A DNA stretch of 64,000 nt from Cohaesibacter marisflavi (GTDB taxonomy: Bacteria > Pseudomonadota > Alphaproteobacteria > Rhizobiales > Cohaesibacteraceae). The stretch lies in contig NZ_FOVR01000003.1 of NCBI RefSeq assembly GCF_900115225.1, forward strand, positions 312,017 through 376,016, read 5' to 3'. Shown here piece after piece: positions 1-64,000 of this stretch (position 1 is the first letter of the stretch; each line of letters begins with the position of its first letter). Below the pieces are notes generated by a model. The model was not told the origin of the DNA. It saw nothing but the letters and a program-made list of their open reading frames with translations, and did not search any database. Made by a program: the position numbers and the translations under genes.

Positions 1-42
1 TGATTGCGTTAACCCCAATTCAGGCCCCTAAGAGCGATAGTC

Positions 43-609
43 ATGGTGACATCTTCAATGACCCCAAAGCACGCCCCGGATCGTTTCTTCCCTAAGCTTC
101 AGCATGGCGTTCTGCTTGTTGCAGCCCTTTTTATGGCATCTCTCATGGCCGTCGGCTTTTCGACCAGAGATGCAAATGCCCAAGGGGCTGTGCGTTCCCA
201 GCATGGAGATTGGGAAATCCGCTGCGATACGCCTCCGGGTGCTCCGTCTGAGCAATGCGCTCTGATGCAATATGTCACCGCATCTGATCGCGACAATGTG
301 GGCCTGACGGTGATCGTTCTCAAAACCGCTGACAAGTCGGCACGTATCCTCAGGGTTTTAACACCGCTTGGCGTGTTGCTGCCCCATGGCCTTGGCCTGC
401 ATGTGGACGATACCGATGTGGGCAACGCCGGTTTCGTGCGCTGCCTGCCACAGGGCTGCATCGCTGAAGTCATCATGGACGACAAATTGCTCCAGCTACT
501 CGAGGGTGGCAAGATGGCAACCTTCATCGTCTTCCAGACGCCCGAAGAAGGCATCGGCATTCCCATCGAGCTCAATGGCTTCAAAGCAGGCTTTGAAGCG
601 CTTAACTGA
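43..609 (+). CDS. Invasion-associated locus B (IalB) family exported protein
   Basis: A 188-residue protein with a long hydrophobic N-terminal segment (about residues 22-40) ending in an ANA-Q type signal peptidase site, then a compact domain starting at the GDWEIRC motif. That motif and the spaced cysteines (RCDTPP, EQCALM, RCLPQGC) are typical of IalB-like proteins, which are periplasmic or surface proteins in Rhizobiales. In Bartonella IalB is linked to erythrocyte invasion; in free-living relatives the role is unknown, so no virulence function should be assumed. A second possible start lies five codons downstream at 58 and would give a more normal signal peptide. It begins 42 bases into the window, so its promoter is mostly outside. 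Confidence 0.8.
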   Translation: MVTSSMTPKHAPDRFFPKLQHGVLLVAALFMASLMAVGFSTRDANAQGAVRSQHGDWEIRCDTPPGAPSEQCALMQYVTASDRDNVGLTVIVLKTADKSARILRVLTPLGVLLPHGLGLHVDDTDVGNAGFVRCLPQGCIAEVIMDDKLLQLLEGGKMATFIVFQTPEEGIGIPIELNGFKAGFEALN

Positions 610-664
610 TTGCCTCTCCGGGCCAGAATTTTCTAAGGCTTGGAGATCAGACTAAACGGTTTGC

Positions 665-1108
665 ATGACACAGGACGCTCACAAGCAAAGATATGAGGGA
701 CGGTGCCTTTGTGGCAGCGTCTCTTTTGTTATTGAGGCCGTTTTTGATGGGTTCTTTCTGTGCCACTGCTCCCATTGCCGCAAGGGGTCTGGCTCGGCCC
801 ATGCATCCAATCTGTTCAGCAGCACAGCAACGCTCACATGGCTGAGCGGAGAAGAGCTGGTTTCGCACTATCAAATACCCAACAGCCGACATGCTCGCAA
901 CTTCTGCAAGCAATGTGGCTCTCCCCTTCCCCGTATCGTCAGGGCAAAAGATGACGAGGCGGAGACTGATGGTGGTTTGGTGGTCCCGGCGGGCTGTCTG
1001 GATACGCCATTGCCCCTGCTCCCGACCGCTCATATCTTCACGGGCTCACGCGCAGACTGGGATCATGAACTGGAAACAATTCCGCAGTTTGAAGATTTTC
1101 CGCGCTAA
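665..1108 (+). CDS. GFA family zinc-binding protein (glutathione-dependent formaldehyde-activating enzyme fold)
   Basis: A 147-residue protein with the full cysteine pattern of the GFA/CENP-V fold: C14-x-C16, C33-x-C35-x2-C38 (CHCSHC) and C81-x2-C84 (CKQCGS). These bind structural and catalytic zinc in family members. The founding member was reported to condense formaldehyde with glutathione, but most family members have no shown substrate, so the fold call is strong and the reaction is not. It follows the ialB-like gene after 55 bases on the same strand and faces the downstream membrane protein gene convergently. Confidence 0.85.
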   Translation: MTQDAHKQRYEGRCLCGSVSFVIEAVFDGFFLCHCSHCRKGSGSAHASNLFSSTATLTWLSGEELVSHYQIPNSRHARNFCKQCGSPLPRIVRAKDDEAETDGGLVVPAGCLDTPLPLLPTAHIFTGSRADWDHELETIPQFEDFPR

Positions 1109-1136
1109 AGGCGGCGCAGTTCAACAAGCGGTGCGC

Positions 1137-1772
1137 TCAATGCAAGCGATGCACCGAGCCTGAGGATTGATCGCCACCCTCATTGCTCCCTCCTTCGATA
1201 ACCCTTGCCGCACCGCGCCAGCGGTTGGCCAGCGCCCTGAAGCCGGATACTTCCACCATGCCCTGCGAACGAAAGCCCATCAGGGTGCGGATCTTTTCGG
1301 CTTCTTCCTCTGAGGGGAAAGCCCCAAAGGCGGGCAGGCTATCACCATTTTCCAGAACCGGATGGATCTCGATCACGGTTTCGTCGGTCGCCCAGTTGGG
1401 GCGGTGAAATTCCAGAATGGAAATATCGGTAAAGGGTGTCCGCTTGGCGCGACGACGAAACAGCCAATCGCGCGTGGTCTGGATCACCTGCTGGCTTTCA
1501 AGGTCGAGCCGCGTTTCCCGCGCCTCGCCCAGAATGGCCGAGAGCAGGAAGAACGCGCCCCCCACGCCCCCCATCAGGCCCAGAATGGTGTAGGGAATAA
1601 GCACCCAGCTGAAACTGTTCCATTGAGGCGCAACAAGCAAGGCATAGGGCAACAGCCAGAGCACGACACCGAACAGCCCAATCATCACGCGCACAGGCAG
1701 CGGATAATGGTTGCGGAAGAGGAAGGGATCATCCTTGACCTTGGTGCCGGTGTTGATGCCGCAGCTTTTCAT
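1137..1772 (-). CDS. Two-TM membrane protein with a cytoplasmic PH-like domain, paralogue of the 6298-6822 product
   Basis: A 211-residue protein with two hydrophobic segments (about residues 28-50 and 58-82) followed by a soluble domain with an LDLESQQV...PFTDIS...IEIHPVLENG pattern. The layout and several residues (LE..QV.QT, PF..IS, DE..IE, NG..L.A.G.F) recur in the 174-residue product at 6298-6822, so the two look like paralogues. The start has a strong GGGAGG ribosome site. It lies 39 bases after thrB on the same strand and is probably the last gene of an ispH-thrB operon, in the place where many alphaproteobacteria carry rnhA. Function unknown. Confidence 0.65.
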   Translation of the reverse strand: MKSCGINTGTKVKDDPFLFRNHYPLPVRVMIGLFGVVLWLLPYALLVAPQWNSFSWVLIPYTILGLMGGVGGAFFLLSAILGEARETRLDLESQQVIQTTRDWLFRRRAKRTPFTDISILEFHRPNWATDETVIEIHPVLENGDSLPAFGAFPSEEEAEKIRTLMGFRSQGMVEVSGFRALANRWRGAARVIEGGSNEGGDQSSGSVHRLH

Positions 1773-1811
1773 CGTGCCTCCCTTGCCCGAGCGATGCTCT
1801 ATTCAGGCAGC

Positions 1812-2777
1812 CTATCGCTCTATGCCATAATCCATCGGCGTCCGGATGGAGCGATGGAAGCGGAGTTTCTTGAGATACTCAATCGGATCTTTCGGCGTCA
1901 CCTGCGCCCCTTCAGGCACGTTCAGCCAATCATATAGGCGCGTTAAGTGGAAGCGCAAGGCGGCCCCTCGCGCCAGAAGCGGCAGGGCGTTATATTCCTC
2001 AAGCGAGAGCGGACGCACAGACTGATAGCCCTTGAGCATGGCTCTGGCCTTGGTCACGTTGAACATGTCGTCCGGTTCAAAGCACCAGGCATTGAGACAA
2101 ATCGCGATGTCATAGGCCAGAAGGTCGTTACAGGCAAAGTAGAAGTCGATGATGCCCGACAAGGCGCCGCGCAGGAAAAAGACATTGTCGACAAAGAGGT
2201 CTGCGTGAATGACCCCTTTGGGCAGATCCTTGGGCCAGTGAGCCTCAAAATATTCCAGTTCCTTCTCGATTTCGTTCTGAAGCCCTTTTTGCACTTCATC
2301 GGCGCGGTTGGCGCACATGGCAAAGAGCGGGCGCCAGCCACCGACGGACAAGGCATTGGCCCGTTCGATTTCGAAGCCCTCACCGGCCTTGTGCAACTGG
2401 GCCATGGCAACGCCAAGCTGCTCGCACTGCTCGACAGAGGGGCGACGCACCCACATACCATCAAGGAAAGTGACCATGGCAGCAGGGCGTCCGGCCAGAT
2501 GGCCAAGGGCCTTGCCCTCACGATTTTTAAGAGGCGTCGGGCAATTGAAACCACGCTCGGACAGATGCTCCATCAGCCCCAGAAAAAAGGGTAGATCGGA
2601 CGGGTTCACCCGCTTTTCATAAAGCGTGAGAATATAGGGGCCGGTTTCGGTCTGCACGAGGAAGTTCGAGTTTTCGACGCCCTCCGCGATGCCCTTGTAG
2701 GATGTGAGCGCGCCGACATTGTAGCTGTCGACAAATGCGCTCAATTCTTCATCGCTGACTTCCGTATAGACCGCCAT
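1812..2777 (-). CDS. thrB: Homoserine kinase, APH-fold type
   Basis: A 321-residue cytosolic enzyme that phosphorylates L-homoserine with ATP in threonine synthesis. It belongs to the aminoglycoside-phosphotransferase-like ThrB type used by alphaproteobacteria and pseudomonads, not the GHMP type of E. coli. Visible motifs are the N-terminal GVENSNF nucleotide loop, the catalytic Brenner motif HADLFVDN near residue 190 and the IDFYFAC metal-binding motif about 20 residues later. Length matches the family. The start is preceded by AAGGGGA. It lies 92 bases after ispH on the same strand; this ispH-thrB order is common in Rhizobiales. Confidence 0.95.
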
Positions 2778-2869
2778 ATCGGTCCCCTTTCAACTTGTCT
2801 TCTCTATTGTCTTTTCTTTGACCACCAGGCCCTTGGCCCGGCTTCGCCATGTCAGTTTACCTGCTCGGC

Positions 2870-3877
2870 CTATCTCACCGGCTCCGCTCTGGGGCCTTCT
2901 TCCAGCACACCGGCGGCAATCGCTGCTTCGCGCAATTCGCGCGGGATGTTGAAGACCATGTCTTCATTGGCGATCCTGATCACTTCCACAGACACTTCAT
3001 AGCGCTCAGAGAAGGCATCAATCACTTCTTCCACCAGAATTTCAGGCGCAGATGCTCCGGCCGTGATGGCCACCGAAGAAATATCGCCAAGACTATCCCA
3101 ATCGATGTCGGCGGCGCGTTGCAGTAGCAGAGATTGCCGACAGCCGGCCCGTTCGCCCACTTCGCGCAGGCGTTTGGAGTTTGAGCTGTTGGGCGCGCCC
3201 ACCACGATCATCACATCGGCACGCGGAGCAACTGTCTTGACCGCTTCCTGCCGGTTGGTGGTGGCGTAGCAGATGTCATCCTTGTTCGGCCCCTGAATGT
3301 TGGGGAAGCGCGCCTTCAGCGCTTCAACGATGCCTGCGGTATCATCGACCGAGAGGGTCGTCTGGGTGATCCATGCCAGATTGTCCGGATCCTTTGGCTC
3401 AAGGCTTGCGACATCCTCGACAGTTTCAATCAGCTTGACCACATTGTCAGCCAACTGGCCCATGGTACCGATCACCTCAGGGTGTCCGGCATGGCCGATG
3501 AGCACAACCTCATGACCGCGCCTGTCATGCAACATGGCTTCCTTATGCACCTTGGAGACCAGCGGACAGGTGGCATCGAGATAAAAGAAATTGTTCGCCT
3601 TTGCCGCTGCGGGCACCGACTTGGGCACACCATGGGCCGAGAAGATGACCGGCTGTTCGGTCTGGGGGATTTCGTCCAGCTCTTCCACAAACACGGCGCC
3701 TTTGGCCTTCAGGCTCTCAACGACATATTTGTTATGGACGATCTCGTGACGCACATAGACGGGGGCCCCGAAGGTCTGGAGCGCCAGATCCACGATCTGG
3801 ATTGCCCGGTCGACACCGGCGCAAAAGCCACGCGGTGCACATAGCAGAATTTCCAGGGGCGGTTTCGTCTCGCTCAT
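2870..3877 (-). CDS. ispH: 4-hydroxy-3-methylbut-2-enyl diphosphate reductase
   Basis: A 335-residue iron-sulfur enzyme of the last step of the non-mevalonate isoprenoid pathway; it reduces HMBPP to IPP and DMAPP. The three cluster cysteines are visible in PRGFCAGV (near residue 18), DATCPLVSK (near 104) and [11 protein letters not shown] (near 205), and the substrate-binding AHGVPKSV and HPE motifs are intact. Length is typical. The start has an AAGGA site eight bases upstream. First gene of the probable operon ispH-thrB-(two-TM protein); transcribed away from the lipoprotein gene at 4219. Confidence 0.96.
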
Positions 3878-4218
3878 ACTGTCCTTACCTTCGATGTGTT
3901 TGCATTCAAATCGATATGGGCTCTAAGGGATATGAAGAGTGTGTACCGACCGATGTCAAGGCACGATGAATTGGAAAATCCGATCCAAAGCCATTTCTTG
4001 GCAAAAGTTGATGGAAAATTCAGTCCCGATCAGGCAAGAAAATGCTGAATCGAGGTAATTTGGCAGCTTGGATGAATTGCAAAAGCCAGATTGCCGGTTA
4101 TTATTCGCATTGGCCGTATTTTTGCTGTAAGTCTGGGCCAAATAGGGCACGGGTTGGCTTGAGTCGCACATGGTGATCGCCTTTTCCGAGCTTGATGTGA
4201 CGCGTAAAGAAAGAGTGG
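3878..4218. other. Divergent intergenic region between ispH and a lipoprotein gene
   Basis: About 340 bases that must hold the promoters for both divergent genes. It is moderately AT-rich. I see no clear operator palindrome, riboswitch or small gene in it; reading frames that cross it overlap the lipoprotein gene and have no ribosome site. Confidence 0.5.
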
Positions 4219-4881
4219 ATGATGTCGGTGTCTTTTTCCAATATCTGCAAACTGGCCGCCATGAGCGCCTTGGGGCTGGCGCTATCGGGCTGTGCAAGCG
4301 GACCGGGCGGCTTGAAAATGCCAAGCTTTGGCAGCAGCAATTCTGATGCGCCACAGGCCGCATCGACAGCCCCTGCCGCATCGGGCGTAACGTCCAGCGC
4401 ACGGGATGTTGCCAATGCAGGCACCATCGTGGACAGTACGACCAATCTCATTCTCAACAACGCCAAGAAGATCAACGGCTATTGCCCGTCGGTGAGCATT
4501 CTGGGCGATACCAACGTTTATCAGAATTATGCAAGGGGCGGCGAAGGCAACCCCAATATGCTGATCCATCAGGCCAACATCACCCAAACCGCGCGCGAAT
4601 GCACCGACATGGGCGCGGAGATGTATATCAAGGTCGGCGTCGCCGGTCGTGTGTTGGGCGGGCCGAAGTCCGGCGAGAAGGACAAGGCGGTTCTGCCGTT
4701 GCGTATTGTCGTCAAGCAGAAAGACAATGTGCTCTATTCAAAGCTGCACAAGGTGCCTGTAATGCTTGCGCCGCCGGATCGTTCGGGCCTGTTTGCCAAG
4801 GTAGATGAAGCGATTGCCATTCCCATGCCGCAAGAGCGAAATGTGCAAATTCTGGTCGGCTTCGATTCCGGTAATAAATAA
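4219..4881 (+). CDS. Conserved alphaproteobacterial lipoprotein, function unknown
   Basis: A 220-residue protein with a lipoprotein signal: hydrophobic stretch followed by the lipobox LALSGC with the modified cysteine at residue 25. A Ser/Ala/Pro-rich linker (about 30-60) leads to a domain containing NGYCPSVSILGDTNVYQNYARGG and a C-terminal beta-rich part. The second cysteine pair (YCPSV, ARECTDM) may form a disulfide in the periplasm. I recognise the general type as a conserved hypothetical lipoprotein of Rhizobiales but no function. It stands alone, with ispH divergent upstream and the XRE regulator convergent downstream. Confidence 0.75.
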   Translation: MMSVSFSNICKLAAMSALGLALSGCASGPGGLKMPSFGSSNSDAPQAASTAPAASGVTSSARDVANAGTIVDSTTNLILNNAKKINGYCPSVSILGDTNVYQNYARGGEGNPNMLIHQANITQTARECTDMGAEMYIKVGVAGRVLGGPKSGEKDKAVLPLRIVVKQKDNVLYSKLHKVPVMLAPPDRSGLFAKVDEAIAIPMPQERNVQILVGFDSGNK

Positions 4882-4939
4882 GCAGACTAATGGATGCGCA
4901 TAGCCTTGGCGATGCGCGTTCTACGATGCTTCGGTAGGG

Positions 4940-5806
4940 TTATGTCTCCGGCATCGTCTTTTTCAGCTCTTCGATGAAGCCGGGCACGGCGCGCGGGTCA
5001 ACAGAGGCCTCGCGCACCAGTCTATCAAAATGACTGGTCAACGAGCTGACGCGTGCGCTTTCCCGAAAGGCGATGTAAAACTCTCCGATATAGACCACAG
5101 CCAGCTTCGGGCCGAAGATGGAAACCGGAGCGCTGTAGATCTGGCGCGCGTCAAAGAGAAAGAGCCGCAGGCGCGGATACAACTCCTCGCACATGCGCGC
5201 AATGAAGCACAGCTGCTCTAGCCGCACCTCCCGGGACAAACCTGCATAATAGGCGCTTCCCGCCGCCAAGGCTCTCAGCTCATGCTGCGGCATGGCGATT
5301 TCATAATCCGACTGCCCTGACCTGAGCCACGAAAACAGCTCCTGCATCGCTTCGATGGCCAAGGCGGAAGCATGATCAAACGCGCTTGCATATTCCCATT
5401 TCAGCATCGCCTCGGTCTTCAACATATCGGGCAAAGTGGCGGGCACATGGCGCAATTTGTAACCGGCGGCTTCCTTGTGCCAGTCCAGTATCTGTGCATC
5501 CGCAGCACTGCGTTCTGCCGGACTGAGAGCAAAGCTGGACGCCAGCACATCGCCGGGGCGCTCTGGCCGATCTGTCAACCCGAGCAGCCAATCTGTGCTG
5601 ACGCCCAACGCAGTCGCGGCATCGGCAGCCAACTGCGCATTGGGTAGGCGGGCAAGATCAGGCTTGAGCAATTGCCCGATGGTGGAACGATCCACATGGG
5701 TTGCACGGGCCAGCGCGCTGCGCGACATGCCACACAGATCCATCGCCGCCAGCAGGCGCTCGCGGAACAGGGTCGCCCGGTCTCGTCTGTCCATTTCCTT
5801 CCCCAT
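4940..5806 (-). CDS. XRE-type helix-turn-helix transcriptional regulator with a large C-terminal sensory domain
   Basis: A 288-residue protein. Residues 13-70 form a Cro/C1 helix-turn-helix (MSRSALARATHVDRSTIGQ, then a second helix pair ending in LGVSTDWLLGL). The remaining 200 residues are mostly helical with no motif I can assign; several alphaproteobacterial XRE regulators have such a domain for ligand sensing or dimerisation. A second ATG four codons downstream (5794) follows an AAGGA sequence, so the start is uncertain by 12 bases. It is divergent from the small DUF2061 gene, across a 226-base region that could hold its target site. Confidence 0.8.
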   Translation of the reverse strand: MGKEMDRRDRATLFRERLLAAMDLCGMSRSALARATHVDRSTIGQLLKPDLARLPNAQLAADAATALGVSTDWLLGLTDRPERPGDVLASSFALSPAERSAADAQILDWHKEAAGYKLRHVPATLPDMLKTEAMLKWEYASAFDHASALAIEAMQELFSWLRSGQSDYEIAMPQHELRALAAGSAYYAGLSREVRLEQLCFIARMCEELYPRLRLFLFDARQIYSAPVSIFGPKLAVVYIGEFYIAFRESARVSSLTSHFDRLVREASVDPRAVPGFIEELKKTMPET

Positions 5807-6032
5807 TGGTGACTTTTATCTGCAAAATGCATTTTATGCAGCAAAAGCACCGAATGTCCAATCTTCCTTTGACAAGGTAGAAAGGGTTATGGCGCTTCGC
5901 GCTCTTACTATTCAATTTTGACTTGATTTCAATCGGTTGGCGCGTGATACGCCTCACCGCAAGGCGTTGCTTTGCCTCATCAGGCGTTGCGACCCCGCGC
6001 CCTATTCATGGGACATATTTAAGGAGAGACGG

Positions 6033-6257
6033 ATGGATACAAGAACAAGAACCATTGCCAAGGCTGTGAGCTGGCAGATCCTCGGGCTCTTTTCCATGAC
6101 CCTCGTGGGCTATCTGTTCACCCGCTCCTTTGCCGCGAGTGGCGGCATTGCCCTCGCCTCGGCGCTGACCAGCTTTGTCTTTTATTGCTTCCACGAGCGG
6201 GTATGGTCGCGGGTGCGTTGGGGGCGCATTTACGAGCAGAGCTCGAGAGGCCTGTAA
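6033..6257 (+). CDS. DUF2061 small membrane protein
   Basis: A 74-residue protein matching the DUF2061 pattern: a charged N-terminus, KAVSWQILG, then two short hydrophobic segments and the FYCFHERVWSRVRWG ending. Family members are small inner-membrane proteins of unknown role, sometimes near sulfate assimilation genes, which is not the case here. The ATG at 6033 has a strong AAGGAGAGA site and is chosen over an upstream in-frame start at 5937 that lacks one. Confidence 0.85.
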   Translation: MDTRTRTIAKAVSWQILGLFSMTLVGYLFTRSFAASGGIALASALTSFVFYCFHERVWSRVRWGRIYEQSSRGL

Positions 6258-6297
6258 CCCCTTCTATAAACGCCCCTCCCCGAAGAAAGCGTCTGCT

Positions 6298-6822
6298 TTA
6301 GGCTTCGTCCGGATCGGCATCTTCGGCAACAGCGGCCTTGATGCGAGTGACGATCTCTTCAGCCGCTGCGGAGCTTTCGAAAATGCCAGCATGGAGCAGA
6401 ACACCACCATTCACATCCATCATTTCAATCTCCGCTTCGTCGCTGCCTGGGGTCCGGCCCTTCTCCCCTGCCGGATGAACATGAAAATCGGAAATGCGGA
6501 CAAATGGGACGATGAACGGACGAGAACGCCCCAGAATGGAAGCCGATGTCTGGCGCATCTGGCGCTTTTCAAAATCAAAATCGATTTGCCGTGACCAGCC
6601 CATGATGCCCTGCGAGGCAAAGGTCCAGCCGAAACCGAAGGCCGTGAAGGCCACAATCAGCACCGCCATAAAGAGATAGGCATTCTCGCCATCAAAAGAA
6701 AAGCCGAAGATCACATAGAGCGCCAACAGCAGCAGAACGATACCAACCACCGCCTTGATTGCGCGGGTCGTGCCTGCAATATGATTTCTGATCGTGGTGA
6801 TGTGCGGATTGTCCTTGCGCAT
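6298..6822 (-). CDS. Two-TM membrane protein, paralogue of the 1137-1772 product
   Basis: A 174-residue protein with two hydrophobic segments (about 23-42 and 48-68) and a cytoplasmic domain (IDFDFEKRQMRQTS...PFVRISDFHVHP...EAEIEMMDVNG). The segment order and many positions match the 211-residue product near the left end of the window, so I infer a small paralogous family; the soluble part may adopt a PH-like fold as in YcxB/DUF304 type proteins, but that is a guess. It lies 20 bases after dgkA on the same strand, so the two are probably co-transcribed. Confidence 0.6.
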   Translation of the reverse strand: MRKDNPHITTIRNHIAGTTRAIKAVVGIVLLLLALYVIFGFSFDGENAYLFMAVLIVAFTAFGFGWTFASQGIMGWSRQIDFDFEKRQMRQTSASILGRSRPFIVPFVRISDFHVHPAGEKGRTPGSDEAEIEMMDVNGGVLLHAGIFESSAAAEEIVTRIKAAVAEDADPDEA

Positions 6823-6842
6823 GAGCCTTGGGGTCTCTCTGA

Positions 6843-7193
6843 TTATAGTTGACTATAGACCACATAAAGACTGTATAGCGAGAGCGTGGTCAAGCCGCAA
6901 AAAACGGCAAAGGAGCCAAGATCTTTCGCCTGACGGGCAAATTCCGCGAAATCATTGGTGAGATGATCCACCAGAACTTCCACAGCCGTGTTGAGAGCCT
7001 CCAGCGCAATGGTTAGCAGGAACAGGAATGTCAGAATGGCAAACTGCTCCGGCGTGGCACCGACAAGACCATAGATCACCAGCAAGACTACAAAAAAGAT
7101 GCATTCGGCTTGCGCTGCTGTTTCATGAAACAGCCTTATACAGCCAGCGTAGGAATATTGCGCGGCTTTCATGACATGCAGGAAATGCTTCAT
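6843..7193 (-). CDS. dgkA: Diacylglycerol kinase, DgkA type
   Basis: A 116-residue inner-membrane enzyme that phosphorylates diacylglycerol to phosphatidic acid, recycling the diacylglycerol left after glycan or phosphoglycerol transfer. Three hydrophobic segments are visible (about 29-46, 50-68 and 92-112). The family signature lies between them: EALNTAVEVLVDHL followed by FARQAKDLGSFAVF, including the catalytic glutamate and the asparagine of the ExxxNT motif. Length is normal for the family. A later start at 7172 is possible. Upstream neighbour of the two-TM protein at 6298. Confidence 0.92.
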   Translation of the reverse strand: MKHFLHVMKAAQYSYAGCIRLFHETAAQAECIFFVVLLVIYGLVGATPEQFAILTFLFLLTIALEALNTAVEVLVDHLTNDFAEFARQAKDLGSFAVFCGLTTLSLYSLYVVYSQL

Positions 7194-7455
7194 TGGGTGC
7201 TTGCTCTCATCTTGATCTGCGGGCTTTCGATGCGACGGTTTCTGCGCATGGCACTTGGGTGCTCAGGCTCGGGCAATGTTTCACTTGATTGGTGTGACAG
7301 AGAGATGACGCCTCCCTGTCAGCATGGGCCGGATGGCAGTAAAAAGCCGGGGATAGAGCCCTCTTCAATCCAATAAAGCAGCCAAATCGTGTAAACACAA
7401 TTCAATACACTTGGAAATTGCCACCCCAACCACCCCGTCGCGTGAGGGATTCGCC

Positions 7456-7881
7456 ATGAAACGCGCGTTATGTTCTGTATGGTCTGGCCTATGCCTCCTG
7501 CTCGCTGCTTGTGCCAACGGAGGGCAAACTGGCATGGTTGAGGATGTCACCTCCATTACCGACGTGCGTCATGTGGAGCTTGACGGACAGGCCTATCGCA
7601 TCATGGAAAATAGCGAAAAACACACCATCACAACAACGCCGCCCCTTGGCACTGCCTTCAAGGGCGGGCTGATCAACGGGCTGGCGCTGGGCATGGCCAA
7701 CGTGTTGACGGGCAAGGCGCAGCATTACAAGGCGGCACGGAAATATCTTGATGAAACGGACCGGGCCGAGTGCTCGATCAAGAGCGGCTTTCTGGTGGTC
7801 GAGCCGCGCTATCGTTTCCTTTATGTATGCCCGCAAGAAGAAGAAAAGTCAGGCGCAACCGGTATTGGGCGTCAAAGCTGA
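7456..7881 (+). CDS. Small lipoprotein, function unknown
   Basis: From the ATG at 7456 the product has 141 residues with a lipobox LLAAC (cysteine 19), so it should be a membrane-anchored lipoprotein. The rest contains a glycine-rich hydrophobic stretch (FKGGLINGLALGMANVL) that could insert in a membrane and an RAECSIKSG...YRFLYVCP ending with two cysteines. An upstream TTG at 7411 is in frame but adds residues before the signal peptide, so it is unlikely. I recognise no family. It is convergent with mutL, with 21 bases between them. Confidence 0.65.
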   Translation: MKRALCSVWSGLCLLLAACANGGQTGMVEDVTSITDVRHVELDGQAYRIMENSEKHTITTTPPLGTAFKGGLINGLALGMANVLTGKAQHYKAARKYLDETDRAECSIKSGFLVVEPRYRFLYVCPQEEEKSGATGIGRQS

Positions 7882-7902
7882 CCACGAAGGATCGTTTGAC
7901 AC

Positions 7903-9924
7903 TCAGCTACGCGAAAAGAGCCGTTCAATGTCGCTCAGCTTCAATTCCACATAGGTGGGGCGGCCATGGTTGCATTGGCCGGAATGCGGCGTGGCTTCCA
8001 TTTCGCGCAAAAGGGCATCCATTTCTTCCGCGCGCAATCGGCGACCAGAACGGACAGAGCCATGACAGGCCATGGTGGCGGCCACATGCAGGATTTTCTC
8101 TTCCACGCGGGACGTCTTGTCCCATTCAGCCAGATCATCGGCGATATCACGCACCAAGCGCTCTATGTTGGGCTTGCCCAGAATGGCAGGAGTTTCGCGC
8201 ACGGCAACGGCTCCCGGTCCGAAACTTTCCAGTGTCAGACCGAGACGTTCTAACTCTTCTGTCGCCCCCAGAAGGCGCTCGACATCATCTTCTTCCATTT
8301 CCACCACATGGGGAATGAGCATCCCCTGCCGGGCGATGCCCTTTGCGGCAAGGGATGCCTTGAGTTTTTCATAGACCAGACGCTCATGCGCGGCATGCTG
8401 GTCGACGATGACGAGGCCATCCTCTGTCTGGGCGATGATGTAATTCTCGTGGATCTGCGCCCGCGCTGCGCCCAAGGGTCTGCCAAGGGCGGCAGGATCG
8501 GGGAGGCTATCGTTGGCGCGGGCATCGGCCGAAGGGGTAGAAACATCGGCCATCCGTCCTTGCATCTCGGGCATCCCAGACATTAAAGGCGTGCTTTGGG
8601 CCAGCGAGGATTGAGCAGGCGGCGCGGTGAAGCCATCCTGTGGTCGCTCCTGCAGTTCCTGCAAGGGCGCCCCCTCTTCGCTCTCGGACGAGGGCTGCTC
8701 TTGGGTTGCTGTCTGTGGCGCATAGACGCTCTGGCGCCAATCCCAGTTGAGTGGTTTGGCAGGTTGGTAGGATGACACTGGCCGATTGGCAGGTGAGGAA
8801 GCACTCACGCCTTGTCCTCCACCAGAAAGCACAGCGTTGCCTGCTTCTGTTGCCCGCACACCATCGGGACGCAACGCGGCCAGCGTAGCCGAGCCGCCGG
8901 TGTTGGTTGCCCTGTGGCCTGCGGCGGCAATTGCCTGACGGATGGCTCCAACCACCAGGCCGCGAATATGCCCTGCATCGCGGAAGCGCACATCTGCCTT
9001 GGTGGGATGCACATTGACGTCGACCTCATGGGGATCAAGGTCGATAAACAGCACCACACAAGGGTGGCGGCCACCGAAAAGATAGTCCGCATAAGCGCCG
9101 CGGATGGCCCCCAGCATCATCTTGTCGCGCACTGGGCGGCCATTGACAAAGACAAACTGCTGCAGGCTGTTGGCACGGTTCAGTGTCGGCAGGCCAGCAA
9201 ATCCCGTCAGGCGGACGGTGTCGCGCAGGGCGTCGATCTCCACCGCATTGTCGCGGAAGGCCTTGCCCATCACCTGCCCCATACGCACCAGATGGGCATC
9301 GGGACCGTTGACATTGGCGTAATCCAGCCGTGAGCGGTCTTCACCTGTCAGCGTAAAGCGCACCTTGGGGTTGGCCATGGCAATGCGCTTGATGACTTCG
9401 GAAATGGCCATATTCTCGGCGCGGTCACTCTTGAGAAATTTCAGCCTTGCTGGGGTCGAGAAGAACAGATCCTTCACATCGATCCGCGTTCCGATATTGA
9501 GTGCTGCAGGCTTGAGCGCCCTCTCGCGCCCTCCTTCCACGGCAATCTCCCAGGCGTGGGATTCTGAAGCATGACGCGAGGTGATCCCCAGCCGGGCAAT
9601 GGAGCCGATGGAAGGCAGCGCTTCACCACGGAAGCCCAGATGCCGAATATCCATCAAATCATCCGGGTCCAGCTTGGATGTGCAATGCCGCCGGACAGCC
9701 AATTGCAAATCATCCCGGGTCATGCCGAGCCCATTGTCCACCACGCGAATGAGATTCTTGCCACCACCGGCGGTGATGATCTCGATCCGGTCGGCCTGCG
9801 CATCGATGGCATTTTCCACCAGTTCCTTGACGACGCTGGCCGGCCGCTCAACCACTTCGCCTGCGGCGATCTTGTTGATGGTGGCTTCGTCCAGCTGTTT
9901 GATAATGGTGGAACTGTCACTCAT
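7903..9924 (-). CDS. mutL: DNA mismatch repair protein MutL with endonuclease motif
   Basis: A 673-residue protein. The N-terminal GHKL ATPase is intact (IAAGEVVERPASVVKELVENAIDA, DNGLGM, FRGEALPSI within the first 110 residues), followed by the transducer domain and a long low-conservation linker (about 340-470). The C-terminal dimerisation domain carries DQHAAHERLVYE, an exact match to the DQHA(x)2E(x)4E metal-binding endonuclease motif, plus ACHGSVRSG and QCNHGRPT. This fits bacteria without MutH, where MutL itself nicks the new strand. The final motif has Asn where CPHGRP is usual. Partner MutS is not in the window. Confidence 0.96.
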   Translation of the reverse strand: MSDSSTIIKQLDEATINKIAAGEVVERPASVVKELVENAIDAQADRIEIITAGGGKNLIRVVDNGLGMTRDDLQLAVRRHCTSKLDPDDLMDIRHLGFRGEALPSIGSIARLGITSRHASESHAWEIAVEGGRERALKPAALNIGTRIDVKDLFFSTPARLKFLKSDRAENMAISEVIKRIAMANPKVRFTLTGEDRSRLDYANVNGPDAHLVRMGQVMGKAFRDNAVEIDALRDTVRLTGFAGLPTLNRANSLQQFVFVNGRPVRDKMMLGAIRGAYADYLFGGRHPCVVLFIDLDPHEVDVNVHPTKADVRFRDAGHIRGLVVGAIRQAIAAAGHRATNTGGSATLAALRPDGVRATEAGNAVLSGGGQGVSASSPANRPVSSYQPAKPLNWDWRQSVYAPQTATQEQPSSESEEGAPLQELQERPQDGFTAPPAQSSLAQSTPLMSGMPEMQGRMADVSTPSADARANDSLPDPAALGRPLGAARAQIHENYIIAQTEDGLVIVDQHAAHERLVYEKLKASLAAKGIARQGMLIPHVVEMEEDDVERLLGATEELERLGLTLESFGPGAVAVRETPAILGKPNIERLVRDIADDLAEWDKTSRVEEKILHVAATMACHGSVRSGRRLRAEEMDALLREMEATPHSGQCNHGRPTYVELKLSDIERLFSRS

Positions 9925-9961
9925 AAAGGGTCACACATGTTGTAGAGAGCGGGCATCAGAA

Positions 9962-10096
9962 TCAGTGCCCCTGTTTCCTTAAGCGCGGAGGATGCCACAG
10001 ACGGCCGAGCGCTTCAAACGGCTTTCCCTCTCGCTGGTTTTGGCGCAATTCCTTGAGGAATTTTTCCTTCTTTTCCGCATCTTGCCGATTAGGCAT
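9962..10096 (-). CDS. Possible 44-residue basic peptide upstream of mutL
   Basis: An ATG at 10096 opens a 44-residue frame that ends 37 bases before mutL on the same strand. The peptide is charged and helical in character (DAEKKEKFLKELRQNQREGKP) with a proline-tryptophan rich end (LWHPPRLRK). Codon use is plausible for a real gene but there is no clear ribosome site and I recognise no family. It could equally be mutL leader sequence. Confidence 0.3.
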   Translation of the reverse strand: MPNRQDAEKKEKFLKELRQNQREGKPFEALGRLWHPPRLRKQGH

Positions 10097-10258
10097 TGCA
10101 GCTATGCATACCAAGCCGACGAGCTGTGCACATCTGGGAAAATATAATAAAAACAGCGTATGTAATACTACTTGGTGTCTTGCATTGCGATCCAAGAGGT
10201 CTACTTTGGCATTCAGGAGGAGAAATAGTTTCAATGAAGTGCAATTAAGGATATTGCC

Positions 10259-10570
10259 ATGCTTAACAAGATTCTCACTCTGATGCGTGAAAACGAAGGG
10301 ATGACCATTCATGAGGTTGCCAGCAAGCTGAGCGTTTCGTCCGAGGCTGCGCTGGATTACGAACTCGGCAAGGTTCGTCCGACACCAGAGATCATCAAGA
10401 AATATTCCGAGATTTTCGGCGTCCCGGTTTCCTCAATCATGTTTTTCAGCAAAGAAGATGACGACGGAATTCTGTCTACTGAATCCCGCATGTTCTTCGC
10501 TGACAAGATGGTTACACTCGTCGAAAGGCTCATGCAGTCCCGAGGTCACAAGCGGGCGCATTCTGCCTGA
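10259..10570 (+). CDS. Small helix-turn-helix (XRE-like) protein
   Basis: A 103-residue protein with an XRE-like fold in residues 5-65: MTIHEVASKLSVSSEAALDYELGKVRPTPEIIKKYSEIFGVPVSSIMFF. In standard members the recognition helix reads as QxxISxWExG; here the corresponding stretch is EAALDYELGK, so DNA contacts may differ. The C-terminal 35 residues are helical (FFADKMVTLVERLM). Such small single-domain proteins usually act as repressors or as antitoxin-like regulators, but no toxin partner is adjacent. The ATG has an AAGGA site 11 bases upstream. It lies alone between mutL and tadA, which point away from and toward it respectively. Confidence 0.7.
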   Translation: MLNKILTLMRENEGMTIHEVASKLSVSSEAALDYELGKVRPTPEIIKKYSEIFGVPVSSIMFFSKEDDDGILSTESRMFFADKMVTLVERLMQSRGHKRAHSA

Positions 10571-10652
10571 CAATCCGTCCGATAATCAGTCGATCCGACT
10601 TTCTTTAAGCCCCTTCCCCTGATTGTTCTGCTGTCTTCCAACCCTTTGGGTT

Positions 10653-11147
10653 TCACTCTCTTCGCGATTGGAAGAAGAACTTGAGAAGTTCAGCACTCTG
10701 CCGTTCACTGATGCCGGAATAAACCTCCGGTGCATGGTGGCATATTGTCTGGTTATAAAGCCGGGGACCGCTTTCGACAGCGCCGCCCTTGATGTCTGCA
10801 GCGCCATAATAGAGGCGTCTGATGCGGGCAAATGATATGGCGGCCGCACACATGGGACAGGGCTCAAGGGTAACATAGAGATCGCAGTCTGGCAGGCGCT
10901 GGCTTCCAAGCTTTGCGCAAGCTTGACGGATTACCAGGATCTCGGCGTGGGCCGTAGGATCATTGTCCGCAATGGTCCGGTTACCGGCCCGCGCCAACAC
11001 CTCCCCGTCATGCACCAATATGGCTCCGATGGGCACCTCGCCGCAGCTTTCGGCCTTGCGGGCTTCTTCCAGCGCCATTTCCATGAAACTTGCCTTGCGC
11101 TCATTTACCGTTTCAGAAGGCCCTGCGCCGGCTGTGGGATGCTCCAT
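10653..11147 (-). CDS. tadA: tRNA-specific adenosine deaminase
   Basis: A 164-residue zinc enzyme that converts adenosine-34 to inosine in the wobble position of tRNA-Arg(ACG). The catalytic HAE motif (TAHAEILVIRQA, about residue 67) and the zinc-binding PCPMCAAAI motif (about 97) are intact, with the family ending GISERQSAELLKFFFQSRR. The N-terminus is about 15 residues longer than in most members; an internal ATG (MEMALEEARKA) would give the standard length, but the first ATG has a good AAGGGAA site. Divergent from the rluB-type gene. Confidence 0.93.
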   Translation of the reverse strand: MEHPTAGAGPSETVNERKASFMEMALEEARKAESCGEVPIGAILVHDGEVLARAGNRTIADNDPTAHAEILVIRQACAKLGSQRLPDCDLYVTLEPCPMCAAAISFARIRRLYYGAADIKGGAVESGPRLYNQTICHHAPEVYSGISERQSAELLKFFFQSRRE

Positions 11148-11282
11148 GCCAGTTCCCTTTGCTCGCTTTTACTCGTTTTTGCCGGGTTTGTTAGTCCTAC
11201 CGACAAAATCTGACAGCTATGCATGAGAGGCAAGTCTTTTCTTCTCGCCTTTTCTCAGGGAGTTGTGGTAAAGGCTTTCGCC

Positions 11283-13346
11283 ATGGAACGCAAATCTGCT
11301 CAAAATGGACCCCGTTCTGCCGACGCGACGTCGCCAGAAGGCTCCGAAAATGCGCGCCGGGATGGCGCCCATCGCAACAAATCCGCATCAGGCTCTTTCA
11401 AGGGCGGCATGCGCAAAGGTGGCTCTAACAAATTCGGCGACAAGTTCGCTGGCAAATCCGGAGGCAAATTCTCCGGCAAAAAGGGCTTTGGCAAGAAGCG
11501 CGACGATAGAAGCGCTGACCGCAAGGAAGGCTGGTCGCCGAGCGTGGATGCTCGCCGCGAGACCCCTCAAGAGAGAAGCCTGCGCCAGACTGGAGATCGC
11601 CCAGACCGCAGTGACCGCAGCGACCGTCCGGCTCGCAAGGATCGCGGAGACTGGAACAATCGTGGTGACCGCAACGAGCGGCGCAGCGACGATCGGCGCG
11701 GCAACGGCCCGCAACGCGAAGGCGGTTTCGACAAGGGACGCCGTTCTGCTGGAGGCGGAGCTGGTGGCTTCAAGGGCAAGAGCTATGCCTCATCCCCGCG
11801 CATGAGCGGACAGAAATTCTCCAAACCATCAGACGACAGACCCAAAGGCCCGGCTTACACCCCGCCTACGCGCGCATTGGAAGAAGGCGAACGCATCGCC
11901 AAGATCATGGCACGCGCCGGTCTTTGCTCACGCCGCGATGCTGAAACATGGATCAAGGAAGGCCGCGTTTCCGTCAATGGTAAGGTGCTGGATACCCCAG
12001 CGGTCAACATCCATACCAAGGACAAAGTTCTGGTCGACGGCGCGCCATTGCCAGTGCGTGAGCGCACGCGCCTGTGGCTCTATCACAAGCCCAAAGGTCT
12101 GGTGACCACGACCTCCGATCCGGAAGGACGGCCAACCGTCTTTGAAAAGCTGCCGCAGGGCCTGCCACGGGTCATCACCGTGGGACGTCTTGATATCAAT
12201 ACCGAAGGCCTGTTACTGCTGACAAACGATGGCGGCCTTGCACGTGTTCTCGAACTGCCAACCACCGGATGGCTTCGGCGTTATCGCGTGCGTGCCTATG
12301 GCCGGGTGACGCAGGCCCAATTGGACACGCTGGCCGATGGCATTGCGCTGGAAGGCGTGCTCTATGGCTCGATTGATGCGCAGCTTGAGCGCGAGGTCGG
12401 AGACAATGTCTGGATCACCGTGGCACTGCGCGAAGGCAAGAACAGAGAAGTAAAGAAGGTACTCGGCCATCTAGGGCTTGATGTGAACCGTCTGATCCGT
12501 GTCTCCTATGGCCCGTTCCAGCTTCTGGATCTGGATGAAGGCAAGGTGCAGGAAGTCCGAGGCCGCATCCTGCGAGATCAGCTTGGTGCGCGCCTAGTGG
12601 AAGAGGCCGGCGCCGATTTTGATGCTCCAATTCTCACGGAAGTCCCCAAGGAAGAGCCCAAGCAGGAAAAGAAGGACGACCGCAAGAAGTCAGGCGGCGC
12701 CAAGGGTGGCTATCTTTCTGCCAAGGAAGGCGCACGCGTGATTGCCGGTCAGAAAGGCGCCAAGAAGCGCTTTGATGATGATGATCGCGGTGATCGCAGA
12801 GGACGCCCTGATCGCGGAGACCGTCCTGATCGCGGAGACCGTTTTGCCAAAGGGGATCGCCCAGACCGTGGCGATCGCAGAGATCGCCGTGATGGCGATG
12901 ATCGCGGTTATGATCGGCGGGACAAGCCAAGCTATAACGCCATCCCTTATGCCGAACGCAAGCCGTTTGACCCAAGCGCACCACGCCGCACAAACTATGT
13001 GTATCGCGAAGAAGGTGCCGACGGCAAAAAAACGGGTGAACGCTCTGTACGCAAAGTGGGTGGACGGCCGCAAAAAGCCGACTTGATGGATCCGAATGCA
13101 CGGATCGCCAAGAAGGGCGGCAAACAGGCCGACAGCGGTAAATTTGCTGGCAAGCGCGGTGGCAAGTTCGGCAATGGACCGTCTCAGGGCCGTTCGGACA
13201 ATCGCTTTGGCGGCCGTTCCGATGATCGCTCGGGTGGTCGTTCCGAGGGACGCTCCGGCGGCAAGTTCGCGGATCGCTCCGGCGGTCGCGGTGGCTTCAA
13301 GGGCGGCAAGCCACGGGGTGGCGGCTCTGGTCGCGGATCCCGCTAA
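11283..13346 (+). CDS. rluB: Pseudouridine synthase, RluB/RsuA family, with long basic low-complexity tails
   Basis: From the ATG at 11283 a 687-residue protein; an alternative start 20 codons upstream (11223) exists. The central 250 residues are the enzyme: S4 RNA-binding domain (ERIAKIMARAGLCSRRDAETWIKEGRVSVNGK) and a catalytic domain with GRLDINTEGLLLLTNDG, whose aspartate is the nucleophile, plus REGKNREVKKVLGHLGL. Family members modify U2605 of 23S rRNA or U516 of 16S rRNA. On either side lie about 180 and 250 residues rich in Arg, Gly, Asp and Lys, with repeated GDRPDRGDR and SGGRS units, probably disordered and RNA-binding. Such tails are common in alphaproteobacterial RluB but this total is long. 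Followed by a terminator, then rsmD. Confidence 0.88.
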   Translation: MERKSAQNGPRSADATSPEGSENARRDGAHRNKSASGSFKGGMRKGGSNKFGDKFAGKSGGKFSGKKGFGKKRDDRSADRKEGWSPSVDARRETPQERSLRQTGDRPDRSDRSDRPARKDRGDWNNRGDRNERRSDDRRGNGPQREGGFDKGRRSAGGGAGGFKGKSYASSPRMSGQKFSKPSDDRPKGPAYTPPTRALEEGERIAKIMARAGLCSRRDAETWIKEGRVSVNGKVLDTPAVNIHTKDKVLVDGAPLPVRERTRLWLYHKPKGLVTTTSDPEGRPTVFEKLPQGLPRVITVGRLDINTEGLLLLTNDGGLARVLELPTTGWLRRYRVRAYGRVTQAQLDTLADGIALEGVLYGSIDAQLEREVGDNVWITVALREGKNREVKKVLGHLGLDVNRLIRVSYGPFQLLDLDEGKVQEVRGRILRDQLGARLVEEAGADFDAPILTEVPKEEPKQEKKDDRKKSGGAKGGYLSAKEGARVIAGQKGAKKRFDDDDRGDRRGRPDRGDRPDRGDRFAKGDRPDRGDRRDRRDGDDRGYDRRDKPSYNAIPYAERKPFDPSAPRRTNYVYREEGADGKKTGERSVRKVGGRPQKADLMDPNARIAKKGGKQADSGKFAGKRGGKFGNGPSQGRSDNRFGGRSDDRSGGRSEGRSGGKFADRSGGRGGFKGGKPRGGGSGRGSR

Positions 13347-13364
13347 GGCAAATATCACCTATGG

Positions 13365-13388
13365 AGAGGGCGGAACCGCCCTCTTTTC
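13365..13388 (+). terminator. Intrinsic terminator after the rluB-type gene
   Basis: Inverted repeat AGAGGGCGG / CCGCCCTCT with a two-base spacer (effective loop four bases), followed by a T-rich run (TTTTCTTTTTC). It lies 18 bases after the stop codon. Confidence 0.8.
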
Positions 13389-13481
13389 TTTTTCTTTCGT
13401 GTTTCTTTTCGTCATCAGGCATTCAAAATGAGCCTGATGACGCTTGAACCCCATATCAAGCCCAGATGAGGATTCCAGCTC

Positions 13482-14039
13482 ATGCGCATTGTTGGTGGTC
13501 GCTGCAAAGGCAAGCAATTGGCAACTCCGAAAAGTCAGGCCATCCGGCCCACAACGGATCGGGTGCGGGAAACCCTGTTCAACATTCTGGCGCATGGCTA
13601 TGACAATGCGGTCGAAGGTGCACGGGTGCTGGATCTCTTCGCGGGAACCGGTGCACTTGGCTGCGAAGCGCTTTCGCGCGGTGCCAAGGCGGCCTTGTTT
13701 GTCGAAGAAGGCGTGGAAGGGCGCGGCTTGATCCGCACCAACATGGAAACACTCGGCCTGAATGGCGTGGCCAAAATCTTCCGGCGCGATGCCACCAAGC
13801 TGGGAGAGGTCGGCACGATGGAGCCCTTCACTCTGGTTTTCATGGATCCTCCCTATAACAAGGGGCTCGGCGAGCAGGCGCTTGCCAGCGCCGCAAAGGG
13901 CGGTTGGCTGGAGCCCGGGGCGCTGGTCATCTGGGAAGAAGATGCCAAGGCAGCGCTTACGATTCCAACCGGATTTGAACAGCTGGAAGAGCGCTTTTAC
14001 GGCGACACCAAGCTGATGTTCCTTACCTATAAAGGCTAA
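13482..14039 (+). CDS. rsmD: 16S rRNA (guanine(966)-N2)-methyltransferase
   Basis: A 185-residue SAM-dependent enzyme. Motifs in order: MRIVGGRCKGKQL at the start, RPTTDRVRETLFNIL, the SAM-binding loop VLDLFAGTGALGCEALSRGA (about 47-66) and the catalytic DPPY motif in FMDPPYNKGLGEQAL (about 123). Length equals the family norm. It methylates N2 of G966 in 16S rRNA during small-subunit assembly. It is separated from the rluB-type gene by a terminator, so it probably has its own promoter in the 135-base gap. Confidence 0.95.
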   Translation: MRIVGGRCKGKQLATPKSQAIRPTTDRVRETLFNILAHGYDNAVEGARVLDLFAGTGALGCEALSRGAKAALFVEEGVEGRGLIRTNMETLGLNGVAKIFRRDATKLGEVGTMEPFTLVFMDPPYNKGLGEQALASAAKGGWLEPGALVIWEEDAKAALTIPTGFEQLEERFYGDTKLMFLTYKG

Positions 14040-14351
14040 CCGACACCAAGGCAAAGGCGAGCCCTCTTGCGCCTGTCAGGAAGAGCAAGCCATCGCGCGT
14101 ACCTGTCGTGTCACGACCGCTCTTCTGGCTTATCCTTTTAGCACAATTTTCTCGGACATCTCTCTTTTAAGTCCTTATACTTACAAGCCATTCCCCATTT
14201 CTGTCCAAAATTGCGCAAGGCATGTGGACAGCTTGTTCAAAGTTGCGACAATAGAAAAAGCGGGCCTGTTTTATACCAGTACATTACTCAATCTTAAGGC
14301 CCTCACCTCATTGTGAGAGACATATGACACACGTGCCGAAAAGAGCGCGCA
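14040..14351. other. Intergenic region after rsmD
   Basis: About 310 bases with no gene I can support. It should contain the promoter for the following small membrane protein and chemoreceptor. No terminator with a clear stem and T-run is visible directly after rsmD. Confidence 0.5.
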
Positions 14352-14768
14352 ATGAGGAAACTTGCCGAGCATTCCCTGCCAACCAAAAACAGGCAGGGCC
14401 CAGATCAACCGGGCCTGAAGCATTATGCTCTGGTCGGGGCGTTTTTTGTTTTGCTGACCCTTGGCGTCATAGTCTTTGCGTCTCTCCCGCGCGCTCTTGG
14501 CAACAAGATCGTCGTGTTTGTTCCTCCATGGTCTTCGCCAACCGCTGCTGTTGAAGTCATCGCAAGAGCGGGCGGCGCATTTGTTGGCATGGGAAACAAA
14601 CCATGGATCGCAATCGGTGTCTCTGAAGAGCCGGGTTTCACAGCACGGCTCTATCATTCAGGTGCCTGGTTTGTTGGTAGTGGCGAGGCCTTTTCGGCCT
14701 GTTTGCCAGCAAGCCTTGTGCGACAACGCACTCTTCAGGCGTCTTACGCAAATGGATCAGTTGAATAA
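14352..14768 (+). CDS. Single-TM protein of unknown function upstream of a chemoreceptor
   Basis: A 138-residue protein with one hydrophobic segment (about residues 25-46) after a short positively charged N-terminus, suggesting a membrane anchor with the C-terminal 90 residues outside the cytoplasm. That part has small-residue-rich repeats (VEVIARAGGAFVGMGNKPW) and a single cysteine near the end. No family recognised. It ends 21 bases before the chemoreceptor gene, so the two are probably co-transcribed and might act together. Confidence 0.6.
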   Translation: MRKLAEHSLPTKNRQGPDQPGLKHYALVGAFFVLLTLGVIVFASLPRALGNKIVVFVPPWSSPTAAVEVIARAGGAFVGMGNKPWIAIGVSEEPGFTARLYHSGAWFVGSGEAFSACLPASLVRQRTLQASYANGSVE

Positions 14769-14789
14769 GGATAATAACGGGCAAGCGTC

Positions 14790-16247
14790 ATGACCGATCT
14801 TAACAGCATCAGAGCACAATTTCTGAAATTCATCATTGGGCTGCTTTGGCTCAATGCGGCCCTTGCGGCCATCTTTACGGTTGCACTGGAGGCCAACACC
14901 GGCTGGATCGCAACTGCGGTCGCTGTAGTTGGCGCAGGCGTAACCACCCTCTCCGCTCTCAAGAGCCGCGCCTCGATCCTCACCCAAGATCTCAGCGCGG
15001 TTGCCTTGTCTTCACAAGTCGCACTCATTGTCTATATTTTCGCCGAACACCCCTACCAGATCGACTGGCATATGTATTTCTTTGCCACGCTTGCGGTTTT
15101 GGCGGGCTGGTGCAACTGGCGGACCATCATGGTGGGGGCCGTGGTGGTCGCAGTACATCATTTGCTGCTCAACTTTGTCTACCCGATGGCTGTTTTCCCG
15201 GGGGGAGCAGATATCGTGCGCGTGCTCATGCATGCCGCCGTTCTTATCTTGCAGGCCGGTGTTCTTGTCTGGCTGACAGCGACGCTTGCCAAGGTCATCA
15301 CAACCGCAAACAGCGCGATGGAGGAAGCCAACGCCCACCGCACAACGGCGGATTCTTTGGCCAAAGATCAAACCGAGGCGCAAGAGCGAGAAAAGGCACG
15401 CTCCGCAGCCGTTGACGCGTTGGTTGACCAGTTCCAGTCGAGCATCAGCGAAATGCTGGATCAGGTCAGTAACCACAGCAACAGCTTGCAGTCATTTTCG
15501 GAGAAAATGGCCCAAAAGACGGAGAGCACTCTCAATCGCTCTCGCGAAGTTGCCCAGGCATCAACTGACGCCAGCACCAATGTGGAATCCGTGGCTGCAT
15601 CGGCTGAAGAATTGGCAACCTCAATCGACCAGATCTCGTCCCAGATCAGCGAAACCCAGCGCGTGGTGACTGAAACCTCTCAGGCAGCGCAAAGCACCAA
15701 CGAAAAGGTGGCCAGCCTTGATAGCGCAGCCCAGCGCATCGGTCAGGTCGTAACCCTCATCAAGGATATCGCCGAGCAGACGAACCTTCTTGCCCTGAAC
15801 GCAACCATCGAGGCTGCTCGTGCTGGCGACTCAGGCAAGGGCTTCGCAGTGGTCGCTGCCGAAGTGAAGGAGCTAGCAACCCAGACCTCGAAGGCGACCG
15901 AAGAGATTTCGACCCAGATCAACGACATTCAGCTCTCCACCAAGGAAGCCGTTCAGGCGATTGAAGAGATCGCCAGCACGATGCAGAATGTAAACAGCTA
16001 CACCAGCTCGATTGCCGCAGCGGTTTCCCAGCAAGGAGATGCCACTCTTGAAATCAGTGCAAGCGTGCAGAAAGCAGCGCAAGGGACCACGGCCGTCGAC
16101 AGCAACATCGATGAAGTGACCGCCTCGGTGTCCGAGACGTCTGACAATGCCCGCGATGTTTTGCAGAGCTCTCTGGATATGGTCAAGGAAACAGACAAGA
16201 TCCGCGATCGCATCGCCAGCTTCCTACAGTCTGTGCGGGCCGCCTGA
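14790..16247 (+). CDS. Methyl-accepting chemotaxis protein with a multi-TM sensor region
   Basis: A 485-residue receptor. The first 170 residues are about five closely spaced hydrophobic segments with histidine-rich short loops ([24 protein letters not shown]) and no periplasmic ligand domain. A coiled-coil linker without an obvious HAMP domain leads to the cytoplasmic signalling hairpin, whose tip is [18 protein letters not shown] with [14 protein letters not shown] after it. There is no CheR-docking pentapeptide at the C-terminus. A sensor buried in the membrane suggests detection of a membrane-derived cue such as redox state, energy or a lipophilic ligand; that is inference. Confidence 0.9.
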
Positions 16248-16279
16248 TCTGCCCGGACATTGAGGAGCATATTCACTTC

Positions 16280-16305
16280 AAGGGAGCCCTTTGGCTCCCT
16301 TTTTT
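16280..16305 (+). terminator. Intrinsic terminator after the chemoreceptor gene
   Basis: Stem AAGGGAGCC / GGCTCCCTT with a CTTT loop, running into six Ts. It lies 33 bases after the stop codon. Confidence 0.88.
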
Positions 16306-16536
16306 GAGCATCTGTCGCTTTTGGCTTTGCTCCCGAAACACAGAATGCTAGCAGCCCGACCGATGGCTCGCCGGTTTCTGCGTCCAACAAAGAGATTTGG
16401 ACACTTTTGATATCCTTGTAATAAAGACTTGAATTCATACTGGTTCAAACAGATAATCGTCTAGATCAGTCACTGAGGCAACTTTTGTGTTGCTTGATGC
16501 ATTCCCAAACTGTCCCCCCGCTCTGAAAGCCATACC

Positions 16537-17442
16537 ATGCGCCTCTCCGGTCCCTTCTATGCCCTCTTGGCCGTAACGATCTTTGCCGGTCAGGATACCA
16601 TCACCAAGGTGATTGGTCACAGCTATCATCCGGTTCAGATTACCATGGTGCGCTATTGGGCCTTTGCGCTGTTCGCCATTCTATGGGCACTCCGCTCACC
16701 CAAGGGATTTCGCGAGACGATCCATACCAATCATCTTGTTCTTCAGATCGCACGCAGTTTTCTGCTGGTCGGGCAGATCATCATCTCCATTCTGAGCTTT
16801 GCCTATGTGGGACTTGCGCTCAGTCAGGCCATATTTGCCGCCAGTCCTCTGGTTGTCGCCATTCTCTCGGTCCCTCTTCTGGGCGAAACGGTCGGCTGGC
16901 GCCGCTGGGTTGCGATTGTCATCGGCATGAGCGGCATGTTGCTGATCATCAATCCCTTCGGGCAAGAACTAACCTACTGGTTCTTTATGCCCGTGCTCTG
17001 CACCATCACGTTGGGCTTCTATAATATTTCAACGCGCATCGCGGGGCGTCATGATCCGGCCAGTGTCAGCTTCTTCTATACCGGCATCATCGGTCTGATC
17101 GTCACCAGTATCATTGGCCCCTTCTTCTGGTCCCCAGTGACACCCACCGACTGGGCTTGGCTCATCGGGCTGTGCCTTACGGGTGTGAGCGGGCATTATT
17201 TCCTCATCAAGGCGTTGGCCCTTACCGAGTCCGTCACGGTGCAGACCATCACTTACTTCCAGTTGGTTTACGAACTTTTCATTGGCTATTTCATCTTCCA
17301 AGAAAACATTACGATGGCCATGCTGACGGGCAGCGCCGTTGTCGTGGCTGCCGGTTCCTTTACGATCTGGCGTGAGCACAGCCTCAAACGAGCCAGCGAA
17401 CGGGAATTGCGCGCGGCAGCCCGAGCACAACTTGAGCGTTGA
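16537..17442 (+). CDS. EamA-domain (DMT superfamily) transporter
   Basis: A 301-residue inner-membrane protein with ten predicted hydrophobic segments arranged as two EamA repeats. Features include the first-repeat ending ASPLVVAILSVPLLGETVGWRRW and the second-repeat QTITYFQLVYELFIGYFIFQE, both with the family E near the end of the repeat. Substrate cannot be told: relatives export amino acids, metabolites or drugs. The C-terminus is basic and cytoplasmic. It is a single gene between a terminator and the universal stress protein gene. Confidence 0.88.
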   Translation: MRLSGPFYALLAVTIFAGQDTITKVIGHSYHPVQITMVRYWAFALFAILWALRSPKGFRETIHTNHLVLQIARSFLLVGQIIISILSFAYVGLALSQAIFAASPLVVAILSVPLLGETVGWRRWVAIVIGMSGMLLIINPFGQELTYWFFMPVLCTITLGFYNISTRIAGRHDPASVSFFYTGIIGLIVTSIIGPFFWSPVTPTDWAWLIGLCLTGVSGHYFLIKALALTESVTVQTITYFQLVYELFIGYFIFQENITMAMLTGSAVVVAAGSFTIWREHSLKRASERELRAAARAQLER

Positions 17443-17722
17443 TCTGTCATAGTTTCGCCGTCTGAGTAAGCGACACTACCCGTCCGACGTCGAATAGATT
17501 CCCGTTTCTATATACTGCCTAAGTCTATGCCGGATCTTGCTAATTCCGGTCAATCCTTGATCCCTGTCAAAGCAGTTGGTCAAACCAAGGCGGCATAATT
17601 TTTATACAGGGATATTGCTCCGGCCTGTTTTTAAAGAAACGGGGCCGGAAAAGACGCAAAGCAATAGAACAACAGGGTCATGGGAGCCATCCTGTCGGCC
17701 CGGCATATAGAGGAGCCAAACC

Positions 17723-18559
17723 ATGGCCATTAAAGACGTAGTCTGCATTTTGGACATTGAAACGGATCTCACGACAGCCACCGTACAGATCGCTAGCGAG
17801 CTGGCTTCGCAGATGGATGCCCATCTGACCGGCGTCGCCCCGCTGATCGAGCCGGTTGTTCCGGCGCTCATGGTGCAACCAGTCCCTGACCAATTCATCA
17901 CAGACGCACGCAACCGCGCAAAGGAAAAAGCAGAATCCGCCATTGAGCGCTTTTCCGATTATGCCAAAGTCAACGGTCTGCCGTTTGAAACACGCATCCT
18001 GGACATCATGCCTGGCGGGCTGGACACCTTACTCAATCATGCTCGCATGTGCGATCTGATCGTTATCGGGCAGGATCATCCGGACCGTCCGGAGCCGTTG
18101 CGCGTGGACCTGATAGAGGCCGCCCTGTTCGATTCAGGACGCCCCATCATGATCGTGCCCTATGTCGGCGTTGAGGCCTTCTCGGCCAAGAAGATCATGG
18201 TAGCATGGGATGGCTCGAAAACCGCAGCCCATGCGGTCTATGCCGCCATGTCCATTCTGGAAAAGGCTGAAGAGGTGGAAGTCGTCATGGTGGACGCGGA
18301 AAAACTCCACTTGCCAGGCGATCCGGGGGCCGATCTTGCGGTCTATCTGTCGCGCCACGGCGTCAATGTCTCGGTCCAGAAGATCGCCTCGACAGAGGAA
18401 GGGGTTTCCGATGCGCTGATCAAATATGTCGAAGCCAATGGCAATGATCTTGTTGTCATGGGCGGCTATGGACACAGCCGTGTTCGCGAATTCGTGCTTG
18501 GCGGTGCCACCCGTGGAATGCTGGAATCCATGCCTATTCCGTGCCTGATGGCCCACTGA
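17723..18559 (+). CDS. Tandem universal stress protein
   Basis: A 278-residue protein made of two Usp domains. The second (about 150-278) has the ATP-binding pattern G-x2-G-x9-G in VVMGGYGHSRVREFVLGGATRGM; the first (1-145) lacks it (IVIGQDHPDRPEPLRVDL), as is usual for tandem Usps, where one half binds nucleotide. An AGGAG site precedes the ATG. Usp proteins aid survival under starvation or oxidative stress. I found no EcfG-type promoter in the 280 bases upstream. Confidence 0.9.
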   Translation: MAIKDVVCILDIETDLTTATVQIASELASQMDAHLTGVAPLIEPVVPALMVQPVPDQFITDARNRAKEKAESAIERFSDYAKVNGLPFETRILDIMPGGLDTLLNHARMCDLIVIGQDHPDRPEPLRVDLIEAALFDSGRPIMIVPYVGVEAFSAKKIMVAWDGSKTAAHAVYAAMSILEKAEEVEVVMVDAEKLHLPGDPGADLAVYLSRHGVNVSVQKIASTEEGVSDALIKYVEANGNDLVVMGGYGHSRVREFVLGGATRGMLESMPIPCLMAH

Positions 18560-18597
18560 TCATTCCTGATCTTTGCCAAGAAGAGACAATGACAAAA

Positions 18598-18624
18598 AAC
18601 CCGGTGCCACACAGACGCCGGGTT
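18598..18624 (-). terminator. Intrinsic terminator between convergent genes
   Basis: Inverted repeat AACCCGGTG / CGCCGGGTT (one G-T pair). Read on the minus strand it is followed by TTTTTT, so it best serves the minus-strand gene at 18653-19006, and may also stop transcripts from the Usp gene. Confidence 0.8.
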
Positions 18625-18652
18625 TGCTTGTCTTGCACAGCAAGCTTGTCGT

Positions 18653-19006
18653 TCATTTGAAAAAGATGGCCCAGCTCAAGACCAACTGGATCAGAGCAAA
18701 AATCGGCAGCCAAGTATGGCGCAATTGTTCCACTGACATCAATTGCTTGATCTCATCCTGCTTTTTCAGGCGGCGCTCTACGCGCTCCAGTCTTGTTTCG
18801 ACCGCAAGGCTCTTGAGGTGAATATCTTCAATAGGGGCAACCTGATGAAGCAGCATATTGATCTGCTCCTTTAAGTCTCCCATCTGCTTGGCGACCATTT
18901 TTGCATCGGACGAATGCCCATAGTCAGCAGCCCGGATCTTATTACCCAAGCTATTGATATCAGACCTGATCCTTCGGATCTCGTTAGTAAACTCTTCTGG
19001 TTCCAC
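18653..19006 (-). CDS. Small coiled-coil protein with a C-terminal membrane anchor
   Basis: A 117-residue protein that starts at a GTG with an excellent GGGAGG site. Residues 1-88 are highly charged and heptad-like (EIRRIRSDINSLGNKIRA, LEQ-type repeats, VETRLERVERRLKKQDEI), and residues 95-116 form one hydrophobic segment (WLPIFALIQLVLSWAIFF) at the very end. This is a tail-anchored coiled coil. No family recognised. The AT-rich region upstream separates it from the divergent acetyltransferase gene. Confidence 0.65.
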   Translation of the reverse strand: MEPEEFTNEIRRIRSDINSLGNKIRAADYGHSSDAKMVAKQMGDLKEQINMLLHQVAPIEDIHLKSLAVETRLERVERRLKKQDEIKQLMSVEQLRHTWLPIFALIQLVLSWAIFFK

Positions 19007-19484
19007 TGTTGGCCTCCCAGCAGCAATTCCACGACTTTTCGTCAGGTTAGCAGCAAGGTTTTAAATTTTTGTTCATACGCTTCAACTTCTTGCCACAAAA
19101 AGAAAAGAAATTTATTAAATAATCTAAGCTCTATAAAATTCCCACATAAATAATTCAATTAAAATTGCAGATTTCAATTTAATAAACAATCCTTTCTCTA
19201 TTAACAAAACCGCCAATTATTTTAAATTTACTTTTGATCGCGCCTATCCGACGCATTTATTTTCGTTAACGATAATTTGAAAATCTCCTTGCAGATTGTT
19301 CAGCTTTTCAGAAAAAGGCCCACTGCTCTGATTTTGAGACCAATACGTGCCTTATACTTCTGGTCAAGTTGATGGGAAAGTCTTTGAGAATCGAACAACT
19401 TTCACAGAAACTGGAAGCTGCAAGAGTTTCAGGCACATGCCATTGACGACGCTGTGTTCACATAGGCAAAGGCTCCGATTTCAA
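19007..19484. other. AT-rich divergent intergenic region
   Basis: Roughly 480 bases, with a very AT-rich core from about 19060 to 19260 full of A- and T-tracts. It must hold promoters for the small coiled-coil gene (minus) and for the large acetyltransferase gene (plus). I see no coding frame or clear palindrome. A GTG at 19347 in frame with the downstream gene is unlikely to be its start. Confidence 0.5.
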
Positions 19485-22199
19485 ATGAGCAGTTTCAACC
19501 TCGATGTATTCTTTCGCCCTCGCAACGTCGCCCTTATAGGCGCCTCCTCCAAGCAAGGCAGCATCGGCAATGCGCTGGTGCAAAACCTGTTGGAAGGGCG
19601 CTACAAGGACAAGCTCTTTCTGGTCAATCCCCGAGGGGGCGAGCTGGAAGGCCTGCCGCTTTACAAATCCGTAGAGGAGATTGACGCCAAGATCGATCTT
19701 GCCATCGTTGCAATTGCTCCGCCTTCGGTGGTTGAAACAATCGAGCAGTTGGGCAAAAAGGGCTGTCGCGGTGCCATTATTTTATCCATTGCCATGGGCT
19801 CAGGTGCAGGCTCTCTGGCCGAAGAAGCCGCCAAGGTCGGTGCGCGCTACCATATGCGCCTGCTCGGCCCGAACACCATCGGGGTGCTGTCCCCTGCAGC
19901 GGGGCTCAATGCATCCTTCAGCCATGTGCCCGGCCTCTCAGGCGATCTGGGACTCATCTCGCAATCCAGCGCGATTGTGACCTCTGTTGCCGAGTGGGCA
20001 AGCCATAACAATGTGGGCTTCACCGGACTGGTGGCGCTGGGCGACAAGGTCGATGTCGATATCGCCGATATGCTGGACTATTTTGCTATGGATGCCCGCA
20101 CCCGGGCCATCTTGCTTTATATTGAGAATATCAGGGACGCTCGCAAATTCATGACCTCGGCCCGGGCAGCTGCGCGCGCCAAACCGGTCATCCTGATGAA
20201 GACTGGACGGCATCCGCAAGGACTGGCCGCCGTTGCCTCGCGCAAGAGCGCCTTGGCGGGTGCTGACGAAGTCTATGACGCTGCATTCGAGCGTGCCGGC
20301 ATGCTTAGGGTCTACAGCTTGCAAGAGATCTTCTACGCCGTTGAGACGCTCACCCATACCCGCGCACTGAAAGGGCCCGATCTGGCTATTGTGGCCAACA
20401 GCAACGGTGTTGGTGTGTTGGCGGTTGATCATCTGGTGGAACAAGGGGGCAATCTGGCCACTTTGAGTGAAGAAACGATTGCCAGCCTAGATGCCATCCT
20501 GCCCGAAGGCTGGTCGCGCAACAATCCGGTTTACATCGTGACAGATGCGGATACGGATCGCTACAAGGCAGCCCTTGGTGCGGTGATGGATGACAAAGGT
20601 GTGCATGCCGTGCTTGGCTTGTTCTGCCCCTCAGCCATCGGCTCAAGCGAAGATGCTGCCCGCGCAGTGGTTGATCTGATGGCCGAACGCAAGAAGGTTG
20701 GCAAACGGCGCGTTCCCGTGTTTGCTGTTCGGCTTGGCGGCGGCCCCGATCTGGTCAAGCTATATGAAGACGCCGACATTGCCCATTTCGAAACACCGGC
20801 CGACGCGATACAAGGCATTTCCTATGTTCTGCGCCATATGAAGGCACAGGATCAACTTATGCTGATGCCACCCGCGCTGGGTACATTCCAGCCCGATTAT
20901 GAAGAGGCACGCACGGTCATAGATGAAGCTCTGATGGAAGGGCATGACTGCCTCGATGCGGTGGATGTCTCCAAACTCCTGAAAGCCTACGGATTGCCAA
21001 TGGCAGCCTCTCATGCAGCCAGCAATGCCGTGGAGGCGGCGCAATTGGCCGCGCCCATTCTCTCGGCATATGGCGCTGCCGTCGTAAAGATCGACAGCCC
21101 TGATATCCGCTTCAAGTCCGATATTGGCGGGGTGGTTCTGGGCCTAACCAACACGGGCGCAGTGGCCACAGCCGCTCAGCAGGTTCTGGAACGGGCCAAG
21201 GAAGCCTATCCGGATGCCGATATCAAAGGTGTGACCGTCCACCCGATGATCCGTAAGCCCCATGCCATCGAACTGCTCGCGGGCATGATGGTGGATGAAG
21301 TCTTCGGTCCTGTCATGGTCTTCGGCCGGGGTGGCACGGCGGTGGAGGTCATCCGCGACAAGGCACTGGCCCTGCCGCCGCTTGATCTGCTCTCTGCACG
21401 GGCGATGATAGAGAAGACGCGGGTCAATCGCCGCCTTGAGGGCTATCGCGATACAGCGCCCTGTGACAAGGGGGCTCTGGCTGAAATGCTGGTGCGCATG
21501 AGCCAGATGATTTCCGACTTTCCGGAAATTCAGGAGCTCGATTTCAACCCCGTATTGGCAGATGCCAATGGCAACGTCATCGCGGACGCCCGCGTGCGGG
21601 TGGCCCAGGTTGATGCTCATGAGCATCCCCATAAACGCTTTGCCATCAAGCCCTACCCCAGCGAATGGGAGCAGGAACGCACTCTCAAGGACGGACGCAT
21701 TGTTTTCATCCGCCCCATGCGGCCCGAGGACGAGGCGCTTTTTCCTGCCTTTTTTGATCGGGTCACAGATGATGACATGCGCCTGCGCTTCTTCTCATCG
21801 GCACGCAGCCTAAGCCACGCCTTCATTGCCCGGCTGACACAGATCGACTATGCCCGGTCCATGGCCTTCATTGCCGTCGACCAGAAAAACGGCGAGATGC
21901 TTGGCTCGGTCCGGTTGATGGGCGATGCAAACCACGAGAAAGGCGAATATGCCGTTATGGTTCGCTCCGACCTCAAGGGTCTGGGAATGGGCTGGATGCT
22001 GATGAAACTCATCCTGGCTTATGCCGAAAAGGATGGCTTCAAGGAAGTGGAAGGCGAGGTACTACGCTCCAATCAGACCATGCGACAGATGTGCGAAGCG
22101 CTTGGCTTTGAAACTCACATGGATCCGGACGATCCCGATCTGGTGCGCATGATTTTCAAGGTGCCGGAGATCTCGAAAAGAATCGCCAAACTGATCTAA
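19485..22199 (+). CDS. Acyl-CoA synthetase (NDP-forming)/GNAT protein acetyltransferase fusion
   Basis: From ATG 19485 a 904-residue protein with the PatZ/Pka layout: CoA-binding Rossmann domain (RPRNVALIGASSKQGSIGNAL, residues 10-130), succinyl-CoA-ligase-like domains (about 150-460), an ATP-grasp domain (about 480-700, with VVKIDSPDIRFKSDIGGVVLGL) and a C-terminal GNAT acetyltransferase domain (about 735-895, GEYAVMVRSDLKGLGMGWMLM as the acetyl-CoA loop). Such proteins acetylate lysines of metabolic enzymes such as acetyl-CoA synthetase. The ligase part lacks an obvious phospho-histidine (the VGARYHMRLLGPNTIG region keeps LGPNTIG), so it may be a sensor rather than an active ligase. An upstream GTG at 19347 would add 46 residues without homology. 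Confidence 0.88.
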   Translation: MSSFNLDVFFRPRNVALIGASSKQGSIGNALVQNLLEGRYKDKLFLVNPRGGELEGLPLYKSVEEIDAKIDLAIVAIAPPSVVETIEQLGKKGCRGAIILSIAMGSGAGSLAEEAAKVGARYHMRLLGPNTIGVLSPAAGLNASFSHVPGLSGDLGLISQSSAIVTSVAEWASHNNVGFTGLVALGDKVDVDIADMLDYFAMDARTRAILLYIENIRDARKFMTSARAAARAKPVILMKTGRHPQGLAAVASRKSALAGADEVYDAAFERAGMLRVYSLQEIFYAVETLTHTRALKGPDLAIVANSNGVGVLAVDHLVEQGGNLATLSEETIASLDAILPEGWSRNNPVYIVTDADTDRYKAALGAVMDDKGVHAVLGLFCPSAIGSSEDAARAVVDLMAERKKVGKRRVPVFAVRLGGGPDLVKLYEDADIAHFETPADAIQGISYVLRHMKAQDQLMLMPPALGTFQPDYEEARTVIDEALMEGHDCLDAVDVSKLLKAYGLPMAASHAASNAVEAAQLAAPILSAYGAAVVKIDSPDIRFKSDIGGVVLGLTNTGAVATAAQQVLERAKEAYPDADIKGVTVHPMIRKPHAIELLAGMMVDEVFGPVMVFGRGGTAVEVIRDKALALPPLDLLSARAMIEKTRVNRRLEGYRDTAPCDKGALAEMLVRMSQMISDFPEIQELDFNPVLADANGNVIADARVRVAQVDAHEHPHKRFAIKPYPSEWEQERTLKDGRIVFIRPMRPEDEALFPAFFDRVTDDDMRLRFFSSARSLSHAFIARLTQIDYARSMAFIAVDQKNGEMLGSVRLMGDANHEKGEYAVMVRSDLKGLGMGWMLMKLILAYAEKDGFKEVEGEVLRSNQTMRQMCEALGFETHMDPDDPDLVRMIFKVPEISKRIAKLI

Positions 22200-22598
22200 G
22201 TCTTATGCGCGAAAATTGCCATAGCCAGACATGACAAACGGGAGTGCAATGTTGGGGGACAATTGCACTCCCGTCCTTTAGAAAAGCAGTTTGGGAAAAC
22301 AACCGCACTCGCTTTCCCCGCTCTTCATGGCTGTCTTTCTTGCGCCGGGCTCTCTGTTTCAATTGCTAAATCTGGCAAGAAGGCAACCGCATCTTTGCGG
22401 AAACTCGGGGGGCTATTCCTGGCAGTTTCCTTTTCAAAGACATAAGAAGCATCTTGATTCGCACTTTTGGTCACGTTGACATGACTCAAAACCAACCCCA
22501 AAGTTTATGCAAAATATTCTGCCTCAAGGTGTTAATTCACAGGATTATGTGTCAGAATTGTCTAGAATAGACCGCATTCATACCGATTAGATACCATT
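22200..22598. other. Intergenic region between convergent genes
   Basis: About 400 bases between the acetyltransferase (plus) and a conserved hypothetical gene (minus). Apart from the 13-bp inverted repeat near its left end I see no gene, and since the flanking genes converge no promoter is required here; a small RNA is possible but not supported. Confidence 0.45.
22238..22274. repeat. Perfect 13-bp inverted repeat
   Basis: ACGGGAGTGCAAT at 22238-22250 and its exact reverse complement at 22262-22274, separated by 11 bases (GTTGGGGGACA). It lies 38 bases after the acetyltransferase stop. No T-run follows on either strand, so it is not a standard Rho-independent terminator; it could be an RNA 3'-end stem or a protein-binding site. 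Confidence 0.75.
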
Positions 22599-22976
22599 TC
22601 AGACTGTCTCGACGGTTGATACCTGAAAGGTTAGAAGCTCCCCATCTTCATCCTTGATGGACACATATTCGCCCGGCACGAAGACGTGTTTGCCGAAGCG
22701 ATAGCCCGCTTCCACATCTTCTTCGCCGTCAATATCATAAGTGAAAGCCCAACTGCCGCCAGGGCGATGAACCAAATGCCCATGATCATCATCCTCCCCT
22801 TCCCAGAAGCGACGGACACGACATGGGTCCCGATTGGCGCGCCAGCTTTCGGCGTCTATGAATCCCTCTTCATTCAAAGGTGCGACAAATTCATAGCCAT
22901 GCTGTGCGCTGCCGTTCGGATAGTCGGCGTTGCGCGCCAGATTAAGACGAATCTTTTTCATGATGCCAGTGGCCAT
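22599..22976 (-). CDS. Conserved hypothetical protein of Rhizobiales
   Basis: A 125-residue acidic cytosolic protein. The pattern MKKIRLNLARNADYPNGSAQHGYEFVAPL...CRVRRFWEGEDDDHGHLVHRPGG...DEDG recurs in many Rhizobiales as an uncharacterised protein of this size; I recall it as a conserved hypothetical without assigned domain. The start at 22976 has a GGGAGG site at the right distance; MKKIRLN five codons later is the alternative. There is no signal peptide or membrane segment. Monocistronic. Confidence 0.7.
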   Translation of the reverse strand: MATGIMKKIRLNLARNADYPNGSAQHGYEFVAPLNEEGFIDAESWRANRDPCRVRRFWEGEDDDHGHLVHRPGGSWAFTYDIDGEEDVEAGYRFGKHVFVPGEYVSIKDEDGELLTFQVSTVETV

Positions 22977-23338
22977 TTTCAGTTCCTCCCTTGTGTTTCA
23001 GCCTGATTTGCTGCCTCCTTGTTTATAACCATTCTTAACTTACTGGCTGTAACGCTGTCGATTACCCAATCAGAGATAGAATTGATATGCAGCGTGATCG
23101 CTGCTTATTTAACGACAACGAAACAATCGGTTTTACCCCCTAAATCATACTACAAATTACAGCATAAAACGATGACAATACTTATGCATTTGTACTTTTT
23201 ACTTATCTTGATTTCCATCAATGCATGTCTAAGCCATCATGGCCAAACTCCGGCCCGACCTCTCAGTGCTCATTTGGTGTGGTTTTACAAGCATTGAGAG
23301 ATTTTACCCCAAGTAAAAGGCGATCAGGACCAGATCCA

Positions 23339-25138
23339 ATGGGCATTGAACGTTCCCAAGACAGACGACCAGCTTCAGTGGGCAGAGGCCCCGAACCTGA
23401 AGGTGCTATCGGCAAAGCCGCAGCGCTTGTCAAAGACCGCTACCAGTCTATTCAGGACAGGGTTGTGGCCTTTTTGGGCGACCCGCACAGCTATGGGCTT
23501 GATGAACCTGTCGAGCGATTGGAGACGCCCCAATTCCTATTTTTCATGGCTGGTCCCTTCTGCTACAAGCTGCTTCGCCGCAATGCGCTTGGCCGCAGCG
23601 AACCTTTTTCGCTGGCCCAGCGCCACAGCCTTGCCGCACGCGAGGTGCTGCTGGGGCGCAGCTACGCGCCGGAACTTTATCTCGATCTTATTCCCATCCG
23701 CGAGCGCGGCACGACACTGACCATGCAGCTGCCTCTGGCTGACGCCATGACCAACAGTGCCGAGCCTATCAGCCACGGAGACGAAAGTGCCATCGTGGAT
23801 TGGGTTATTGTTCTGCGCCGCTATGATTTTTCAAAACGCTACGATCATTTCGCCGAGATCTATCAGCCCAACTTCTCCGAATGCCGGGAATTGGCAAGGC
23901 TAGTACCGCAAGGCCAGACATTCGAGCATTCCAGCGCCCATGTGCAATCATGGTTGATGCTCATGGATGAGATGTTCGATGATCTGGAACCGGTGGTTCG
24001 CAAGTTGGCCAAGAAGTCGCGCAAAACCACTCTGCGCGCCTGCTTCAATCGTGCTCAGGATCAATTGGATCGCATGAAAGAAGCGATCTATCGACGTGCC
24101 GAGCGGGGGCTTTTCGCCCAGATTCATGGCAATCTGCGCCTGCGCAATGTGGTCAAGCTGAGTGATGGACTGCGGATGGTCAATCCCAAGGTCAATGGCT
24201 CCAAGAGCCTGATGCGCGACCATATCGGTGATCCGTTCTACGACCTTGCCACTCTGATTGGAGAATTGTGGTCGCGGGGCTTTTCGCGTCAGGCCAACTG
24301 GGTCTTCTCGCACTATTGCAACCGGCTGTTTGACAGCCATGCTCTTGAAGGTCTTCAGGTTCTGGATCTTTACATCTTCCTGCAGGCGCTTGCCGATGCC
24401 AAGACCATCAAGGCCACTGTGAATGCCCGAAGTACATCGGATGATCCGTCAATTCCTTCGGCTCTTTTGCGCGGCGGCACCGAGGAAAGTGTGTTGCAGG
24501 GTCATATGAAAACCGCTCGCGACAGTCTGCTGCACGACGAAGCTCGGCTGATTGCCATCAATGGTGCCAGCCAATCAGATCGCTCCAATCTGGCCCGCAT
24601 GCTCGCACCGATTACCGGGCGCATGCCCGGCGCACTTTATCTCTCCGCCGAGCAAGAATGTCTTGCTTTGTATGAAGTAGACAGCAAGGACAGGCTGCCC
24701 CAGTCAGCCCTGCGCGATTCCGTCTGGGATCTTGTCTATCGACGCATGATGGAAAAAGCCCGTCTGGCGCTCACGGCCGGTTATTCGGTCATTCTTGAGG
24801 GACCATTCGACCAGCCGATCCACAGCGAACAGCTGGCCGATCTGACGGAAGATATGGGGATATCGGAGTCGTTTGTCGCTCTCAGCCTGCTCAAATGCCG
24901 TCAGGAGGACTTACGCAGACGTGAGGCGCTCTCGGCCTTCTTGCCACACCGAGAGGGGCATGCGCTCTTTGCTACCCCGGCCACAGGAAACAAGCAAACA
25001 CAAGGCCAGTTGAAAGGGAGAGAGCCCATCCGCTGGATCGAATTGGATGCAACAAAACCGGTGAGCGATCAAGTGAGCCTTGCCCTTTGCCATATCAATG
25101 CGGCCTGGACACCGACGGAACGCAAAACCCTGCACTGA
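23339..25138 (+). CDS. Two-domain aminoglycoside-phosphotransferase-like/P-loop protein with altered active sites
   Basis: From ATG 23339 a 599-residue protein (an in-frame ATG at 23225 would add 38). Its layout matches the bifunctional APH/ATP-binding family (COG2187 plus COG0645): N-terminal kinase-like domain with FMAGPFCYKLLRR and VDWVIVLRRYD, then a P-loop kinase-like domain. Both active sites are changed. The Brenner motif HGDLHxxN reads HGNLRLRN at residues 263-270 (window 24125), so the catalytic Asp is Asn, and the following DxxE-type metal motif reads VNPKVN. The Walker A motif reads GASQSDRSN at about 409 (24563), without the lysine. The frame is intact over 1.8 kb, so it seems a maintained pseudoenzyme. 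Convergent with the Amt-like gene. Confidence 0.75.
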   Translation: MGIERSQDRRPASVGRGPEPEGAIGKAAALVKDRYQSIQDRVVAFLGDPHSYGLDEPVERLETPQFLFFMAGPFCYKLLRRNALGRSEPFSLAQRHSLAAREVLLGRSYAPELYLDLIPIRERGTTLTMQLPLADAMTNSAEPISHGDESAIVDWVIVLRRYDFSKRYDHFAEIYQPNFSECRELARLVPQGQTFEHSSAHVQSWLMLMDEMFDDLEPVVRKLAKKSRKTTLRACFNRAQDQLDRMKEAIYRRAERGLFAQIHGNLRLRNVVKLSDGLRMVNPKVNGSKSLMRDHIGDPFYDLATLIGELWSRGFSRQANWVFSHYCNRLFDSHALEGLQVLDLYIFLQALADAKTIKATVNARSTSDDPSIPSALLRGGTEESVLQGHMKTARDSLLHDEARLIAINGASQSDRSNLARMLAPITGRMPGALYLSAEQECLALYEVDSKDRLPQSALRDSVWDLVYRRMMEKARLALTAGYSVILEGPFDQPIHSEQLADLTEDMGISESFVALSLLKCRQEDLRRREALSAFLPHREGHALFATPATGNKQTQGQLKGREPIRWIELDATKPVSDQVSLALCHINAAWTPTERKTLH

Positions 25139-25194
25139 GCTTTTTCTGGTCAACCAGCGTGCGTGCTGTTTGAAACCATCATTTGCAAGGTCGC

Positions 25195-27381
25195 TCAGGC
25201 GGCCTTGCTTGCACTGCGCTGTTCTTTGGTCTGCCTTTTTCTAAAGCGGCACCGCAGCTGCGTTCCGGCCTGATGCGCACTCGTTATGGCAAATTCGCCC
25301 CCCATGGCCCTAACGAGCCGAGAGACGAGAATAAGCGGCAGGATCTGCCCCAGTCCCAATTCATCCAGAGCACGGTCTTCTGACAGAGGATCACGGATTG
25401 CGCGTATCTGACGGGCAGACAGGGCGGTTCCCGTATCAAGGCAATCGAGCACGACATACTGCCCAGAGCTATGTTCCTTGAGTTCCAGGCGAACCGGGCT
25501 TGCACTATCGCTAAGTTGCCTGTTGAACGCCCCTTCCACGGTCAAGGTGAGAATGCGAGCAAAGGCATTGGCATCGCCGCTCACCTTAAGCCCCTTGCTT
25601 ACCGCGCAATCAATCTGCAAAGGCCTGTTGCGCACTTCTGCGATGGCCTTTATGCGTGATGCCTTTTCATTCAGCAAAGCCGCAATATCGCAAATATGGT
25701 CGCGAGAGAAGAAGCCGTCCACCTGCGCTTCTTCCAGATCGCGCATCATCTCGATCTGGTGTACACCATGAGACAGAATCTCGGCGGATGTGATGACGAT
25801 ATTTTCCAGCTCTGACAATTCTGCCTGCAGCGGGATGTGACGGGCCAGCTTCTTGATGTCATTTTCAACCGGAGCCAGCAGCTTCTCCACGGCCTCCTGT
25901 CCCCAGAGCAGAAAACGCTCGCCGCCCAGATCTCCCCCGTCACCAGACTTGAGGATATCTTCCAACAACATCAGGATATCTTCGGCTTTTACCCGCACAC
26001 TGTCTTCCGCCAGCCTGATACGGGAGACCATCGCGGCGCCCTGTTTCGGGCTTACGCTCGTGGAGAGAATTCTGTCCGTGGCCTTGCTGGTCGCATCATG
26101 AAGCTGGACGATAGCGTCGCTGAATTTGGCTGCAATTCTTGCCAAGCGAGTGTTGCGCTCGCCTTTCTGCCAATCTGCGCGATGGTTATAATGCATCACA
26201 CTGGAAATGATGAAGTCTGGTTCACTGACAAAGCCGAAATGAGAAACCGAAAGGCCTCGTTTTTCCTCGACCTCGCCCACGCGCAACCCGACGGTAAGCT
26301 TCAAGATCAGGCCGGCGATCAGGGTAACCCCGAAAGCCCATGCAGCAATCGCACTGATGCCGATCAACTGGTTGATGAATTCATTGGCTAGCGAGGGGCT
26401 GGCGCCCGGTCTGGCGAGCGGTGCCATCAATCCGCCGACAAGGCCACCAGACAAAAAGGCTGAAATCAACTCCCCCGGATCATCTACTTCGATGGCGGCG
26501 AGAATGCGGTTGAAGCTGACTGACAACGTCCCTGCCAGAATTCCGATAAGAGCTGCATCGACCGGTTCAGCAAAAGAGGCCACGGCCGTCAGAGCGACGG
26601 TCCCGGCTAACACCGATGTCGACACATTCTGTGTCATCTCGCTACGCTTGGCGATCATCGGCAGCAAAGACCCTGCCAGGGTAGAAAACGCCACCCCGAT
26701 CAGCATAACGTAAAATGCCGCAGTCATGTCTTCAAGGCTTTGCGCCTTCATAACAGCCAGCGTAATGGTCGAGGTGACAATCACGATCATGCCCATGCCA
26801 TACCAGGTTGGGCTCTGCCCACGCGGACGCCCAACCTGCATGGGGAAGCGTCCAAGGCGTGGCCCCAGAATGAGAGAGACGGCAAGGCCAACAAAGCCAG
26901 CAGAAACGAAAATTACAATCGCGCCGCCAACATCTTCAAAGCCGCTTGCAACCAACCACCCCTGCCCATCGAGGCCGGAATGCATCGACCAGTGAGCGGT
27001 TACCGGGGCAACCAAAACTGCGACAGCCCCGACCAAAAGATTTCCGATATGGAAGCTGCCACGCTCGACCATACCAGCTGCGGCAGCAATCGGAGGAACG
27101 GAGAAGAGCACCAGGAGATGGAGATCCGGCTCGCCCTGTAGCAGATCCTTGCGTTGCATGAAGCCCTTGGTCGAGCCGATCAGGCCGTTGATCGTTTCCC
27201 CGCTATAGAGCCCGTAACCGATGACCCAATAGGCAATAATGGAGATACAATAAGCCGAAACCATGCGCAGGAAGGTGTCCAGCTCGTTGCGATATTTCAC
27301 TCGCCCCGACAGCACCATTATCAGCCCCATCGGCAAACCAAGCCCGGCAATAGACATGAACATTCGGGCAAATTCTAGCAT
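25195..27381 (-). CDS. Ammonium-transporter-like sensor fused to a degenerate histidine kinase module
   Basis: A 728-residue protein. Residues 10-370 form an Amt-like membrane domain of about ten hydrophobic segments, with LDGQGWLVASGFEDVGGAIV (about 137-156), EVDDPGELISAFLSGGLVGG (298-317) and the Amt tail signature LRVGEVEEKRGLSVSHFG (366-383). The two pore histidines conserved in Amt/Mep transporters are not at their expected places (GGAIVIFVSAG and ISAFLSGG). Residues 400-570 are helical linker; 595-712 resemble a HATPase_c domain (LDCLDTGTALS, GLGQILPLILVSRLVRAMGG) but without the N-box asparagine and with no clear H-box. Known Amt-histidine kinase fusions sense ammonium; this one looks like a sensor without transport and perhaps without kinase activity. 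Confidence 0.75.
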   Translation of the reverse strand: MLEFARMFMSIAGLGLPMGLIMVLSGRVKYRNELDTFLRMVSAYCISIIAYWVIGYGLYSGETINGLIGSTKGFMQRKDLLQGEPDLHLLVLFSVPPIAAAAGMVERGSFHIGNLLVGAVAVLVAPVTAHWSMHSGLDGQGWLVASGFEDVGGAIVIFVSAGFVGLAVSLILGPRLGRFPMQVGRPRGQSPTWYGMGMIVIVTSTITLAVMKAQSLEDMTAAFYVMLIGVAFSTLAGSLLPMIAKRSEMTQNVSTSVLAGTVALTAVASFAEPVDAALIGILAGTLSVSFNRILAAIEVDDPGELISAFLSGGLVGGLMAPLARPGASPSLANEFINQLIGISAIAAWAFGVTLIAGLILKLTVGLRVGEVEEKRGLSVSHFGFVSEPDFIISSVMHYNHRADWQKGERNTRLARIAAKFSDAIVQLHDATSKATDRILSTSVSPKQGAAMVSRIRLAEDSVRVKAEDILMLLEDILKSGDGGDLGGERFLLWGQEAVEKLLAPVENDIKKLARHIPLQAELSELENIVITSAEILSHGVHQIEMMRDLEEAQVDGFFSRDHICDIAALLNEKASRIKAIAEVRNRPLQIDCAVSKGLKVSGDANAFARILTLTVEGAFNRQLSDSASPVRLELKEHSSGQYVVLDCLDTGTALSARQIRAIRDPLSEDRALDELGLGQILPLILVSRLVRAMGGEFAITSAHQAGTQLRCRFRKRQTKEQRSASKAA

Positions 27382-27566
27382 TCGGGGTCTCTAATATTTC
27401 AAGGCGTTAACATGCGCGGGTGCTTACGATCAGGTGTTTCCTGAGGGTTCAGAACGCAAGCCTAAAGGATTATGGTTAGCTTTACGTTAACCATGAAATG
27501 CGCAACCGCAGCGCATATGCCCCGCTGACCAGGCCGGGCCAAACGATCAAGCAAAACCATCCGGGA

Positions 27567-28100
27567 TCATTCGGGCTTTATCTGCTGGCCGGCTTCATCA
27601 GCAAGACCAATGAGGCTATGCTCGCCATTCTCTGCGATGCGCATCATGCCAAAACGCGCTTGGCTGAACGCCGCTCCATGGCCTTCCTGAAAGAAGAAGG
27701 ACCGGGGCATCAGCCGGATTGGGTTGAAACCGCCTGATGCATGAAATTCAAAGCTGATCAGGCGCTCATTCTCCGCCAGAGTTTGGCCCTTTTTATAAAA
27801 GCGGGCGAAGCTGGCTTTGGCTTGTCCATCAAGCCGCAAGACCATTTGGCCGGAGCCATCGCCGGGCGCCTTTTGCCCCTCGTCTGTCTTGCGTATCTCC
27901 TGCCAGGCCGCATTGGCCTTTTGCGCAAGGGTATAGCGCAAGTCCATATAGTCCCCCTGCATGAGCGAGCGGGGATCAACAGGCGCCAATTCCAGCAGGA
28001 TCAATTCGCCATCGCGGCGCAGACTTTCCCGCTCGAAAACGGAATAGTTGAGGATAGCCAGAATGAGCAGTAGCGCCAGCAGTATGAGATGTTTCCTCAT
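27567..28100 (-). CDS. GDYXXLXY domain protein
   Basis: A 177-residue protein with one N-terminal hydrophobic segment (about 4-22, signal anchor) and the name-giving motif in SLMQGDYMDLRYTLAQ at about residue 52. The rest is probably periplasmic. Its start overlaps the end of the DUF4401 gene by four bases (ATGA), implying translational coupling. Members nearly always sit with DUF2157 and DUF4401 genes, as here, but no function has been established that I know of. Confidence 0.9.
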   Translation of the reverse strand: MRKHLILLALLLILAILNYSVFERESLRRDGELILLELAPVDPRSLMQGDYMDLRYTLAQKANAAWQEIRKTDEGQKAPGDGSGQMVLRLDGQAKASFARFYKKGQTLAENERLISFEFHASGGFNPIRLMPRSFFFQEGHGAAFSQARFGMMRIAENGEHSLIGLADEAGQQIKPE

Positions 28101-29293
28101 GTCCCAGCCCCCCTTGCCTTGCCGGTTTGCCTATACCAGCCGCGCCAATAGATATAGCCCGAGGCGAGCAGCAAAAGCGCGCCCGACACAATCAGTATCA
28201 TGGATTTCTGTAGCAGTGACAGGTCCAGATTATAATAATAGAGAAAGCCGAAAAACAGTGCGAACAGCAACCCTAGCAGAGTGTGTCCGGGGCGATGGGT
28301 GGCAAAGCCGAGGATCATCAGTCCGATCGCCAGTATGATGCCCGCATTGGAGAGCAGTGCCAATGCCACAGCGCCCAGTAAGCTGGCCACGACCGGCTCA
28401 CGACCAAGGCTGCCTTTGCGCCCGGCGATCCAGACAATCAAGGCAATCAGAGCGAGAGAGAGCGTTATTTCGACGGACCAGCGATAGCCGATCCCCAGAA
28501 AGGCTTTCACTTCTTCGGAGACATCCTGCCATGCTTCATGACCAATGGAAACAAAACCCTGTATCACGCCAACCGCAAGACAGAGAGATAGCAACAGCGC
28601 GTCATAAAGACTTGTCAGCTTCTGGCGCACAAGAGGCCAGCGCAGGAAGGACGCCAACGCCAGGATATGGGCGATGAGCATCATGACGAAGCCGGTGAGT
28701 TCAAACTGGTCAGACCAATCCACCAACAGGCAGATCCACAGCGACACCAGAAAGGCAAAGCTGGAGACAAAGCGCTCGATTGAAGAGGGAAAGGCCAGAA
28801 AACTGAGCAGCATGATCAATCCAAGAATGGCGGAAACGGTCCAGAACCAGCTAATTCCGAACGCATCATGAACGATTTGCGCCAAGCCGGCCACGAGCGC
28901 AACCTTGCCAGCCTGCAACCAGGTGAGCGCCAGTTGGATATAGAAATCCCTTGCCAGATTAGTCTTGCGCACCCCGTGTGCATGCAACAGCGCCGACAGG
29001 CCGATAAATACCAACCCATTGATGCTCAGGCTCATATCGCCAAGATCGAACAGGCCAAACAAATAGAGGAGATAGATGAGCAGCAGCCCTGAGATGACAG
29101 CCCCGACTGCGCTTAGGGCCCGCAGATAGAGCGGCGCTTCTTTCTTCTCTCTGGTTTTGATGACGAGAATGTCCCGTCTGATATCGGCCAGATCTTCATC
29201 ATGGACCAGCCCGCGCGTTTGCAGAAATGAGACCCATTGCGACACCTGCGGGGCATCTATCAGAAAGCGATAGCCTTTATTGCCTTCAATCAT
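28097..29293 (-). CDS. DUF4401 polytopic membrane protein
   Basis: A 398-residue protein with a short cytoplasmic N-terminal part (residues 1-55) and about eleven hydrophobic segments from residue 60 on, spaced without large loops. Position, size and neighbours match DUF4401. It overlaps the DUF2157 gene upstream by four bases and the GDYXXLXY gene downstream by four bases, so the three products are made together and probably form one membrane complex. Confidence 0.88.
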   Translation of the reverse strand: MIEGNKGYRFLIDAPQVSQWVSFLQTRGLVHDEDLADIRRDILVIKTREKKEAPLYLRALSAVGAVISGLLLIYLLYLFGLFDLGDMSLSINGLVFIGLSALLHAHGVRKTNLARDFYIQLALTWLQAGKVALVAGLAQIVHDAFGISWFWTVSAILGLIMLLSFLAFPSSIERFVSSFAFLVSLWICLLVDWSDQFELTGFVMMLIAHILALASFLRWPLVRQKLTSLYDALLLSLCLAVGVIQGFVSIGHEAWQDVSEEVKAFLGIGYRWSVEITLSLALIALIVWIAGRKGSLGREPVVASLLGAVALALLSNAGIILAIGLMILGFATHRPGHTLLGLLFALFFGFLYYYNLDLSLLQKSMILIVSGALLLLASGYIYWRGWYRQTGKARGAGT

Positions 29294-30402
29294 TGCCCCA
29301 CCTCCCCGCGATCAATGCCCAGCGCCAACAGGTGGCGCAAATATCCAGCAGCCGCTGCAAAGCAGATGATGGCTGATATGGCGGTAAAGAATGTGGTGCC
29401 CAGTGAGTCAAACAAATTGTCATAGAGCAGAATAGCCAGCCCCATGACCACGAGGATGCAGATCATCAGGAATTCCATAGCCAGCGCCGGAATATCGGGA
29501 CGCCAAAAGCGAAAGGCGAGAAACAGCACAAGCGTTATCACTCCGGCCACCAGAGCTGATAGCACAACCTGCAGACTGGCGGTTTCCCAGTTGGCGATCC
29601 ATATCATCAGCGGAGGGAAGAGAAACACCAGCATTCCGGCCAATAGCAGCCAACGCGTCCACTGGGGCGAAAGCCAGTGAAATGCTTCGCTTTCCGGGCC
29701 ATCTTCGTCTGGCAGGAGCCATTCGCGCGCAAGAAGAACAAGGCCGATCATCAGCGCATGGATGAGATAAAGGGCACTCGTATCATCCTTTCTGAGCAAG
29801 GGGGTGCTGTCCCACCAAAGGTAAAAGGCCAGATTGATCAGGCCCAACCAGAGTATCCAGAGCGGCAGAAACCGCCCGATCAGGGTCCAGAGAGTGATCA
29901 GGGCAGCCCAGAGCGCGAAGAGCTGCCAGGCATCGGCGCCGGTCTGATAGATCTGACCAAAGACAGCCAGAAAGACACCGGTCAGCACCGCAGCAGCCAT
30001 CAGCAACAGGCGCCCTGCAAGATTTTCGCGCGATAAGAGCCATGCACCGAACGCGCACAGAATGATGCCAGCCTCAATGAGAGCCAGCTTGGCCAAGTCC
30101 GGAATGGACGCCCAGTTGAAGGCGAAGAAAAAGATAATGCCGGTGAGCACCAGTGCTATCCCGAAGGCCATCAACATGACCATGGCCCAACGTGCCCACA
30201 GGTGAGCAGGGTGCAGCCAATTGAGACTCTCAAGACGCACATCTGCACTGATCGTGCCTCTTTGTGACAGCTCGTCAAGCAAATGGCGATCAAGCGCCAC
30301 GCCCTTGAGCCTATCGGGGTCTATTGGGCCTTCCGGCTGGCGATCCATGGCAGCGACGATCCTCTTGTCCTGAGGTGGAACATTCAAGTGAGGCATCATC
30401 AC
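29290..30402 (-). CDS. DUF2157 polytopic membrane protein
   Basis: A 370-residue protein: N-terminal soluble helical region (DRLKGVALDRHLLDELSQRGTISADVRLESLNWLHP) and then about ten hydrophobic segments. The N-terminal helix region resembles the DUF2157 domain, which in relatives ends at the first membrane segment. The exact start is ambiguous among adjacent GTG-ATG-ATG codons at 30402, 30399 and 30396. First gene of the coupled DUF2157-DUF4401-GDYXXLXY operon. Confidence 0.88.
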   Translation of the reverse strand: MMMPHLNVPPQDKRIVAAMDRQPEGPIDPDRLKGVALDRHLLDELSQRGTISADVRLESLNWLHPAHLWARWAMVMLMAFGIALVLTGIIFFFAFNWASIPDLAKLALIEAGIILCAFGAWLLSRENLAGRLLLMAAAVLTGVFLAVFGQIYQTGADAWQLFALWAALITLWTLIGRFLPLWILWLGLINLAFYLWWDSTPLLRKDDTSALYLIHALMIGLVLLAREWLLPDEDGPESEAFHWLSPQWTRWLLLAGMLVFLFPPLMIWIANWETASLQVVLSALVAGVITLVLFLAFRFWRPDIPALAMEFLMICILVVMGLAILLYDNLFDSLGTTFFTAISAIICFAAAAGYLRHLLALGIDRGEVGQ

Positions 30403-30486
30403 CTCATGAATCGGGCCTTTTCAAGAATATTCGGCACAGCGCCCGCCGCTGTCAGACCTTTGGAGGGACCAGGGGGTGCCCGCAGG

Positions 30487-31785
30487 CTACTGCGCTAATG
30501 CATTTTCCCTGTCTCTGCGCTCTCTCCAGCGCTCTGTGAGGATGGTCAACAGCATGGTAATCGAACTACCGACCATGAAGCTACCAAGCAGCGCCAGAAT
30601 GGAGCCATCGTAGATTTGCCCCATCAGGGTGGCAATGGTCATAGCGATGAGCGTCGAGACAGCTCCAACCCAGGCCGACGCCATACCGGCCACATTGCCC
30701 ACCTCTTCCATGGCGAGGGTATTCATGTTGCCAAACAACAAGCCGGTGCAAAAGAAGAGCGGGCTGAAGATGACAAACAGCATCCACAGCTCAGGCACGA
30801 AACCAAAAGGCATGGTGCAGGCAAGGCCAAGGGCTGCAATGATCGCCATGGCGATCAGAGCCCGCCGAACCAGATAGCGCATACCGAAGCGCAACACCAG
30901 ACGGCTATTCATGAAGGAGGCAAACCCGACAGAGAAGGCAAGACCGGCAAAGGCAAAGGGAAACAACGTCCCCAGTCCGTAGGTGGACTGGAACAGATGC
31001 TGTGCCGTGCTCAGATAGAGCATAAAAGGCCCCTGCACGAAACCAGCGGCAACCATATAGCCAAGGCAGCTCGGCGTGGTGAAGATCACCTTGCTGCCGC
31101 GCCACAGGTTGGATGGCGTGACCTTGATGCGCCGCGAAGGATGCAGCGTCTCATTCTGGCGAAAGCCCAACCACAGTCCGCCGATGGTTGCCAGCAGAAT
31201 GAAGGAAAAGAAAACCGAACGCCAGCCCGAGATTGCCATGATGGTCTGACCGGAAATAGGCGCAAGCGCCGGAACGAAGATGAATAAGCCCATCACAAAG
31301 GACATGATGCGGGCCATTTCGCGCCCGGCATACAGGTCGCGAATAAGCGCGATCATCACGATGCGCGGCCCAGCAACCCCGAAGCCCTGCAAGAAGCGCC
31401 CCAGCAGAAGCATCTCGAAACTGGTCGAGAACCAGCTCATCAGATTGCCGATAATGAAGATGACCAGCCCAATGAACATGCCGCTCTTGCGCCCGATCTG
31501 ATCGGACAGCGGTCCATAGATCAATTGACCGATCGCCAGACCGGCAAAGAAGATGGTGATGATCTTTTGCAATTCCTGCGGGCTGCTATGGCCGAACTCA
31601 GCGCCAATAATGGAAAAGGCCGGCATGATGGAGTCGGTGCATAGCGCTGCCAGCGACATCAGCAATGCCATCAGGATGATAAATTCCACAAATGGCATAT
31701 TGGGTTCGGCGATATGCGCCGTTCTGGCACTTCGAGTCTGATTGGCAGCGGCCCCTGCATCGTGCAGACCGTTCTGTTTTGTCAT
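30487..31785 (-). CDS. MFS efflux transporter, Bcr/CflA type
   Basis: From ATG 31785 a 432-residue protein with twelve hydrophobic segments. Signature pieces: ALCTDSIMPAFSIIGAEF in the first segment, GQLIYGPLSDQIGRKSGMFIG between segments 2 and 3 (MFS motif A, D-x2-GRK), and RFLQGFGVAGPRIVMIALIRDLYAGREMARIMSFV. The last two are typical of drug:H+ antiporters such as Bcr. Substrate unknown. An AAGGA site supports 31785; an upstream in-frame start at 31875 does not have one. The frame is not clearly linked to neighbours. Confidence 0.88.
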   Translation of the reverse strand: MTKQNGLHDAGAAANQTRSARTAHIAEPNMPFVEFIILMALLMSLAALCTDSIMPAFSIIGAEFGHSSPQELQKIITIFFAGLAIGQLIYGPLSDQIGRKSGMFIGLVIFIIGNLMSWFSTSFEMLLLGRFLQGFGVAGPRIVMIALIRDLYAGREMARIMSFVMGLFIFVPALAPISGQTIMAISGWRSVFFSFILLATIGGLWLGFRQNETLHPSRRIKVTPSNLWRGSKVIFTTPSCLGYMVAAGFVQGPFMLYLSTAQHLFQSTYGLGTLFPFAFAGLAFSVGFASFMNSRLVLRFGMRYLVRRALIAMAIIAALGLACTMPFGFVPELWMLFVIFSPLFFCTGLLFGNMNTLAMEEVGNVAGMASAWVGAVSTLIAMTIATLMGQIYDGSILALLGSFMVGSSITMLLTILTERWRERRDRENALAQ

Positions 31786-32513
31786 TACGGAGGTCCTTAA
31801 AATCCTTGGATCGGAATATACCGGAAAGGAAAGAGATAGAGTCTGAATGGCAATCAATTCGGCCGCGAACAACAACGGGGGTGACCAGGCATCATTGGCC
31901 TAATCGGCAAAATCACGCCCGTCTGCCATTGCTGCGACGCAACAGGTCTTAGCATTGGCAACGTGGCAACACCAGCCCAAACTGAAAAGCTTCAAAATCG
32001 CCATTTTTAGCGGAAGAGCCTCAGCCAGTGGCCCGACGTAAACCGCATGGATCTTTTCACGGCCCCTCAGATGCCCTTGCCGTCCAACTCTTACGGTCTG
32101 CTTTCCTTGTTTGAGAGAACATAGCCTCGCTAGCAAAGGGTTCATTTAATGCATGACTTTTTTGTTCATGTATTAACAAATCAAGAAACAAATTTATTTC
32201 ATACACTTCATAAAATATTCCAATCTATATTTGGTAAAATTTACCTATATATTATGTATATTCATATTGATATAGATTCCCCTCAAAATCGCATCTGTTC
32301 AAAACATATTCATATAAATATATTTATGAACCTTAATAAATACCTCAAAATTACGTATTTTCTACTATCAAAAAGTGCAGTTTTTATAATCAATACTTAT
32401 GGTTTTTCAAATTATTAACTTTTTTTCTCAATTCTATTGTCAAATATCACGAGTTCACTTGTGCCATCTGTCTGGCCTGTGGGTGGCCGGCAATTGTCAT
32501 TGGAGCCCCGATC
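31786..32513. other. Long intergenic region with an AT-rich core
   Basis: About 730 bases between divergent genes. From 32150 to about 32450 it is very AT-rich, with TATAT and AAAT/ATTT runs. Short frames exist on both strands (31900-32145 minus, 32149-32418 plus) but they show no ribosome site, no family resemblance and base composition like the surrounding noncoding DNA. It should contain promoters for the MFS gene and the Cache chemoreceptor. Confidence 0.5.
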
Positions 32514-34268
32514 ATGTTTTCCCCTTTTTACGCGCTTTTGCCCCATTGGGCTCGCGGTTTGACGGCCAAAATCTATTCCATTGTCTTTCTGGCGATATTG
32601 GGCATTGGCGCTATTACTTTGCAGGCAAGTATTGTCAGCAAGCATGACCTTGAGAAGTCCAAGGCAACGGAACTGCAGCATCTAGTCCAGTCCGCTCTGA
32701 CAACCATTGCTGCATTGCACGAAGATGCCAAAAGTGGCGCCATCAGCGAAGAGAAGGCACAAGAGGTCGCCAAGGCGTTGCTCTCAAAGTTGCGCTATGA
32801 TGGCTCCAACTATTTCTGGATCAACGACATGAACCATCGCATGCTGATGCATGGGACGGACCCGTCAACTGTCGGGAAGAACTATTCCGAGGCGAAAGAT
32901 CCCAACGGCCTGTTGTATTTTCAGGAATTCGTGAAAGTCGGCCGTCAGGCAGGGGGAGGCGTTGTCGCCTATTCGTGGCCACATCCTGGCAGCACGGAAC
33001 CCTCGCCCAAAATGTCCTATGTTCAGGCCTACCAGCCATGGGGCTGGATTGTCGGCACCGGCACCTATATCGATGATCTGGAAGCGACATTCTGGGACAA
33101 TTTGACTAGTTTGCTGACCAGCTCGGCATTCATCTTCCTTGTCATCGTGGCCAGTTCCGCCCTTCTCGCCACCTCTCTCACGCGACCGATCAGAAAGCTG
33201 GTTCACTCGATGCTTAAGCTGGCCGAGGGCGACCTGAATGTCGAAGTCGCCGAAACGCATCGTCAGGATGAAATTGGCAACATGAACCGCGCCATGCTGG
33301 TTTTCCGAGACAATGCAAGAGAACGCAAAGAGCTGGAACGCCAGCAAGCTTTGAAAGAGGCCGAAGCGGAAGCCGAACGATGCCAGATGGTGCGCGAGCT
33401 TGCTGACTCATTTGATCAGCAGGTCGGATCTATTATCACACAAGTACAGCAGGCAGCGGGCCAACTCGGGACAGAGTCCGAAGGGTTGGCAAACCGGTCT
33501 GTCGAGAATAACGAGCGCCTGCATTCCGTGCAGTCATCCATGGAAGAAGCCAGCAACAATGTTGAAACGGTGGCAAGCGCCTCAGAAGAAATGACCGTTT
33601 CAATCTGCGAAATTTCCAGTCAGGTGAGCGAAAGCGGCAAGGTATCCCAACATGCCGTTGATGAAGTCAAACGCGCAAGCGATGTGATTTCAACATTGTC
33701 CAATGCTTCCACCGCCATCGGCCGGATTGTCGGTCTAATACAGGATATCGCAGCCCAGACCAATCTTCTGGCGCTCAATGCCACGATTGAGGCTGCTCGC
33801 GCGGGCGAAGCAGGTCGGGGCTTTGCCGTGGTCGCCGCCGAGGTCAAGGATCTGGCAGCCCAGACCGGCAAGGCCACCGAGGAAATTTCCGGGCAGATCT
33901 CATCCATCCAGAACAGCATCGGCGATGCAGTGGATGCTGTGGGTGAGGTGGAGAATATCATCCATCAGATGACTGCCATTTCGGGAACCATCGCTGCCGC
34001 CGTCGAGCAGCAAGGGGTTGCCGCTGGAGAAATCAGCGAGAATATCGCGCAGGCAGCGTCAGGCACGCGTGATATTGCCAACAACACCAATGTCATGAGT
34101 GATCTGGTCAATTCCAACTCAAAGAGCGCTGAGACCATGTCTCACAATACCAACGGCTTACGCCAGCAGATTGAAACGCTATCCTCTCAAGTTGAAAATT
34201 TCCTGAATACAATTCGAGAGCAAAGTAACTCGAAACATAAAAGTATCGAAGATTCTCAAGCCTCTTAG
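32514..34268 (+). CDS. Methyl-accepting chemotaxis protein with a single Cache domain
   Basis: A 584-residue receptor: TM1 (about 21-42), periplasmic sCache_2 domain (about 45-195, with [20 protein letters not shown] and [16 protein letters not shown]), TM2 (about 200-222), HAMP (223-275, [23 protein letters not shown]), then the signalling hairpin with the tip [29 protein letters not shown] split by position near residue 425. sCache_2 domains usually bind small organic acids or amines. No CheR-docking peptide at the C-terminus. An intrinsic terminator follows at 34319. It heads a sensory block with the GGDEF/EAL protein and a second Cache receptor. Confidence 0.92.
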
Positions 34269-34318
34269 TGAAAAAACTCTCTTTTGAGTTTACGATTAAA
34301 AAAGACTTTCTTTTTCTT

Positions 34319-34345
34319 AACTGCGCTCATTTGAGCGCAGTTTTT
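34319..34345 (+). terminator. Intrinsic terminator after the Cache chemoreceptor
   Basis: Stem AACTGCGCTC / GAGCGCAGTT with an ATTT loop, followed by TTT. It separates the chemoreceptor from the downstream GGDEF/EAL gene, which must therefore have its own promoter in the next 170 bases. Confidence 0.92.
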
Positions 34346-34513
34346 GTTTAATAGAAGCCAGAAAGCTTTTGTTTCTATTTATACTTATTTCAGCATTTTT
34401 TGAGACAGTCCCAAAGATCACCTCTGTAAATTTGCAAAACATGCACAGAAACGACCCTGGCAAACAGGAAACAAGCATGAGCAAATGGCGGGACGAACGG
34501 GGCTGAGTAGGCG

Positions 34514-37378
34514 ATGAGACATCTTGTGAAGAAGAACCAATTTATTGCATTGATTGCGGGCATTGTCGCCCTGACTTTGCTGGATGAAGTGTTGCTGGCC
34601 CGTTTTTTAGAAATGGAAGAATTTGAAAACGGGAACGTGCTGTTCAAGGGGATTTCACAATTTCTCTTTCTTCTCCTGATCGCGTTCGCAGGCCTTTTGT
34701 ATTTCGGTTACAAAGAGCGCAAGAAGCAAACAGAAGCTTTGGCCAAGGAACGCGACAAGTCACGCAAGCTCGCTTCCAGGCTGGCGTCTCACAAGCTGGG
34801 TATTGATGCGCATGCCATCGTGTCGATTGCGGACCCAGAGGGCCGCATAGTCTATGCCAACGACAGATTCTGCGAAGTTTCTGGCTATACACGTGAGGAA
34901 CTGATCGGCAAAGATCACCATATCCTCAACTCGGGCTATCACGACCGGTCCTTCTTCAGAGGCATTTACGAGGCCATTGAAAAGGGGGAAACCTGGACTG
35001 GTGAAATCTGTAATAAATCCAAGGACGGCACGATCTACTGGATTTCGACCACCATCGTGCCAATCATGGATGCCCAAGGCAAGCTGGAAGAGATCATATC
35101 GATCCGCACAGACATTACAGAGATCAAGAATAATGAAGCCGCGCTCAAGAGCAGCAGCGACCTTTTGAACTCGACCTTTGACAATTTCCCTGGCGGCATC
35201 AGCGTCTTCAATGAGGATCGGCAACTCATTCTGGCCAACAAGGCCTTCTATGATCTCTTGGAGATCACCCCCAAAGAATTTCCCGTCGGCAGTAACTATG
35301 CCGACATATTGCGCCGGAATATCGAATTCGGCGTCTACGGGGATATCGACGGGGACGCGCTGATAAAAGAGCGTCTGCGGTTGATTGATACCAAACACCC
35401 ATTCCAGTTGAGCAGAAAGACGCCGAATGGGCGAATTATCGAGATCCGCTGCTGGCCTCTGGAAGGGGGCGGTGTGGTTGCTGCCCATTATGACGCAACC
35501 GAACGCCAGCAAATGCTCGAAGATCTGGAGCAACAAAGAAACGAGGCCAAAGCCAACGCAGCCCAGCTTCAAGCCGCTCAGGAGGAGCAGGACAAGGCCC
35601 ACAAGCGTCTGATCAACTCCATCAACTCGATGCGCAATGGATTTGTCCTTTGGGATTCAGATGCTCGGCTGGTTATCGCCAACGAGGCCTTCCGCAGCTA
35701 TCACAAGGAGCTTGCCCATCTCATCCATAAGGGAATGTCAGCGCGCGATCTTCTCGAAGCGGGGCACGAAATCAATTTCTGGAAATGGAACGAGGAGCTT
35801 CCCAGCAACTGGCTCGATATTTTCATGGAGCGCTTCAAGTCGACGAAAAATTTCGAAGACTCCTTCGAGACGACCGACGGGCGCTATCTCGTGATGCAAA
35901 GTTCGAAGCTACCAAACGGTGACATCATTTCCAACTTTACCGATGTTACCAACAATCGCCTACGCGAAGCAGAGCTGGTGCGCGCGCGGGACGCGCTGAC
36001 CCACATCGCCTATTTCGATGCCCTCACGGCGCTTCCAAACCGCGCCCACGGGCAGCAGGATCTCGAAGCGCTGTTCATGAACAAGCAGAAGGATACGCGT
36101 TTTGCAGTCATCCAGATTGATCTGGACAAATTCAAGCGCGTCAACGACACGCTGGGCCATATTTCAGGAGATCATCTACTCAAGGAAATAGGCTCACGTC
36201 TGGCCTTCCTTGCATCCAAGGTTCCCAACTTCCAGCCCTATCGCTGGGGAGGCGATGAATTTGTCGCTATTGTCAAGGACGTCACCAACCATCAGCTCGA
36301 GAGCCTGTGTCAGGAACTGACCGATCTGATTGCCATTCCGGTTCCTTATGAAAATGCGACCCTGTGGCCGACAGTCAGCCTCGGTGTCGCCATTTATCCA
36401 GATGATGCAACAGACCTTTCTGCCTTGATGATGTATGCGGATCTAGCCCTCTACAAGACCAAGGAAATGGGGCGCGATGGCTATCAGTTCTTCTCCTCGG
36501 AAATGAAAGAGCGTCTGGATAGCGAAGCCTCCATCGAGGCCGATGTGCGCGACGCCCTCAAGCTTGACCAGTTCGAGTTGCATTTCCAGCCGCAGATCAG
36601 CACGCTGGACGAGAGCATTACCGGAATCGAGGCGCTGGTGCGCTGGAACCATCCCAAACGGGGCCAACTGCCACCGGGCCTGTTCATGGATATCGTCGAA
36701 AGCAACGGCATGGCAGCCGCCCTTGGCAACGCAATTTTCGAAAAAGCCATGTGGTCCGTTCGCCAATGGGTGGACGAAGGCCTGGAATTCGGACGCCTTT
36801 CGGTCAACCTGTCCCCTGCCCATCTCAAGCGCCAGACACTGGTAGAAGACTTCTGCCAAAGCATGGAAAAATATGACATCAACCCGGACCTTCTGGCAGT
36901 TGAGCTGCTGGAAGGGGTGCTACTGGATGATCAATATACGAATATCAACGAGCTATTCGAAACCCTGTCGGCGCGCGGCGTTCATGTGGAGCTGGATGAT
37001 TTCGGCACGGGCTACGCCTCCCTCTCCCATCTTTCCAATTTGCCGGTAGATGGCATCAAGATTGATCGGTCTTTCGTCAACAATATCGTGGTTAACAAGA
37101 AGCAAAAGGCAATCGTGGGCGTGGTCATGTCCATGTCCAAGCTCATGCAGCTGCGCGTGGTGTGCGAAGGCATCGAGACACATCAGCAGCTTTCGACGGT
37201 CTCCCAGATCGCCAATTGCTCGGTACAAGGTTATCTGGTTTCGCGTCCGCTCAGCTTTGAGGATATGACAAGCTGGATCAGGGCAAGACGTAATATCGGT
37301 CTCTTGAGCCCTTCAGGGCCGCGCCAGATCCGAAAGGGCCACTCGAGCCTTGTTTCTTCGGATATTCTTGATCGATAG
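34514..37378 (+). CDS. Membrane PAS-GGDEF-EAL cyclic-di-GMP turnover protein
   Basis: A 954-residue protein. Two N-terminal hydrophobic segments (about 10-30 and 47-64), a first PAS domain (about 90-205, IVYANDRFCEVSGYTREELIGK), two further PAS-like domains (about 215-335, 360-485), then GGDEF (about 495-660) and EAL (about 670-925). The cyclase site is intact (YRWGGDEF); I see no RxxD inhibitory site before it. The phosphodiesterase keeps EALVRW, NLS, DDFGTGYASL, KIDRSF and CEGIET, but the usual ExTES segment reads ELLEG. Both activities are therefore possible. It probably links a PAS-sensed signal to motility or biofilm choice, next to two chemoreceptors. Confidence 0.93.
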   Translation: MRHLVKKNQFIALIAGIVALTLLDEVLLARFLEMEEFENGNVLFKGISQFLFLLLIAFAGLLYFGYKERKKQTEALAKERDKSRKLASRLASHKLGIDAHAIVSIADPEGRIVYANDRFCEVSGYTREELIGKDHHILNSGYHDRSFFRGIYEAIEKGETWTGEICNKSKDGTIYWISTTIVPIMDAQGKLEEIISIRTDITEIKNNEAALKSSSDLLNSTFDNFPGGISVFNEDRQLILANKAFYDLLEITPKEFPVGSNYADILRRNIEFGVYGDIDGDALIKERLRLIDTKHPFQLSRKTPNGRIIEIRCWPLEGGGVVAAHYDATERQQMLEDLEQQRNEAKANAAQLQAAQEEQDKAHKRLINSINSMRNGFVLWDSDARLVIANEAFRSYHKELAHLIHKGMSARDLLEAGHEINFWKWNEELPSNWLDIFMERFKSTKNFEDSFETTDGRYLVMQSSKLPNGDIISNFTDVTNNRLREAELVRARDALTHIAYFDALTALPNRAHGQQDLEALFMNKQKDTRFAVIQIDLDKFKRVNDTLGHISGDHLLKEIGSRLAFLASKVPNFQPYRWGGDEFVAIVKDVTNHQLESLCQELTDLIAIPVPYENATLWPTVSLGVAIYPDDATDLSALMMYADLALYKTKEMGRDGYQFFSSEMKERLDSEASIEADVRDALKLDQFELHFQPQISTLDESITGIEALVRWNHPKRGQLPPGLFMDIVESNGMAAALGNAIFEKAMWSVRQWVDEGLEFGRLSVNLSPAHLKRQTLVEDFCQSMEKYDINPDLLAVELLEGVLLDDQYTNINELFETLSARGVHVELDDFGTGYASLSHLSNLPVDGIKIDRSFVNNIVVNKKQKAIVGVVMSMSKLMQLRVVCEGIETHQQLSTVSQIANCSVQGYLVSRPLSFEDMTSWIRARRNIGLLSPSGPRQIRKGHSSLVSSDILDR

Positions 37379-37655
37379 CAATTTTTCGGATGCAACCAGA
37401 TAAACCATCAAGAAAAGACAATTCTTTTTTAGGTTGCAAAATCAATCACATCACTCGCAATGATACATGAATGTGCCAAATTTATTGTGATAAATACTTA
37501 TGTTTTGTGTTTTAATTCTATTATTACGAAATATTATTTAGAATAGTTCTCGCTTCTTGTTATCAACATATTTGAAATTCTTAATCTATTAAGACTTAAT
37601 TAGGCGGCTTACCCGAATATTACCCTTAACCAGACAATATTCCGGACCCTCAATT
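37379..37655. other. AT-rich intergenic region upstream of the second Cache chemoreceptor
   Basis: About 277 bases, strongly AT-rich. It contains TTAA-N7-TTAG at 37589-37603, one base off the CtrA consensus TTAA-N7-TTAA, 50 bases before the start codon. No gene is visible. Confidence 0.45.
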
Positions 37656-39353
37656 ATGAAAATATCCAAGCTCCCCCTCTCCTGGAAAATAGCAGCACCG
37701 ACTATTACCGTTTTCATCTTTATGCTGGCCCTCTCCGCAGTCAGCCTTTCCAACCTGAAAAGTTCCATGCGCGCAGAGCGCGTGAACAGCCTTAAAGACA
37801 TTACCCACGCCGCACAAACCATTGCCAATTCCTTCTATGCACTAGAAAAAAGCGGCGAGCTTTCTCGCGAAGAAGCACAGGAACGCACCAAGGCTGCCAT
37901 CGACGCCATGCGCTATGATGATGGCTCGGGCTATATCTTCGTCTATCAGTATGACGGCACCAATCTTGTTCTTCCCAACAAGAAGCTGGTGGGTAAAAAC
38001 TTGATGGACATGAAGGATGCTGACGGTAAATTTCTTGTCCGCAATCTGATCGACATCGCCAAGAAAGGCGGCGGTGAATATGCTTATTACTGGCCAAAGC
38101 CAGGCAGCGAAAAAGCCTATGAAAAGCTGAGCTGGGCTGAAGGCATCCCTGAATGGCAGTGGATGCTGGGCACTGGCGTTTATATTGATGACATGAATGC
38201 CGCTTTCCTCAGTCAGGCCATGATCGTGGGATTGGCAACGCTTATCGCTTTGATCCTCGCTGGCGCAGCCTCCTATGTGGTCATTCGCTCCATCAACAAG
38301 CCAATTACCGGTCTGGTGGACAATATGCGCTCACTGGCAGATGGCAACTCGTCCATCACTGTTGGCGATCAGGACCGCTCGGATGAAATCGGCCAGATGG
38401 CTCAGGCCATGCAAGTGTTTGTCGACAACGAAAACAGCCGCAAGGCCCTTATGGCGGAACATGAAAGGAACCAGAGCGAAGCGCTCAAACGCGGTACGAA
38501 TGTTCAGCAGCTTTGCCGCGCCTTTGATGAAGAGGTTGCGCGGATGCTCTCCACCGTTGGCGATGCAGCCAAAGGCTTGCAAGATGCTTCGCACATGATG
38601 AACCAGGATGCCCAGAGCACCTCGGCCCAGAGCGAACAGGTATCCAGCGCATCGGCACAGGCTTCCAGCAATGTGGAGGCAGTTGCCTCTGCTGCTGAAG
38701 AACTCGCAGCATCTGTCAGCGAAGTGGCCCGTCAGGTTCAGACCTCCAATGACATGGCGCTGAAAGCCTCCTCTGAAGCCAACAGCACCAATGATCGGGT
38801 TGAGCGCCTGGCTCAGGCTGCCAAGCAGATTTCCGAAGTGGTCACGCTCATCCAGGCCATTGCCGAGCAGACCAACCTTCTGGCCCTCAACGCAACCATT
38901 GAGGCTGCACGGGCCGGAGAAGCGGGCCGTGGCTTCGCCGTGGTGGCTGCGGAAGTCAAGGAACTGGCCAACCAGACCAGCAAGGCAACCGAAGAAATCG
39001 ACAAGCAGATTTCCGAGATCCAGCAAGAAACGGATCTTGCCGTAAATGCCATCTCCGAGATTTCGCAAACCATCGAAAGCCTGAGTTCGGTTTCTAGCCA
39101 GATTGCCGCCGCAGTTGAAGAACAGCGCGCAGCAACGGAAGAAATCGCAACCAACGTCACTCAGGCATCTCGCGTGACCCATGAAGTCTCCACCAGCATC
39201 GGCAACGTGACGCAGACGGCAGACAAGACCCGAGAGACCTCTGCGGTTGTTCACGACTCCTCGCTGAAACTGCAGCAGGAAGCAGATCATCTCAGAACCC
39301 GTGTCAACGGCTTCCTTGATGATGTGCGCAAGGAATCAGCGGCTGCAGCCTGA
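37656..39353 (+). CDS. Methyl-accepting chemotaxis protein with a single Cache domain
   Basis: A 565-residue receptor with the same plan as the one at 32514: TM1 (about 13-33), sCache_2 domain (about 38-180; [29 protein letters not shown] split over two strands and [14 protein letters not shown] at its end), TM2 (about 188-212), HAMP (213-265) and signalling hairpin with [18 protein letters not shown] near residue 415. The ligand domains of the two receptors are related but clearly different in the binding region, so the ligands probably differ. It ends with a strong bidirectional terminator. Confidence 0.92.
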
Positions 39354-39410
39354 TGCGACGGCTTAAATGAAGGATCGCCAGCCCCTCGCCTACAGCCCGC
39401 CAAGAGAAAC

Positions 39411-39444
39411 AAAAAGCCCGGACAGGCCACTGTCCGGGCTTTTT
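39411..39444. terminator. Bidirectional intrinsic terminator
   Basis: A perfect 15-bp inverted repeat AAAAAGCCCGGACAG / CTGTCCGGGCTTTTT with a GCCA loop. It has T-runs on both strands and lies between the convergent chemoreceptor and MFS genes. Confidence 0.93.
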
Positions 39445-39515
39445 GTTTGGAGCATGGTGATGAGCAACCAGAAAGACGCCAGACGTCTTTCCCCGCAAAC
39501 CGTTAGACCGTAAGA

Positions 39516-41105
39516 CTAGCGTTTGCTTTCCTCGTCGTTTGCCACTGCAGCAGATTCATCGTCAGAAGAGGCGGCCTCAGGAGTATCCCCTTCGGCATCA
39601 TCGGCCCAGCTCTTAGAGCGCTCACCTTCAGGAGCCTCTTCCACTTCCTCTTCATCATCATCGCCTTCAATGGCTGTCTTGTCCTGCGGAACACCGTCGC
39701 CTTCCTTGATGGCTATGGCTACAGCTTCATCCACCTCGACTTCAGGCAACTTTCTGGGTTCCTGAGCCGCATCCTCGGGCAACTCCCCTTCGGGGATTTC
39801 GCCACCGTTAACCTCAGCGTCGGGATCTTCTTCCTCAGTAGGCTCCCACTCGTCTGGCACAACAACATAGCGGTCTTCTTCGCTGAAGACTTCTGGCGAG
39901 ACCACACCAAGTACGGCTGCCGTCGCAGCAAGGTCGAAGTCCTCTTTCTGTGCTTCGCGGACTGGATCTTTCTGACGAATACGGATCACCAGATAAACAG
40001 ACAGGATGGCAAGAAGCACCGTGGGGAAGAGGAACAATACATCCGGTCCATAAAACTGCATCAATATCGATGTAACCGACGGACCAATGGCCGAGCCCAA
40101 ACCGTAGGAAACGAGCAGACCCGCGGCCATGCGCACATAGCCGCTTTCCTTGGCATTGTCATAGCCATGGGCAGCAGCCAGCGAATAGGCAGGTTGGGTG
40201 AGTGCCCCGATAACCGCGCCCACGATCAGGAAGAGATAGAAGGGCACATCATGCAACATGGTGATGGCAACGGAAGCAACGCCCCCCAGAATGCTGATGG
40301 TCAAAAGAACGACGCGTCGGTCCATCCTGTCCGAAAATCGGCCCAGAGGCCACTGGCTGATGATCCCGCCAAGGCCAAGCATGGCCGCAAAGACAGGGGC
40401 CTGCGTCAGTGGATTATAGCCCTTTTCAACCGCATAAATTGGCGCAAATGTCAGATGCGAGCCAAGCACCACGCCAATCATGAATGCAGAGATAATCGCC
40501 GCCTGCGAGGTCTTGAACACACGGCGCAAATCCAGCTTGACGATAGCAATAGGTGCAGGTTGAGCAGCCTTGGTCATGGCCACAGGCATCACAGCCACCG
40601 AAATGATAATGGAGGCGATGGCGAACAAATAGAAACTTTCCGGCTGCGCCAATGTCACCATCAACTGCCCCACCGTAAAGGCGGCATAGTTCACGATAAT
40701 GTAGGCGGACATGACCAGTCCGCGGTTTTCGTTATCGGCAAATTCATTGAGCCAACTCTCAATGATCAGATAGAGGCCGGACACGCAGAAACCGGTGATA
40801 AAACGAAACAACACCCAGGCATAGGCGTCTGTCACCAAGGGGTGCAACAATGCAGCCGCAGACATGGACGAGACCATCACGGCAAAGCCGCGAATATGAC
40901 CGGCGCGCACCACAACATGCGGCGTGATGATGCCGCCCAAGACGAAGCCGGCAAAGTAGGCCGACGCAGCAAAACCAATCAGCAAGTCACTGAATTGGTA
41001 AGCGCGCGAGGCGAGAGGAATGAGGGTGCTCTGCAAGCCGTGGCCCAGCAGCAGCAGGGTAACGGAAATCAGCAGTGAGGCGATCGGTGCAAATATCTTG
41101 GCCAT
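39516..41105 (-). CDS. MFS transporter (YcaD-like) with a long acidic C-terminal tail
   Basis: From ATG 41105 (AGGA site eight bases upstream) a 529-residue protein. Twelve hydrophobic segments occupy residues 1-385, with YFAGFVLGGIITPHVVVRAGHIRGFAV and RFITGFCVSGLYLIIESWLNEFADNENRG, both typical of the YcaD/UMF2 group, and GRFSDRMDRRVVLL as motif A of the second half. After the last segment come about 135 residues extremely rich in Glu, Asp, Ser, Ala and Pro, with at least 50 acidic residues and no membrane segment. The tail should be cytoplasmic and disordered. Substrate unknown. Confidence 0.87.
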   Translation of the reverse strand: MAKIFAPIASLLISVTLLLLGHGLQSTLIPLASRAYQFSDLLIGFAASAYFAGFVLGGIITPHVVVRAGHIRGFAVMVSSMSAAALLHPLVTDAYAWVLFRFITGFCVSGLYLIIESWLNEFADNENRGLVMSAYIIVNYAAFTVGQLMVTLAQPESFYLFAIASIIISVAVMPVAMTKAAQPAPIAIVKLDLRRVFKTSQAAIISAFMIGVVLGSHLTFAPIYAVEKGYNPLTQAPVFAAMLGLGGIISQWPLGRFSDRMDRRVVLLTISILGGVASVAITMLHDVPFYLFLIVGAVIGALTQPAYSLAAAHGYDNAKESGYVRMAAGLLVSYGLGSAIGPSVTSILMQFYGPDVLFLFPTVLLAILSVYLVIRIRQKDPVREAQKEDFDLAATAAVLGVVSPEVFSEEDRYVVVPDEWEPTEEEDPDAEVNGGEIPEGELPEDAAQEPRKLPEVEVDEAVAIAIKEGDGVPQDKTAIEGDDDEEEVEEAPEGERSKSWADDAEGDTPEAASSDDESAAVANDEESKR

Positions 41106-41585
41106 GACAACCATCCTGATAGCGGGTCCGCAAGATTTGCTTGGAAATCAAAAGTCGGATCTAAAGTGTTTTACATGGAGATCGCGAGTGCCCTGGCTTG
41201 GCAATCAGGGGACTCTTGAAGCCTTGGTTCGCCTCTATTCGCCCACAGCTCTGCGTTGGAAACAGACATTGGAACGATCGGCGTCAGCGCGGTCAGCCAT
41301 GATGGAATTCGTTTGTCGATGCAAGGAAAAAAACGCGCGTTTCATCGGGAAATCCGCGCCATTGCAAAAAGGTCACGCTCATGTCGTTCTTCGCCTCTCT
41401 CTCCATTCCATACTCAAATTCCCTTATAGATTATAACTATAACAATTGTGCATTCTCAACCCTTGAGCTTGCCCCGGGTCTAACGCTAAGTTGGCGACAG
41501 GAATCCCCCTTGAAAGGGGCAGGCAAGCCGCTGCGCAGGGCAAGGAACCACCCCGCCCAGCAGCATGGATGACAGGGTGAAAACG
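41106..41585. other. Divergent intergenic region
   Basis: About 480 bases between the MFS gene (minus) and the SRAP gene (plus). Short open frames here lack ribosome sites and family resemblance. A GGAAC at 41271 is not followed by a matching -10 element at the right distance. Nothing else stands out. Confidence 0.45.
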
Positions 41586-42278
41586 ATGTGCGGACGGTTT
41601 ATCCTTCAGGGCTCATGGGCGGATATCCATGAAATGTATAATCTCATTCGTCCCGAAGACCGGCAACGCAATGTGCCTGCCCGCTACAATATCGCTCCAA
41701 CCCAGTCTGTGCTCTATGTTGGCGAGCCGAACGGCGAACGGCGGCTTATGGAGGGACGGTGGTGGCTTGTGCCCCATTGGGCCAAAGAACTGCAAAACAG
41801 ATATCCCATGTTCAACGCCCGCTCGGAAGAGGCTCACAACAAACCGTCCTTTCGGGATGCCTACAAGACGGGGCGATGCCTCATACCGGCTGATGGCTAT
41901 TATGAATGGACAACAAGCAAGGCAGACGGCAAGAAAGATCCCCATCTCTTGCATCTCCCCGATTTCGAGCCCTTCGCCTTTGCCGGTCTGTCGGCCTATA
42001 ACCCGTTCCTAGATCTTTATAGCTGCACCATCCTCACGGCCCCAGCCGTGGATGAGATCAGAGCCATCCATCCGCGCATGCCGGTCATCCTCAAGCCTTC
42101 AGTGTTTGATGCATGGCTCAGCGCGGGCACATCCGTGGATGAGGCCAGTTCGCTTCTCTCCGAGCACAGGGATAGCGAGTTGATCTCCTATCAGGTAGAT
42201 CGCGCAGTGGGTAGCAGTCGCGCCTCTGGTTCCCAGCTTATGGAACCAGCCGACACACACCCCAAGACGCTGTTCTAG
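41586..42278 (+). CDS. SOS-response-associated peptidase family (SRAP/YedK/HMCES) protein
   Basis: A 230-residue protein that crosslinks to abasic sites in single-stranded DNA and shields them. The start is set by chemistry: the catalytic Cys must be residue 2 after Met removal, so the ATG at 41586 (MCGRF) is right and the in-frame ATG seven codons upstream is not. Other active-site motifs are PARYNIAPTQ, NARSE (about 75), CLIPADGYYEW (about 98-108, with the catalytic Glu) and IHPRMPVIL (about 163-171, with the His). All are intact. Relatives are often SOS-induced; I found no clear LexA box upstream. Confidence 0.94.
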   Translation: MCGRFILQGSWADIHEMYNLIRPEDRQRNVPARYNIAPTQSVLYVGEPNGERRLMEGRWWLVPHWAKELQNRYPMFNARSEEAHNKPSFRDAYKTGRCLIPADGYYEWTTSKADGKKDPHLLHLPDFEPFAFAGLSAYNPFLDLYSCTILTAPAVDEIRAIHPRMPVILKPSVFDAWLSAGTSVDEASSLLSEHRDSELISYQVDRAVGSSRASGSQLMEPADTHPKTLF

Positions 42279-42379
42279 CTTCTGTTTTTCAATAACCGCA
42301 CAAACGAAATCCACCAGCTTTTGCAACAGGCAAGCAGGCGGCTCCGCATGGCCTTGTCGATTTGGTTTTGTAAAAGTTG

Positions 42380-42405
42380 GGAACAATTCGGACACTGTCG
42401 ACGTT
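42380..42405 (+). promoter_or_regulatory. EcfG-type promoter, DUF992 gene
   Basis: GGAAC at 42380-42384 and CGTT at 42402-42405 with 17 bases between, a perfect match to the general-stress sigma factor consensus. It is 88 bases upstream of the DUF992 start codon. Confidence 0.82.
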
Positions 42406-42493
42406 GACTTGCCGAACCGGGTAGAGAGCAAACAACAACAATAAAAGCTTCTCTACCCTCGCCGATATTGCAAGGAATCTGGAGATTGATCCT

Positions 42494-42988
42494 ATGACCC
42501 GTTTTATGAAATATCTTTTCATGGCAACCCTCCCCGCGCTGGCTCTCAGTACACCAGCTGCTGCTGACACCATTGATCGTGTCGAGATTGGTCAGCTTGA
42601 TTGTGCGGTGAAAGGCGGGGAAGGATTTGTTTTCAAATCTACCAAGGATCTCTCCTGCACCTTCAAATCTGCTGAGGCTGGCGTGCCAGACGAAGCCTAT
42701 TTTGGCGCGATCAACAAATTCGGACTGGATATCGGCACCACTGATCATGGCGTGATTTCATGGCTAGTCATGGCCCCGACCACGGACGACTATCGCCCCG
42801 GCGCTCTTGCTGGTGATTATGCAGGCGTAAGTGCTCAGGCAACCGTTGGCGCCGGTGTTGGCGGGAACCTGCTTGTGGGTGGCTCTGACGAGACCATTGC
42901 CCTGCAACCGCTTAGCGTTTCCGCCCAGACAGGGTTGAACTTCGCGCTGGCTGTTAGCGAACTACAATTGCGGTCGCTGGCTGACTGA
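42494..42988 (+). CDS. DUF992 secreted protein
   Basis: A 164-residue protein with a cleavable signal peptide (about 1-24, ending STPAAA-D) and a DUF992 domain: VEIGQLDCAVKGGEGFVFKSTKDLSCTF, then GLDIGTTDHGVISWLV and the glycine-rich AGVSAQATVGAGVGGNLLVGG. Two cysteines in the first motif may form a disulfide. The family is periplasmic, alphaproteobacterial and uncharacterised. A perfect EcfG promoter upstream suggests a stress role, perhaps envelope protection. Confidence 0.88.
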   Translation: MTRFMKYLFMATLPALALSTPAAADTIDRVEIGQLDCAVKGGEGFVFKSTKDLSCTFKSAEAGVPDEAYFGAINKFGLDIGTTDHGVISWLVMAPTTDDYRPGALAGDYAGVSAQATVGAGVGGNLLVGGSDETIALQPLSVSAQTGLNFALAVSELQLRSLAD

Positions 42989-43121
42989 TCCGGCGAGCGC
43001 CCCTTGCCCGACCGTCCCCCGCGCGGTTGGGCATTTTCGGGGGCATTGATTTGACCGCGCATACAGGGGCCCAACACACAGCAGCAGGCCCTCCCGACTA
43101 GACGATACTCAGGAGTTCATT

Positions 43122-43316
43122 ATGTTTACGGGTTATGGCCTTGTTGGCCTTATCATTCTTATTCTCGATATTTATGCCGTGATCAAGGTCGTTGGAAGCC
43201 ACGAAAGCACGGGGGCCAAACTGCTCTGGATTCTCGGCATTATCATCTTCCCGTTGCTAGGCCTTATTGTCTGGTTCTTTGCCGGCCCCGGCGGTCGCAG
43301 CAGCGCCCGCCTTTGA
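43122..43316 (+). CDS. PLDc_N-like two-TM small membrane protein
   Basis: A 64-residue protein with two hydrophobic segments and the pattern of the phospholipase D N-terminal (PLDc_N) domain: LIILILDIYAVIKVVGS, then KLLWILGIIIFPLLGLIVWFFAGP. The family's stand-alone members are small envelope proteins, some linked to antimicrobial-peptide resistance. An AGGAG site precedes the ATG. Its last 60 bases overlap the 3' end of the convergent histidine kinase gene, so both stops lie inside the other gene. Confidence 0.82.
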   Translation: MFTGYGLVGLIILILDIYAVIKVVGSHESTGAKLLWILGIIIFPLLGLIVWFFAGPGGRSSARL

Positions 43317-44969
43317 CTTCGCCTTCGAGCGCCCGTTCTCAGGCAATGGCACTGTAATCTCCACGGTCAGGCCGTGCGTTTCGAACCGACGTTCGATAGT
43401 GCCGCGCAACTCACCCCGGATATTGGCATCGATCAGCTTGGTGCCAAATCCCTTATGCTCAGGAGCTGCAAGCACATTCTCGCTGCGTTCCTTCCAGGCA
43501 AGATGCAGATTTCTCACCTTCCCCTTCTGCTCAAGAGACCATGTCACACTGAGGGCGGCATTATCCTTGGCAACGTCGCTATATTTAAGTGCATTGGTTG
43601 CCAGTTCATGGAAGGTCAGCGCAAAAGCCTGCACCGTGGTTTCATCCAGCTCCACCTTCGGCCCCGAAATCGTGCCGCCGAACTGGTCTTCACCTAGCAC
43701 CTGCCTCAACTCCTTTGAGAGCAGATCAGACAAATCAGCTCGCTGCCAATGGGAGCGCGTCAGAGCATCCTGCGCGTTGGCCATGGCCTGCAAGCGTGCC
43801 GTCAGACTCTCGGAATAGTCTTCAATCGTCTCGGAGTGGTGAGCCGTCTGCCGCGCCATTGCCAGAATGCGCGCGATGGAATTCTTGATCCGGTGCTTCA
43901 TTTCCTGCAAAAGCAGATCTTTCTCTATCAGGTTCTTTTCTGACAGCTTCTGCATGGTCTTGGCTGTGCGAACAGCGCGCAGCTGGGAATGGGTGATCCA
44001 TGCCAACATCGCGGCCAGAAGGAAAAACGCGGTAAAGGACACGTAAGGGGCTGCAGTTTGCAGGGTCCAGGCGGTTTTGTTCTTGACCCGTATATCCAGC
44101 ACCCATTTGCGTCCTGCAACTTCCATAACACGGGTCACCCGCGAGCCAAATTGCTCCACATCATCATAAAGCGCAGACTTGAAGAGAGGGCGGCTCTTGT
44201 CGTCCAGATCACGTGCCTGCAACACCACGGGCAGGGTCGGTTTCTGAGAAAGTGCCGTAATGAAGAGATCCCCGGCCCTGAAGGGAGCATAAACCAGCCC
44301 TCTGGTTGGCTTTCTGCCCACCGAAGGATGGAGCCCTTCATAAGCGCCGGGCATATCGGTGTCTTCATATCGTGAATAAACAAGAAAACCAGCCTGCTTG
44401 ATCGCGGTGATCTCCTGCACCAGTTCCACTGGCCCGGAGGCAACCATGTCTCCCGTTTCATAGGCCTTCTGGATTGCGGCGCGGCGCACAGGCTCTGAAT
44501 ACATATCGTAGCCAATGGCTGCGTGGTTCCTGTCCGTCAAGGGTTCGAGCAGCGTGATCGCGGCGCGTTCGGCCTGATCCGTCTCCGGCCAGACCTTGGC
44601 ATCCGCCCCATAATCTCTCTTCAGAATAGCACCGAGAGCGTCATCCTCACTGGGAGAAATGGCTTCAGCAAAGCCGATGCCCTGAAGACCGGGATAATTG
44701 TCCTCAAGATCGAAACCGGCGATAATCTTGTCAAACTGTGTATGCCGTATGCGATTGGGCGTTGCCGCAAAGAAAGCATTGGTCGCCCTGAGCAACGCAA
44801 AATGCTGTGACAGACGCAGGGATACGCGGTCGACGACCTGTCCGGCCAGATCTTCCGCTCGCCTTTCCGTTGCCAGTTCCGCGTTGTTATAGAGCATCAG
44901 TGATGCACCAGTGCCAATGATCATGACTGTTGAAAAGACAATCGGAGCGATAAGTCGGTGCATACACAT
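43257..44969 (-). CDS. CHASE-domain sensor kinase of the HWE/HisKA_2 type, candidate PhyR kinase
   Basis: About 570 residues from ATG 44969; a TTG at 45017 is an alternative. A first TM segment (about 8-27) is followed by a periplasmic CHASE domain (about 60-270, FFAATPNRIRHTQFDKIIAGFDLEDNYPGLQGIGFAEAI split), a second TM (about 315-335), and a kinase core: EMKHRIKNSIARILAMARQTAHHSETIEDY (phospho-His about 373), HELATNALKYSD (N-box) and HKGFGTKLIDANIRGELRG. This H-box (hHRxxN) and the short ATPase domain match the kinases that phosphorylate PhyR in other alphaproteobacteria. Being next to phyR supports that role. Its 3' end overlaps the convergent PLDc_N-like gene by 60 bases. Confidence 0.85.
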   Translation of the reverse strand: MCMHRLIAPIVFSTVMIIGTGASLMLYNNAELATERRAEDLAGQVVDRVSLRLSQHFALLRATNAFFAATPNRIRHTQFDKIIAGFDLEDNYPGLQGIGFAEAISPSEDDALGAILKRDYGADAKVWPETDQAERAAITLLEPLTDRNHAAIGYDMYSEPVRRAAIQKAYETGDMVASGPVELVQEITAIKQAGFLVYSRYEDTDMPGAYEGLHPSVGRKPTRGLVYAPFRAGDLFITALSQKPTLPVVLQARDLDDKSRPLFKSALYDDVEQFGSRVTRVMEVAGRKWVLDIRVKNKTAWTLQTAAPYVSFTAFFLLAAMLAWITHSQLRAVRTAKTMQKLSEKNLIEKDLLLQEMKHRIKNSIARILAMARQTAHHSETIEDYSESLTARLQAMANAQDALTRSHWQRADLSDLLSKELRQVLGEDQFGGTISGPKVELDETTVQAFALTFHELATNALKYSDVAKDNAALSVTWSLEQKGKVRNLHLAWKERSENVLAAPEHKGFGTKLIDANIRGELRGTIERRFETHGLTVEITVPLPENGRSKAKSKAGAAATAGAGKEPDNKA

Positions 44970-45191
44970 ACCATAGTGAGTTTGAATGTTCTGAAGAACG
45001 GAATAGCGCCCTTTCAAGGCAACTTTTTGATTATAGGAAGCTTACAAAAATTTGGCAGCAGAAAAACACTTCATCCCCGAAAACAATACAGGCCAAACAA
45101 AAACCTATTAATTATGTCTTCTGAGGAAAAATTTACCTGTCGCAAAGGCTGCGCCAAGATCCGATTTCTATCTGAATCTCCTCCATTTTTC

Positions 45192-45216
45192 GGAACGTTC
45201 TCTGCCCCCACACGTT
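45192..45216 (+). promoter_or_regulatory. EcfG-type promoter, csbD gene
   Basis: GGAAC at 45192-45196 and CGTT at 45213-45216 with 16 bases between, 55 bases before the csbD start. Confidence 0.85.
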
Positions 45217-45271
45217 GATTAGGTGAGGATCGCAAAGCGATCTTACGACGAATCAAATCAGGAGAGACGCT

Positions 45272-45469
45272 ATGAACTGGAATCAGATTGAAGGCAATTG
45301 GGAACAGGTTAAAGGCAATGCGCAGGCACAGTGGGGCCGCTTGACCAATGACGATGTTGATGTGATCGCAGGCAACCGGAAAGCTTTGGCAGGCAAGCTG
45401 CAGGAGCTGTATGGCAAGCAGGAAGAGGAAGTGGAACGTGAAATCGACGAATGGATTGCGCGTCACTGA
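45272..45469 (+). CDS. CsbD family stress protein
   Basis: A 65-residue hydrophilic helical protein beginning MNWNQIEGNWEQVKGNAQAQWGRLTNDD, the hallmark of CsbD (E. coli YjbJ). The family is among the most abundant general-stress products in many bacteria; its biochemical role is unknown. A GGAGAGA site precedes the start, a perfect EcfG promoter lies upstream, and an intrinsic terminator follows, so it is a single-gene stress unit. Confidence 0.93.
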   Translation: MNWNQIEGNWEQVKGNAQAQWGRLTNDDVDVIAGNRKALAGKLQELYGKQEEEVEREIDEWIARH

Positions 45470-45499
45470 TCGCACTGACCTACCCCTATCGGGATAAAG

Positions 45500-45526
45500 C
45501 GGAGCCTTAGCGGGCTCCGTTTTTTT
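45500..45526 (+). terminator. Intrinsic terminator after csbD
   Basis: Stem CGGAGCC / GGCTCCG with a six-base loop, followed by seven Ts. It lies 30 bases after the csbD stop. Confidence 0.88.
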
Positions 45527-45598
45527 ATGTTTTTTCCGGAGGCCTCCAGACTTGAACAGGCTCATTCGTGCAGACTTTGATAAGGCGTTCCTTTGGCG

Positions 45599-45630
45599 GA
45601 ACAGTGCCACTCGTGACGAACAGTGCCACT
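45599..45630. repeat. Short direct repeat
   Basis: Two copies of GAACAGTGCCACT at 45599-45611 and 45618-45630, a 19-base period, between csbD and the DUF1328 gene. Function unknown; may be a replication-slippage duplication. Confidence 0.6.
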
Positions 45631-45635
45631 TGGCA

Positions 45636-45675
45636 AAAAGAAAAGCGACCCCGCTCTGGCAGGACCGCTTTTTTT
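45636..45675 (-). terminator. Intrinsic terminator after the DUF1328 gene
   Basis: Imperfect stem from AAAGCGACC and GGACCGCTTT; on the minus strand it is followed by a CTTTTCTTTTT run. Confidence 0.65.
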
Positions 45676-45699
45676 GAGAGATGTGTTGGCCTGTCGTCT

Positions 45700-45864
45700 C
45701 TATCGACCGCGTACCAGGTGCATCAACAGGGAGATGACGAGGAATGCCAAGAAGAGGAAGAACAAGATCTGAGCGATCCCGGCCGACGCTCCAGCAATAC
45801 CACCGAACCCAAGTACACCAGCAACAATTGCGACAATAAAGAACACCAAAGCATAATAAAGCAT
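45700..45864 (-). CDS. DUF1328 small membrane protein
   Basis: From ATG 45864, which has a GGAG site, a 54-residue protein: [22 protein letters not shown], then [28 protein letters not shown]. Two hydrophobic segments and glycine-rich turn match DUF1328 (YtjA). Upstream in-frame codons to 45921 are not part of it. A perfect EcfG promoter lies 30 bases upstream on the minus strand. The family is commonly stress- or sigma-factor-regulated; role unknown. Confidence 0.9.
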
Positions 45865-45893
45865 GTCATTTCTCCTTTGCACTACACAACTAA

Positions 45894-45919
45894 AACGATT
45901 CATGCCAAAGGTTTGTTCC
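45894..45919 (-). promoter_or_regulatory. EcfG-type promoter, DUF1328 gene
   Basis: On the minus strand GGAAC (45919-45915), 17 bases, CGTT (45897-45894). The -10 element is 30 bases from the start codon. Confidence 0.85.
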
Positions 45920-45940
45920 ATGCTCTATTAGCATTTTTTC

Positions 45941-46723
45941 TTATGATGTCCTTTCAAAGAACAGAGCCTGACTGATCAATGCCTTGACCATGTCTTCGTT
46001 GAATGGCTTGGTAACAAGGAAGGTCGGCTCGGGGCGTTCGCCCGTCAGCAGACGTTCCGGGAAAGCGGTGATGAAGATCACGGGAATATCGCTATCCTTG
46101 AGAATGTCGTTGACCGCATCAATCCCCGAAGACCCATCAGCCAACTGGATGTCTGCCAGCACCATTTTGGGCTTGTCACTGTTGTAAAGCTCGATCGCCT
46201 CGTCATAGGTCCGCGCAATGCCTGTAACCCGATGCCCTAGACTCTCGACCATTTGCTCGATGTCCATCGCAATCAGAGGTTCGTCCTCAATGATCATGAT
46301 GTCGGTCGCCACCTGCTTGGAAATGAGCTCTGATGCTTCATTGAGCAGCTCTGGCACAGTCCCTTCTTCCACACCCAGAACGACAGCGATGTCTTCAGAA
46401 GTGAATTCTTCGACAGATGCCAGCAAGAAGGCCTGACGCGGAGCCGGTGGCACATTCTGCAGGTTTGTCTGTGCGCGGCTCTCCCATCCGTAAGGGGATT
46501 TGGCGGGCGGAACTTCCACATTGGCTCTTCGATAGAGATCAGAGAACAGCTTATAGAGCGAAACGCGATCACTGCTGGCTTTCGGGAAAACGGAAACGTC
46601 AGCAATCAACGCTTCCAGAGTGGCGGCCACAAAGGCATCACCAGATGTTTGAGATCCTGTCACAGCGCGTGCGTAGCGACGAAGATAGGGAAGATGCGCG
46701 GCAACACGAGTAGAAAGCGTCAT
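45941..46723 (-). CDS. phyR: General stress response regulator PhyR
   Basis: A 260-residue protein with the PhyR layout: an N-terminal domain resembling an ECF sigma factor (1-130, ARAVTGSQTSGDAFVAATLEALIAD..., sigma-4-like QAFLLASVEEFTSEDIAVVLGVEEGTV) and a C-terminal receiver (about 137-255, IMIIEDEPLIAMDIEQMVE). The phospho-acceptor Asp is in KMVLADIQLADGSSG (about 189). The receiver ends with FITAFPERLLTGERPEPTFLVTKPF, matching the FAT GUY receiver family. When phosphorylated PhyR binds NepR and frees EcfG. Divergent from nepR-ecfG, across 163 bases. Confidence 0.96.
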   Translation of the reverse strand: MTLSTRVAAHLPYLRRYARAVTGSQTSGDAFVAATLEALIADVSVFPKASSDRVSLYKLFSDLYRRANVEVPPAKSPYGWESRAQTNLQNVPPAPRQAFLLASVEEFTSEDIAVVLGVEEGTVPELLNEASELISKQVATDIMIIEDEPLIAMDIEQMVESLGHRVTGIARTYDEAIELYNSDKPKMVLADIQLADGSSGIDAVNDILKDSDIPVIFITAFPERLLTGERPEPTFLVTKPFNEDMVKALISQALFFERTS

Positions 46724-46781
46724 CTATAATCCTCTCCTTGATAGTATCGATCGTAAAATCGAGAATGTAGTATATCGATAC

Positions 46782-46806
46782 AATCCGCCAGCAAAAAAAA
46801 AGTTCC
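46782..46806 (-). promoter_or_regulatory. Possible EcfG-type promoter, phyR
   Basis: On the minus strand a perfect GGAAC (46806-46802) followed after 16 bases by GATT (46785-46782). The -35 matches; the -10 differs from CGTT in two bases. Its -35 forms an inverted pair with the nepR -35 (GTTCC-N8-GGAAC), so the two promoters are back to back. Confidence 0.5.
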
Positions 46807-46814
46807 AACTTTGC

Positions 46815-46839
46815 GGAACTTTTTTGAAAATGGGGCGTT
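46815..46839 (+). promoter_or_regulatory. EcfG-type promoter, nepR-ecfG
   Basis: GGAAC at 46815-46819 and CGTT at 46836-46839 with 16 bases between, 47 bases before the nepR start. It gives positive autoregulation of the sigma factor. Confidence 0.9.
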
Positions 46840-46886
46840 TTTGTAGCAAGACCGAGACAATTCCTTGGCCTCTAAAGGTGTTCTAA

Positions 46887-47108
46887 ATGATAAATGATGA
46901 AAAAAAATCGGGCATTCTGAGCGCGTCCGACATGTTGGGGGGAGCCGTTCAGCCAAATGAAGAGTTGGATCCGAACGGCGCCATCGCCCAAAAGCTAAAG
47001 GCGCTATATACTCAAACCGAACAGCAAGCCATTCCGGATCGTTTTCTGGATTTGCTCGAGCAGCTGGACGAAGCCGAACGTGCTGCCAACAGCCTTGGTG
47101 AGAGGTAA
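46887..47108 (+). CDS. nepR: NepR anti-sigma factor
   Basis: A 73-residue protein with the NepR core: an acidic disordered N-terminus, then GAIAQKLKALYTQTEQQAIPDRFLDLLEQLDEAE, the two-helix segment that clamps EcfG between its sigma-2 and sigma-4 domains or binds activated PhyR. Ends nine bases before ecfG, so the pair is co-transcribed, keeping sigma and anti-sigma in balance. The start has an AAAGGTG site. Confidence 0.95.
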   Translation: MINDEKKSGILSASDMLGGAVQPNEELDPNGAIAQKLKALYTQTEQQAIPDRFLDLLEQLDEAERAANSLGER

Positions 47109-47117
47109 ACGCTCAAG

Positions 47118-47672
47118 ATGCAAAATGCTGACAACAGTTTCAAGCGCGAGATGCTCTCCGTGCTTCCTAGCTTGCGTGCCTTTGCCATGTCGCTGTGCGG
47201 CAAGCATGACCGCGCCGACGATCTGGTTCAGGATACGGTGATGAAAGCCTGGTCCAAACAGGACAGCTTCGAGGCGGGCACCAATATGCGTGCCTGGCTC
47301 TTCACCATTCTGCGCAACGAATTCTACAGCCAGATGCGCAAGAGCGGCCGTGAGATTCAGGATAGTGAAGGCACTTTCACGGAGAGCCTTTCCATTCAAC
47401 CTGCCCAACATGGACAGATGGACTTGCAGGATTTCCGCGAGGCGCTTTCCAAGCTGCCGGATAATCAGCGCGAGGCGATTGTTCTGGTGGGAGCGTCAGG
47501 CATGTCCTATGAGGAAGCCGCTGTGATCTGTGACTGCAAGGTCGGAACAATCAAAAGCCGTGTCAATCGCGCACGCGCTCACCTTCAGGAACTTTTGTCG
47601 CTGGAAGAGGACGGTAACTACCATCCGGACAATTCTGCAGCCTCAGTCGTTTCTCAGGCATTTGTGAGCTAA
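47118..47672 (+). CDS. ecfG: General stress ECF sigma factor EcfG
   Basis: A 184-residue ECF15-type sigma factor. Region 2 (about 10-80) includes LRAFAMSLCGKHDRADDLVQDTVMKAW; region 4 (about 105-165) includes LSKLPDNQREAIVLVGASGMSYEEAAVICDCKVGTIKSRVNRAR, with its helix-turn-helix. It directs RNA polymerase to GGAAC-N16/17-CGTT promoters, several of which lie in this window. Co-transcribed with nepR; followed by a strong terminator. Confidence 0.96.
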   Translation: MQNADNSFKREMLSVLPSLRAFAMSLCGKHDRADDLVQDTVMKAWSKQDSFEAGTNMRAWLFTILRNEFYSQMRKSGREIQDSEGTFTESLSIQPAQHGQMDLQDFREALSKLPDNQREAIVLVGASGMSYEEAAVICDCKVGTIKSRVNRARAHLQELLSLEEDGNYHPDNSAASVVSQAFVS

Positions 47673-47728
47673 TTCCCCATCTTCTGACGTTCAATTTTCT
47701 TTAGAACCAAATGCTACTGTCTCCATTC

Positions 47729-47766
47729 ACCCGATGTGCCTCTGCGGCACGTCGGGTTTTTCTTTT
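47729..47766 (+). terminator. Intrinsic terminator after ecfG
   Basis: 12-bp stem ACCCGATGTGCC / GGCACGTCGGGT (one T-G pair) with a five-base loop, followed by TTTTTCTTTT. Confidence 0.9.
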
Positions 47767-47892
47767 CCTGCCATCGCTATTCCCCTTGCACCCTTTCACT
47801 TCCTGTATACATGTGCTGTCGAATGTAAAGAGGTTTTGCCCTGCGCTGCTAAGGCACTCTCTACTGCGCTTTAGTGATAGGGAGCTGCGCAC

Positions 47893-47928
47893 AAAAAACC
47901 CCTCCTCATTCGAAACGAATGAGGAGGG
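47893..47928 (-). terminator. Intrinsic terminator after dps
   Basis: Perfect 13-bp stem CCCTCCTCATTCG / CGAATGAGGAGGG with an AAA loop. On the minus strand it is followed by GTTTTTT. Confidence 0.9.
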
Positions 47929-47967
47929 ATTAATATTCAAACTCAGGTCTGTAAAAGACCCGCGCGA

Positions 47968-48477
47968 TCAATCGCTGACGATCGCTCTCAGCATCCAGAG
48001 GGCTTTCTCATGGAAGGTCAGGCGTCCGGTCAGCATATCCTCGGTCACCAGGTCACCTGCATCCCCGGCCGCTTCACCAGCACGGCGCATGGTGCGCACG
48101 AGTTCTTCATGCATGGCGATCAGGTCTTCCACCATGTCCTGCGCCTTGAGATCTTTCACGTCGCCGCGCTCGGGCATGAAGTTGCCAAAATTGGCTCCTT
48201 TGACAGGCGCAAGGGCATCGAGTGCACGAATACGCTCGGCAATTTCGTCGGCAGCCGCAAACAGGTCGTTATAATGCTCTTCTGTCAGCTCATGTAGCGA
48301 TTTGAAAAGCGGACCGACGACGTTCCAGTGGTAAATATGACTTACCACGGTAAGCTTGTAGGTCGCCCCCAGAATATCTGACAGGGCTTCTGCCATGTCT
48401 TTACGATAGGTTTCATCCAGGCCGTTGTTAATTCCGGCTTCTCCTGGAGCGGTTTGCAATACAGCTTGTACAGTCAT
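47968..48477 (-). CDS. dps: DNA protection during starvation protein (Dps)
   Basis: A 169-residue ferritin-like protein that oxidises and stores iron in 12-mers and shields DNA under stress. Ferroxidase-site residues are seen in VVSHIYHWNVVGPLFKSLHELTEEHYNDLFAAADEIAERI (about 48-87), including the HW/H, D and E positions. The C-terminus FHEKALWMLRAIV is typical. It lies within the stress island, but I did not find an EcfG promoter upstream, so it may be under iron, peroxide or another control. Confidence 0.93.
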   Translation of the reverse strand: MTVQAVLQTAPGEAGINNGLDETYRKDMAEALSDILGATYKLTVVSHIYHWNVVGPLFKSLHELTEEHYNDLFAAADEIAERIRALDALAPVKGANFGNFMPERGDVKDLKAQDMVEDLIAMHEELVRTMRRAGEAAGDAGDLVTEDMLTGRLTFHEKALWMLRAIVSD

Positions 48478-48585
48478 AATGAAGAGTCCTTTCTAAAATC
48501 GTTTCGTCAATAGGGCACACTGTCAGGCTGGCGTACCCGCTCAACGGGCATCCAGTCGCTCATATTCATGACGCAGAGCGCCCTA

Positions 48586-49005
48586 TTATTCTGATGAGCG
48601 CTCGCGCGTGACGTAGCCTGCAGCCGTAATGCCGGCCCCGAGTGCCATCATCAGCAACGGAGAAGCACTTACGATCTGAAAGACAGCCTGGACCGTTGCC
48701 AGATCGGAGCTGGATGCAGCTCGTGCTGCCGCCCTGATCCGCGCTCGACGCTTGCGGCGGCGCGCAAGCAAGTAGAGCACCAGTGCACTGAACAGAAATG
48801 CCAGAGCAGCCAGAATGATCGACGCCTCCAAGGCGCCAAGATAGCGCTCAAGCACGATGAACAGTGCCAGCAACCCGAAGCCTGCGCCAATGAGGCCGGC
48901 GAGGAAGGCTGCAAAAATCAGCAGCCCGTCCTCAGCCCCCCCTTTAAGCTCTCGCTTTATGCCGGGGCCAGCCAGATCGGCCAATATGGAGACCAGAGCG
49001 CCCAT
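48586..49005 (-). CDS. Phage-holin-like (YqjE/DUF1469 type) membrane protein
   Basis: A 139-residue protein with two central hydrophobic segments (about 28-50 and 58-82), a strongly basic stretch after them (RRRKRRARIRAAARA) and a third segment near the C-terminus (about 112-130). The N-terminal amphipathic part plus two-TM hairpin matches the YqjE-type family annotated as putative holins; these are usually not phage proteins. It lies three bases after the DUF883-like gene, the usual YqjD-YqjE pairing. Confidence 0.75.
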   Translation of the reverse strand: MGALVSILADLAGPGIKRELKGGAEDGLLIFAAFLAGLIGAGFGLLALFIVLERYLGALEASIILAALAFLFSALVLYLLARRRKRRARIRAAARAASSSDLATVQAVFQIVSASPLLMMALGAGITAAGYVTRERSSE

Positions 49006-49008
49006 GGG

Positions 49009-49329
49009 TTATTTACGAACCATCAAGGCAGCCAGGAAGCCGACACCAGCGGCCAGACCAACTGCGGCCAGCGGCTTTTTACGAATTTCAAGCATCATGC
49101 GTGCTTCAGCGCGGCCAGCGTCATCGTTAAGGTCGGTCAGCTTTTCCTGTGCCTTTTCTACGGCGGTTTTTGCTGCGCCTCGGGCACGATCCTGCAAATT
49201 GATCACATCTTCAGAACCGCGTTTGGCTAGCAGTTCCGTAATGCTTGCGATGTCGCTGCGAAGCTCTTCAATCTGCTTGTTCAGGTCAGCATCTTTGGTG
49301 GATTCGCTTTTGTTGTTGGCAACAGCCAT
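49009..49329 (-). CDS. ElaB/YqjD/DUF883-like membrane-anchored protein
   Basis: From ATG 49329, which has an AGGAG site, a 106-residue protein: long charged helix (KDADLNKQIEELRSDIASITELLAKRG...KTAVEKAQEKLTDL) and a C-terminal hydrophobic anchor (KPLAAVGLAAGVGFLAALMVRK). E. coli relatives are stationary-phase, inner-membrane proteins that bind ribosomes. Upstream in-frame codons to 49377 are not needed. First gene of a two-gene unit with the holin-like protein. Confidence 0.85.
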   Translation of the reverse strand: MAVANNKSESTKDADLNKQIEELRSDIASITELLAKRGSEDVINLQDRARGAAKTAVEKAQEKLTDLNDDAGRAEARMMLEIRKKPLAAVGLAAGVGFLAALMVRK

Positions 49330-49375
49330 AACGCAATCTCCTGTTTCGATGTTTGTGTTCGTCAGACACCTAACC

Positions 49376-49401
49376 AATGCACACGAACCGCCCTTTGTTC
49401 C
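49376..49401 (-). promoter_or_regulatory. Near-consensus EcfG promoter, DUF883-like gene
   Basis: On the minus strand GGAAC (49401-49397), 17 bases, CATT (49379-49376). One base from CGTT. It lies 47 bases from the start codon, back to back with the perfect promoter at 49436. Confidence 0.55.
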
Positions 49402-49435
49402 TGAATTTTCTTAATATTTTTATTTCGAATTTTTC

Positions 49436-49460
49436 GGAACCATTCGACATTCCATGCGTT
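49436..49460 (+). promoter_or_regulatory. EcfG-type promoter, HWE kinase gene
   Basis: GGAAC at 49436-49440 and CGTT at 49457-49460 with 16 bases between. The start codon is 150 bases further on, leaving a leader of about 140 bases. Confidence 0.82.
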
Positions 49461-49610
49461 AAAAATATGAATCGCTCGCGTGCGTGTTCCTTTATTCTTT
49501 CCTGAATGGTCGCAAGCAAGCCCGATAAAAAAGCAACGATACGCTCGTTGAAAAGGAAAAAACCGACACCGAGAAAAAGGGTCATTTTCTCTCTTGAGGC
49601 CTAAGTTGAG

Positions 49611-51092
49611 ATGATCGATTTGAATTTCATGCACAAAGAGTTGCTTGCGTTGGTGCAGGATGAAGGACGCCTGAAAGCTGTTGAACAGATTTGCGGCCTG
49701 GGCATTCTGCCGGACTCGGATTTTAATACCCTCATAGACATGATCAGAGCCCAGACCGGGGCCGATACCGCCTTCATCGCAGTGGTGAAAAACGGAGAAG
49801 TGCTGTATCAAGCCTGTTCATGTGATGAAACCCCACGCACCGATGTGACGGATGCGGTTTCCATTTCATGTCTCATTGAGCGGGATCATTGGTCTCTTTC
49901 TCCCCTACCGCCCGTATTAAAGCAAAGAGACTATCATGGCCGTGTTTGGGGTATTCCCATTATGGTCTCAGATCATGCAATCGGCAGCCTTTGCCTGATG
50001 GACGCGACCGACCGCACCGCCGTGTGGGCCGCCAGAAATGATGATCTGCTGGAGCGCTCTGCCCAATTGATTGCCTCCATGTTTGAATTGAAGCAGTCGG
50101 CACGGGCGCGCAGCATGTCCGAATTTGACCTGTCACGCGCCAATGTTCGCTATGCCCTGGCTCTTAAGGCCGGTCAGGTGGCAACCTGGAGCTGGGATCA
50201 AGATGAACAGATCATCGAATGCGACCCTTTGATGCGTCAGTTGCTGGGTCTTCAGGATGTCGGCACCGTGACCGGATCGCGCCTGTTTCGCCAGATAGAT
50301 CCAGACGACCTGACCCGCATCAAGTATGAAGTCTCCACTATGGTTGCCTCTGACGAGGATGTCAGTGTCGAGTTCCGCGCCCGCAGTACGGGGAGATATG
50401 TGCTCGCTCTGGGGCATGTGTTCGAACGGGATAATGAAGGCAAGCCCAAAAAGATCCTCGGCGTGGCCATCGACCTCACAGAAAGCAAACGCAGCGAAGA
50501 CAAGACGCGCCTGTTGCTGCGCGAGGTCAACCACAGAGTGAAGAATATGCTGGCCATTCTGCAGTCTCTTGCTAGCCAGACCTTGCGCCATTCCCAATCA
50601 CCAGAGCGTTTCACACGTGCCTTTTCGGGGCGGTTGGCAGCCCTTGCCACCTCTCATGGTCTGCTTTCGGATCAGGAATGGGAAGACATTGATCTGGTGA
50701 GCCTTATCCAGACACAGGTCAAACCCTATGCCAGCCACTATGCAGAGCAGGTGACCATTGAGGCCGAGCCCATCGCCATCAATGCCGATGCAGCCATTGC
50801 CCTAGGGCTGGTTATCCATGAGCTTGCCACCAATGCGATGCAATATGGTGCACTCTCCCAGCGAGTGGGGCGTCTCGAGATTTCGATTACCGCCTCCCCC
50901 GCCATACATGGTCAGAAAATGTTGTCGATCCTATGGAAAGAGACCGGGGGCCCGGCGCTCAGTGAGGAAAGACGCAAAGGCTTTGGCTCAATTCTGATCG
51001 AGCATAGCCTGAACAAAATTATTGGTAGCAATGTGCATATAGATTACGAGAAATCCGGCATTATCGCCAAAATCGATATGCCCACCCAATAA
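49611..51092 (+). CDS. Soluble GAF-PAS-HWE histidine kinase
   Basis: A 493-residue cytosolic protein without membrane segments: GAF domain (about 20-155), PAS domain (about 180-290, ATWSWDQDEQIIECDPLMRQLLGL), and an HWE kinase core with LLREVNHRVKNMLAILQSLASQTLRHS (phospho-His about 310), VIHELATNAMQYGALS (N-box) and ILWKETGGP (the W-x-E of the family). This type phosphorylates PhyR-like or single-domain regulators. It carries its own perfect EcfG promoter, giving feedback in the stress circuit. Confidence 0.9.
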   Translation: MIDLNFMHKELLALVQDEGRLKAVEQICGLGILPDSDFNTLIDMIRAQTGADTAFIAVVKNGEVLYQACSCDETPRTDVTDAVSISCLIERDHWSLSPLPPVLKQRDYHGRVWGIPIMVSDHAIGSLCLMDATDRTAVWAARNDDLLERSAQLIASMFELKQSARARSMSEFDLSRANVRYALALKAGQVATWSWDQDEQIIECDPLMRQLLGLQDVGTVTGSRLFRQIDPDDLTRIKYEVSTMVASDEDVSVEFRARSTGRYVLALGHVFERDNEGKPKKILGVAIDLTESKRSEDKTRLLLREVNHRVKNMLAILQSLASQTLRHSQSPERFTRAFSGRLAALATSHGLLSDQEWEDIDLVSLIQTQVKPYASHYAEQVTIEAEPIAINADAAIALGLVIHELATNAMQYGALSQRVGRLEISITASPAIHGQKMLSILWKETGGPALSEERRKGFGSILIEHSLNKIIGSNVHIDYEKSGIIAKIDMPTQ

Positions 51093-51130
51093 TTCTCTGG
51101 TTGCAGAATTCTTATTTTTATAAAAAATCC

Positions 51131-51155
51131 GGAACAAACCTAATTCCCACTCGTT
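51131..51155 (+). promoter_or_regulatory. EcfG-type promoter, PRC-barrel gene
   Basis: GGAAC at 51131-51135 and CGTT at 51152-51155 with 16 bases between, 91 bases before the start codon. Confidence 0.88.
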
Positions 51156-51246
51156 TTACTCCTGCAAGCAGAAAGGATACACCGTTTATTCTTTAATGAA
51201 CATAGTATCCTTTCAACTAACGAGAAAATTTACGAGGAGAGGAATT

Positions 51247-52119
51247 ATGAATTACAAGTTTATTGCTACGACTGCTTTGGTTGCTCTTATGTCTACTGGC
51301 GCCGTTGCCATGGACAATTCAAACAAGACCTCCCAGATGAATGACTCCAAGGCGCAGACCGAAATGAATGCGCAGTCTGAACAGTCCGGTGAAGAGCTGG
51401 TGCCACGCGCTACTATGGAATTCAGCATCTTTGCGAAAGATGTGTCCGCCGACGCCACTATGAGTGAAGACGGCTATCTGTCTGCCAAGCCCGGCCAGAT
51501 CCTTGCCAGCGGCCTGATGGGCAAAACCATCTACTCCTCGGTCAAGGATGTGGACGGCGTGCGCACCATTATCGGTGACATCAACGATATCGTACTGGAC
51601 AAGAACGGTTCTGTTGAAGCTGCCGTCGTCGGCGTTGGTGGCTTTGTCGGTCTCGGTGAAAAAGATGTCGCCGTTGACTTCAGCCGCCTGCAATGGATGA
51701 CGTGGGATAATGAGCGCCATCTGGTCATGGCCTCTACCAAGGCCGAGCTGGAAGCTGCGCCAGAGTTTAGCCGTGATGGCGTGACTACCCTGGCCAATGC
51801 AGACATGCTGGTGATCGATCAGAACAAGCTGAGCACCGATCAGTTGATTGGCACCTCTGTTTATGGTGAAGAGCTGAACGAGATCGGTGAAGTCGGTGAC
51901 GTCATCCTTGATAACAACGAGCGGGTTGAAGCCTATATCGTTGACGTAGGCGGCTTCCTTGGCATCAACGCCAAGCCAGTTGAACTGGAAGCAGACAAGC
52001 TGAATGTTTATGCTGATGCACAGGGTGCCCTGCATGTTTATACCCCATTCACTCAGGCACAGCTCGAAAGCATGCCGGCTTATGAAGCTGAAGACGAGCA
52101 GATCAGTTGGCTGAAATAA
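51247..52119 (+). CDS. Exported protein with two PRC-barrel domains
   Basis: From ATG 51247 (AGGAGAGG site) a 290-residue protein: signal peptide (about 1-21, ending GAVA-M), a Ser/Asn/Gln-rich linker, and two PRC-barrel units at about 90-165 (GKTIYSSVKDVDGVRTIIGDINDIVLDKNG...AVVGVGGFVGLGEKDVAV) and 195-270 (GTSVYGEELNEIGEVGDVILDNNERVEAYIVDVGGFLGINAKPVEL). Secreted tandem PRC-barrel proteins are common in Rhizobiales and stress-induced; molecular role unknown. Perfect EcfG promoter upstream. Confidence 0.9.
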   Translation: MNYKFIATTALVALMSTGAVAMDNSNKTSQMNDSKAQTEMNAQSEQSGEELVPRATMEFSIFAKDVSADATMSEDGYLSAKPGQILASGLMGKTIYSSVKDVDGVRTIIGDINDIVLDKNGSVEAAVVGVGGFVGLGEKDVAVDFSRLQWMTWDNERHLVMASTKAELEAAPEFSRDGVTTLANADMLVIDQNKLSTDQLIGTSVYGEELNEIGEVGDVILDNNERVEAYIVDVGGFLGINAKPVELEADKLNVYADAQGALHVYTPFTQAQLESMPAYEAEDEQISWLK

Positions 52120-52236
52120 CGCCTCTAGGAAACGAAAAAAAGCAAGGGCAAGGCGCTGAAATAAAACCAATAAGAATTATCGCCACCCTCTAATCGCATC
52201 AGGATCTGACTGGTTCGCGTGATGTGACAGATATGA

Positions 52237-52274
52237 AAGAAGGCACCGTCCATCCTCCCGGGCGGTGCCTTCTT
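52237..52274. terminator. Bidirectional intrinsic terminator
   Basis: Stem AAGAAGGCACCG / CGGTGCCTTCTT, extended inward by GTCC/GGGC-type pairs. It lies between the convergent PRC-barrel and aldo/keto reductase genes, with T-rich flanks on both strands. Confidence 0.82.
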
Positions 52275-52307
52275 GTTGTTTCATTCTGCGGATATACCAT
52301 CAAATCT

Positions 52308-53261
52308 TCAGAGGCCGGCCTTTGTCAGGTTGTCCATTTCATCTTGTGTCAAATCGAGCTCAACAGCCTTCACGAAGCTTTCAATCTGGGAAAAGCTGGT
52401 TGCGCTGGCAATCGGCGCGGTTATCCCATCGCTTCTGATGATCCAAGCCAGAGCAACTTCGGCCTGTTTGGCATCATGGTTTGCAGCTACTTCGTCCAGC
52501 ACATTGAGCACATGCACGCCCTTTTCATTGTAGAAGCGCTTGGCCATCTCGCCCCGTTTCGGGCCTCTAAAATCTTCTTCCGTGCGGTATTTGCCCGTCA
52601 GGAAGCCCGATGCGAGACTGAAATAGGTGATGACGCCAATGGACTTCTCAACGCAGAAATCCTTGAGCGGGGCCGGGAATTTCTCACGGGAATTGAGATT
52701 GAATTCCGGCTGTAGCACCTGATAGAAGGGCAGCCCTTCCTTTTGCGATGCTGCGAGCGCCCCCGTCATCAGCTCCAAATCATAGTTGGAGGCACCAATG
52801 GTGCGGATCTTTCCGGCTTTCAGAAGCTTGTCATAGGCACCCAATGTTTCCGAATGGGAAGCATCCGGATCAGGCCAATGGGAGAAATAGAGGTCGATAT
52901 AGTCTACACCAAGCCGGGAAAGGGAGTCATCAACGGCCTTGAGGATCCATTCTTCCTTCAGCCCCTTGTGGCCGGGGATCCCCATATCGGAACCAACCTT
53001 GGTGAACAGCTTGACCTTGTCGCGCATCCCCGGGCGCGCCTTGAACCATTTACCCAGAATGGTCTCGGATTCACCTCCCTTGTTGCCCTCGGCCCAGCGC
53101 GAATAGGCATCAGCCGTATCGATTGCATCAAAGCCATGGTCAATAAAGGCATCAAGAATACGGAAGCTCTCCTGCTCATCGAGCGTCCAGCCAAAGACAT
53201 TGCCGCCGAAGACAATCGGGGCGATGTCAAAACCGGTTTTACCGAGTGCTTTCTTTTCCAT
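52308..53261 (-). CDS. Aldo/keto reductase
   Basis: From ATG 53261 (AAGGAGA site) a 317-residue NADPH-dependent oxidoreductase. The catalytic tetrad is present: D and Y in DAIDTADAYSRWAEGN, K in VKLFTKVGSD and H in IDLYFSHWPDPDAS. The C-terminal AWIIRSDGITAPIASATSFSQIESFVKA binds the cofactor. It resembles YajO/Tas-type reductases; substrate unknown, perhaps reactive aldehydes. Upstream in-frame codons to 53339 are not needed. I see no EcfG promoter for it. Confidence 0.9.
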   Translation of the reverse strand: MEKKALGKTGFDIAPIVFGGNVFGWTLDEQESFRILDAFIDHGFDAIDTADAYSRWAEGNKGGESETILGKWFKARPGMRDKVKLFTKVGSDMGIPGHKGLKEEWILKAVDDSLSRLGVDYIDLYFSHWPDPDASHSETLGAYDKLLKAGKIRTIGASNYDLELMTGALAASQKEGLPFYQVLQPEFNLNSREKFPAPLKDFCVEKSIGVITYFSLASGFLTGKYRTEEDFRGPKRGEMAKRFYNEKGVHVLNVLDEVAANHDAKQAEVALAWIIRSDGITAPIASATSFSQIESFVKAVELDLTQDEMDNLTKAGL

Positions 53262-53721
53262 CTGATCAGGTCTCCTTTCAAGATATCCGGGCGAGCAGGC
53301 TGGTCCCCCAATCACGGAGCTTATCACGGCTCCGATCAAGAAAGCGGAGACCTACTCGCCCATGTTCATATGCTATTGTGAGAGCCGAAGACCTTTCAAA
53401 CAAGGGTGCGTAAAATGGAAATGGGTGGCAAACCCTTCTTCTGCACTGAAAAACTCTCTGCGCTGAAAACCGGCAACCATGGCCGAACAGTCCGTTCCCT
53501 GCCCGGCGCTAGATGCACGAAAATCTCCAAGGAACTTTCATAAAATTCGCACGTTGAATTCATGTAGGGCGAGCGCTGCCTTTCCATAGACAGGCGCTCC
53601 TCAAAGCTTAAAGCTGCGCCTGCCTTCCGGCTCTGCATCTTGCCTCATAAAGGCCAATAGGATCGCTTGCAGCGATCTGCTTCTTCCAGGCACGCAGCAT
53701 ATCTTATTGAGAGGATAAAAC
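53262..53721. other. Divergent intergenic region with a stress promoter
   Basis: About 460 bases between the aldo/keto reductase (minus) and the glucose dehydrogenase operon (plus). It contains the EcfG promoter at 53531. A minus-strand frame at 53396-53638 has no ribosome site or family resemblance. Confidence 0.5.
53531..53555 (+). promoter_or_regulatory. EcfG-type promoter, PQQ dehydrogenase operon
   Basis: GGAAC at 53531-53535 and CGTT at 53552-53555 with 16 bases between, 166 bases before the first start codon. Confidence 0.82.
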
Positions 53722-54120
53722 ATGAAGATTCTACCCGATCGATATTCTTCGGGGCCTTTGCTGCTTGTGGTGAGCGCGGCCGCAGGGTTAGCTATCACGC
53801 TTTATCACTATATGGCCCCCCTTACGGGCGTAACAGAGACCATCGGTGCCGGACTGGTCGTCTTTTCGACCGGTATCATGCTGGTCGCCGCCCTCATCCA
53901 TCCCATTCTGCCCTCCGGCGTCATGCGCAAAACTGTGATGTTCCTCATTCTGGTCGATGCCGTCTGCACCATGGCTGCGGGCTATTTCCTGCATGAGTGG
54001 TTGTTGATGGTCGCCATGGCTATTGCCCTCATTGGCGCTGTGATAAGCGCCTTTACCGGCTCGGCAACTGGCGGCGGCAAATCCGCGTCCAGCCAGAAAA
54101 CACAGGGAGCAACAGCATGA
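53722..54120 (+). CDS. Four-TM membrane protein coupled to the PQQ dehydrogenase
   Basis: A 132-residue protein with four hydrophobic segments (about 12-32, 41-62, 72-90, 94-112) and a polar C-terminal tail. Its stop overlaps the dehydrogenase start by four bases (ATGA), implying coupled translation. Membrane glucose dehydrogenases (Gcd) normally carry a membrane-spanning region of about this size at their N-terminus; here the enzyme has a signal peptide instead, so this protein may be the separate anchor or quinone-docking partner. That is inference. Confidence 0.7.
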   Translation: MKILPDRYSSGPLLLVVSAAAGLAITLYHYMAPLTGVTETIGAGLVVFSTGIMLVAALIHPILPSGVMRKTVMFLILVDAVCTMAAGYFLHEWLLMVAMAIALIGAVISAFTGSATGGGKSASSQKTQGATA

Positions 54121-56300
54121 AAACTTTCACACGAATTTTATTAAGCAGCGCCCTTTGCTTCTCCATGACCAACACGCTGGCATTGGCGCAGGAAAATAGC
54201 GAGGCCGATGCCCCGGCAAGCACCGCTGATGTCACCTTGCCTGAAGCCCAGGCCGAGACACCGGGCACGGCGGAAGGTGGCAATGGGGCGCGCCCCACAG
54301 ATACCGATGGAATGGCCCAAGGCCCAGCCCCCGATGGCGAAGACGAGACCGGGGGCTATGTTGCGCCTGCCCCCGTTCAGGATGTCGATGACAGTATCGT
54401 GGCACCCATTCTCAACACCACTCCTCGCCAACGCAAGGGCATTCCGCTGGTGCCACAACAGGCGACGTGGAACAGCTTCCATGGCCAGTTGAATGCCCAG
54501 AAATATGCGCCGCTTGACCAGATCAATAAGGACAATGTGAGCGAACTCGAAAAGGTCTGGGAAGTCCATACCGGAGACGTATCAGACGGCAGTGGCGACA
54601 CGCCCGCAACCGTATGGTCTGCAACGCCGGTGTTTGCCAATGATACGCTTTATATCGGCACGCCCTTCTATCGTATTCTGGCACTTGATCCGGCAACGGG
54701 TGAACAGAAATGGGTATTCGACACCAAGTCCAGGCTGGAAGCTCTGACGCAGCCAGCGCTCAAGAACCGCGGCGTTGCCTATTGGGAAGCTGACAATCCG
54801 GTTGCCGGTGAACCTTGCCAGAAGATCGTCTATATCGGCACCATGGATGCGCGCCTGTTTGCAGTCGACGCGGATAGTGGTGAAGCCTGCGAGGCTTTCG
54901 GGGACAATGGCGCACTGGACGTGAACCAGTGGAACACGCGCCCGGACCGCTTCCCGCTTTCGCTGTTGCAGCCACCCACTGTTACCGGCAACCATTTGAT
55001 CATGGGCTGGGCCGGTTCGGACTGGGAATATTCCGAAGCCCCTCCAGGAGCCGTCTTCTCGGTAGATCCTCAGACCGGCGATTTGCAGTGGGCCTTTGAC
55101 ACCATTCCGGAAAATATCCGCCGTCAGACAGGCACGGCCAATGTCTGGACTGCGATGTCCGTGGATGAGGATCTGGGGCTTGTCTATCTGCCGATTGCCT
55201 CGCCATCTCCCAACTATTGGGGCGGCAACCGCAAACAGCAGATCCCATATGCCACGTCCACCACGGCTCTCGATCTGGAAACCGGCGAAGTTGTCTGGTC
55301 GCGCCAGTGGGTCCATCATGACATCTGGGACTATGATATCAACTCCGCGCCAACCCTGATGGACATCACGGTTGACGGCAAAGACATCCCGGCTCTCGTT
55401 CAGGGTACCAAGATGGGCTTCCTGTTCGTGGTCAACCGCGAGACGGGTGAAGATGTCTGGCCAATCGAAGAGCGTCCGGTGCCACAGGGCGATGGCACGA
55501 TTGACGGCGAAGTCTATGCCGCGACCCAGCCCTTCCCGACCAAACCGGCTCCTCTGCTGGACCAGTCGAAAAAGCCGGAAATCTGGAAGATTGCCGATAT
55601 CGTCGGCGGAGGGTCTTGCTCGGCGCTGTTTGACAAGCTCAGCTATGAGGGCATGTATACCCCGCCAACCACCAAGGGCGAAGGCGTCCTAACCTATCCG
55701 GACAGCGCCGGTGGCGTTCAATGGGGCGGCGTGGCCTTTGATCCAGAAAGCCAGACGGCTATCGTCAACACCTCTCATATCGTGCAATATATCAAGCTGT
55801 TTGCGCGTGAAGACTATGACAAGATCAATGATGGCTCTGGCAACGAGAACGGATTCTATCCGCAGGAAGGCGCCCCGTATGGCATGAGCTTGATGAATGC
55901 CATGAACTGGTTGGGCATGCCATGTTGGAAACCGCCGTTCGGTGAACTGGTCGCGCTCGACATGCATACCGGTGATGTCAAATGGCGCAGACCAATCGGG
56001 GAATCCCAGCGGTATGGCTTTTTCATGCCAGAAAGCATGGGCTCTCCCACCATCGGCGGCCCCGCTGTCACCAAGGGCGGATTGGTCTTTATTGGCGCAA
56101 CCATGGATGCCAAGGCCCGCGCCTATGACCTCAGCACAGGTGAAGTCCTCTGGTCCGATCAGCTTGAGGCACCCGTTGTGGCCAACCCTGCTGTCTATGA
56201 GTATCAGGGCAAGCAGTATGTCGCCTTTATATCGGGCGGTAACTCGATCCTGAAACCAACGGTGGGTGATCAGATCGCAGTCTATGCCCTGCCGAATTGA
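54117..56300 (+). CDS. PQQ-dependent glucose dehydrogenase-type quinoprotein
   Basis: From ATG 54117 a 727-residue protein: signal peptide (about 1-25, ending ALA-QE), an acidic, Pro-rich linker (about 26-110), and an eight-bladed propeller typical of the Gcd/quinate dehydrogenase type. Motifs in order: YAPLDQINKDNVSELEKVWEVHTGD, TLYIGTPFYRILALDPATGEQKW, YLPIASPSPNYWGGNR, WVHHDIWDYDINSAPTLMDI, GMYTPPTTKGE, and the C-terminal EYQGKQYVAFISGG...VGDQIAVYALP. It oxidises an aldose or polyol in the periplasm and passes electrons to ubiquinone. Exact substrate is not certain. No PQQ synthesis genes are in the window. Perfect EcfG promoter upstream. Confidence 0.88.
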   Translation: MKTFTRILLSSALCFSMTNTLALAQENSEADAPASTADVTLPEAQAETPGTAEGGNGARPTDTDGMAQGPAPDGEDETGGYVAPAPVQDVDDSIVAPILNTTPRQRKGIPLVPQQATWNSFHGQLNAQKYAPLDQINKDNVSELEKVWEVHTGDVSDGSGDTPATVWSATPVFANDTLYIGTPFYRILALDPATGEQKWVFDTKSRLEALTQPALKNRGVAYWEADNPVAGEPCQKIVYIGTMDARLFAVDADSGEACEAFGDNGALDVNQWNTRPDRFPLSLLQPPTVTGNHLIMGWAGSDWEYSEAPPGAVFSVDPQTGDLQWAFDTIPENIRRQTGTANVWTAMSVDEDLGLVYLPIASPSPNYWGGNRKQQIPYATSTTALDLETGEVVWSRQWVHHDIWDYDINSAPTLMDITVDGKDIPALVQGTKMGFLFVVNRETGEDVWPIEERPVPQGDGTIDGEVYAATQPFPTKPAPLLDQSKKPEIWKIADIVGGGSCSALFDKLSYEGMYTPPTTKGEGVLTYPDSAGGVQWGGVAFDPESQTAIVNTSHIVQYIKLFAREDYDKINDGSGNENGFYPQEGAPYGMSLMNAMNWLGMPCWKPPFGELVALDMHTGDVKWRRPIGESQRYGFFMPESMGSPTIGGPAVTKGGLVFIGATMDAKARAYDLSTGEVLWSDQLEAPVVANPAVYEYQGKQYVAFISGGNSILKPTVGDQIAVYALPN

Positions 56301-56341
56301 TCAGCGATCTGCTAATCACGAGAAAAGCAATAAGCTTACCG

Positions 56342-56367
56342 AAGGGGCACCACTGGGCGCCCCTTTT
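56342..56367 (+). terminator. Intrinsic terminator after the PQQ dehydrogenase gene
   Basis: Stem AAGGGGC / GCCCCTT with a ten-base loop, followed by TTCTTTT. It lies 41 bases after the stop. Confidence 0.78.
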
Positions 56368-56714
56368 CTTTTGCCATTTTGCCTATTCACCCTGGCACCA
56401 GTGGACGAAGCGCGTGTAATTTGGCGAGGTCATAGACGTTTCTACTGCCTCTCCCCAAAAAACTTTACAACAATGAGATAAATAACAGGCGTTCCATTCC
56501 TACTAATCCCTCCAACAGGATCAGCCCGTCGCGCCATCGCCAACGGATCAGAAAGCACTGTTTGTGCAGCACGATGAATGGCTTGCCCAGCCTGAATACA
56601 GGAGATGAAGCAATCGTTGTTTGCAGATCTTCTGCTGGATGGGCGTTGTATATGCAGGAGGAGAGCCTTGACCAAAGTGGCATTGTTTCATTTGCAGGCA
56701 TCCTCTCAACACAA

Positions 56715-56741
56715 AAAAGCCGGGCAGAAAGCCCGGCTTTT
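56715..56741 (-). terminator. Intrinsic terminator after ggpS
   Basis: Perfect 11-bp stem AAAAGCCGGGC / GCCCGGCTTTT with an AGAAA loop; on the minus strand it runs into TTTTTT. It lies 30 bases after the ggpS stop. Confidence 0.92.
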
Positions 56742-56770
56742 ATCATTTTATCGTTTAAACGCTCTGCGTT

Positions 56771-58300
56771 TTAGCTCTGGGCACCCGGTTTAAAGGCCGA
56801 GTGGAAGGTGCGGCGACGCTGGGCGGCCTTGAGGGCAGAGAATTCCGCTTCGAGCTGATCGCCCCAGGCCTTGATATCGCGGCGAGACACCGCATCGCGC
56901 AACAGCTTCATGCGGGTGCGACGTTCTTCTTCTGGCATATTGAGGGCCGTCAGGATGGCCTCATCCATAGAGCGATGCGAGAATGGGTTGGCGATCACGG
57001 CCGAGCCCATTTCAACGGCAGCACCGGCGAATTCGGACAACACCAAAACTCCGTCGCCATCAACGCGGGAGGCCACATATTCCTTGGCCACAAGGTTCAT
57101 GCCATCAACGAGCGGCGTGATCCATGCCACATCGGCGGCGCGGTAGTAGGCGACCAGATCCGAGAAAGGAATGGCGCGGGAAATCAAGGTCACCGGCTGC
57201 CAATCGAGCGTACCGAAACGCCCATTGATGCGGCCAGCGGCGGCTTCAATGTCATTCTGGATTTCTTCATAGGCGCTCATATTGCGGTTGGCGCTCACGG
57301 AAACATGCATCAGGCGCACGTTGCCAATAAGCTCCTTGTTGTTCTCCAGCAGGCGCTCGAAGCTGTCGAGCTGCTCGACGCCACCTTTGGTGTAGTCGGT
57401 GCGGCCAACAGAGAGGATCAACTGGGTATCCCCCATTTCTTCCTTGATGGCTCGGGCCCGCTTGAGATTTTCCGGATCGTTGCCACACTCGGTAATGTAA
57501 TCGACATCAACACCGACAGGGGCAACCGAAATACCGATTTCGCGATCTTCCCAGTTCAGGAGCGTAGGCACGCGGCGTTCTGTCAGAGCTGTGCCTTCAA
57601 AGATCAGATCATCACTAACCAGCTCGCGGCGCAGAACATCCACATCCACAAGACTGCTGGCGGCGGAAACGAAGTTGGCCGCATAGCGTGGAATATGGAA
57701 ACCGACCACGTCACACTGCAACAGGCTTTCAATGATCTCCTTACGCCATGGCAGAATGTTGAACATGTCTGCTGACGGGAATGGCGTGTGATGGAAGAAG
57801 GCAATGCGCAGATCAGGGCGCATCTTGCGCAGATAGCCGGGCACCAGCCACAGGTTATAATCATGCACCCAGATCATGGCGCCTTCGGCAGCCTCTGCGG
57901 CAGCCGCTTCAGCAAAGGCCCAGTTGACCTCGCGGAAGTTTGGCCAGTCCACCGGGTCATAGTTGTAGCGTTCACGGAAACCATGCAGGATCGGCCAGAA
58001 GGCTTCCTTGGAGGTGACGTGATAAAATTCCTTCACCTGATGGGCTGACAAAGGCAGGCGGGAGACGGAGTATTTGCCATGATCGTCTTCCACTTCGATC
58101 ACCTGCTCAAAATCCGGATTGGCAGGATCTTCTGCCAACTTCCAGGCCACCCAGGCGCCGTGATCGACGGCCCCAAAGAAGCTCTTAAGGGTCGGAACGA
58201 TGCCGTTCGGGCTTTTGTTTTCCCGAAGCTCGGTCTTTCCATTGACTTCAACTTCTTCATAAGGTTGGCGATGGTAAACGATGACAAGATCAGAAGACAT
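56771..58300 (-). CDS. ggpS: Glucosylglycerol-phosphate synthase (GT20 family)
   Basis: From ATG 58300 a 509-residue glycosyltransferase of the OtsA family. Its N-terminus (LVIVYHRQPYEEVEVNGKT, then SPNGIVPTLKSFF) and long stretches such as WVHDYNLWLVPGYLRKMRP, IAFFHHTPFPSADMFNILPWR and GMNLVAKEYVASR match cyanobacterial GgpS as I remember it more closely than trehalose-6-phosphate synthase. GgpS joins ADP-glucose and glycerol-3-phosphate. The neighbours, a HAD phosphatase and gpsA, supply the next enzyme and the acceptor, which supports this over a trehalose role. A TTG at 58327 is an unlikely start. Last gene of the operon. Confidence 0.88.
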   Translation of the reverse strand: MSSDLVIVYHRQPYEEVEVNGKTELRENKSPNGIVPTLKSFFGAVDHGAWVAWKLAEDPANPDFEQVIEVEDDHGKYSVSRLPLSAHQVKEFYHVTSKEAFWPILHGFRERYNYDPVDWPNFREVNWAFAEAAAAEAAEGAMIWVHDYNLWLVPGYLRKMRPDLRIAFFHHTPFPSADMFNILPWRKEIIESLLQCDVVGFHIPRYAANFVSAASSLVDVDVLRRELVSDDLIFEGTALTERRVPTLLNWEDREIGISVAPVGVDVDYITECGNDPENLKRARAIKEEMGDTQLILSVGRTDYTKGGVEQLDSFERLLENNKELIGNVRLMHVSVSANRNMSAYEEIQNDIEAAAGRINGRFGTLDWQPVTLISRAIPFSDLVAYYRAADVAWITPLVDGMNLVAKEYVASRVDGDGVLVLSEFAGAAVEMGSAVIANPFSHRSMDEAILTALNMPEEERRTRMKLLRDAVSRRDIKAWGDQLEAEFSALKAAQRRRTFHSAFKPGAQS

Positions 58301-58380
58301 GGGTCTAGCTCTATTTCCTTTTGACAAAAATTCGAAATTTACTTTGGTAATTCAGGGTTTGGGCCTGGGCCGCGGGGGCA

Positions 58381-59169
58381 TCAGACCTTGAGATTCATGC
58401 CCGGATGCAGGCCGAACGCGCCAATGGCTTCTGCGATACCGGCCGCGCCAATGGCCTTGGCAACATGGACATGATCCAGAAAATGCACCTTTTCCAGCAG
58501 CGGCTCCTCGGCGCCACCAACGGCCACAGCCGGGACACCACATTGCAGCATGGAGAGGTCATTCAGCGTGTCGCCTGCGGCCAGAACGCGCTTGGCATCC
58601 AGACCGAGATGATCAATCAGTTTGAGCAGGGATGGCCCCTTGGAAAAGCCCTTGGGCAGCACGTCGAAATAACGGTCCGCGGAAATGATCCAGTCAAGGC
58701 CCATGGCATCCACGATGCTGCAGGCGGAGGCGTCAAACAGATCCGGGTCCATATCGTAGCTCACGCGATAGCGGAACCCGGTTGGCTGAAGGGTCAGCCC
58801 CTTGATATCGACCAGTGCGTCACGCACCCTGTCGCCACTGTCATTCCAGGCTGCGGCAATGTCATGCTCCAGAGCCGGGATAGGCTCCACATGCCCTTCG
58901 GGCGTCACCTTGGCTATGGTCGTTCCGATGTCACCAACAACATATTCCGGACGCGGCACCCCTTGGCGTGAGGTCAGTTCCACGATGAATTCCGGGTCGC
59001 GCCCTGTGACAAAGACAAGGCCGACGCTGTCGCGATTGGCTTCGATCCAGTCATAGAGCGCCTTGCGATCTTCATCGCTGCCCCCCAGAAAAGTCCCGTC
59101 CAGATCGGTTGCCAGCACAAATCGCTTCTGGGCGATGTCTACCTTGATATCTGTACTCATTTCGTTCAT
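58381..59169 (-). CDS. HAD-IIB phosphatase, probable glucosylglycerol-3-phosphatase
   Basis: A 262-residue HAD hydrolase of the Cof/sucrose-phosphatase type. Motif I LATDLDGTFLGG (about 18-29, nucleophile D20-x-D22), motif II FVTGRDPE, motif III lysine in KGFSKGPSLLKLIDHLG (about 175-190), and motif IV AAGDTLNDLSML (about 200). Between ggpS and gpsA it most likely removes phosphate from glucosylglycerol-phosphate. It resembles the phosphatase half of fused GgpPS proteins of salt-tolerant pseudomonads rather than Synechocystis GgpP (inference). The start has a GGAG site. Confidence 0.82.
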   Translation of the reverse strand: MNEMSTDIKVDIAQKRFVLATDLDGTFLGGSDEDRKALYDWIEANRDSVGLVFVTGRDPEFIVELTSRQGVPRPEYVVGDIGTTIAKVTPEGHVEPIPALEHDIAAAWNDSGDRVRDALVDIKGLTLQPTGFRYRVSYDMDPDLFDASACSIVDAMGLDWIISADRYFDVLPKGFSKGPSLLKLIDHLGLDAKRVLAAGDTLNDLSMLQCGVPAVAVGGAEEPLLEKVHFLDHVHVAKAIGAAGIAEAIGAFGLHPGMNLKV

Positions 59170-59214
59170 GTCGGCTCCAATAAATTGCTATTCAAAACGG
59201 CTAACGGGATGCGA

Positions 59215-60444
59215 TCAGGACATTTTCTCGGCAGCGCGGGCGAGAGCCTCTTGCGCTTCCTGACTCGCCGGATGCGAATAGGAAAGATCCATGGCGCTCG
59301 GTTCGGCCTCGATAGGGCGTGACCAGAGCGCAGCAAAGGTCTGTTCAATATCGGCACCCTCATAAAGAATACGGCGAACGGCCTCACAGATCGGCATGGT
59401 AACGCCAAGACGACGGGCCAGATCGGTGATGGAGCGGGCATTGGCCTCGCCTTCAACCACGATATGGCGCCCCTCAAAGCAGTCTTTCCGCTCGATCCCC
59501 TGCCCCAATTGCAGACCAAGGGACATGTTGCGCGATGTCGGCGAGGAACATGTCAGCGTCAAATCACCAACGCCAGACAGACCGGCGACGGTTTCGCGGC
59601 GTCCGCCGAGCTTCTCGGCCAGCACCATCATCTCATCGATGCCACGGGTGATCAGCGCTGCGCGGGTATTTTCGGCAAAGCCAACACCCTGCATCATGCC
59701 GCAAGCGATGGCGACCACGTTTTTGACAGCCCCGCCGATTTCAACGCCCACCAGATCGTCAGAGACATAAGCGCGAAAGGCTTCTGTGCTGAGCGTCATG
59801 GCAAAGCGTACGGCCGGGCTTTCATCCGGTGTCAATCTGTCCGCATAACTGAAAGGAAAGGCCGACACGACAGCCGTCGGATGGCCTATCGCGGTTTCGC
59901 GGGCAAAGGTCGGCCCGGAAATGACACCAACCGAATGATTGGCCAGTTCGGACTCGGCAACCTGGGTCATAAGAAGGCCTGTATCCGCTTCAATCCCCTT
60001 GGCGCATACAGCAATAGGCACACCTTCGGGAATATGGGCAGCGACCTGTTCGGAAACGGCGCGAATGGCGCTGGACGGCACAACGATCATTACAGCGTCG
60101 GCATCAGCCAGCGCAGCTTGTAGATCTGAGGTCGCCTTGAGGGTGCGCGGCAATTCGCAGTCGGGCAGAAACACAGAGTTTGTGTGCGCCTCGTTGATTT
60201 CGTTGACCACCTCTTCAGAGCGGCCCCAGAGGATCGTCTTCGTTCCGGCGCGCGCTGCCGTTGCGGCAAGAGCCGTGCCCCACGACCCCGCGCCAACCAC
60301 CGTTAGCGACGAAAAGGGGTGCGCGTGGGTTTCATCATTTTCCGGCAAAGAGGTTTCAGGGCGCGAGCTTTTTTCCTCTGCATCTGAGGGAGTTATCGGG
60401 CTCGCGGGCGTAAATTCAGCGACAGGAACCTGCCGTCCGCCCAT
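59215..60444 (-). CDS. gpsA: Glycerol-3-phosphate dehydrogenase [NAD(P)+]
   Basis: From ATG 60444, which has an excellent GGAGG site, a 409-residue enzyme that reduces dihydroxyacetone phosphate to glycerol-3-phosphate. The dinucleotide motif SLTVVGAGSWGTALAATAARAG begins near residue 47; IAVCAKGIEA, GGAVKNVVAIACGMMQG and SGVGDLTLTCSSPTSRN are the substrate and catalytic motifs. The first 45 residues are Pro/Ser/Glu-rich and absent from typical GpsA. As the first gene of the ggp operon it likely supplies acceptor for glucosylglycerol; a housekeeping gpsA may exist elsewhere. Confidence 0.92.
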   Translation of the reverse strand: MGGRQVPVAEFTPASPITPSDAEEKSSRPETSLPENDETHAHPFSSLTVVGAGSWGTALAATAARAGTKTILWGRSEEVVNEINEAHTNSVFLPDCELPRTLKATSDLQAALADADAVMIVVPSSAIRAVSEQVAAHIPEGVPIAVCAKGIEADTGLLMTQVAESELANHSVGVISGPTFARETAIGHPTAVVSAFPFSYADRLTPDESPAVRFAMTLSTEAFRAYVSDDLVGVEIGGAVKNVVAIACGMMQGVGFAENTRAALITRGIDEMMVLAEKLGGRRETVAGLSGVGDLTLTCSSPTSRNMSLGLQLGQGIERKDCFEGRHIVVEGEANARSITDLARRLGVTMPICEAVRRILYEGADIEQTFAALWSRPIEAEPSAMDLSYSHPASQEAQEALARAAEKMS

Positions 60445-61178
60445 CTGCCACCCTCCAAAAAGAGAATCCCAAAGAGTTCGAACTGCTACACCATCCAGCA
60501 CTTTATTTCTCCGTAAAACAAACATCATCAATCGCAAATTCGCTCGTATTTTCTGTTTTTAGGTTTCGCCCCTTCAGCAAACCACAAAGCTCGGGGCCTT
60601 TGAAAAAGTACGGTCTTGGTCTGGTAGAAAATCAGGACATGTCTTTGCTTGAGAAACATCTCATGATTGCCTGCCAGCGGATCGCTCCAACTGGTCAACG
60701 CGCCAAAATGGATTTGGTTTCAAAATTTTTTGAATAAATTTTTGTGACGTGACTATTTGTGGCTCCAAGCCCGAAAACTCGATAAAAATGGAAAATATAG
60801 TTTTAATGGCTCCATGTCAAATTTCACCAAAATCCTATTTCTTAAAACAAATCTATTCTATTGGTCGTATTTTATACGTTTATTCTATAATTGAAAACTT
60901 ATTACAGCATCTATTTTAAAATTTTTTTCTTTAATTATATTTCAAAAATTTTCGACAAGCCATATGACGCGCAAGTTTAAACCAAGACAAACCCAAGCTA
61001 ATTCGGGCGACAACAGTATAGAGGCAAGGAGAATCAATCGCCCTTGATGAGGGATTGGGCATGCTTAATTTTTACTCAAAACAAAAACCCGCAGCCGGAG
61101 AATGCCTCCAACTGCGGGGTTCTTCACGTCCATTTGTGTCAGGGGCTCCCCACTGAAACCGGGCTGATGCGACAGCCC
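60445..61178. other. Long AT-rich intergenic region
   Basis: About 730 bases, extremely AT-rich from about 60710 to 60960. It must hold the gpsA-ggp operon promoter. I see no EcfG motif and no supported gene; a frame at 61044-61343 overlaps the reductase terminator and gene. An imperfect stem AACCCGCAG / CTGCGGGGTT at 61086-61121 is a likely terminator for the minus-strand reductase gene. Confidence 0.5.
61086..61121 (-). terminator. Probable terminator after the tartronate semialdehyde reductase gene
   Basis: Stem AACCCGCAG / CTGCGGGGTT (one extra base) with a 17-base loop; on the minus strand it ends in GGGTTTTTGT. Confidence 0.65.
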
Positions 61179-62060
61179 TCATGCCACGGTGTGGTTGGCC
61201 ATCATTTCAAGCGCCTTGACCATGGCGGAGTGATCCCATGCGGAGCCACCATTGGCCTTGCAGGCATTGAACAACTCCTGCGCGGTGGCTGTGTTGGGCA
61301 GGCTGATGCCCATGGCGCGTGCGTTGGAAAGCGCCAGATTTAGATCCTTCTGGTGCAGTTCAATGCGGAAGCCCGGATCAAAGGTGCGATTGATCATGCG
61401 TTCACCATGGATCTCGAGGATCTTGGAAGAGGCAAATCCACCCATCAATGCCTCCCGCACCTTGGCAGGATCAGCCCCGGCCTTGGAGGCAAAGAGCAGC
61501 GCTTCACTCACCGCTTCGATATTGAGTGCTACAATGATCTGGTTGGCGACCTTGCAGGTCTGGCCATCGCCATTGCCTCCAACAAGCGTGATATTCTTGC
61601 CCATCAAGTCGAACAGAGGCTTGACCGTCGCAAAGCCCTCCTCGGATCCACCACACATGATGGTGAGAGACGCCGCCTTGGCCCCCACCTCACCACCGGA
61701 GACCGGCGCATCGACATATTCGCAGCCCAGCTCGTTGACTTTTTTTGCAAATTCCTTGGTGTCGACTGGTGAAATCGAACTCATATCGACAACGGTCTTG
61801 CCTGCAGCCAATCCCTCAGCTACACCATTTTCGCCAAACAGCACAGCGGCCACATGAGGTGTATCAGGCACCATGACGATGATGATATCAGATTGTTCTG
61901 CCACGTCCTTCGAGGATGCTGCTACCTTCGCGCCCTTGGCCTTGAGGCTATCAGGCACCCCGATGACGTCAAAGGCGACCAGTTCGTGGCCTCCATCCAG
62001 CAGATGCTCTGCCATTGGTGCACCCATAATGCCTGTGCCGATAAAACCTACTTTGCTCAT
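61179..62060 (-). CDS. garR: 2-hydroxy-3-oxopropionate (tartronate semialdehyde) reductase
   Basis: A 293-residue member of the beta-hydroxyacid dehydrogenase family. Motifs: VGFIGTGIMGAPMAEHLL (NAD binding, 4-21), YVDAPVSGGEVGAKAASLTIMCGG (about 116-139, substrate loop), CKVANQIIVALNIEAVSEAL with the catalytic lysine (about 170), and KDLNLALSNARAMG. Length and pattern match GarR/GlxR, which reduce tartronate semialdehyde to D-glycerate. Clustered with an HpaI/GarL aldolase, so a glucarate/galactarate pathway is likelier than the glyoxylate carboligase route, which would need gcl nearby. Confidence 0.9.
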   Translation of the reverse strand: MSKVGFIGTGIMGAPMAEHLLDGGHELVAFDVIGVPDSLKAKGAKVAASSKDVAEQSDIIIVMVPDTPHVAAVLFGENGVAEGLAAGKTVVDMSSISPVDTKEFAKKVNELGCEYVDAPVSGGEVGAKAASLTIMCGGSEEGFATVKPLFDLMGKNITLVGGNGDGQTCKVANQIIVALNIEAVSEALLFASKAGADPAKVREALMGGFASSKILEIHGERMINRTFDPGFRIELHQKDLNLALSNARAMGISLPNTATAQELFNACKANGGSAWDHSAMVKALEMMANHTVA

Positions 62061-62134
62061 AAGAAAAGCTCCTTGTCTGGTGCGCCCGAGGGCGCCAGTT
62101 CAATTGGGTTGATTATTGAGCGAGACGAACCGCC

Positions 62135-62914
62135 TCAGGCCTGTTTGAATTCCGCAAGTTTTGCCATGGCGGCATTGCGCATGAGCGCCACTTCAGCACC
62201 AAGCGCCACAAAGCTGTAGCCCCATTCGAGATAGCGCTGTGCATCTGCGGTAACAGGCGCCAGCGTGCCAATGGGAACACCCTTGGATTTGCACTCGTCA
62301 CAGAGATATTTCATCATACCCTGCACGTCCTTGTGGCCCGGATCACCCAGATGATTCATGCTGGCCGCCAGATCGGATGGGCCGATAAAGACGCCGCCCA
62401 GATTTTCCACTTCGCAAATCTGCTCGATGCGCTCGGCAGCACTGGCCGTTTCCACCTGAACCAGTGCACAGGCGCGCTCGTTGGCAGACTGGATATAGCC
62501 AGCCTCGGCCCCGTAGGAGCAGGATCGATGCATGGTCGCAACCCCGCGCACGCCTTCAGGCGGATAGCGCATGGCGGCAACGGCAGCTTCGGCCTCTTTC
62601 TCATCCTGCACATAAGGAAAGAGAATGGTGCGGAAGCCAATATCCATGTAGCGCTTGATCAGCACCGGATCGTTCCAGGTAGCCCGAACGACTGGCTCAC
62701 TCCCACAGCCTCGGAGGGCCTGTAGTTGAGGTATCAGAGTGGTCAGCTCGTTCGGGGCATGCTCAGCATCAAGGACGAGCCAGTCGAATCCGACCGCGCC
62801 GATCACCTCTGCGCCAATATTGCTGGTCAGAGCCAGCCAAAGCCCGAATTGGGTTTCACCCTTCTTGATGGCTTCCATGAAGCGATTTTCTGGTGGGTTA
62901 ATCAGATTTGTCAT
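62135..62914 (-). CDS. garL: HpcH/HpaI-family aldolase, probable 2-dehydro-3-deoxyglucarate aldolase
   Basis: A 259-residue class II, metal-dependent aldolase. Motifs: QFGLWLALTSNIGAEVIGAVGFDWLVLDAEHAPN (about 21-54; catalytic His in EHAPN), GFRTILFPYVQDEKEAEAAVAAMRYPPEGVRGV (about 91-123; the conserved Arg) and QVETASAAERIEQICEVENLGGVFIGPSDLAASM, whose E and D bind the metal. GarL splits keto-deoxy-glucarate into pyruvate and tartronate semialdehyde; the next gene reduces the latter, giving a two-step route. Members vary in substrate, so the exact one is not sure. Confidence 0.85.
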   Translation of the reverse strand: MTNLINPPENRFMEAIKKGETQFGLWLALTSNIGAEVIGAVGFDWLVLDAEHAPNELTTLIPQLQALRGCGSEPVVRATWNDPVLIKRYMDIGFRTILFPYVQDEKEAEAAVAAMRYPPEGVRGVATMHRSCSYGAEAGYIQSANERACALVQVETASAAERIEQICEVENLGGVFIGPSDLAASMNHLGDPGHKDVQGMMKYLCDECKSKGVPIGTLAPVTADAQRYLEWGYSFVALGAEVALMRNAAMAKLAEFKQA

Positions 62915-63167
62915 TCCGGTTCCTCCCCGTTATGCGGCCCATCGCTCCCGAGCAGACGCAAGGGCAGCGATCAAGGCAACAATGCTTGTGACAGGACAAC
63001 CAGATAGACAGAGGAAATGGGCATTGCGCCCGAAACAACACACGGAATCACGCACGCCCTTCACCAAGCGCCATCGGCTTAGCTGGAGGAAAGGCAGAAA
63101 GACCGTGTGGGTAACTCCTCCCAAATCACACACTTTGTCCATCACAATCTCGATATTGACCATATTA

Positions 63168-63182
63168 ATTAATCTGTTTAAT
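63168..63182. promoter_or_regulatory. Candidate regulator site 1 in the garL-gntR intergenic region
   Basis: ATTAATCTGTTTAAT, a palindrome (ATTAA-N5-TTAAT). With flanks it matches the site at 63308 in 19 of 22 positions; the two copies are exactly 140 bases apart. Confidence 0.55.
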
Positions 63183-63307
63183 TTTCCAAGAGAAAATCGC
63201 ATATTTTTTAAATTTTACAGAGAAAATGTCCAAAATCAGCGGACTTTATGTGGAAACTTGGCGGAACTGGTCTAACGGACTTGCAAAAATCAATCACAAA
63301 ATAAATA

Positions 63308-63322
63308 ATTAACCTGATTAAT
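63308..63322. promoter_or_regulatory. Candidate regulator site 2 in the garL-gntR intergenic region
   Basis: ATTAACCTGATTAAT, a palindrome with the same half-sites and CTG core as site 1. It lies 134 bases before the regulator's start codon. Confidence 0.55.
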
Positions 63323-63455
63323 TTTTTGCATTTCGACACCAAGAGTCGACTCTTTTCCTTGCGAAGCCTTGCGTGAGACGGTCTAAAGACTGCAGGACTG
63401 GGGCGCGGCAGGACTGGGGCAATGGAAAATCTGAGTAGCATGAAACGGGAAAGCA

Positions 63456-64000
63456 ATGTCGGTTGAAGAAGCAAACACAGCGTCAGGCGGCTCACTCACG
63501 GACCGGACTGCCAGACAGATAGAACAAATGATCGCCGAGCGCTCCCTGAAGCCGGGAGATCGCCTACCCACTGTGCAAGATCTCAGCCGCAGGCTTGGAG
63601 TCAGCCTGTCTGTCGTGCGCGAAGCCATTGCTTCGCTACGCGCAGGGGGCGTGCTTCACACACGCCGAGGCGCAGGCATCTTTGTCGCAGAACCCAGCGC
63701 CATAGACAATCGTGGCCTGTTCTTTGGCGATCTGTCTCAGATCTCGTCTGTCGTGGAAATTCTTGAATTGCGCCTTGCCGTCGAAGTGGAAGCTGCCGGG
63801 CTTGCTGCCGAGCGTCACTCCATGGCGCAAGAGTCGCGCATTTATGAGGCCTATGAGGCGATTGAAGCGGTTATGGAGCTGGGAGGCACGGGCGAAGCGG
63901 AGGATTCGCTTTTTCACATTGCCATTGCAGAGGCAACGAACAATCGACGCTTCGTCGATTTTCTGACCCAGTTGGGCAACGCGATGATTCCGCGTAACAA
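63456..64000 (+). CDS. GntR-family regulator, FadR subfamily (partial, runs off the window)
   Basis: An ATG at 63456 with a GGGAAAG site opens a frame that has no stop before base 64000 (181 codons visible). Residues 14-77 are a GntR winged helix (RTARQIEQMIAERSLKPGDRLPTVQDLSRRLGVSLSVVREAIASLRAGGVLHTRRGAGIFV split into helices and wing). From about 95 the FCD ligand domain begins: EILELRLAVEVEAAGLAAER, then DSLFHIAIAEATNN, with the D and first H of the metal site. It is divergent from garL and most likely represses the aldolase/reductase pair until a sugar acid binds. Confidence 0.9.
   Translation, partial: MSVEEANTASGGSLTDRTARQIEQMIAERSLKPGDRLPTVQDLSRRLGVSLSVVREAIASLRAGGVLHTRRGAGIFVAEPSAIDNRGLFFGDLSQISSVVEILELRLAVEVEAAGLAAERHSMAQESRIYEAYEAIEAVMELGGTGEAEDSLFHIAIAEATNNRRFVDFLTQLGNAMIPRN

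Follow-up and report, generated by a model that had tools for sequence, protein, structure and literature searches.

Does the sigma factor gene carried by the 64,000 nucleotides of Cohaesibacter marisflavi DNA analysed here (the window) belong to a general-stress-response (GSR) locus, and do its neighbors form a unit with it? From gene content and promoter sequences, we read the region as the canonical single GSR locus of this Cohaesibacter, with a surrounding cluster of target genes (probability about 0.88 for this core reading), inherited and lost as a block. A sigma factor of its own had been claimed for the island in the preliminary description, and ecfG is indeed present, accompanied by its regulators and two kinases:

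43257..44963, minus strand, CHASE-domain HWE histidine kinase (HRIKN, H at residue 357; PF03924, PF07536)
45941..46723, minus strand, phyR, anti-anti-sigma response regulator (PF22029, PF22233, PF00072; NF006623 above cut-off; single copy)
46815..46839, plus strand, exact EcfG-type promoter (N16) of nepR-ecfG, exact in 12/12 genus loci
46887..47108, plus strand, nepR, anti-sigma factor (PF18557; single copy)
47118..47672, plus strand, ecfG, general-stress ECF sigma factor (Pfam sigma70 r2/r4)
49436..49460, plus strand, exact EcfG-type promoter (N16) of the HWE kinase, exact in 9/12 genus loci, 3 mismatches in the other 3
49611..51092, plus strand, PAS-domain HWE histidine kinase (HRVKN, H at residue 308; PF07536)

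Besides those of the island, no copies of PhyR, NepR and EcfG were found in the genome. PhyR joins a sigma-like N-terminus to a receiver domain, nepR lies upstream of ecfG with phyR divergent on the opposite strand, the exact consensus promoter at 46815 points to autoregulation of nepR-ecfG, and each of the two nearby HWE/HisKA2 kinases contains an HRXXN box. Among the 12 genus relatives having ecfG, its identity is 83-98% in 11 and 73% in one. No consensus EcfG promoter was found ahead of phyR, where the best site has 2 mismatches (-10 GATT) and an intact -35. According to excerpts of the literature, such a promoter occurs "most often" ahead of phyR (PMC4814048), and GSR promoters drive both phyR and nepR-ecfG (PMC8103513, a review); since the site is usual rather than defining (PMC4814048), we did not take its lack as an exclusion. 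The CHASE kinase has no EcfG site within 1 mismatch in any of the 12 genus loci.

The arrangement was compared with the ECF15 systems of R. etli (ecfG1), S. meliloti (rpoE2) and Sphingopyxis granuli (ecfG1/ecfG2). As far as the available portions of the reports go (PMC3892343, PMC7083833, PMC6180224, PMC8103513), they share the divergent phyR and nepR-ecfG, the GGAAC-N16-CGTT promoters, a nearby HWE kinase, and csbD and PRC-barrel targets. On the other hand, the Cohaesibacter locus has each regulator once and a pair of HWE kinases, of which the PAS-domain one is preceded by an exact EcfG site; an exact nepR-ecfG site stands beside a degenerate phyR site, and a glucosylglycerol operon adjoins. 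In R. etli, the small RNA ReC64 lies in the conserved ecfG1-phyR region, downstream on the phyR side, behind an EcfG1 promoter (PMC3892343, in part); the corresponding position in the window is likewise a predicted EcfG target, but holds a DUF1328 protein gene, and the Rfam search of 41-62 kb gave no family at gathering score.

The neighboring genes and their sites are as follows:

42380..42405, plus strand, exact EcfG-type promoter (N17) of the DUF992 gene, exact in 9/11 genus loci having the gene, at most 1 mismatch in 11/11
42494..42988, plus strand, DUF992 protein (PF06186)
43122..43316, plus strand, small PLDc_N-type membrane protein (PF13396)
45192..45216, plus strand, exact EcfG-type promoter (N16) of csbD, exact in 11/11 genus loci
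45272..45469, plus strand, CsbD-like stress protein (PF05532)
45700..45864, minus strand, DUF1328 small membrane protein, 54 aa (PF07043)
45894..45919, minus strand, exact EcfG-type promoter (N17) of the DUF1328 gene, exact in 11/12 genus loci
47968..48477, minus strand, Dps/ferritin-like protein (PF00210)
48586..49005, minus strand, holin-X-like membrane protein (match below Pfam cut-off)
49009..49329, minus strand, DUF883-like glycine-zipper protein (match below Pfam cut-off)
49376..49401, minus strand, one-mismatch EcfG-type promoter (-10 CATT) of the DUF883-like gene, at most 1 mismatch in 12/12 genus loci
51131..51155, plus strand, exact EcfG-type promoter (N16) of the PRC-barrel gene, exact in 12/12 genus loci
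51196..52119 (likely start 51247), plus strand, PRC-barrel protein (PF05239)
52308..53339, minus strand, aldo/keto reductase (PF00248)
53531..53555, plus strand, exact EcfG-type promoter (N16) of the PQQ dehydrogenase operon, exact in 6/6 genus loci having the gene
53722..54120, plus strand, 132-aa membrane protein with an ATGA overlap with the next gene (from sequence)
54117..56300, plus strand, PQQ-dependent dehydrogenase (PF01011; TIGR03074 below cut-off)

Scanning the whole window recovered all seven exact GGAAC-N16/17-CGTT sites that had been described, with the same positions and strands; all lie inside 42380-53555 and none in the other 52 kb, while 100 dinucleotide shuffles of the window gave a mean of 0.60 and at most 3. 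Each points at a gene 29-166 bp away, as had been claimed: DUF992 at 88 bp, csbD at 55, DUF1328 at 29 (ATG at 45864), nepR-ecfG at 47, the HWE kinase at 150, the 132-aa membrane ORF before the PQQ dehydrogenase at 166, and the PRC-barrel gene at 91 bp (ATG at 51247) or 40 bp (51196). The two weaker sites were also confirmed, with 1 mismatch for the DUF883-like gene and 2 for phyR. The gene names given earlier agree with Pfam, except that the DUF883-like match falls below its cut-off; to the 132-aa membrane protein no family could be assigned by Pfam and further family searches. The DUF992 protein is probably secreted, judging from its N-terminus.

Over the upstream regions of orthologous genes in 12 Cohaesibacter loci, exact sites occur in 75-100%, against 0.075% of shuffled 260-bp stretches; the OtsA row was excluded as an artefact, its upstream stretch extending past the locus end. 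Outside the genus, the DUF1328 site is exact in 52 of 56 loci and the DUF883-like site in 63 of 72, though the proteins there are distant. The aldo/keto reductase has no site at up to 1 mismatch, and neither does Dps (0 of 11 genus loci); PLDc_N has one, an exact match, in a single locus of the 12 in the genus. Transcription from the DUF883 promoter may continue into the Dps gene. Regulon membership is unproved for these three and for the CHASE kinase, since none of the four is preceded by its own site in this genome.

A uniform genome-wide density of the motif had been named beforehand as a possible refutation, and the density is not uniform. The 5.34-Mb genome contains 88 exact sites, 61 within genes and 27 outside; about 22 are upstream of genes, 7 of these in 11.2 kb, a length for which the density of the 81 non-island sites gives an expectation of 0.17 (Poisson P(>=7) = 7e-10). 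Taking the nepR site as fixed, 6 of the remaining 21 upstream sites lie within 7 kb of it (binomial P = 2e-11). Gene calls came from a custom script and were not curated; the upstream class also takes sites up to 60 bases into a gene on the same strand, so sites overlapping the called start are included (5 of 22 in this genome, with DUF1328 among them, 2 of 15 in the relative G011 and 2 of 5 in the relative G014), and the PQQ-operon site was counted by hand as the 132-aa ORF is uncalled, which raises the totals from 21 to 22 here and from 14 to 15 in G011. A chance origin of the sites is rejected on the window shuffles, the genome scan and the Poisson and binomial tests. The clustering, which the preliminary description held to be stronger than usual, is real but not exceptional for such loci, because the phyR-nepR-ecfG loci of related families carry similar clusters. 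In 80 loci around ecfG there are 352 exact sites (4.4 per locus), against 25 (0.31 per locus) for a reversed-motif control; in the 68 full-length loci outside the genus, the excess sets in some 3 kb ahead of the ecfG start and has not fallen to the control level by 9-10 kb past it, the locus end. The 76-aa gene behind the site in locus L049 is a doubtful gene call. Target clustering around phyR-nepR-ecfG is not described in the accessible portions of PMC3892343, PMC7083833, PMC6180224 and PMC8103513.

The cluster is where the preliminary description had placed it (42380..56300), but that extent is too narrow, as the block missing in G014 reaches about 61.2 kb and takes in the glucosylglycerol operon (56771-60537) that adjoins the targets:

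56771..58327, minus strand, glucosylglycerol-phosphate synthase (TIGR02398 equivalog, 664.6 bits, cut-off 569)
58381..59169, minus strand, HAD-IIB phosphatase (PF05116; TIGR01484 above cut-off)
59215..60537, minus strand, NAD(P)H-dependent glycerol-3-phosphate dehydrogenase (PF01210/PF07479; NF000942 above cut-off)
60697..60721, minus strand, one-mismatch EcfG-type promoter (GAAAC-N16-CGTT) of the glucosylglycerol operon
42290..61178, segment absent from G014 between conserved flanks (DNA alignment; boundary by genes 42279)

Glucosylglycerol, a sugar compound that protects against salt, is made by the GgpS/GgpP pathway. As in known cases, the synthase exceeds its NCBIfam equivalog cut-off and has a phosphatase and a glycerol-3-phosphate dehydrogenase alongside; here, however, the genes neighbor the general stress regulator and an EcfG-like promoter precedes them. 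The GT20 gene was rejected as a trehalose synthase, its score with the OtsA model TIGR02400 being 416 for a cut-off of 564.85. The phosphatase, a family-level match, is probably the glucosylglycerol-phosphate phosphatase, given its neighbors. The promoter has at most 1 mismatch in 5/5 genomes examined (this one included) and is exact in G006. Our literature search found no paper combining "glucosylglycerol" and "EcfG".

G014, a single 5.03-Mb contig, is colinear with the window on both sides and lacks 18.9 kb (about 42290-61178). Genome-wide searches of it covered NepR, PhyR/EcfG, the glucosylglycerol synthase and the five satellite proteins; for the remaining genes of the block, such as both kinases, the PQQ dehydrogenase, the aldo/keto reductase and Dps, absence is established for its colinear region only. 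With one relative lacking the whole stretch, the stress response is apparently passed on as a block. In 5 of 18 genus genomes we found no NepR, PhyR or close EcfG, and searches of the same five at E<=0.001 gave no match to the DUF992, CsbD, DUF1328, DUF883-like or PRC protein, all five proteins being present in 3/3 control genomes. G010, counted as lacking the system, has no NepR but does have a diverged EcfG-like sigma factor (35% identity, 1.8e-23), whose PhyR_sigma2 score of 49 bits exceeds the cut-off and comes near the 51-57 of EcfG itself. G014 falls in a clade (support 97.8/94) outside which G001, G004 and G007 have the island beside the same SRAP gene; its placement relative to G011 has support 6.8/45. 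The tree was built from four genes, all from the window's region (G010 and G009 have two, G018 one), and replaced an earlier MutL tree with a distant outgroup, which left 6 of 12 inner branches without resolution.

It could be argued that this is an ordinary GSR locus with targets as neighbors by chance, and that G014 suffered one chance deletion by proximity, without the cluster being selected as a unit. One event suffices for G014, and only one clean empty site is seen, because the stretches examined in G006, G008, G012, G015 and G016 show no window flanks. Yet the five satellites were not found in the other four genomes without NepR either, the cluster persists in five genomes with different flanks, and DUF1328, DUF883-like and csbD genes with exact sites recur next to ecfG outside the genus, so we consider this explanation possible but the less attractive one. 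Selection on the block as a unit seems somewhat favored. The earlier claim of a functional unit holds as to co-inheritance, given the block absent in G014 and the satellites not found in 5/5 genomes without NepR; a function of the proximity beyond that is hypothetical.

A horizontally acquired mobile island would account for the all-or-none block and for flanks that differ between species, but we regard it as very improbable: the genes scanned from 41.5 to 60.5 kb include neither an integrase nor a transposase, the window contains no tRNA, the G+C of 0.51-0.58 is not atypical (window range 0.49-0.60), and core and satellites recur in related families.

Among the 15 non-island upstream target genes of this genome, four were located in the stretches of G014 that the comparison covered, and 0/4 have exact sites there, against 3/4 in G011; the FMN reductase was compared over its first 45 codons, and the site of the HAD hydrolase is missing in GSR-bearing G011 too. 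Of the exact sites in G014, 5 of 51 are upstream; the figure is 22 of 88 for this genome (Fisher p 0.04) and 15 of 78 for G011 (p 0.21), and pooling the two gives p 0.07. Sites outside genes number 6 of 51 in G014, compared with 27 of 88 here (p 0.013) and 22 of 78 in G011 (p 0.03). The genome-wide decay of sites in G014 is modest. That the sites are mainly read by another ECF sigma factor, or are no promoters at all, is likewise very improbable, for although this genome has 4 weaker ECF sigma matches and the ECF26-type RpoE6 of S. meliloti overlaps the RpoE2 regulon (PMC6180224, in excerpt), G014 keeps weaker ECF matches and yet its four retained target genes have no exact site, and the window consensus equals the GGAAC-N16-CGTT recognised by Rhizobium etli EcfG1 (PMC3892343, in excerpt), which counts against another factor.

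If the GSR locus works as its family does, with partner switching, phosphotransfer and EcfG-dependent transcription, stress would lead an HWE kinase to phosphorylate PhyR, which would then bind NepR and release EcfG. Free EcfG would read the GGAAC-N16/17-CGTT promoters, its own operon and one kinase included, giving positive feedback. Further targets would be the DUF992, CsbD, DUF1328, DUF883-like and PRC-barrel proteins and the PQQ dehydrogenase operon; glucosylglycerol synthesis would be read more weakly. The functions given to these genes are those of their families. We tentatively suggest, at slightly less than even odds, a heritable module of sigma factor, switch, sensors, core targets and osmolyte pathway that is kept or lost together, after which distant target promoters decay, combined with unequal divergent promoters of which the stronger depends on the lineage. 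Close species with and without the GSR, among them G014 with its clean flanks on a single 5-Mb contig, offer a natural knock-out series for the alphaproteobacterial master regulon. The series makes testable which genes depend on EcfG, how fast promoters decay after sigma loss and what a marine bacterium forfeits by losing the system.

The phyR/nepR promoter asymmetry was compared over 14 Cohaesibacter loci, which represent 12 distinct genomes as two are present twice (L112 = G007, L113 = G015); of the loci outside the genus, L147 and L205 belong to a single genome. It is inverted in Cohaesibacter, with the nepR-ecfG site exact and the phyR site degenerate: the stronger promoter would be that of phyR in most loci outside the genus and that of nepR-ecfG within it. 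If true, feedback in Cohaesibacter would act mostly through sigma plus anti-sigma instead of mostly through anti-anti-sigma, and the asymmetry gives a simple sequence handle for the direction and strength of feedback.

The preliminary description had claimed seven exact EcfG-type promoters at 42380-53531 of the window, clustered round phyR/nepR/ecfG. We searched GGAAC-N16/17-CGTT exactly on both strands of the entire 64 kb and recovered all seven, on the same strands and with no other in the window; 100 shuffles gave a mean of 0.60 exact sites and at most 3. All seven are oriented toward a gene, 29 to 166 bases before its start, and the weaker sites reported for the DUF883-like gene (one mismatch) and phyR (two mismatches) are also present. 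Pfam confirms DUF992, CsbD, DUF1328, PhyR, NepR, the ECF sigma factor, the PRC-barrel protein, aldo/keto reductase, PQQ dehydrogenase and two HWE kinases (one CHASE-type, one PAS-type); the match of the DUF883-like protein is below the cut-off. At 53722-56300, the PQQ dehydrogenase lies 3' of a separate 132-aa membrane protein, with an ATGA overlap, as though a membrane-bound dehydrogenase had been divided into two genes.

The whole genome of the window (G000; 5.34 Mb, 41 contigs) contains 88 exact matches, 61 inside and 27 outside genes according to our own gene calls. Upstream sites, correctly directed and at or up to 250 bp before a gene start, number 22, including 5 that overlap the called start and the PQQ operon site, added by hand. 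The motif density is not the same everywhere, since 7 of these 22 fall within 11.2 kb (Poisson probability at the density of the remaining genome, 7e-10). Given the nepR site, 6 of the remaining 21 upstream sites are at most 7 kb away (binomial, 2e-11), as are 6 of all 87 other exact sites (1.4e-7). NepR is single copy, and the PhyR_sigma2 model matches only PhyR and the EcfG of the island. Further upstream sites precede genes for an outer-membrane beta-barrel protein, a second PRC-barrel protein, a Crp-type regulator, FMN reductase, MdoG and a sugar ABC permease. A second small group of exact sites is found on contig 24 (L033:6798-12149), at a PRC-barrel gene and a Crp-type regulator gene, and the G002 list contains similar sites with matching spacing.

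The clustering is therefore real in G000, but it is not unusual, contrary to the proposal that it exceeds that of the usual scattered regulon: 80 loci round ecfG relatives (each up to 20.6 kb; 78 from other genera, Devosia, Rhizobium, Neorhizobium, Phyllobacterium and Martelella among them) hold 352 exact sites versus 25 for the reversed motif. The nearest named ecfG loci are those of Cohaesibacter haloalkalitolerans (EcfG identity 94%) and C. celericrescens (72%). Among full-length loci from other genera (68), the excess sets in roughly 3 kb ahead of the ecfG start, falls over the 10 kb after that start and is above the control even where the loci stop. The loci outside the genus, those counted by gene below included, are not independent, since a few genera contribute many of them. 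Within Cohaesibacter, 12 loci of 20 kb contain 78 sites, and 8 adjoining 20-kb stretches from four of the genomes contain 5, one of them upstream of the glucosylglycerol operon of G006. No site within one mismatch was found in the genus loci for the CHASE kinase, Dps, holin-like, aldo/keto reductase and SRAP genes.

Loci with an exact upstream site, by gene (chance level in shuffled 260-bp stretches: 0.00075 exact, 0.047 within one mismatch)
DUF992: Cohaesibacter 9/11
csbD: Cohaesibacter 11/11; outside the genus 12/17
DUF1328: Cohaesibacter 11/12; outside the genus 52/56 loci having the gene
nepR: Cohaesibacter 12/12; outside the genus 7/80
PAS kinase: Cohaesibacter 9/12; outside the genus 22/71 (PAS-type HWE kinases, often paralogues)
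PRC: Cohaesibacter 12/12; outside the genus 4/10
PQQ operon: Cohaesibacter 6/6
DUF883-like gene: Cohaesibacter 0/12 (12/12 within one mismatch); outside the genus 63/72
phyR: Cohaesibacter 1/12 (3/12 within one mismatch); outside the genus 59/82
Dps: outside the genus 2/7
CHASE-type kinases: outside the genus 0/69

In the phyR-nepR intergenic region (46724-46886), the promoters diverge from -35 boxes lying close together. Of 80 loci outside the genus, 55 combine an exact phyR site with an imperfect one at nepR (one mismatch in 44, two in 11), and 5 show the reverse. In the 12 distinct Cohaesibacter genomes, nepR is always exact; the phyR site matches exactly in a single genome, differs at one position in 2 and at two positions in 9. 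The weaker partner has CATT, GATT, AATT or AGTT as its -10 box in the examples inspected, and the -10 box is less constant than the -35 box in Sphingopyxis, according to PMC7083833. We infer that the -10 box sets promoter strength and that the asymmetry affects feedback. According to PMC8103513, a kinase phosphorylates PhyR, PhyR-P binds NepR, and the freed EcfG transcribes the regulon and its own operon. At this locus there could also be feedback through the PAS kinase, a weaker feedback on phyR and an osmolyte output. Regulon, motif and core locus are covered in PMC6599016, PMC8103513, PMC3892343, PMC7083833, PMC3616915, PMC6180224 and PMC4814048, whose consulted passages contain no description of target clustering round the locus, block loss or promoter asymmetry. 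No paper joining Cohaesibacter and "general stress response" (GSR) was found in the literature searched; most subscription papers lie outside it, so we do not claim absence from print.

A putative osmolyte operon lies beside the stress locus, at 56771-60721 with its EcfG-like site included, and contains the following features:
56771-58327: glucosylglycerol-phosphate synthase (TIGR02398, 664.6 bits, cut-off 569)
60697, minus strand: GAAAC-N16-CGTT, upstream of the glycerol-3-phosphate dehydrogenase gene
OtsA was rejected as the identity of the former (416 bits, below the cut-off of 564.85). HAD-IIB phosphatase and glycerol-3-phosphate dehydrogenase genes adjoin the synthase gene. The aligned reading frame is preceded by a site within one mismatch, at a distance of 60-176 bases, in 5/5 genomes including the window, one of these loci having just 134 bases upstream, and the site is exact in G006; this suggests that the operon is likely a weaker EcfG target. 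Searches for the synthase gave no match in the five genus genomes without NepR or in G018 of a sister genus.

NepR is present in 13 of 18 genus genomes; in the other five, PhyR and a close EcfG are missing too (completeness: G005 64%, G009 90%, G010 99%, G014 99% in one contig, G017 94%). A fused query of DUF992, CsbD, DUF1328, DUF883-like and PRC returned nothing at E<=0.001 in these five and all five proteins in 3/3 GSR-bearing controls; distant relatives could be missed, since the search uses a candidate filter, and absences in G005 carry little weight. A divergent EcfG-like sigma factor is encoded in G010 (G010:C7:190678-191130; 35% identity). With PhyR_sigma2 it scores 49 bits, above the cut-off and close to the score of EcfG itself, so this genome may possess a non-canonical EcfG in the absence of NepR. 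The stretches examined in G010, G009, G017 and G005 lose colinearity with the window past the MFS gene, so that absence alone is shown there.

In G014, the genes match the window from 61179 onward on one side (tartronate semialdehyde reductase, 94%) and at SRAP (82%), the MFS transporter and the chemotaxis receptor on the other. The DNA alignment stops at 42289 and restarts at 61179, leaving 18.9 kb missing between the flanks; in its place is a 1327-bp segment carrying a glycerate 2-kinase gene. This MOFRL gene (L210:8698-9957, on a G014 stretch) adjoins that for tartronate semialdehyde reductase. In a tree of four proteins of this region, G014 groups with G000, G002, G003, G011 and G013 (97.8/94). 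Since G001, G004 and G007 fall outside that clade and carry the island beside SRAP, we read the gap as a loss in the G014 lineage, by deletion or by recombination replacement.

Four of the 15 non-island target genes were located in the G014 stretches examined (for FMN reductase, just the first 45 codons), and none has an exact site: the -10 box is TGTT at the OMP gene, both boxes are altered at the HAD gene, the GG of the -35 box is gone at the ABC permease gene, and FMN reductase has no recognisable site. GSR-bearing G011, with a MutL distance similar to that of G014, has three of the four exact, the HAD gene being the exception. G002, its sites paired by sequence only, has an identical 25- or 26-base site at three genes and a site with one base changed at the fourth. 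Genome-wide, upstream sites are 22/88 in G000, 15/78 in G011 and 5/51 in G014 (Fisher, G014 versus G000 p 0.04, versus G011 p 0.21, pooled 0.07), and sites outside genes are 27/88, 22/78 and 6/51 (p 0.013 and 0.03). The trend fits promoter decay in G014, with a weak genome-wide test. Palindromic pairs, with sites on both strands overlapping, are found within a gene at L012:1501-1527, a further DNA stretch, and in the site lists of G002, G014 and G015.
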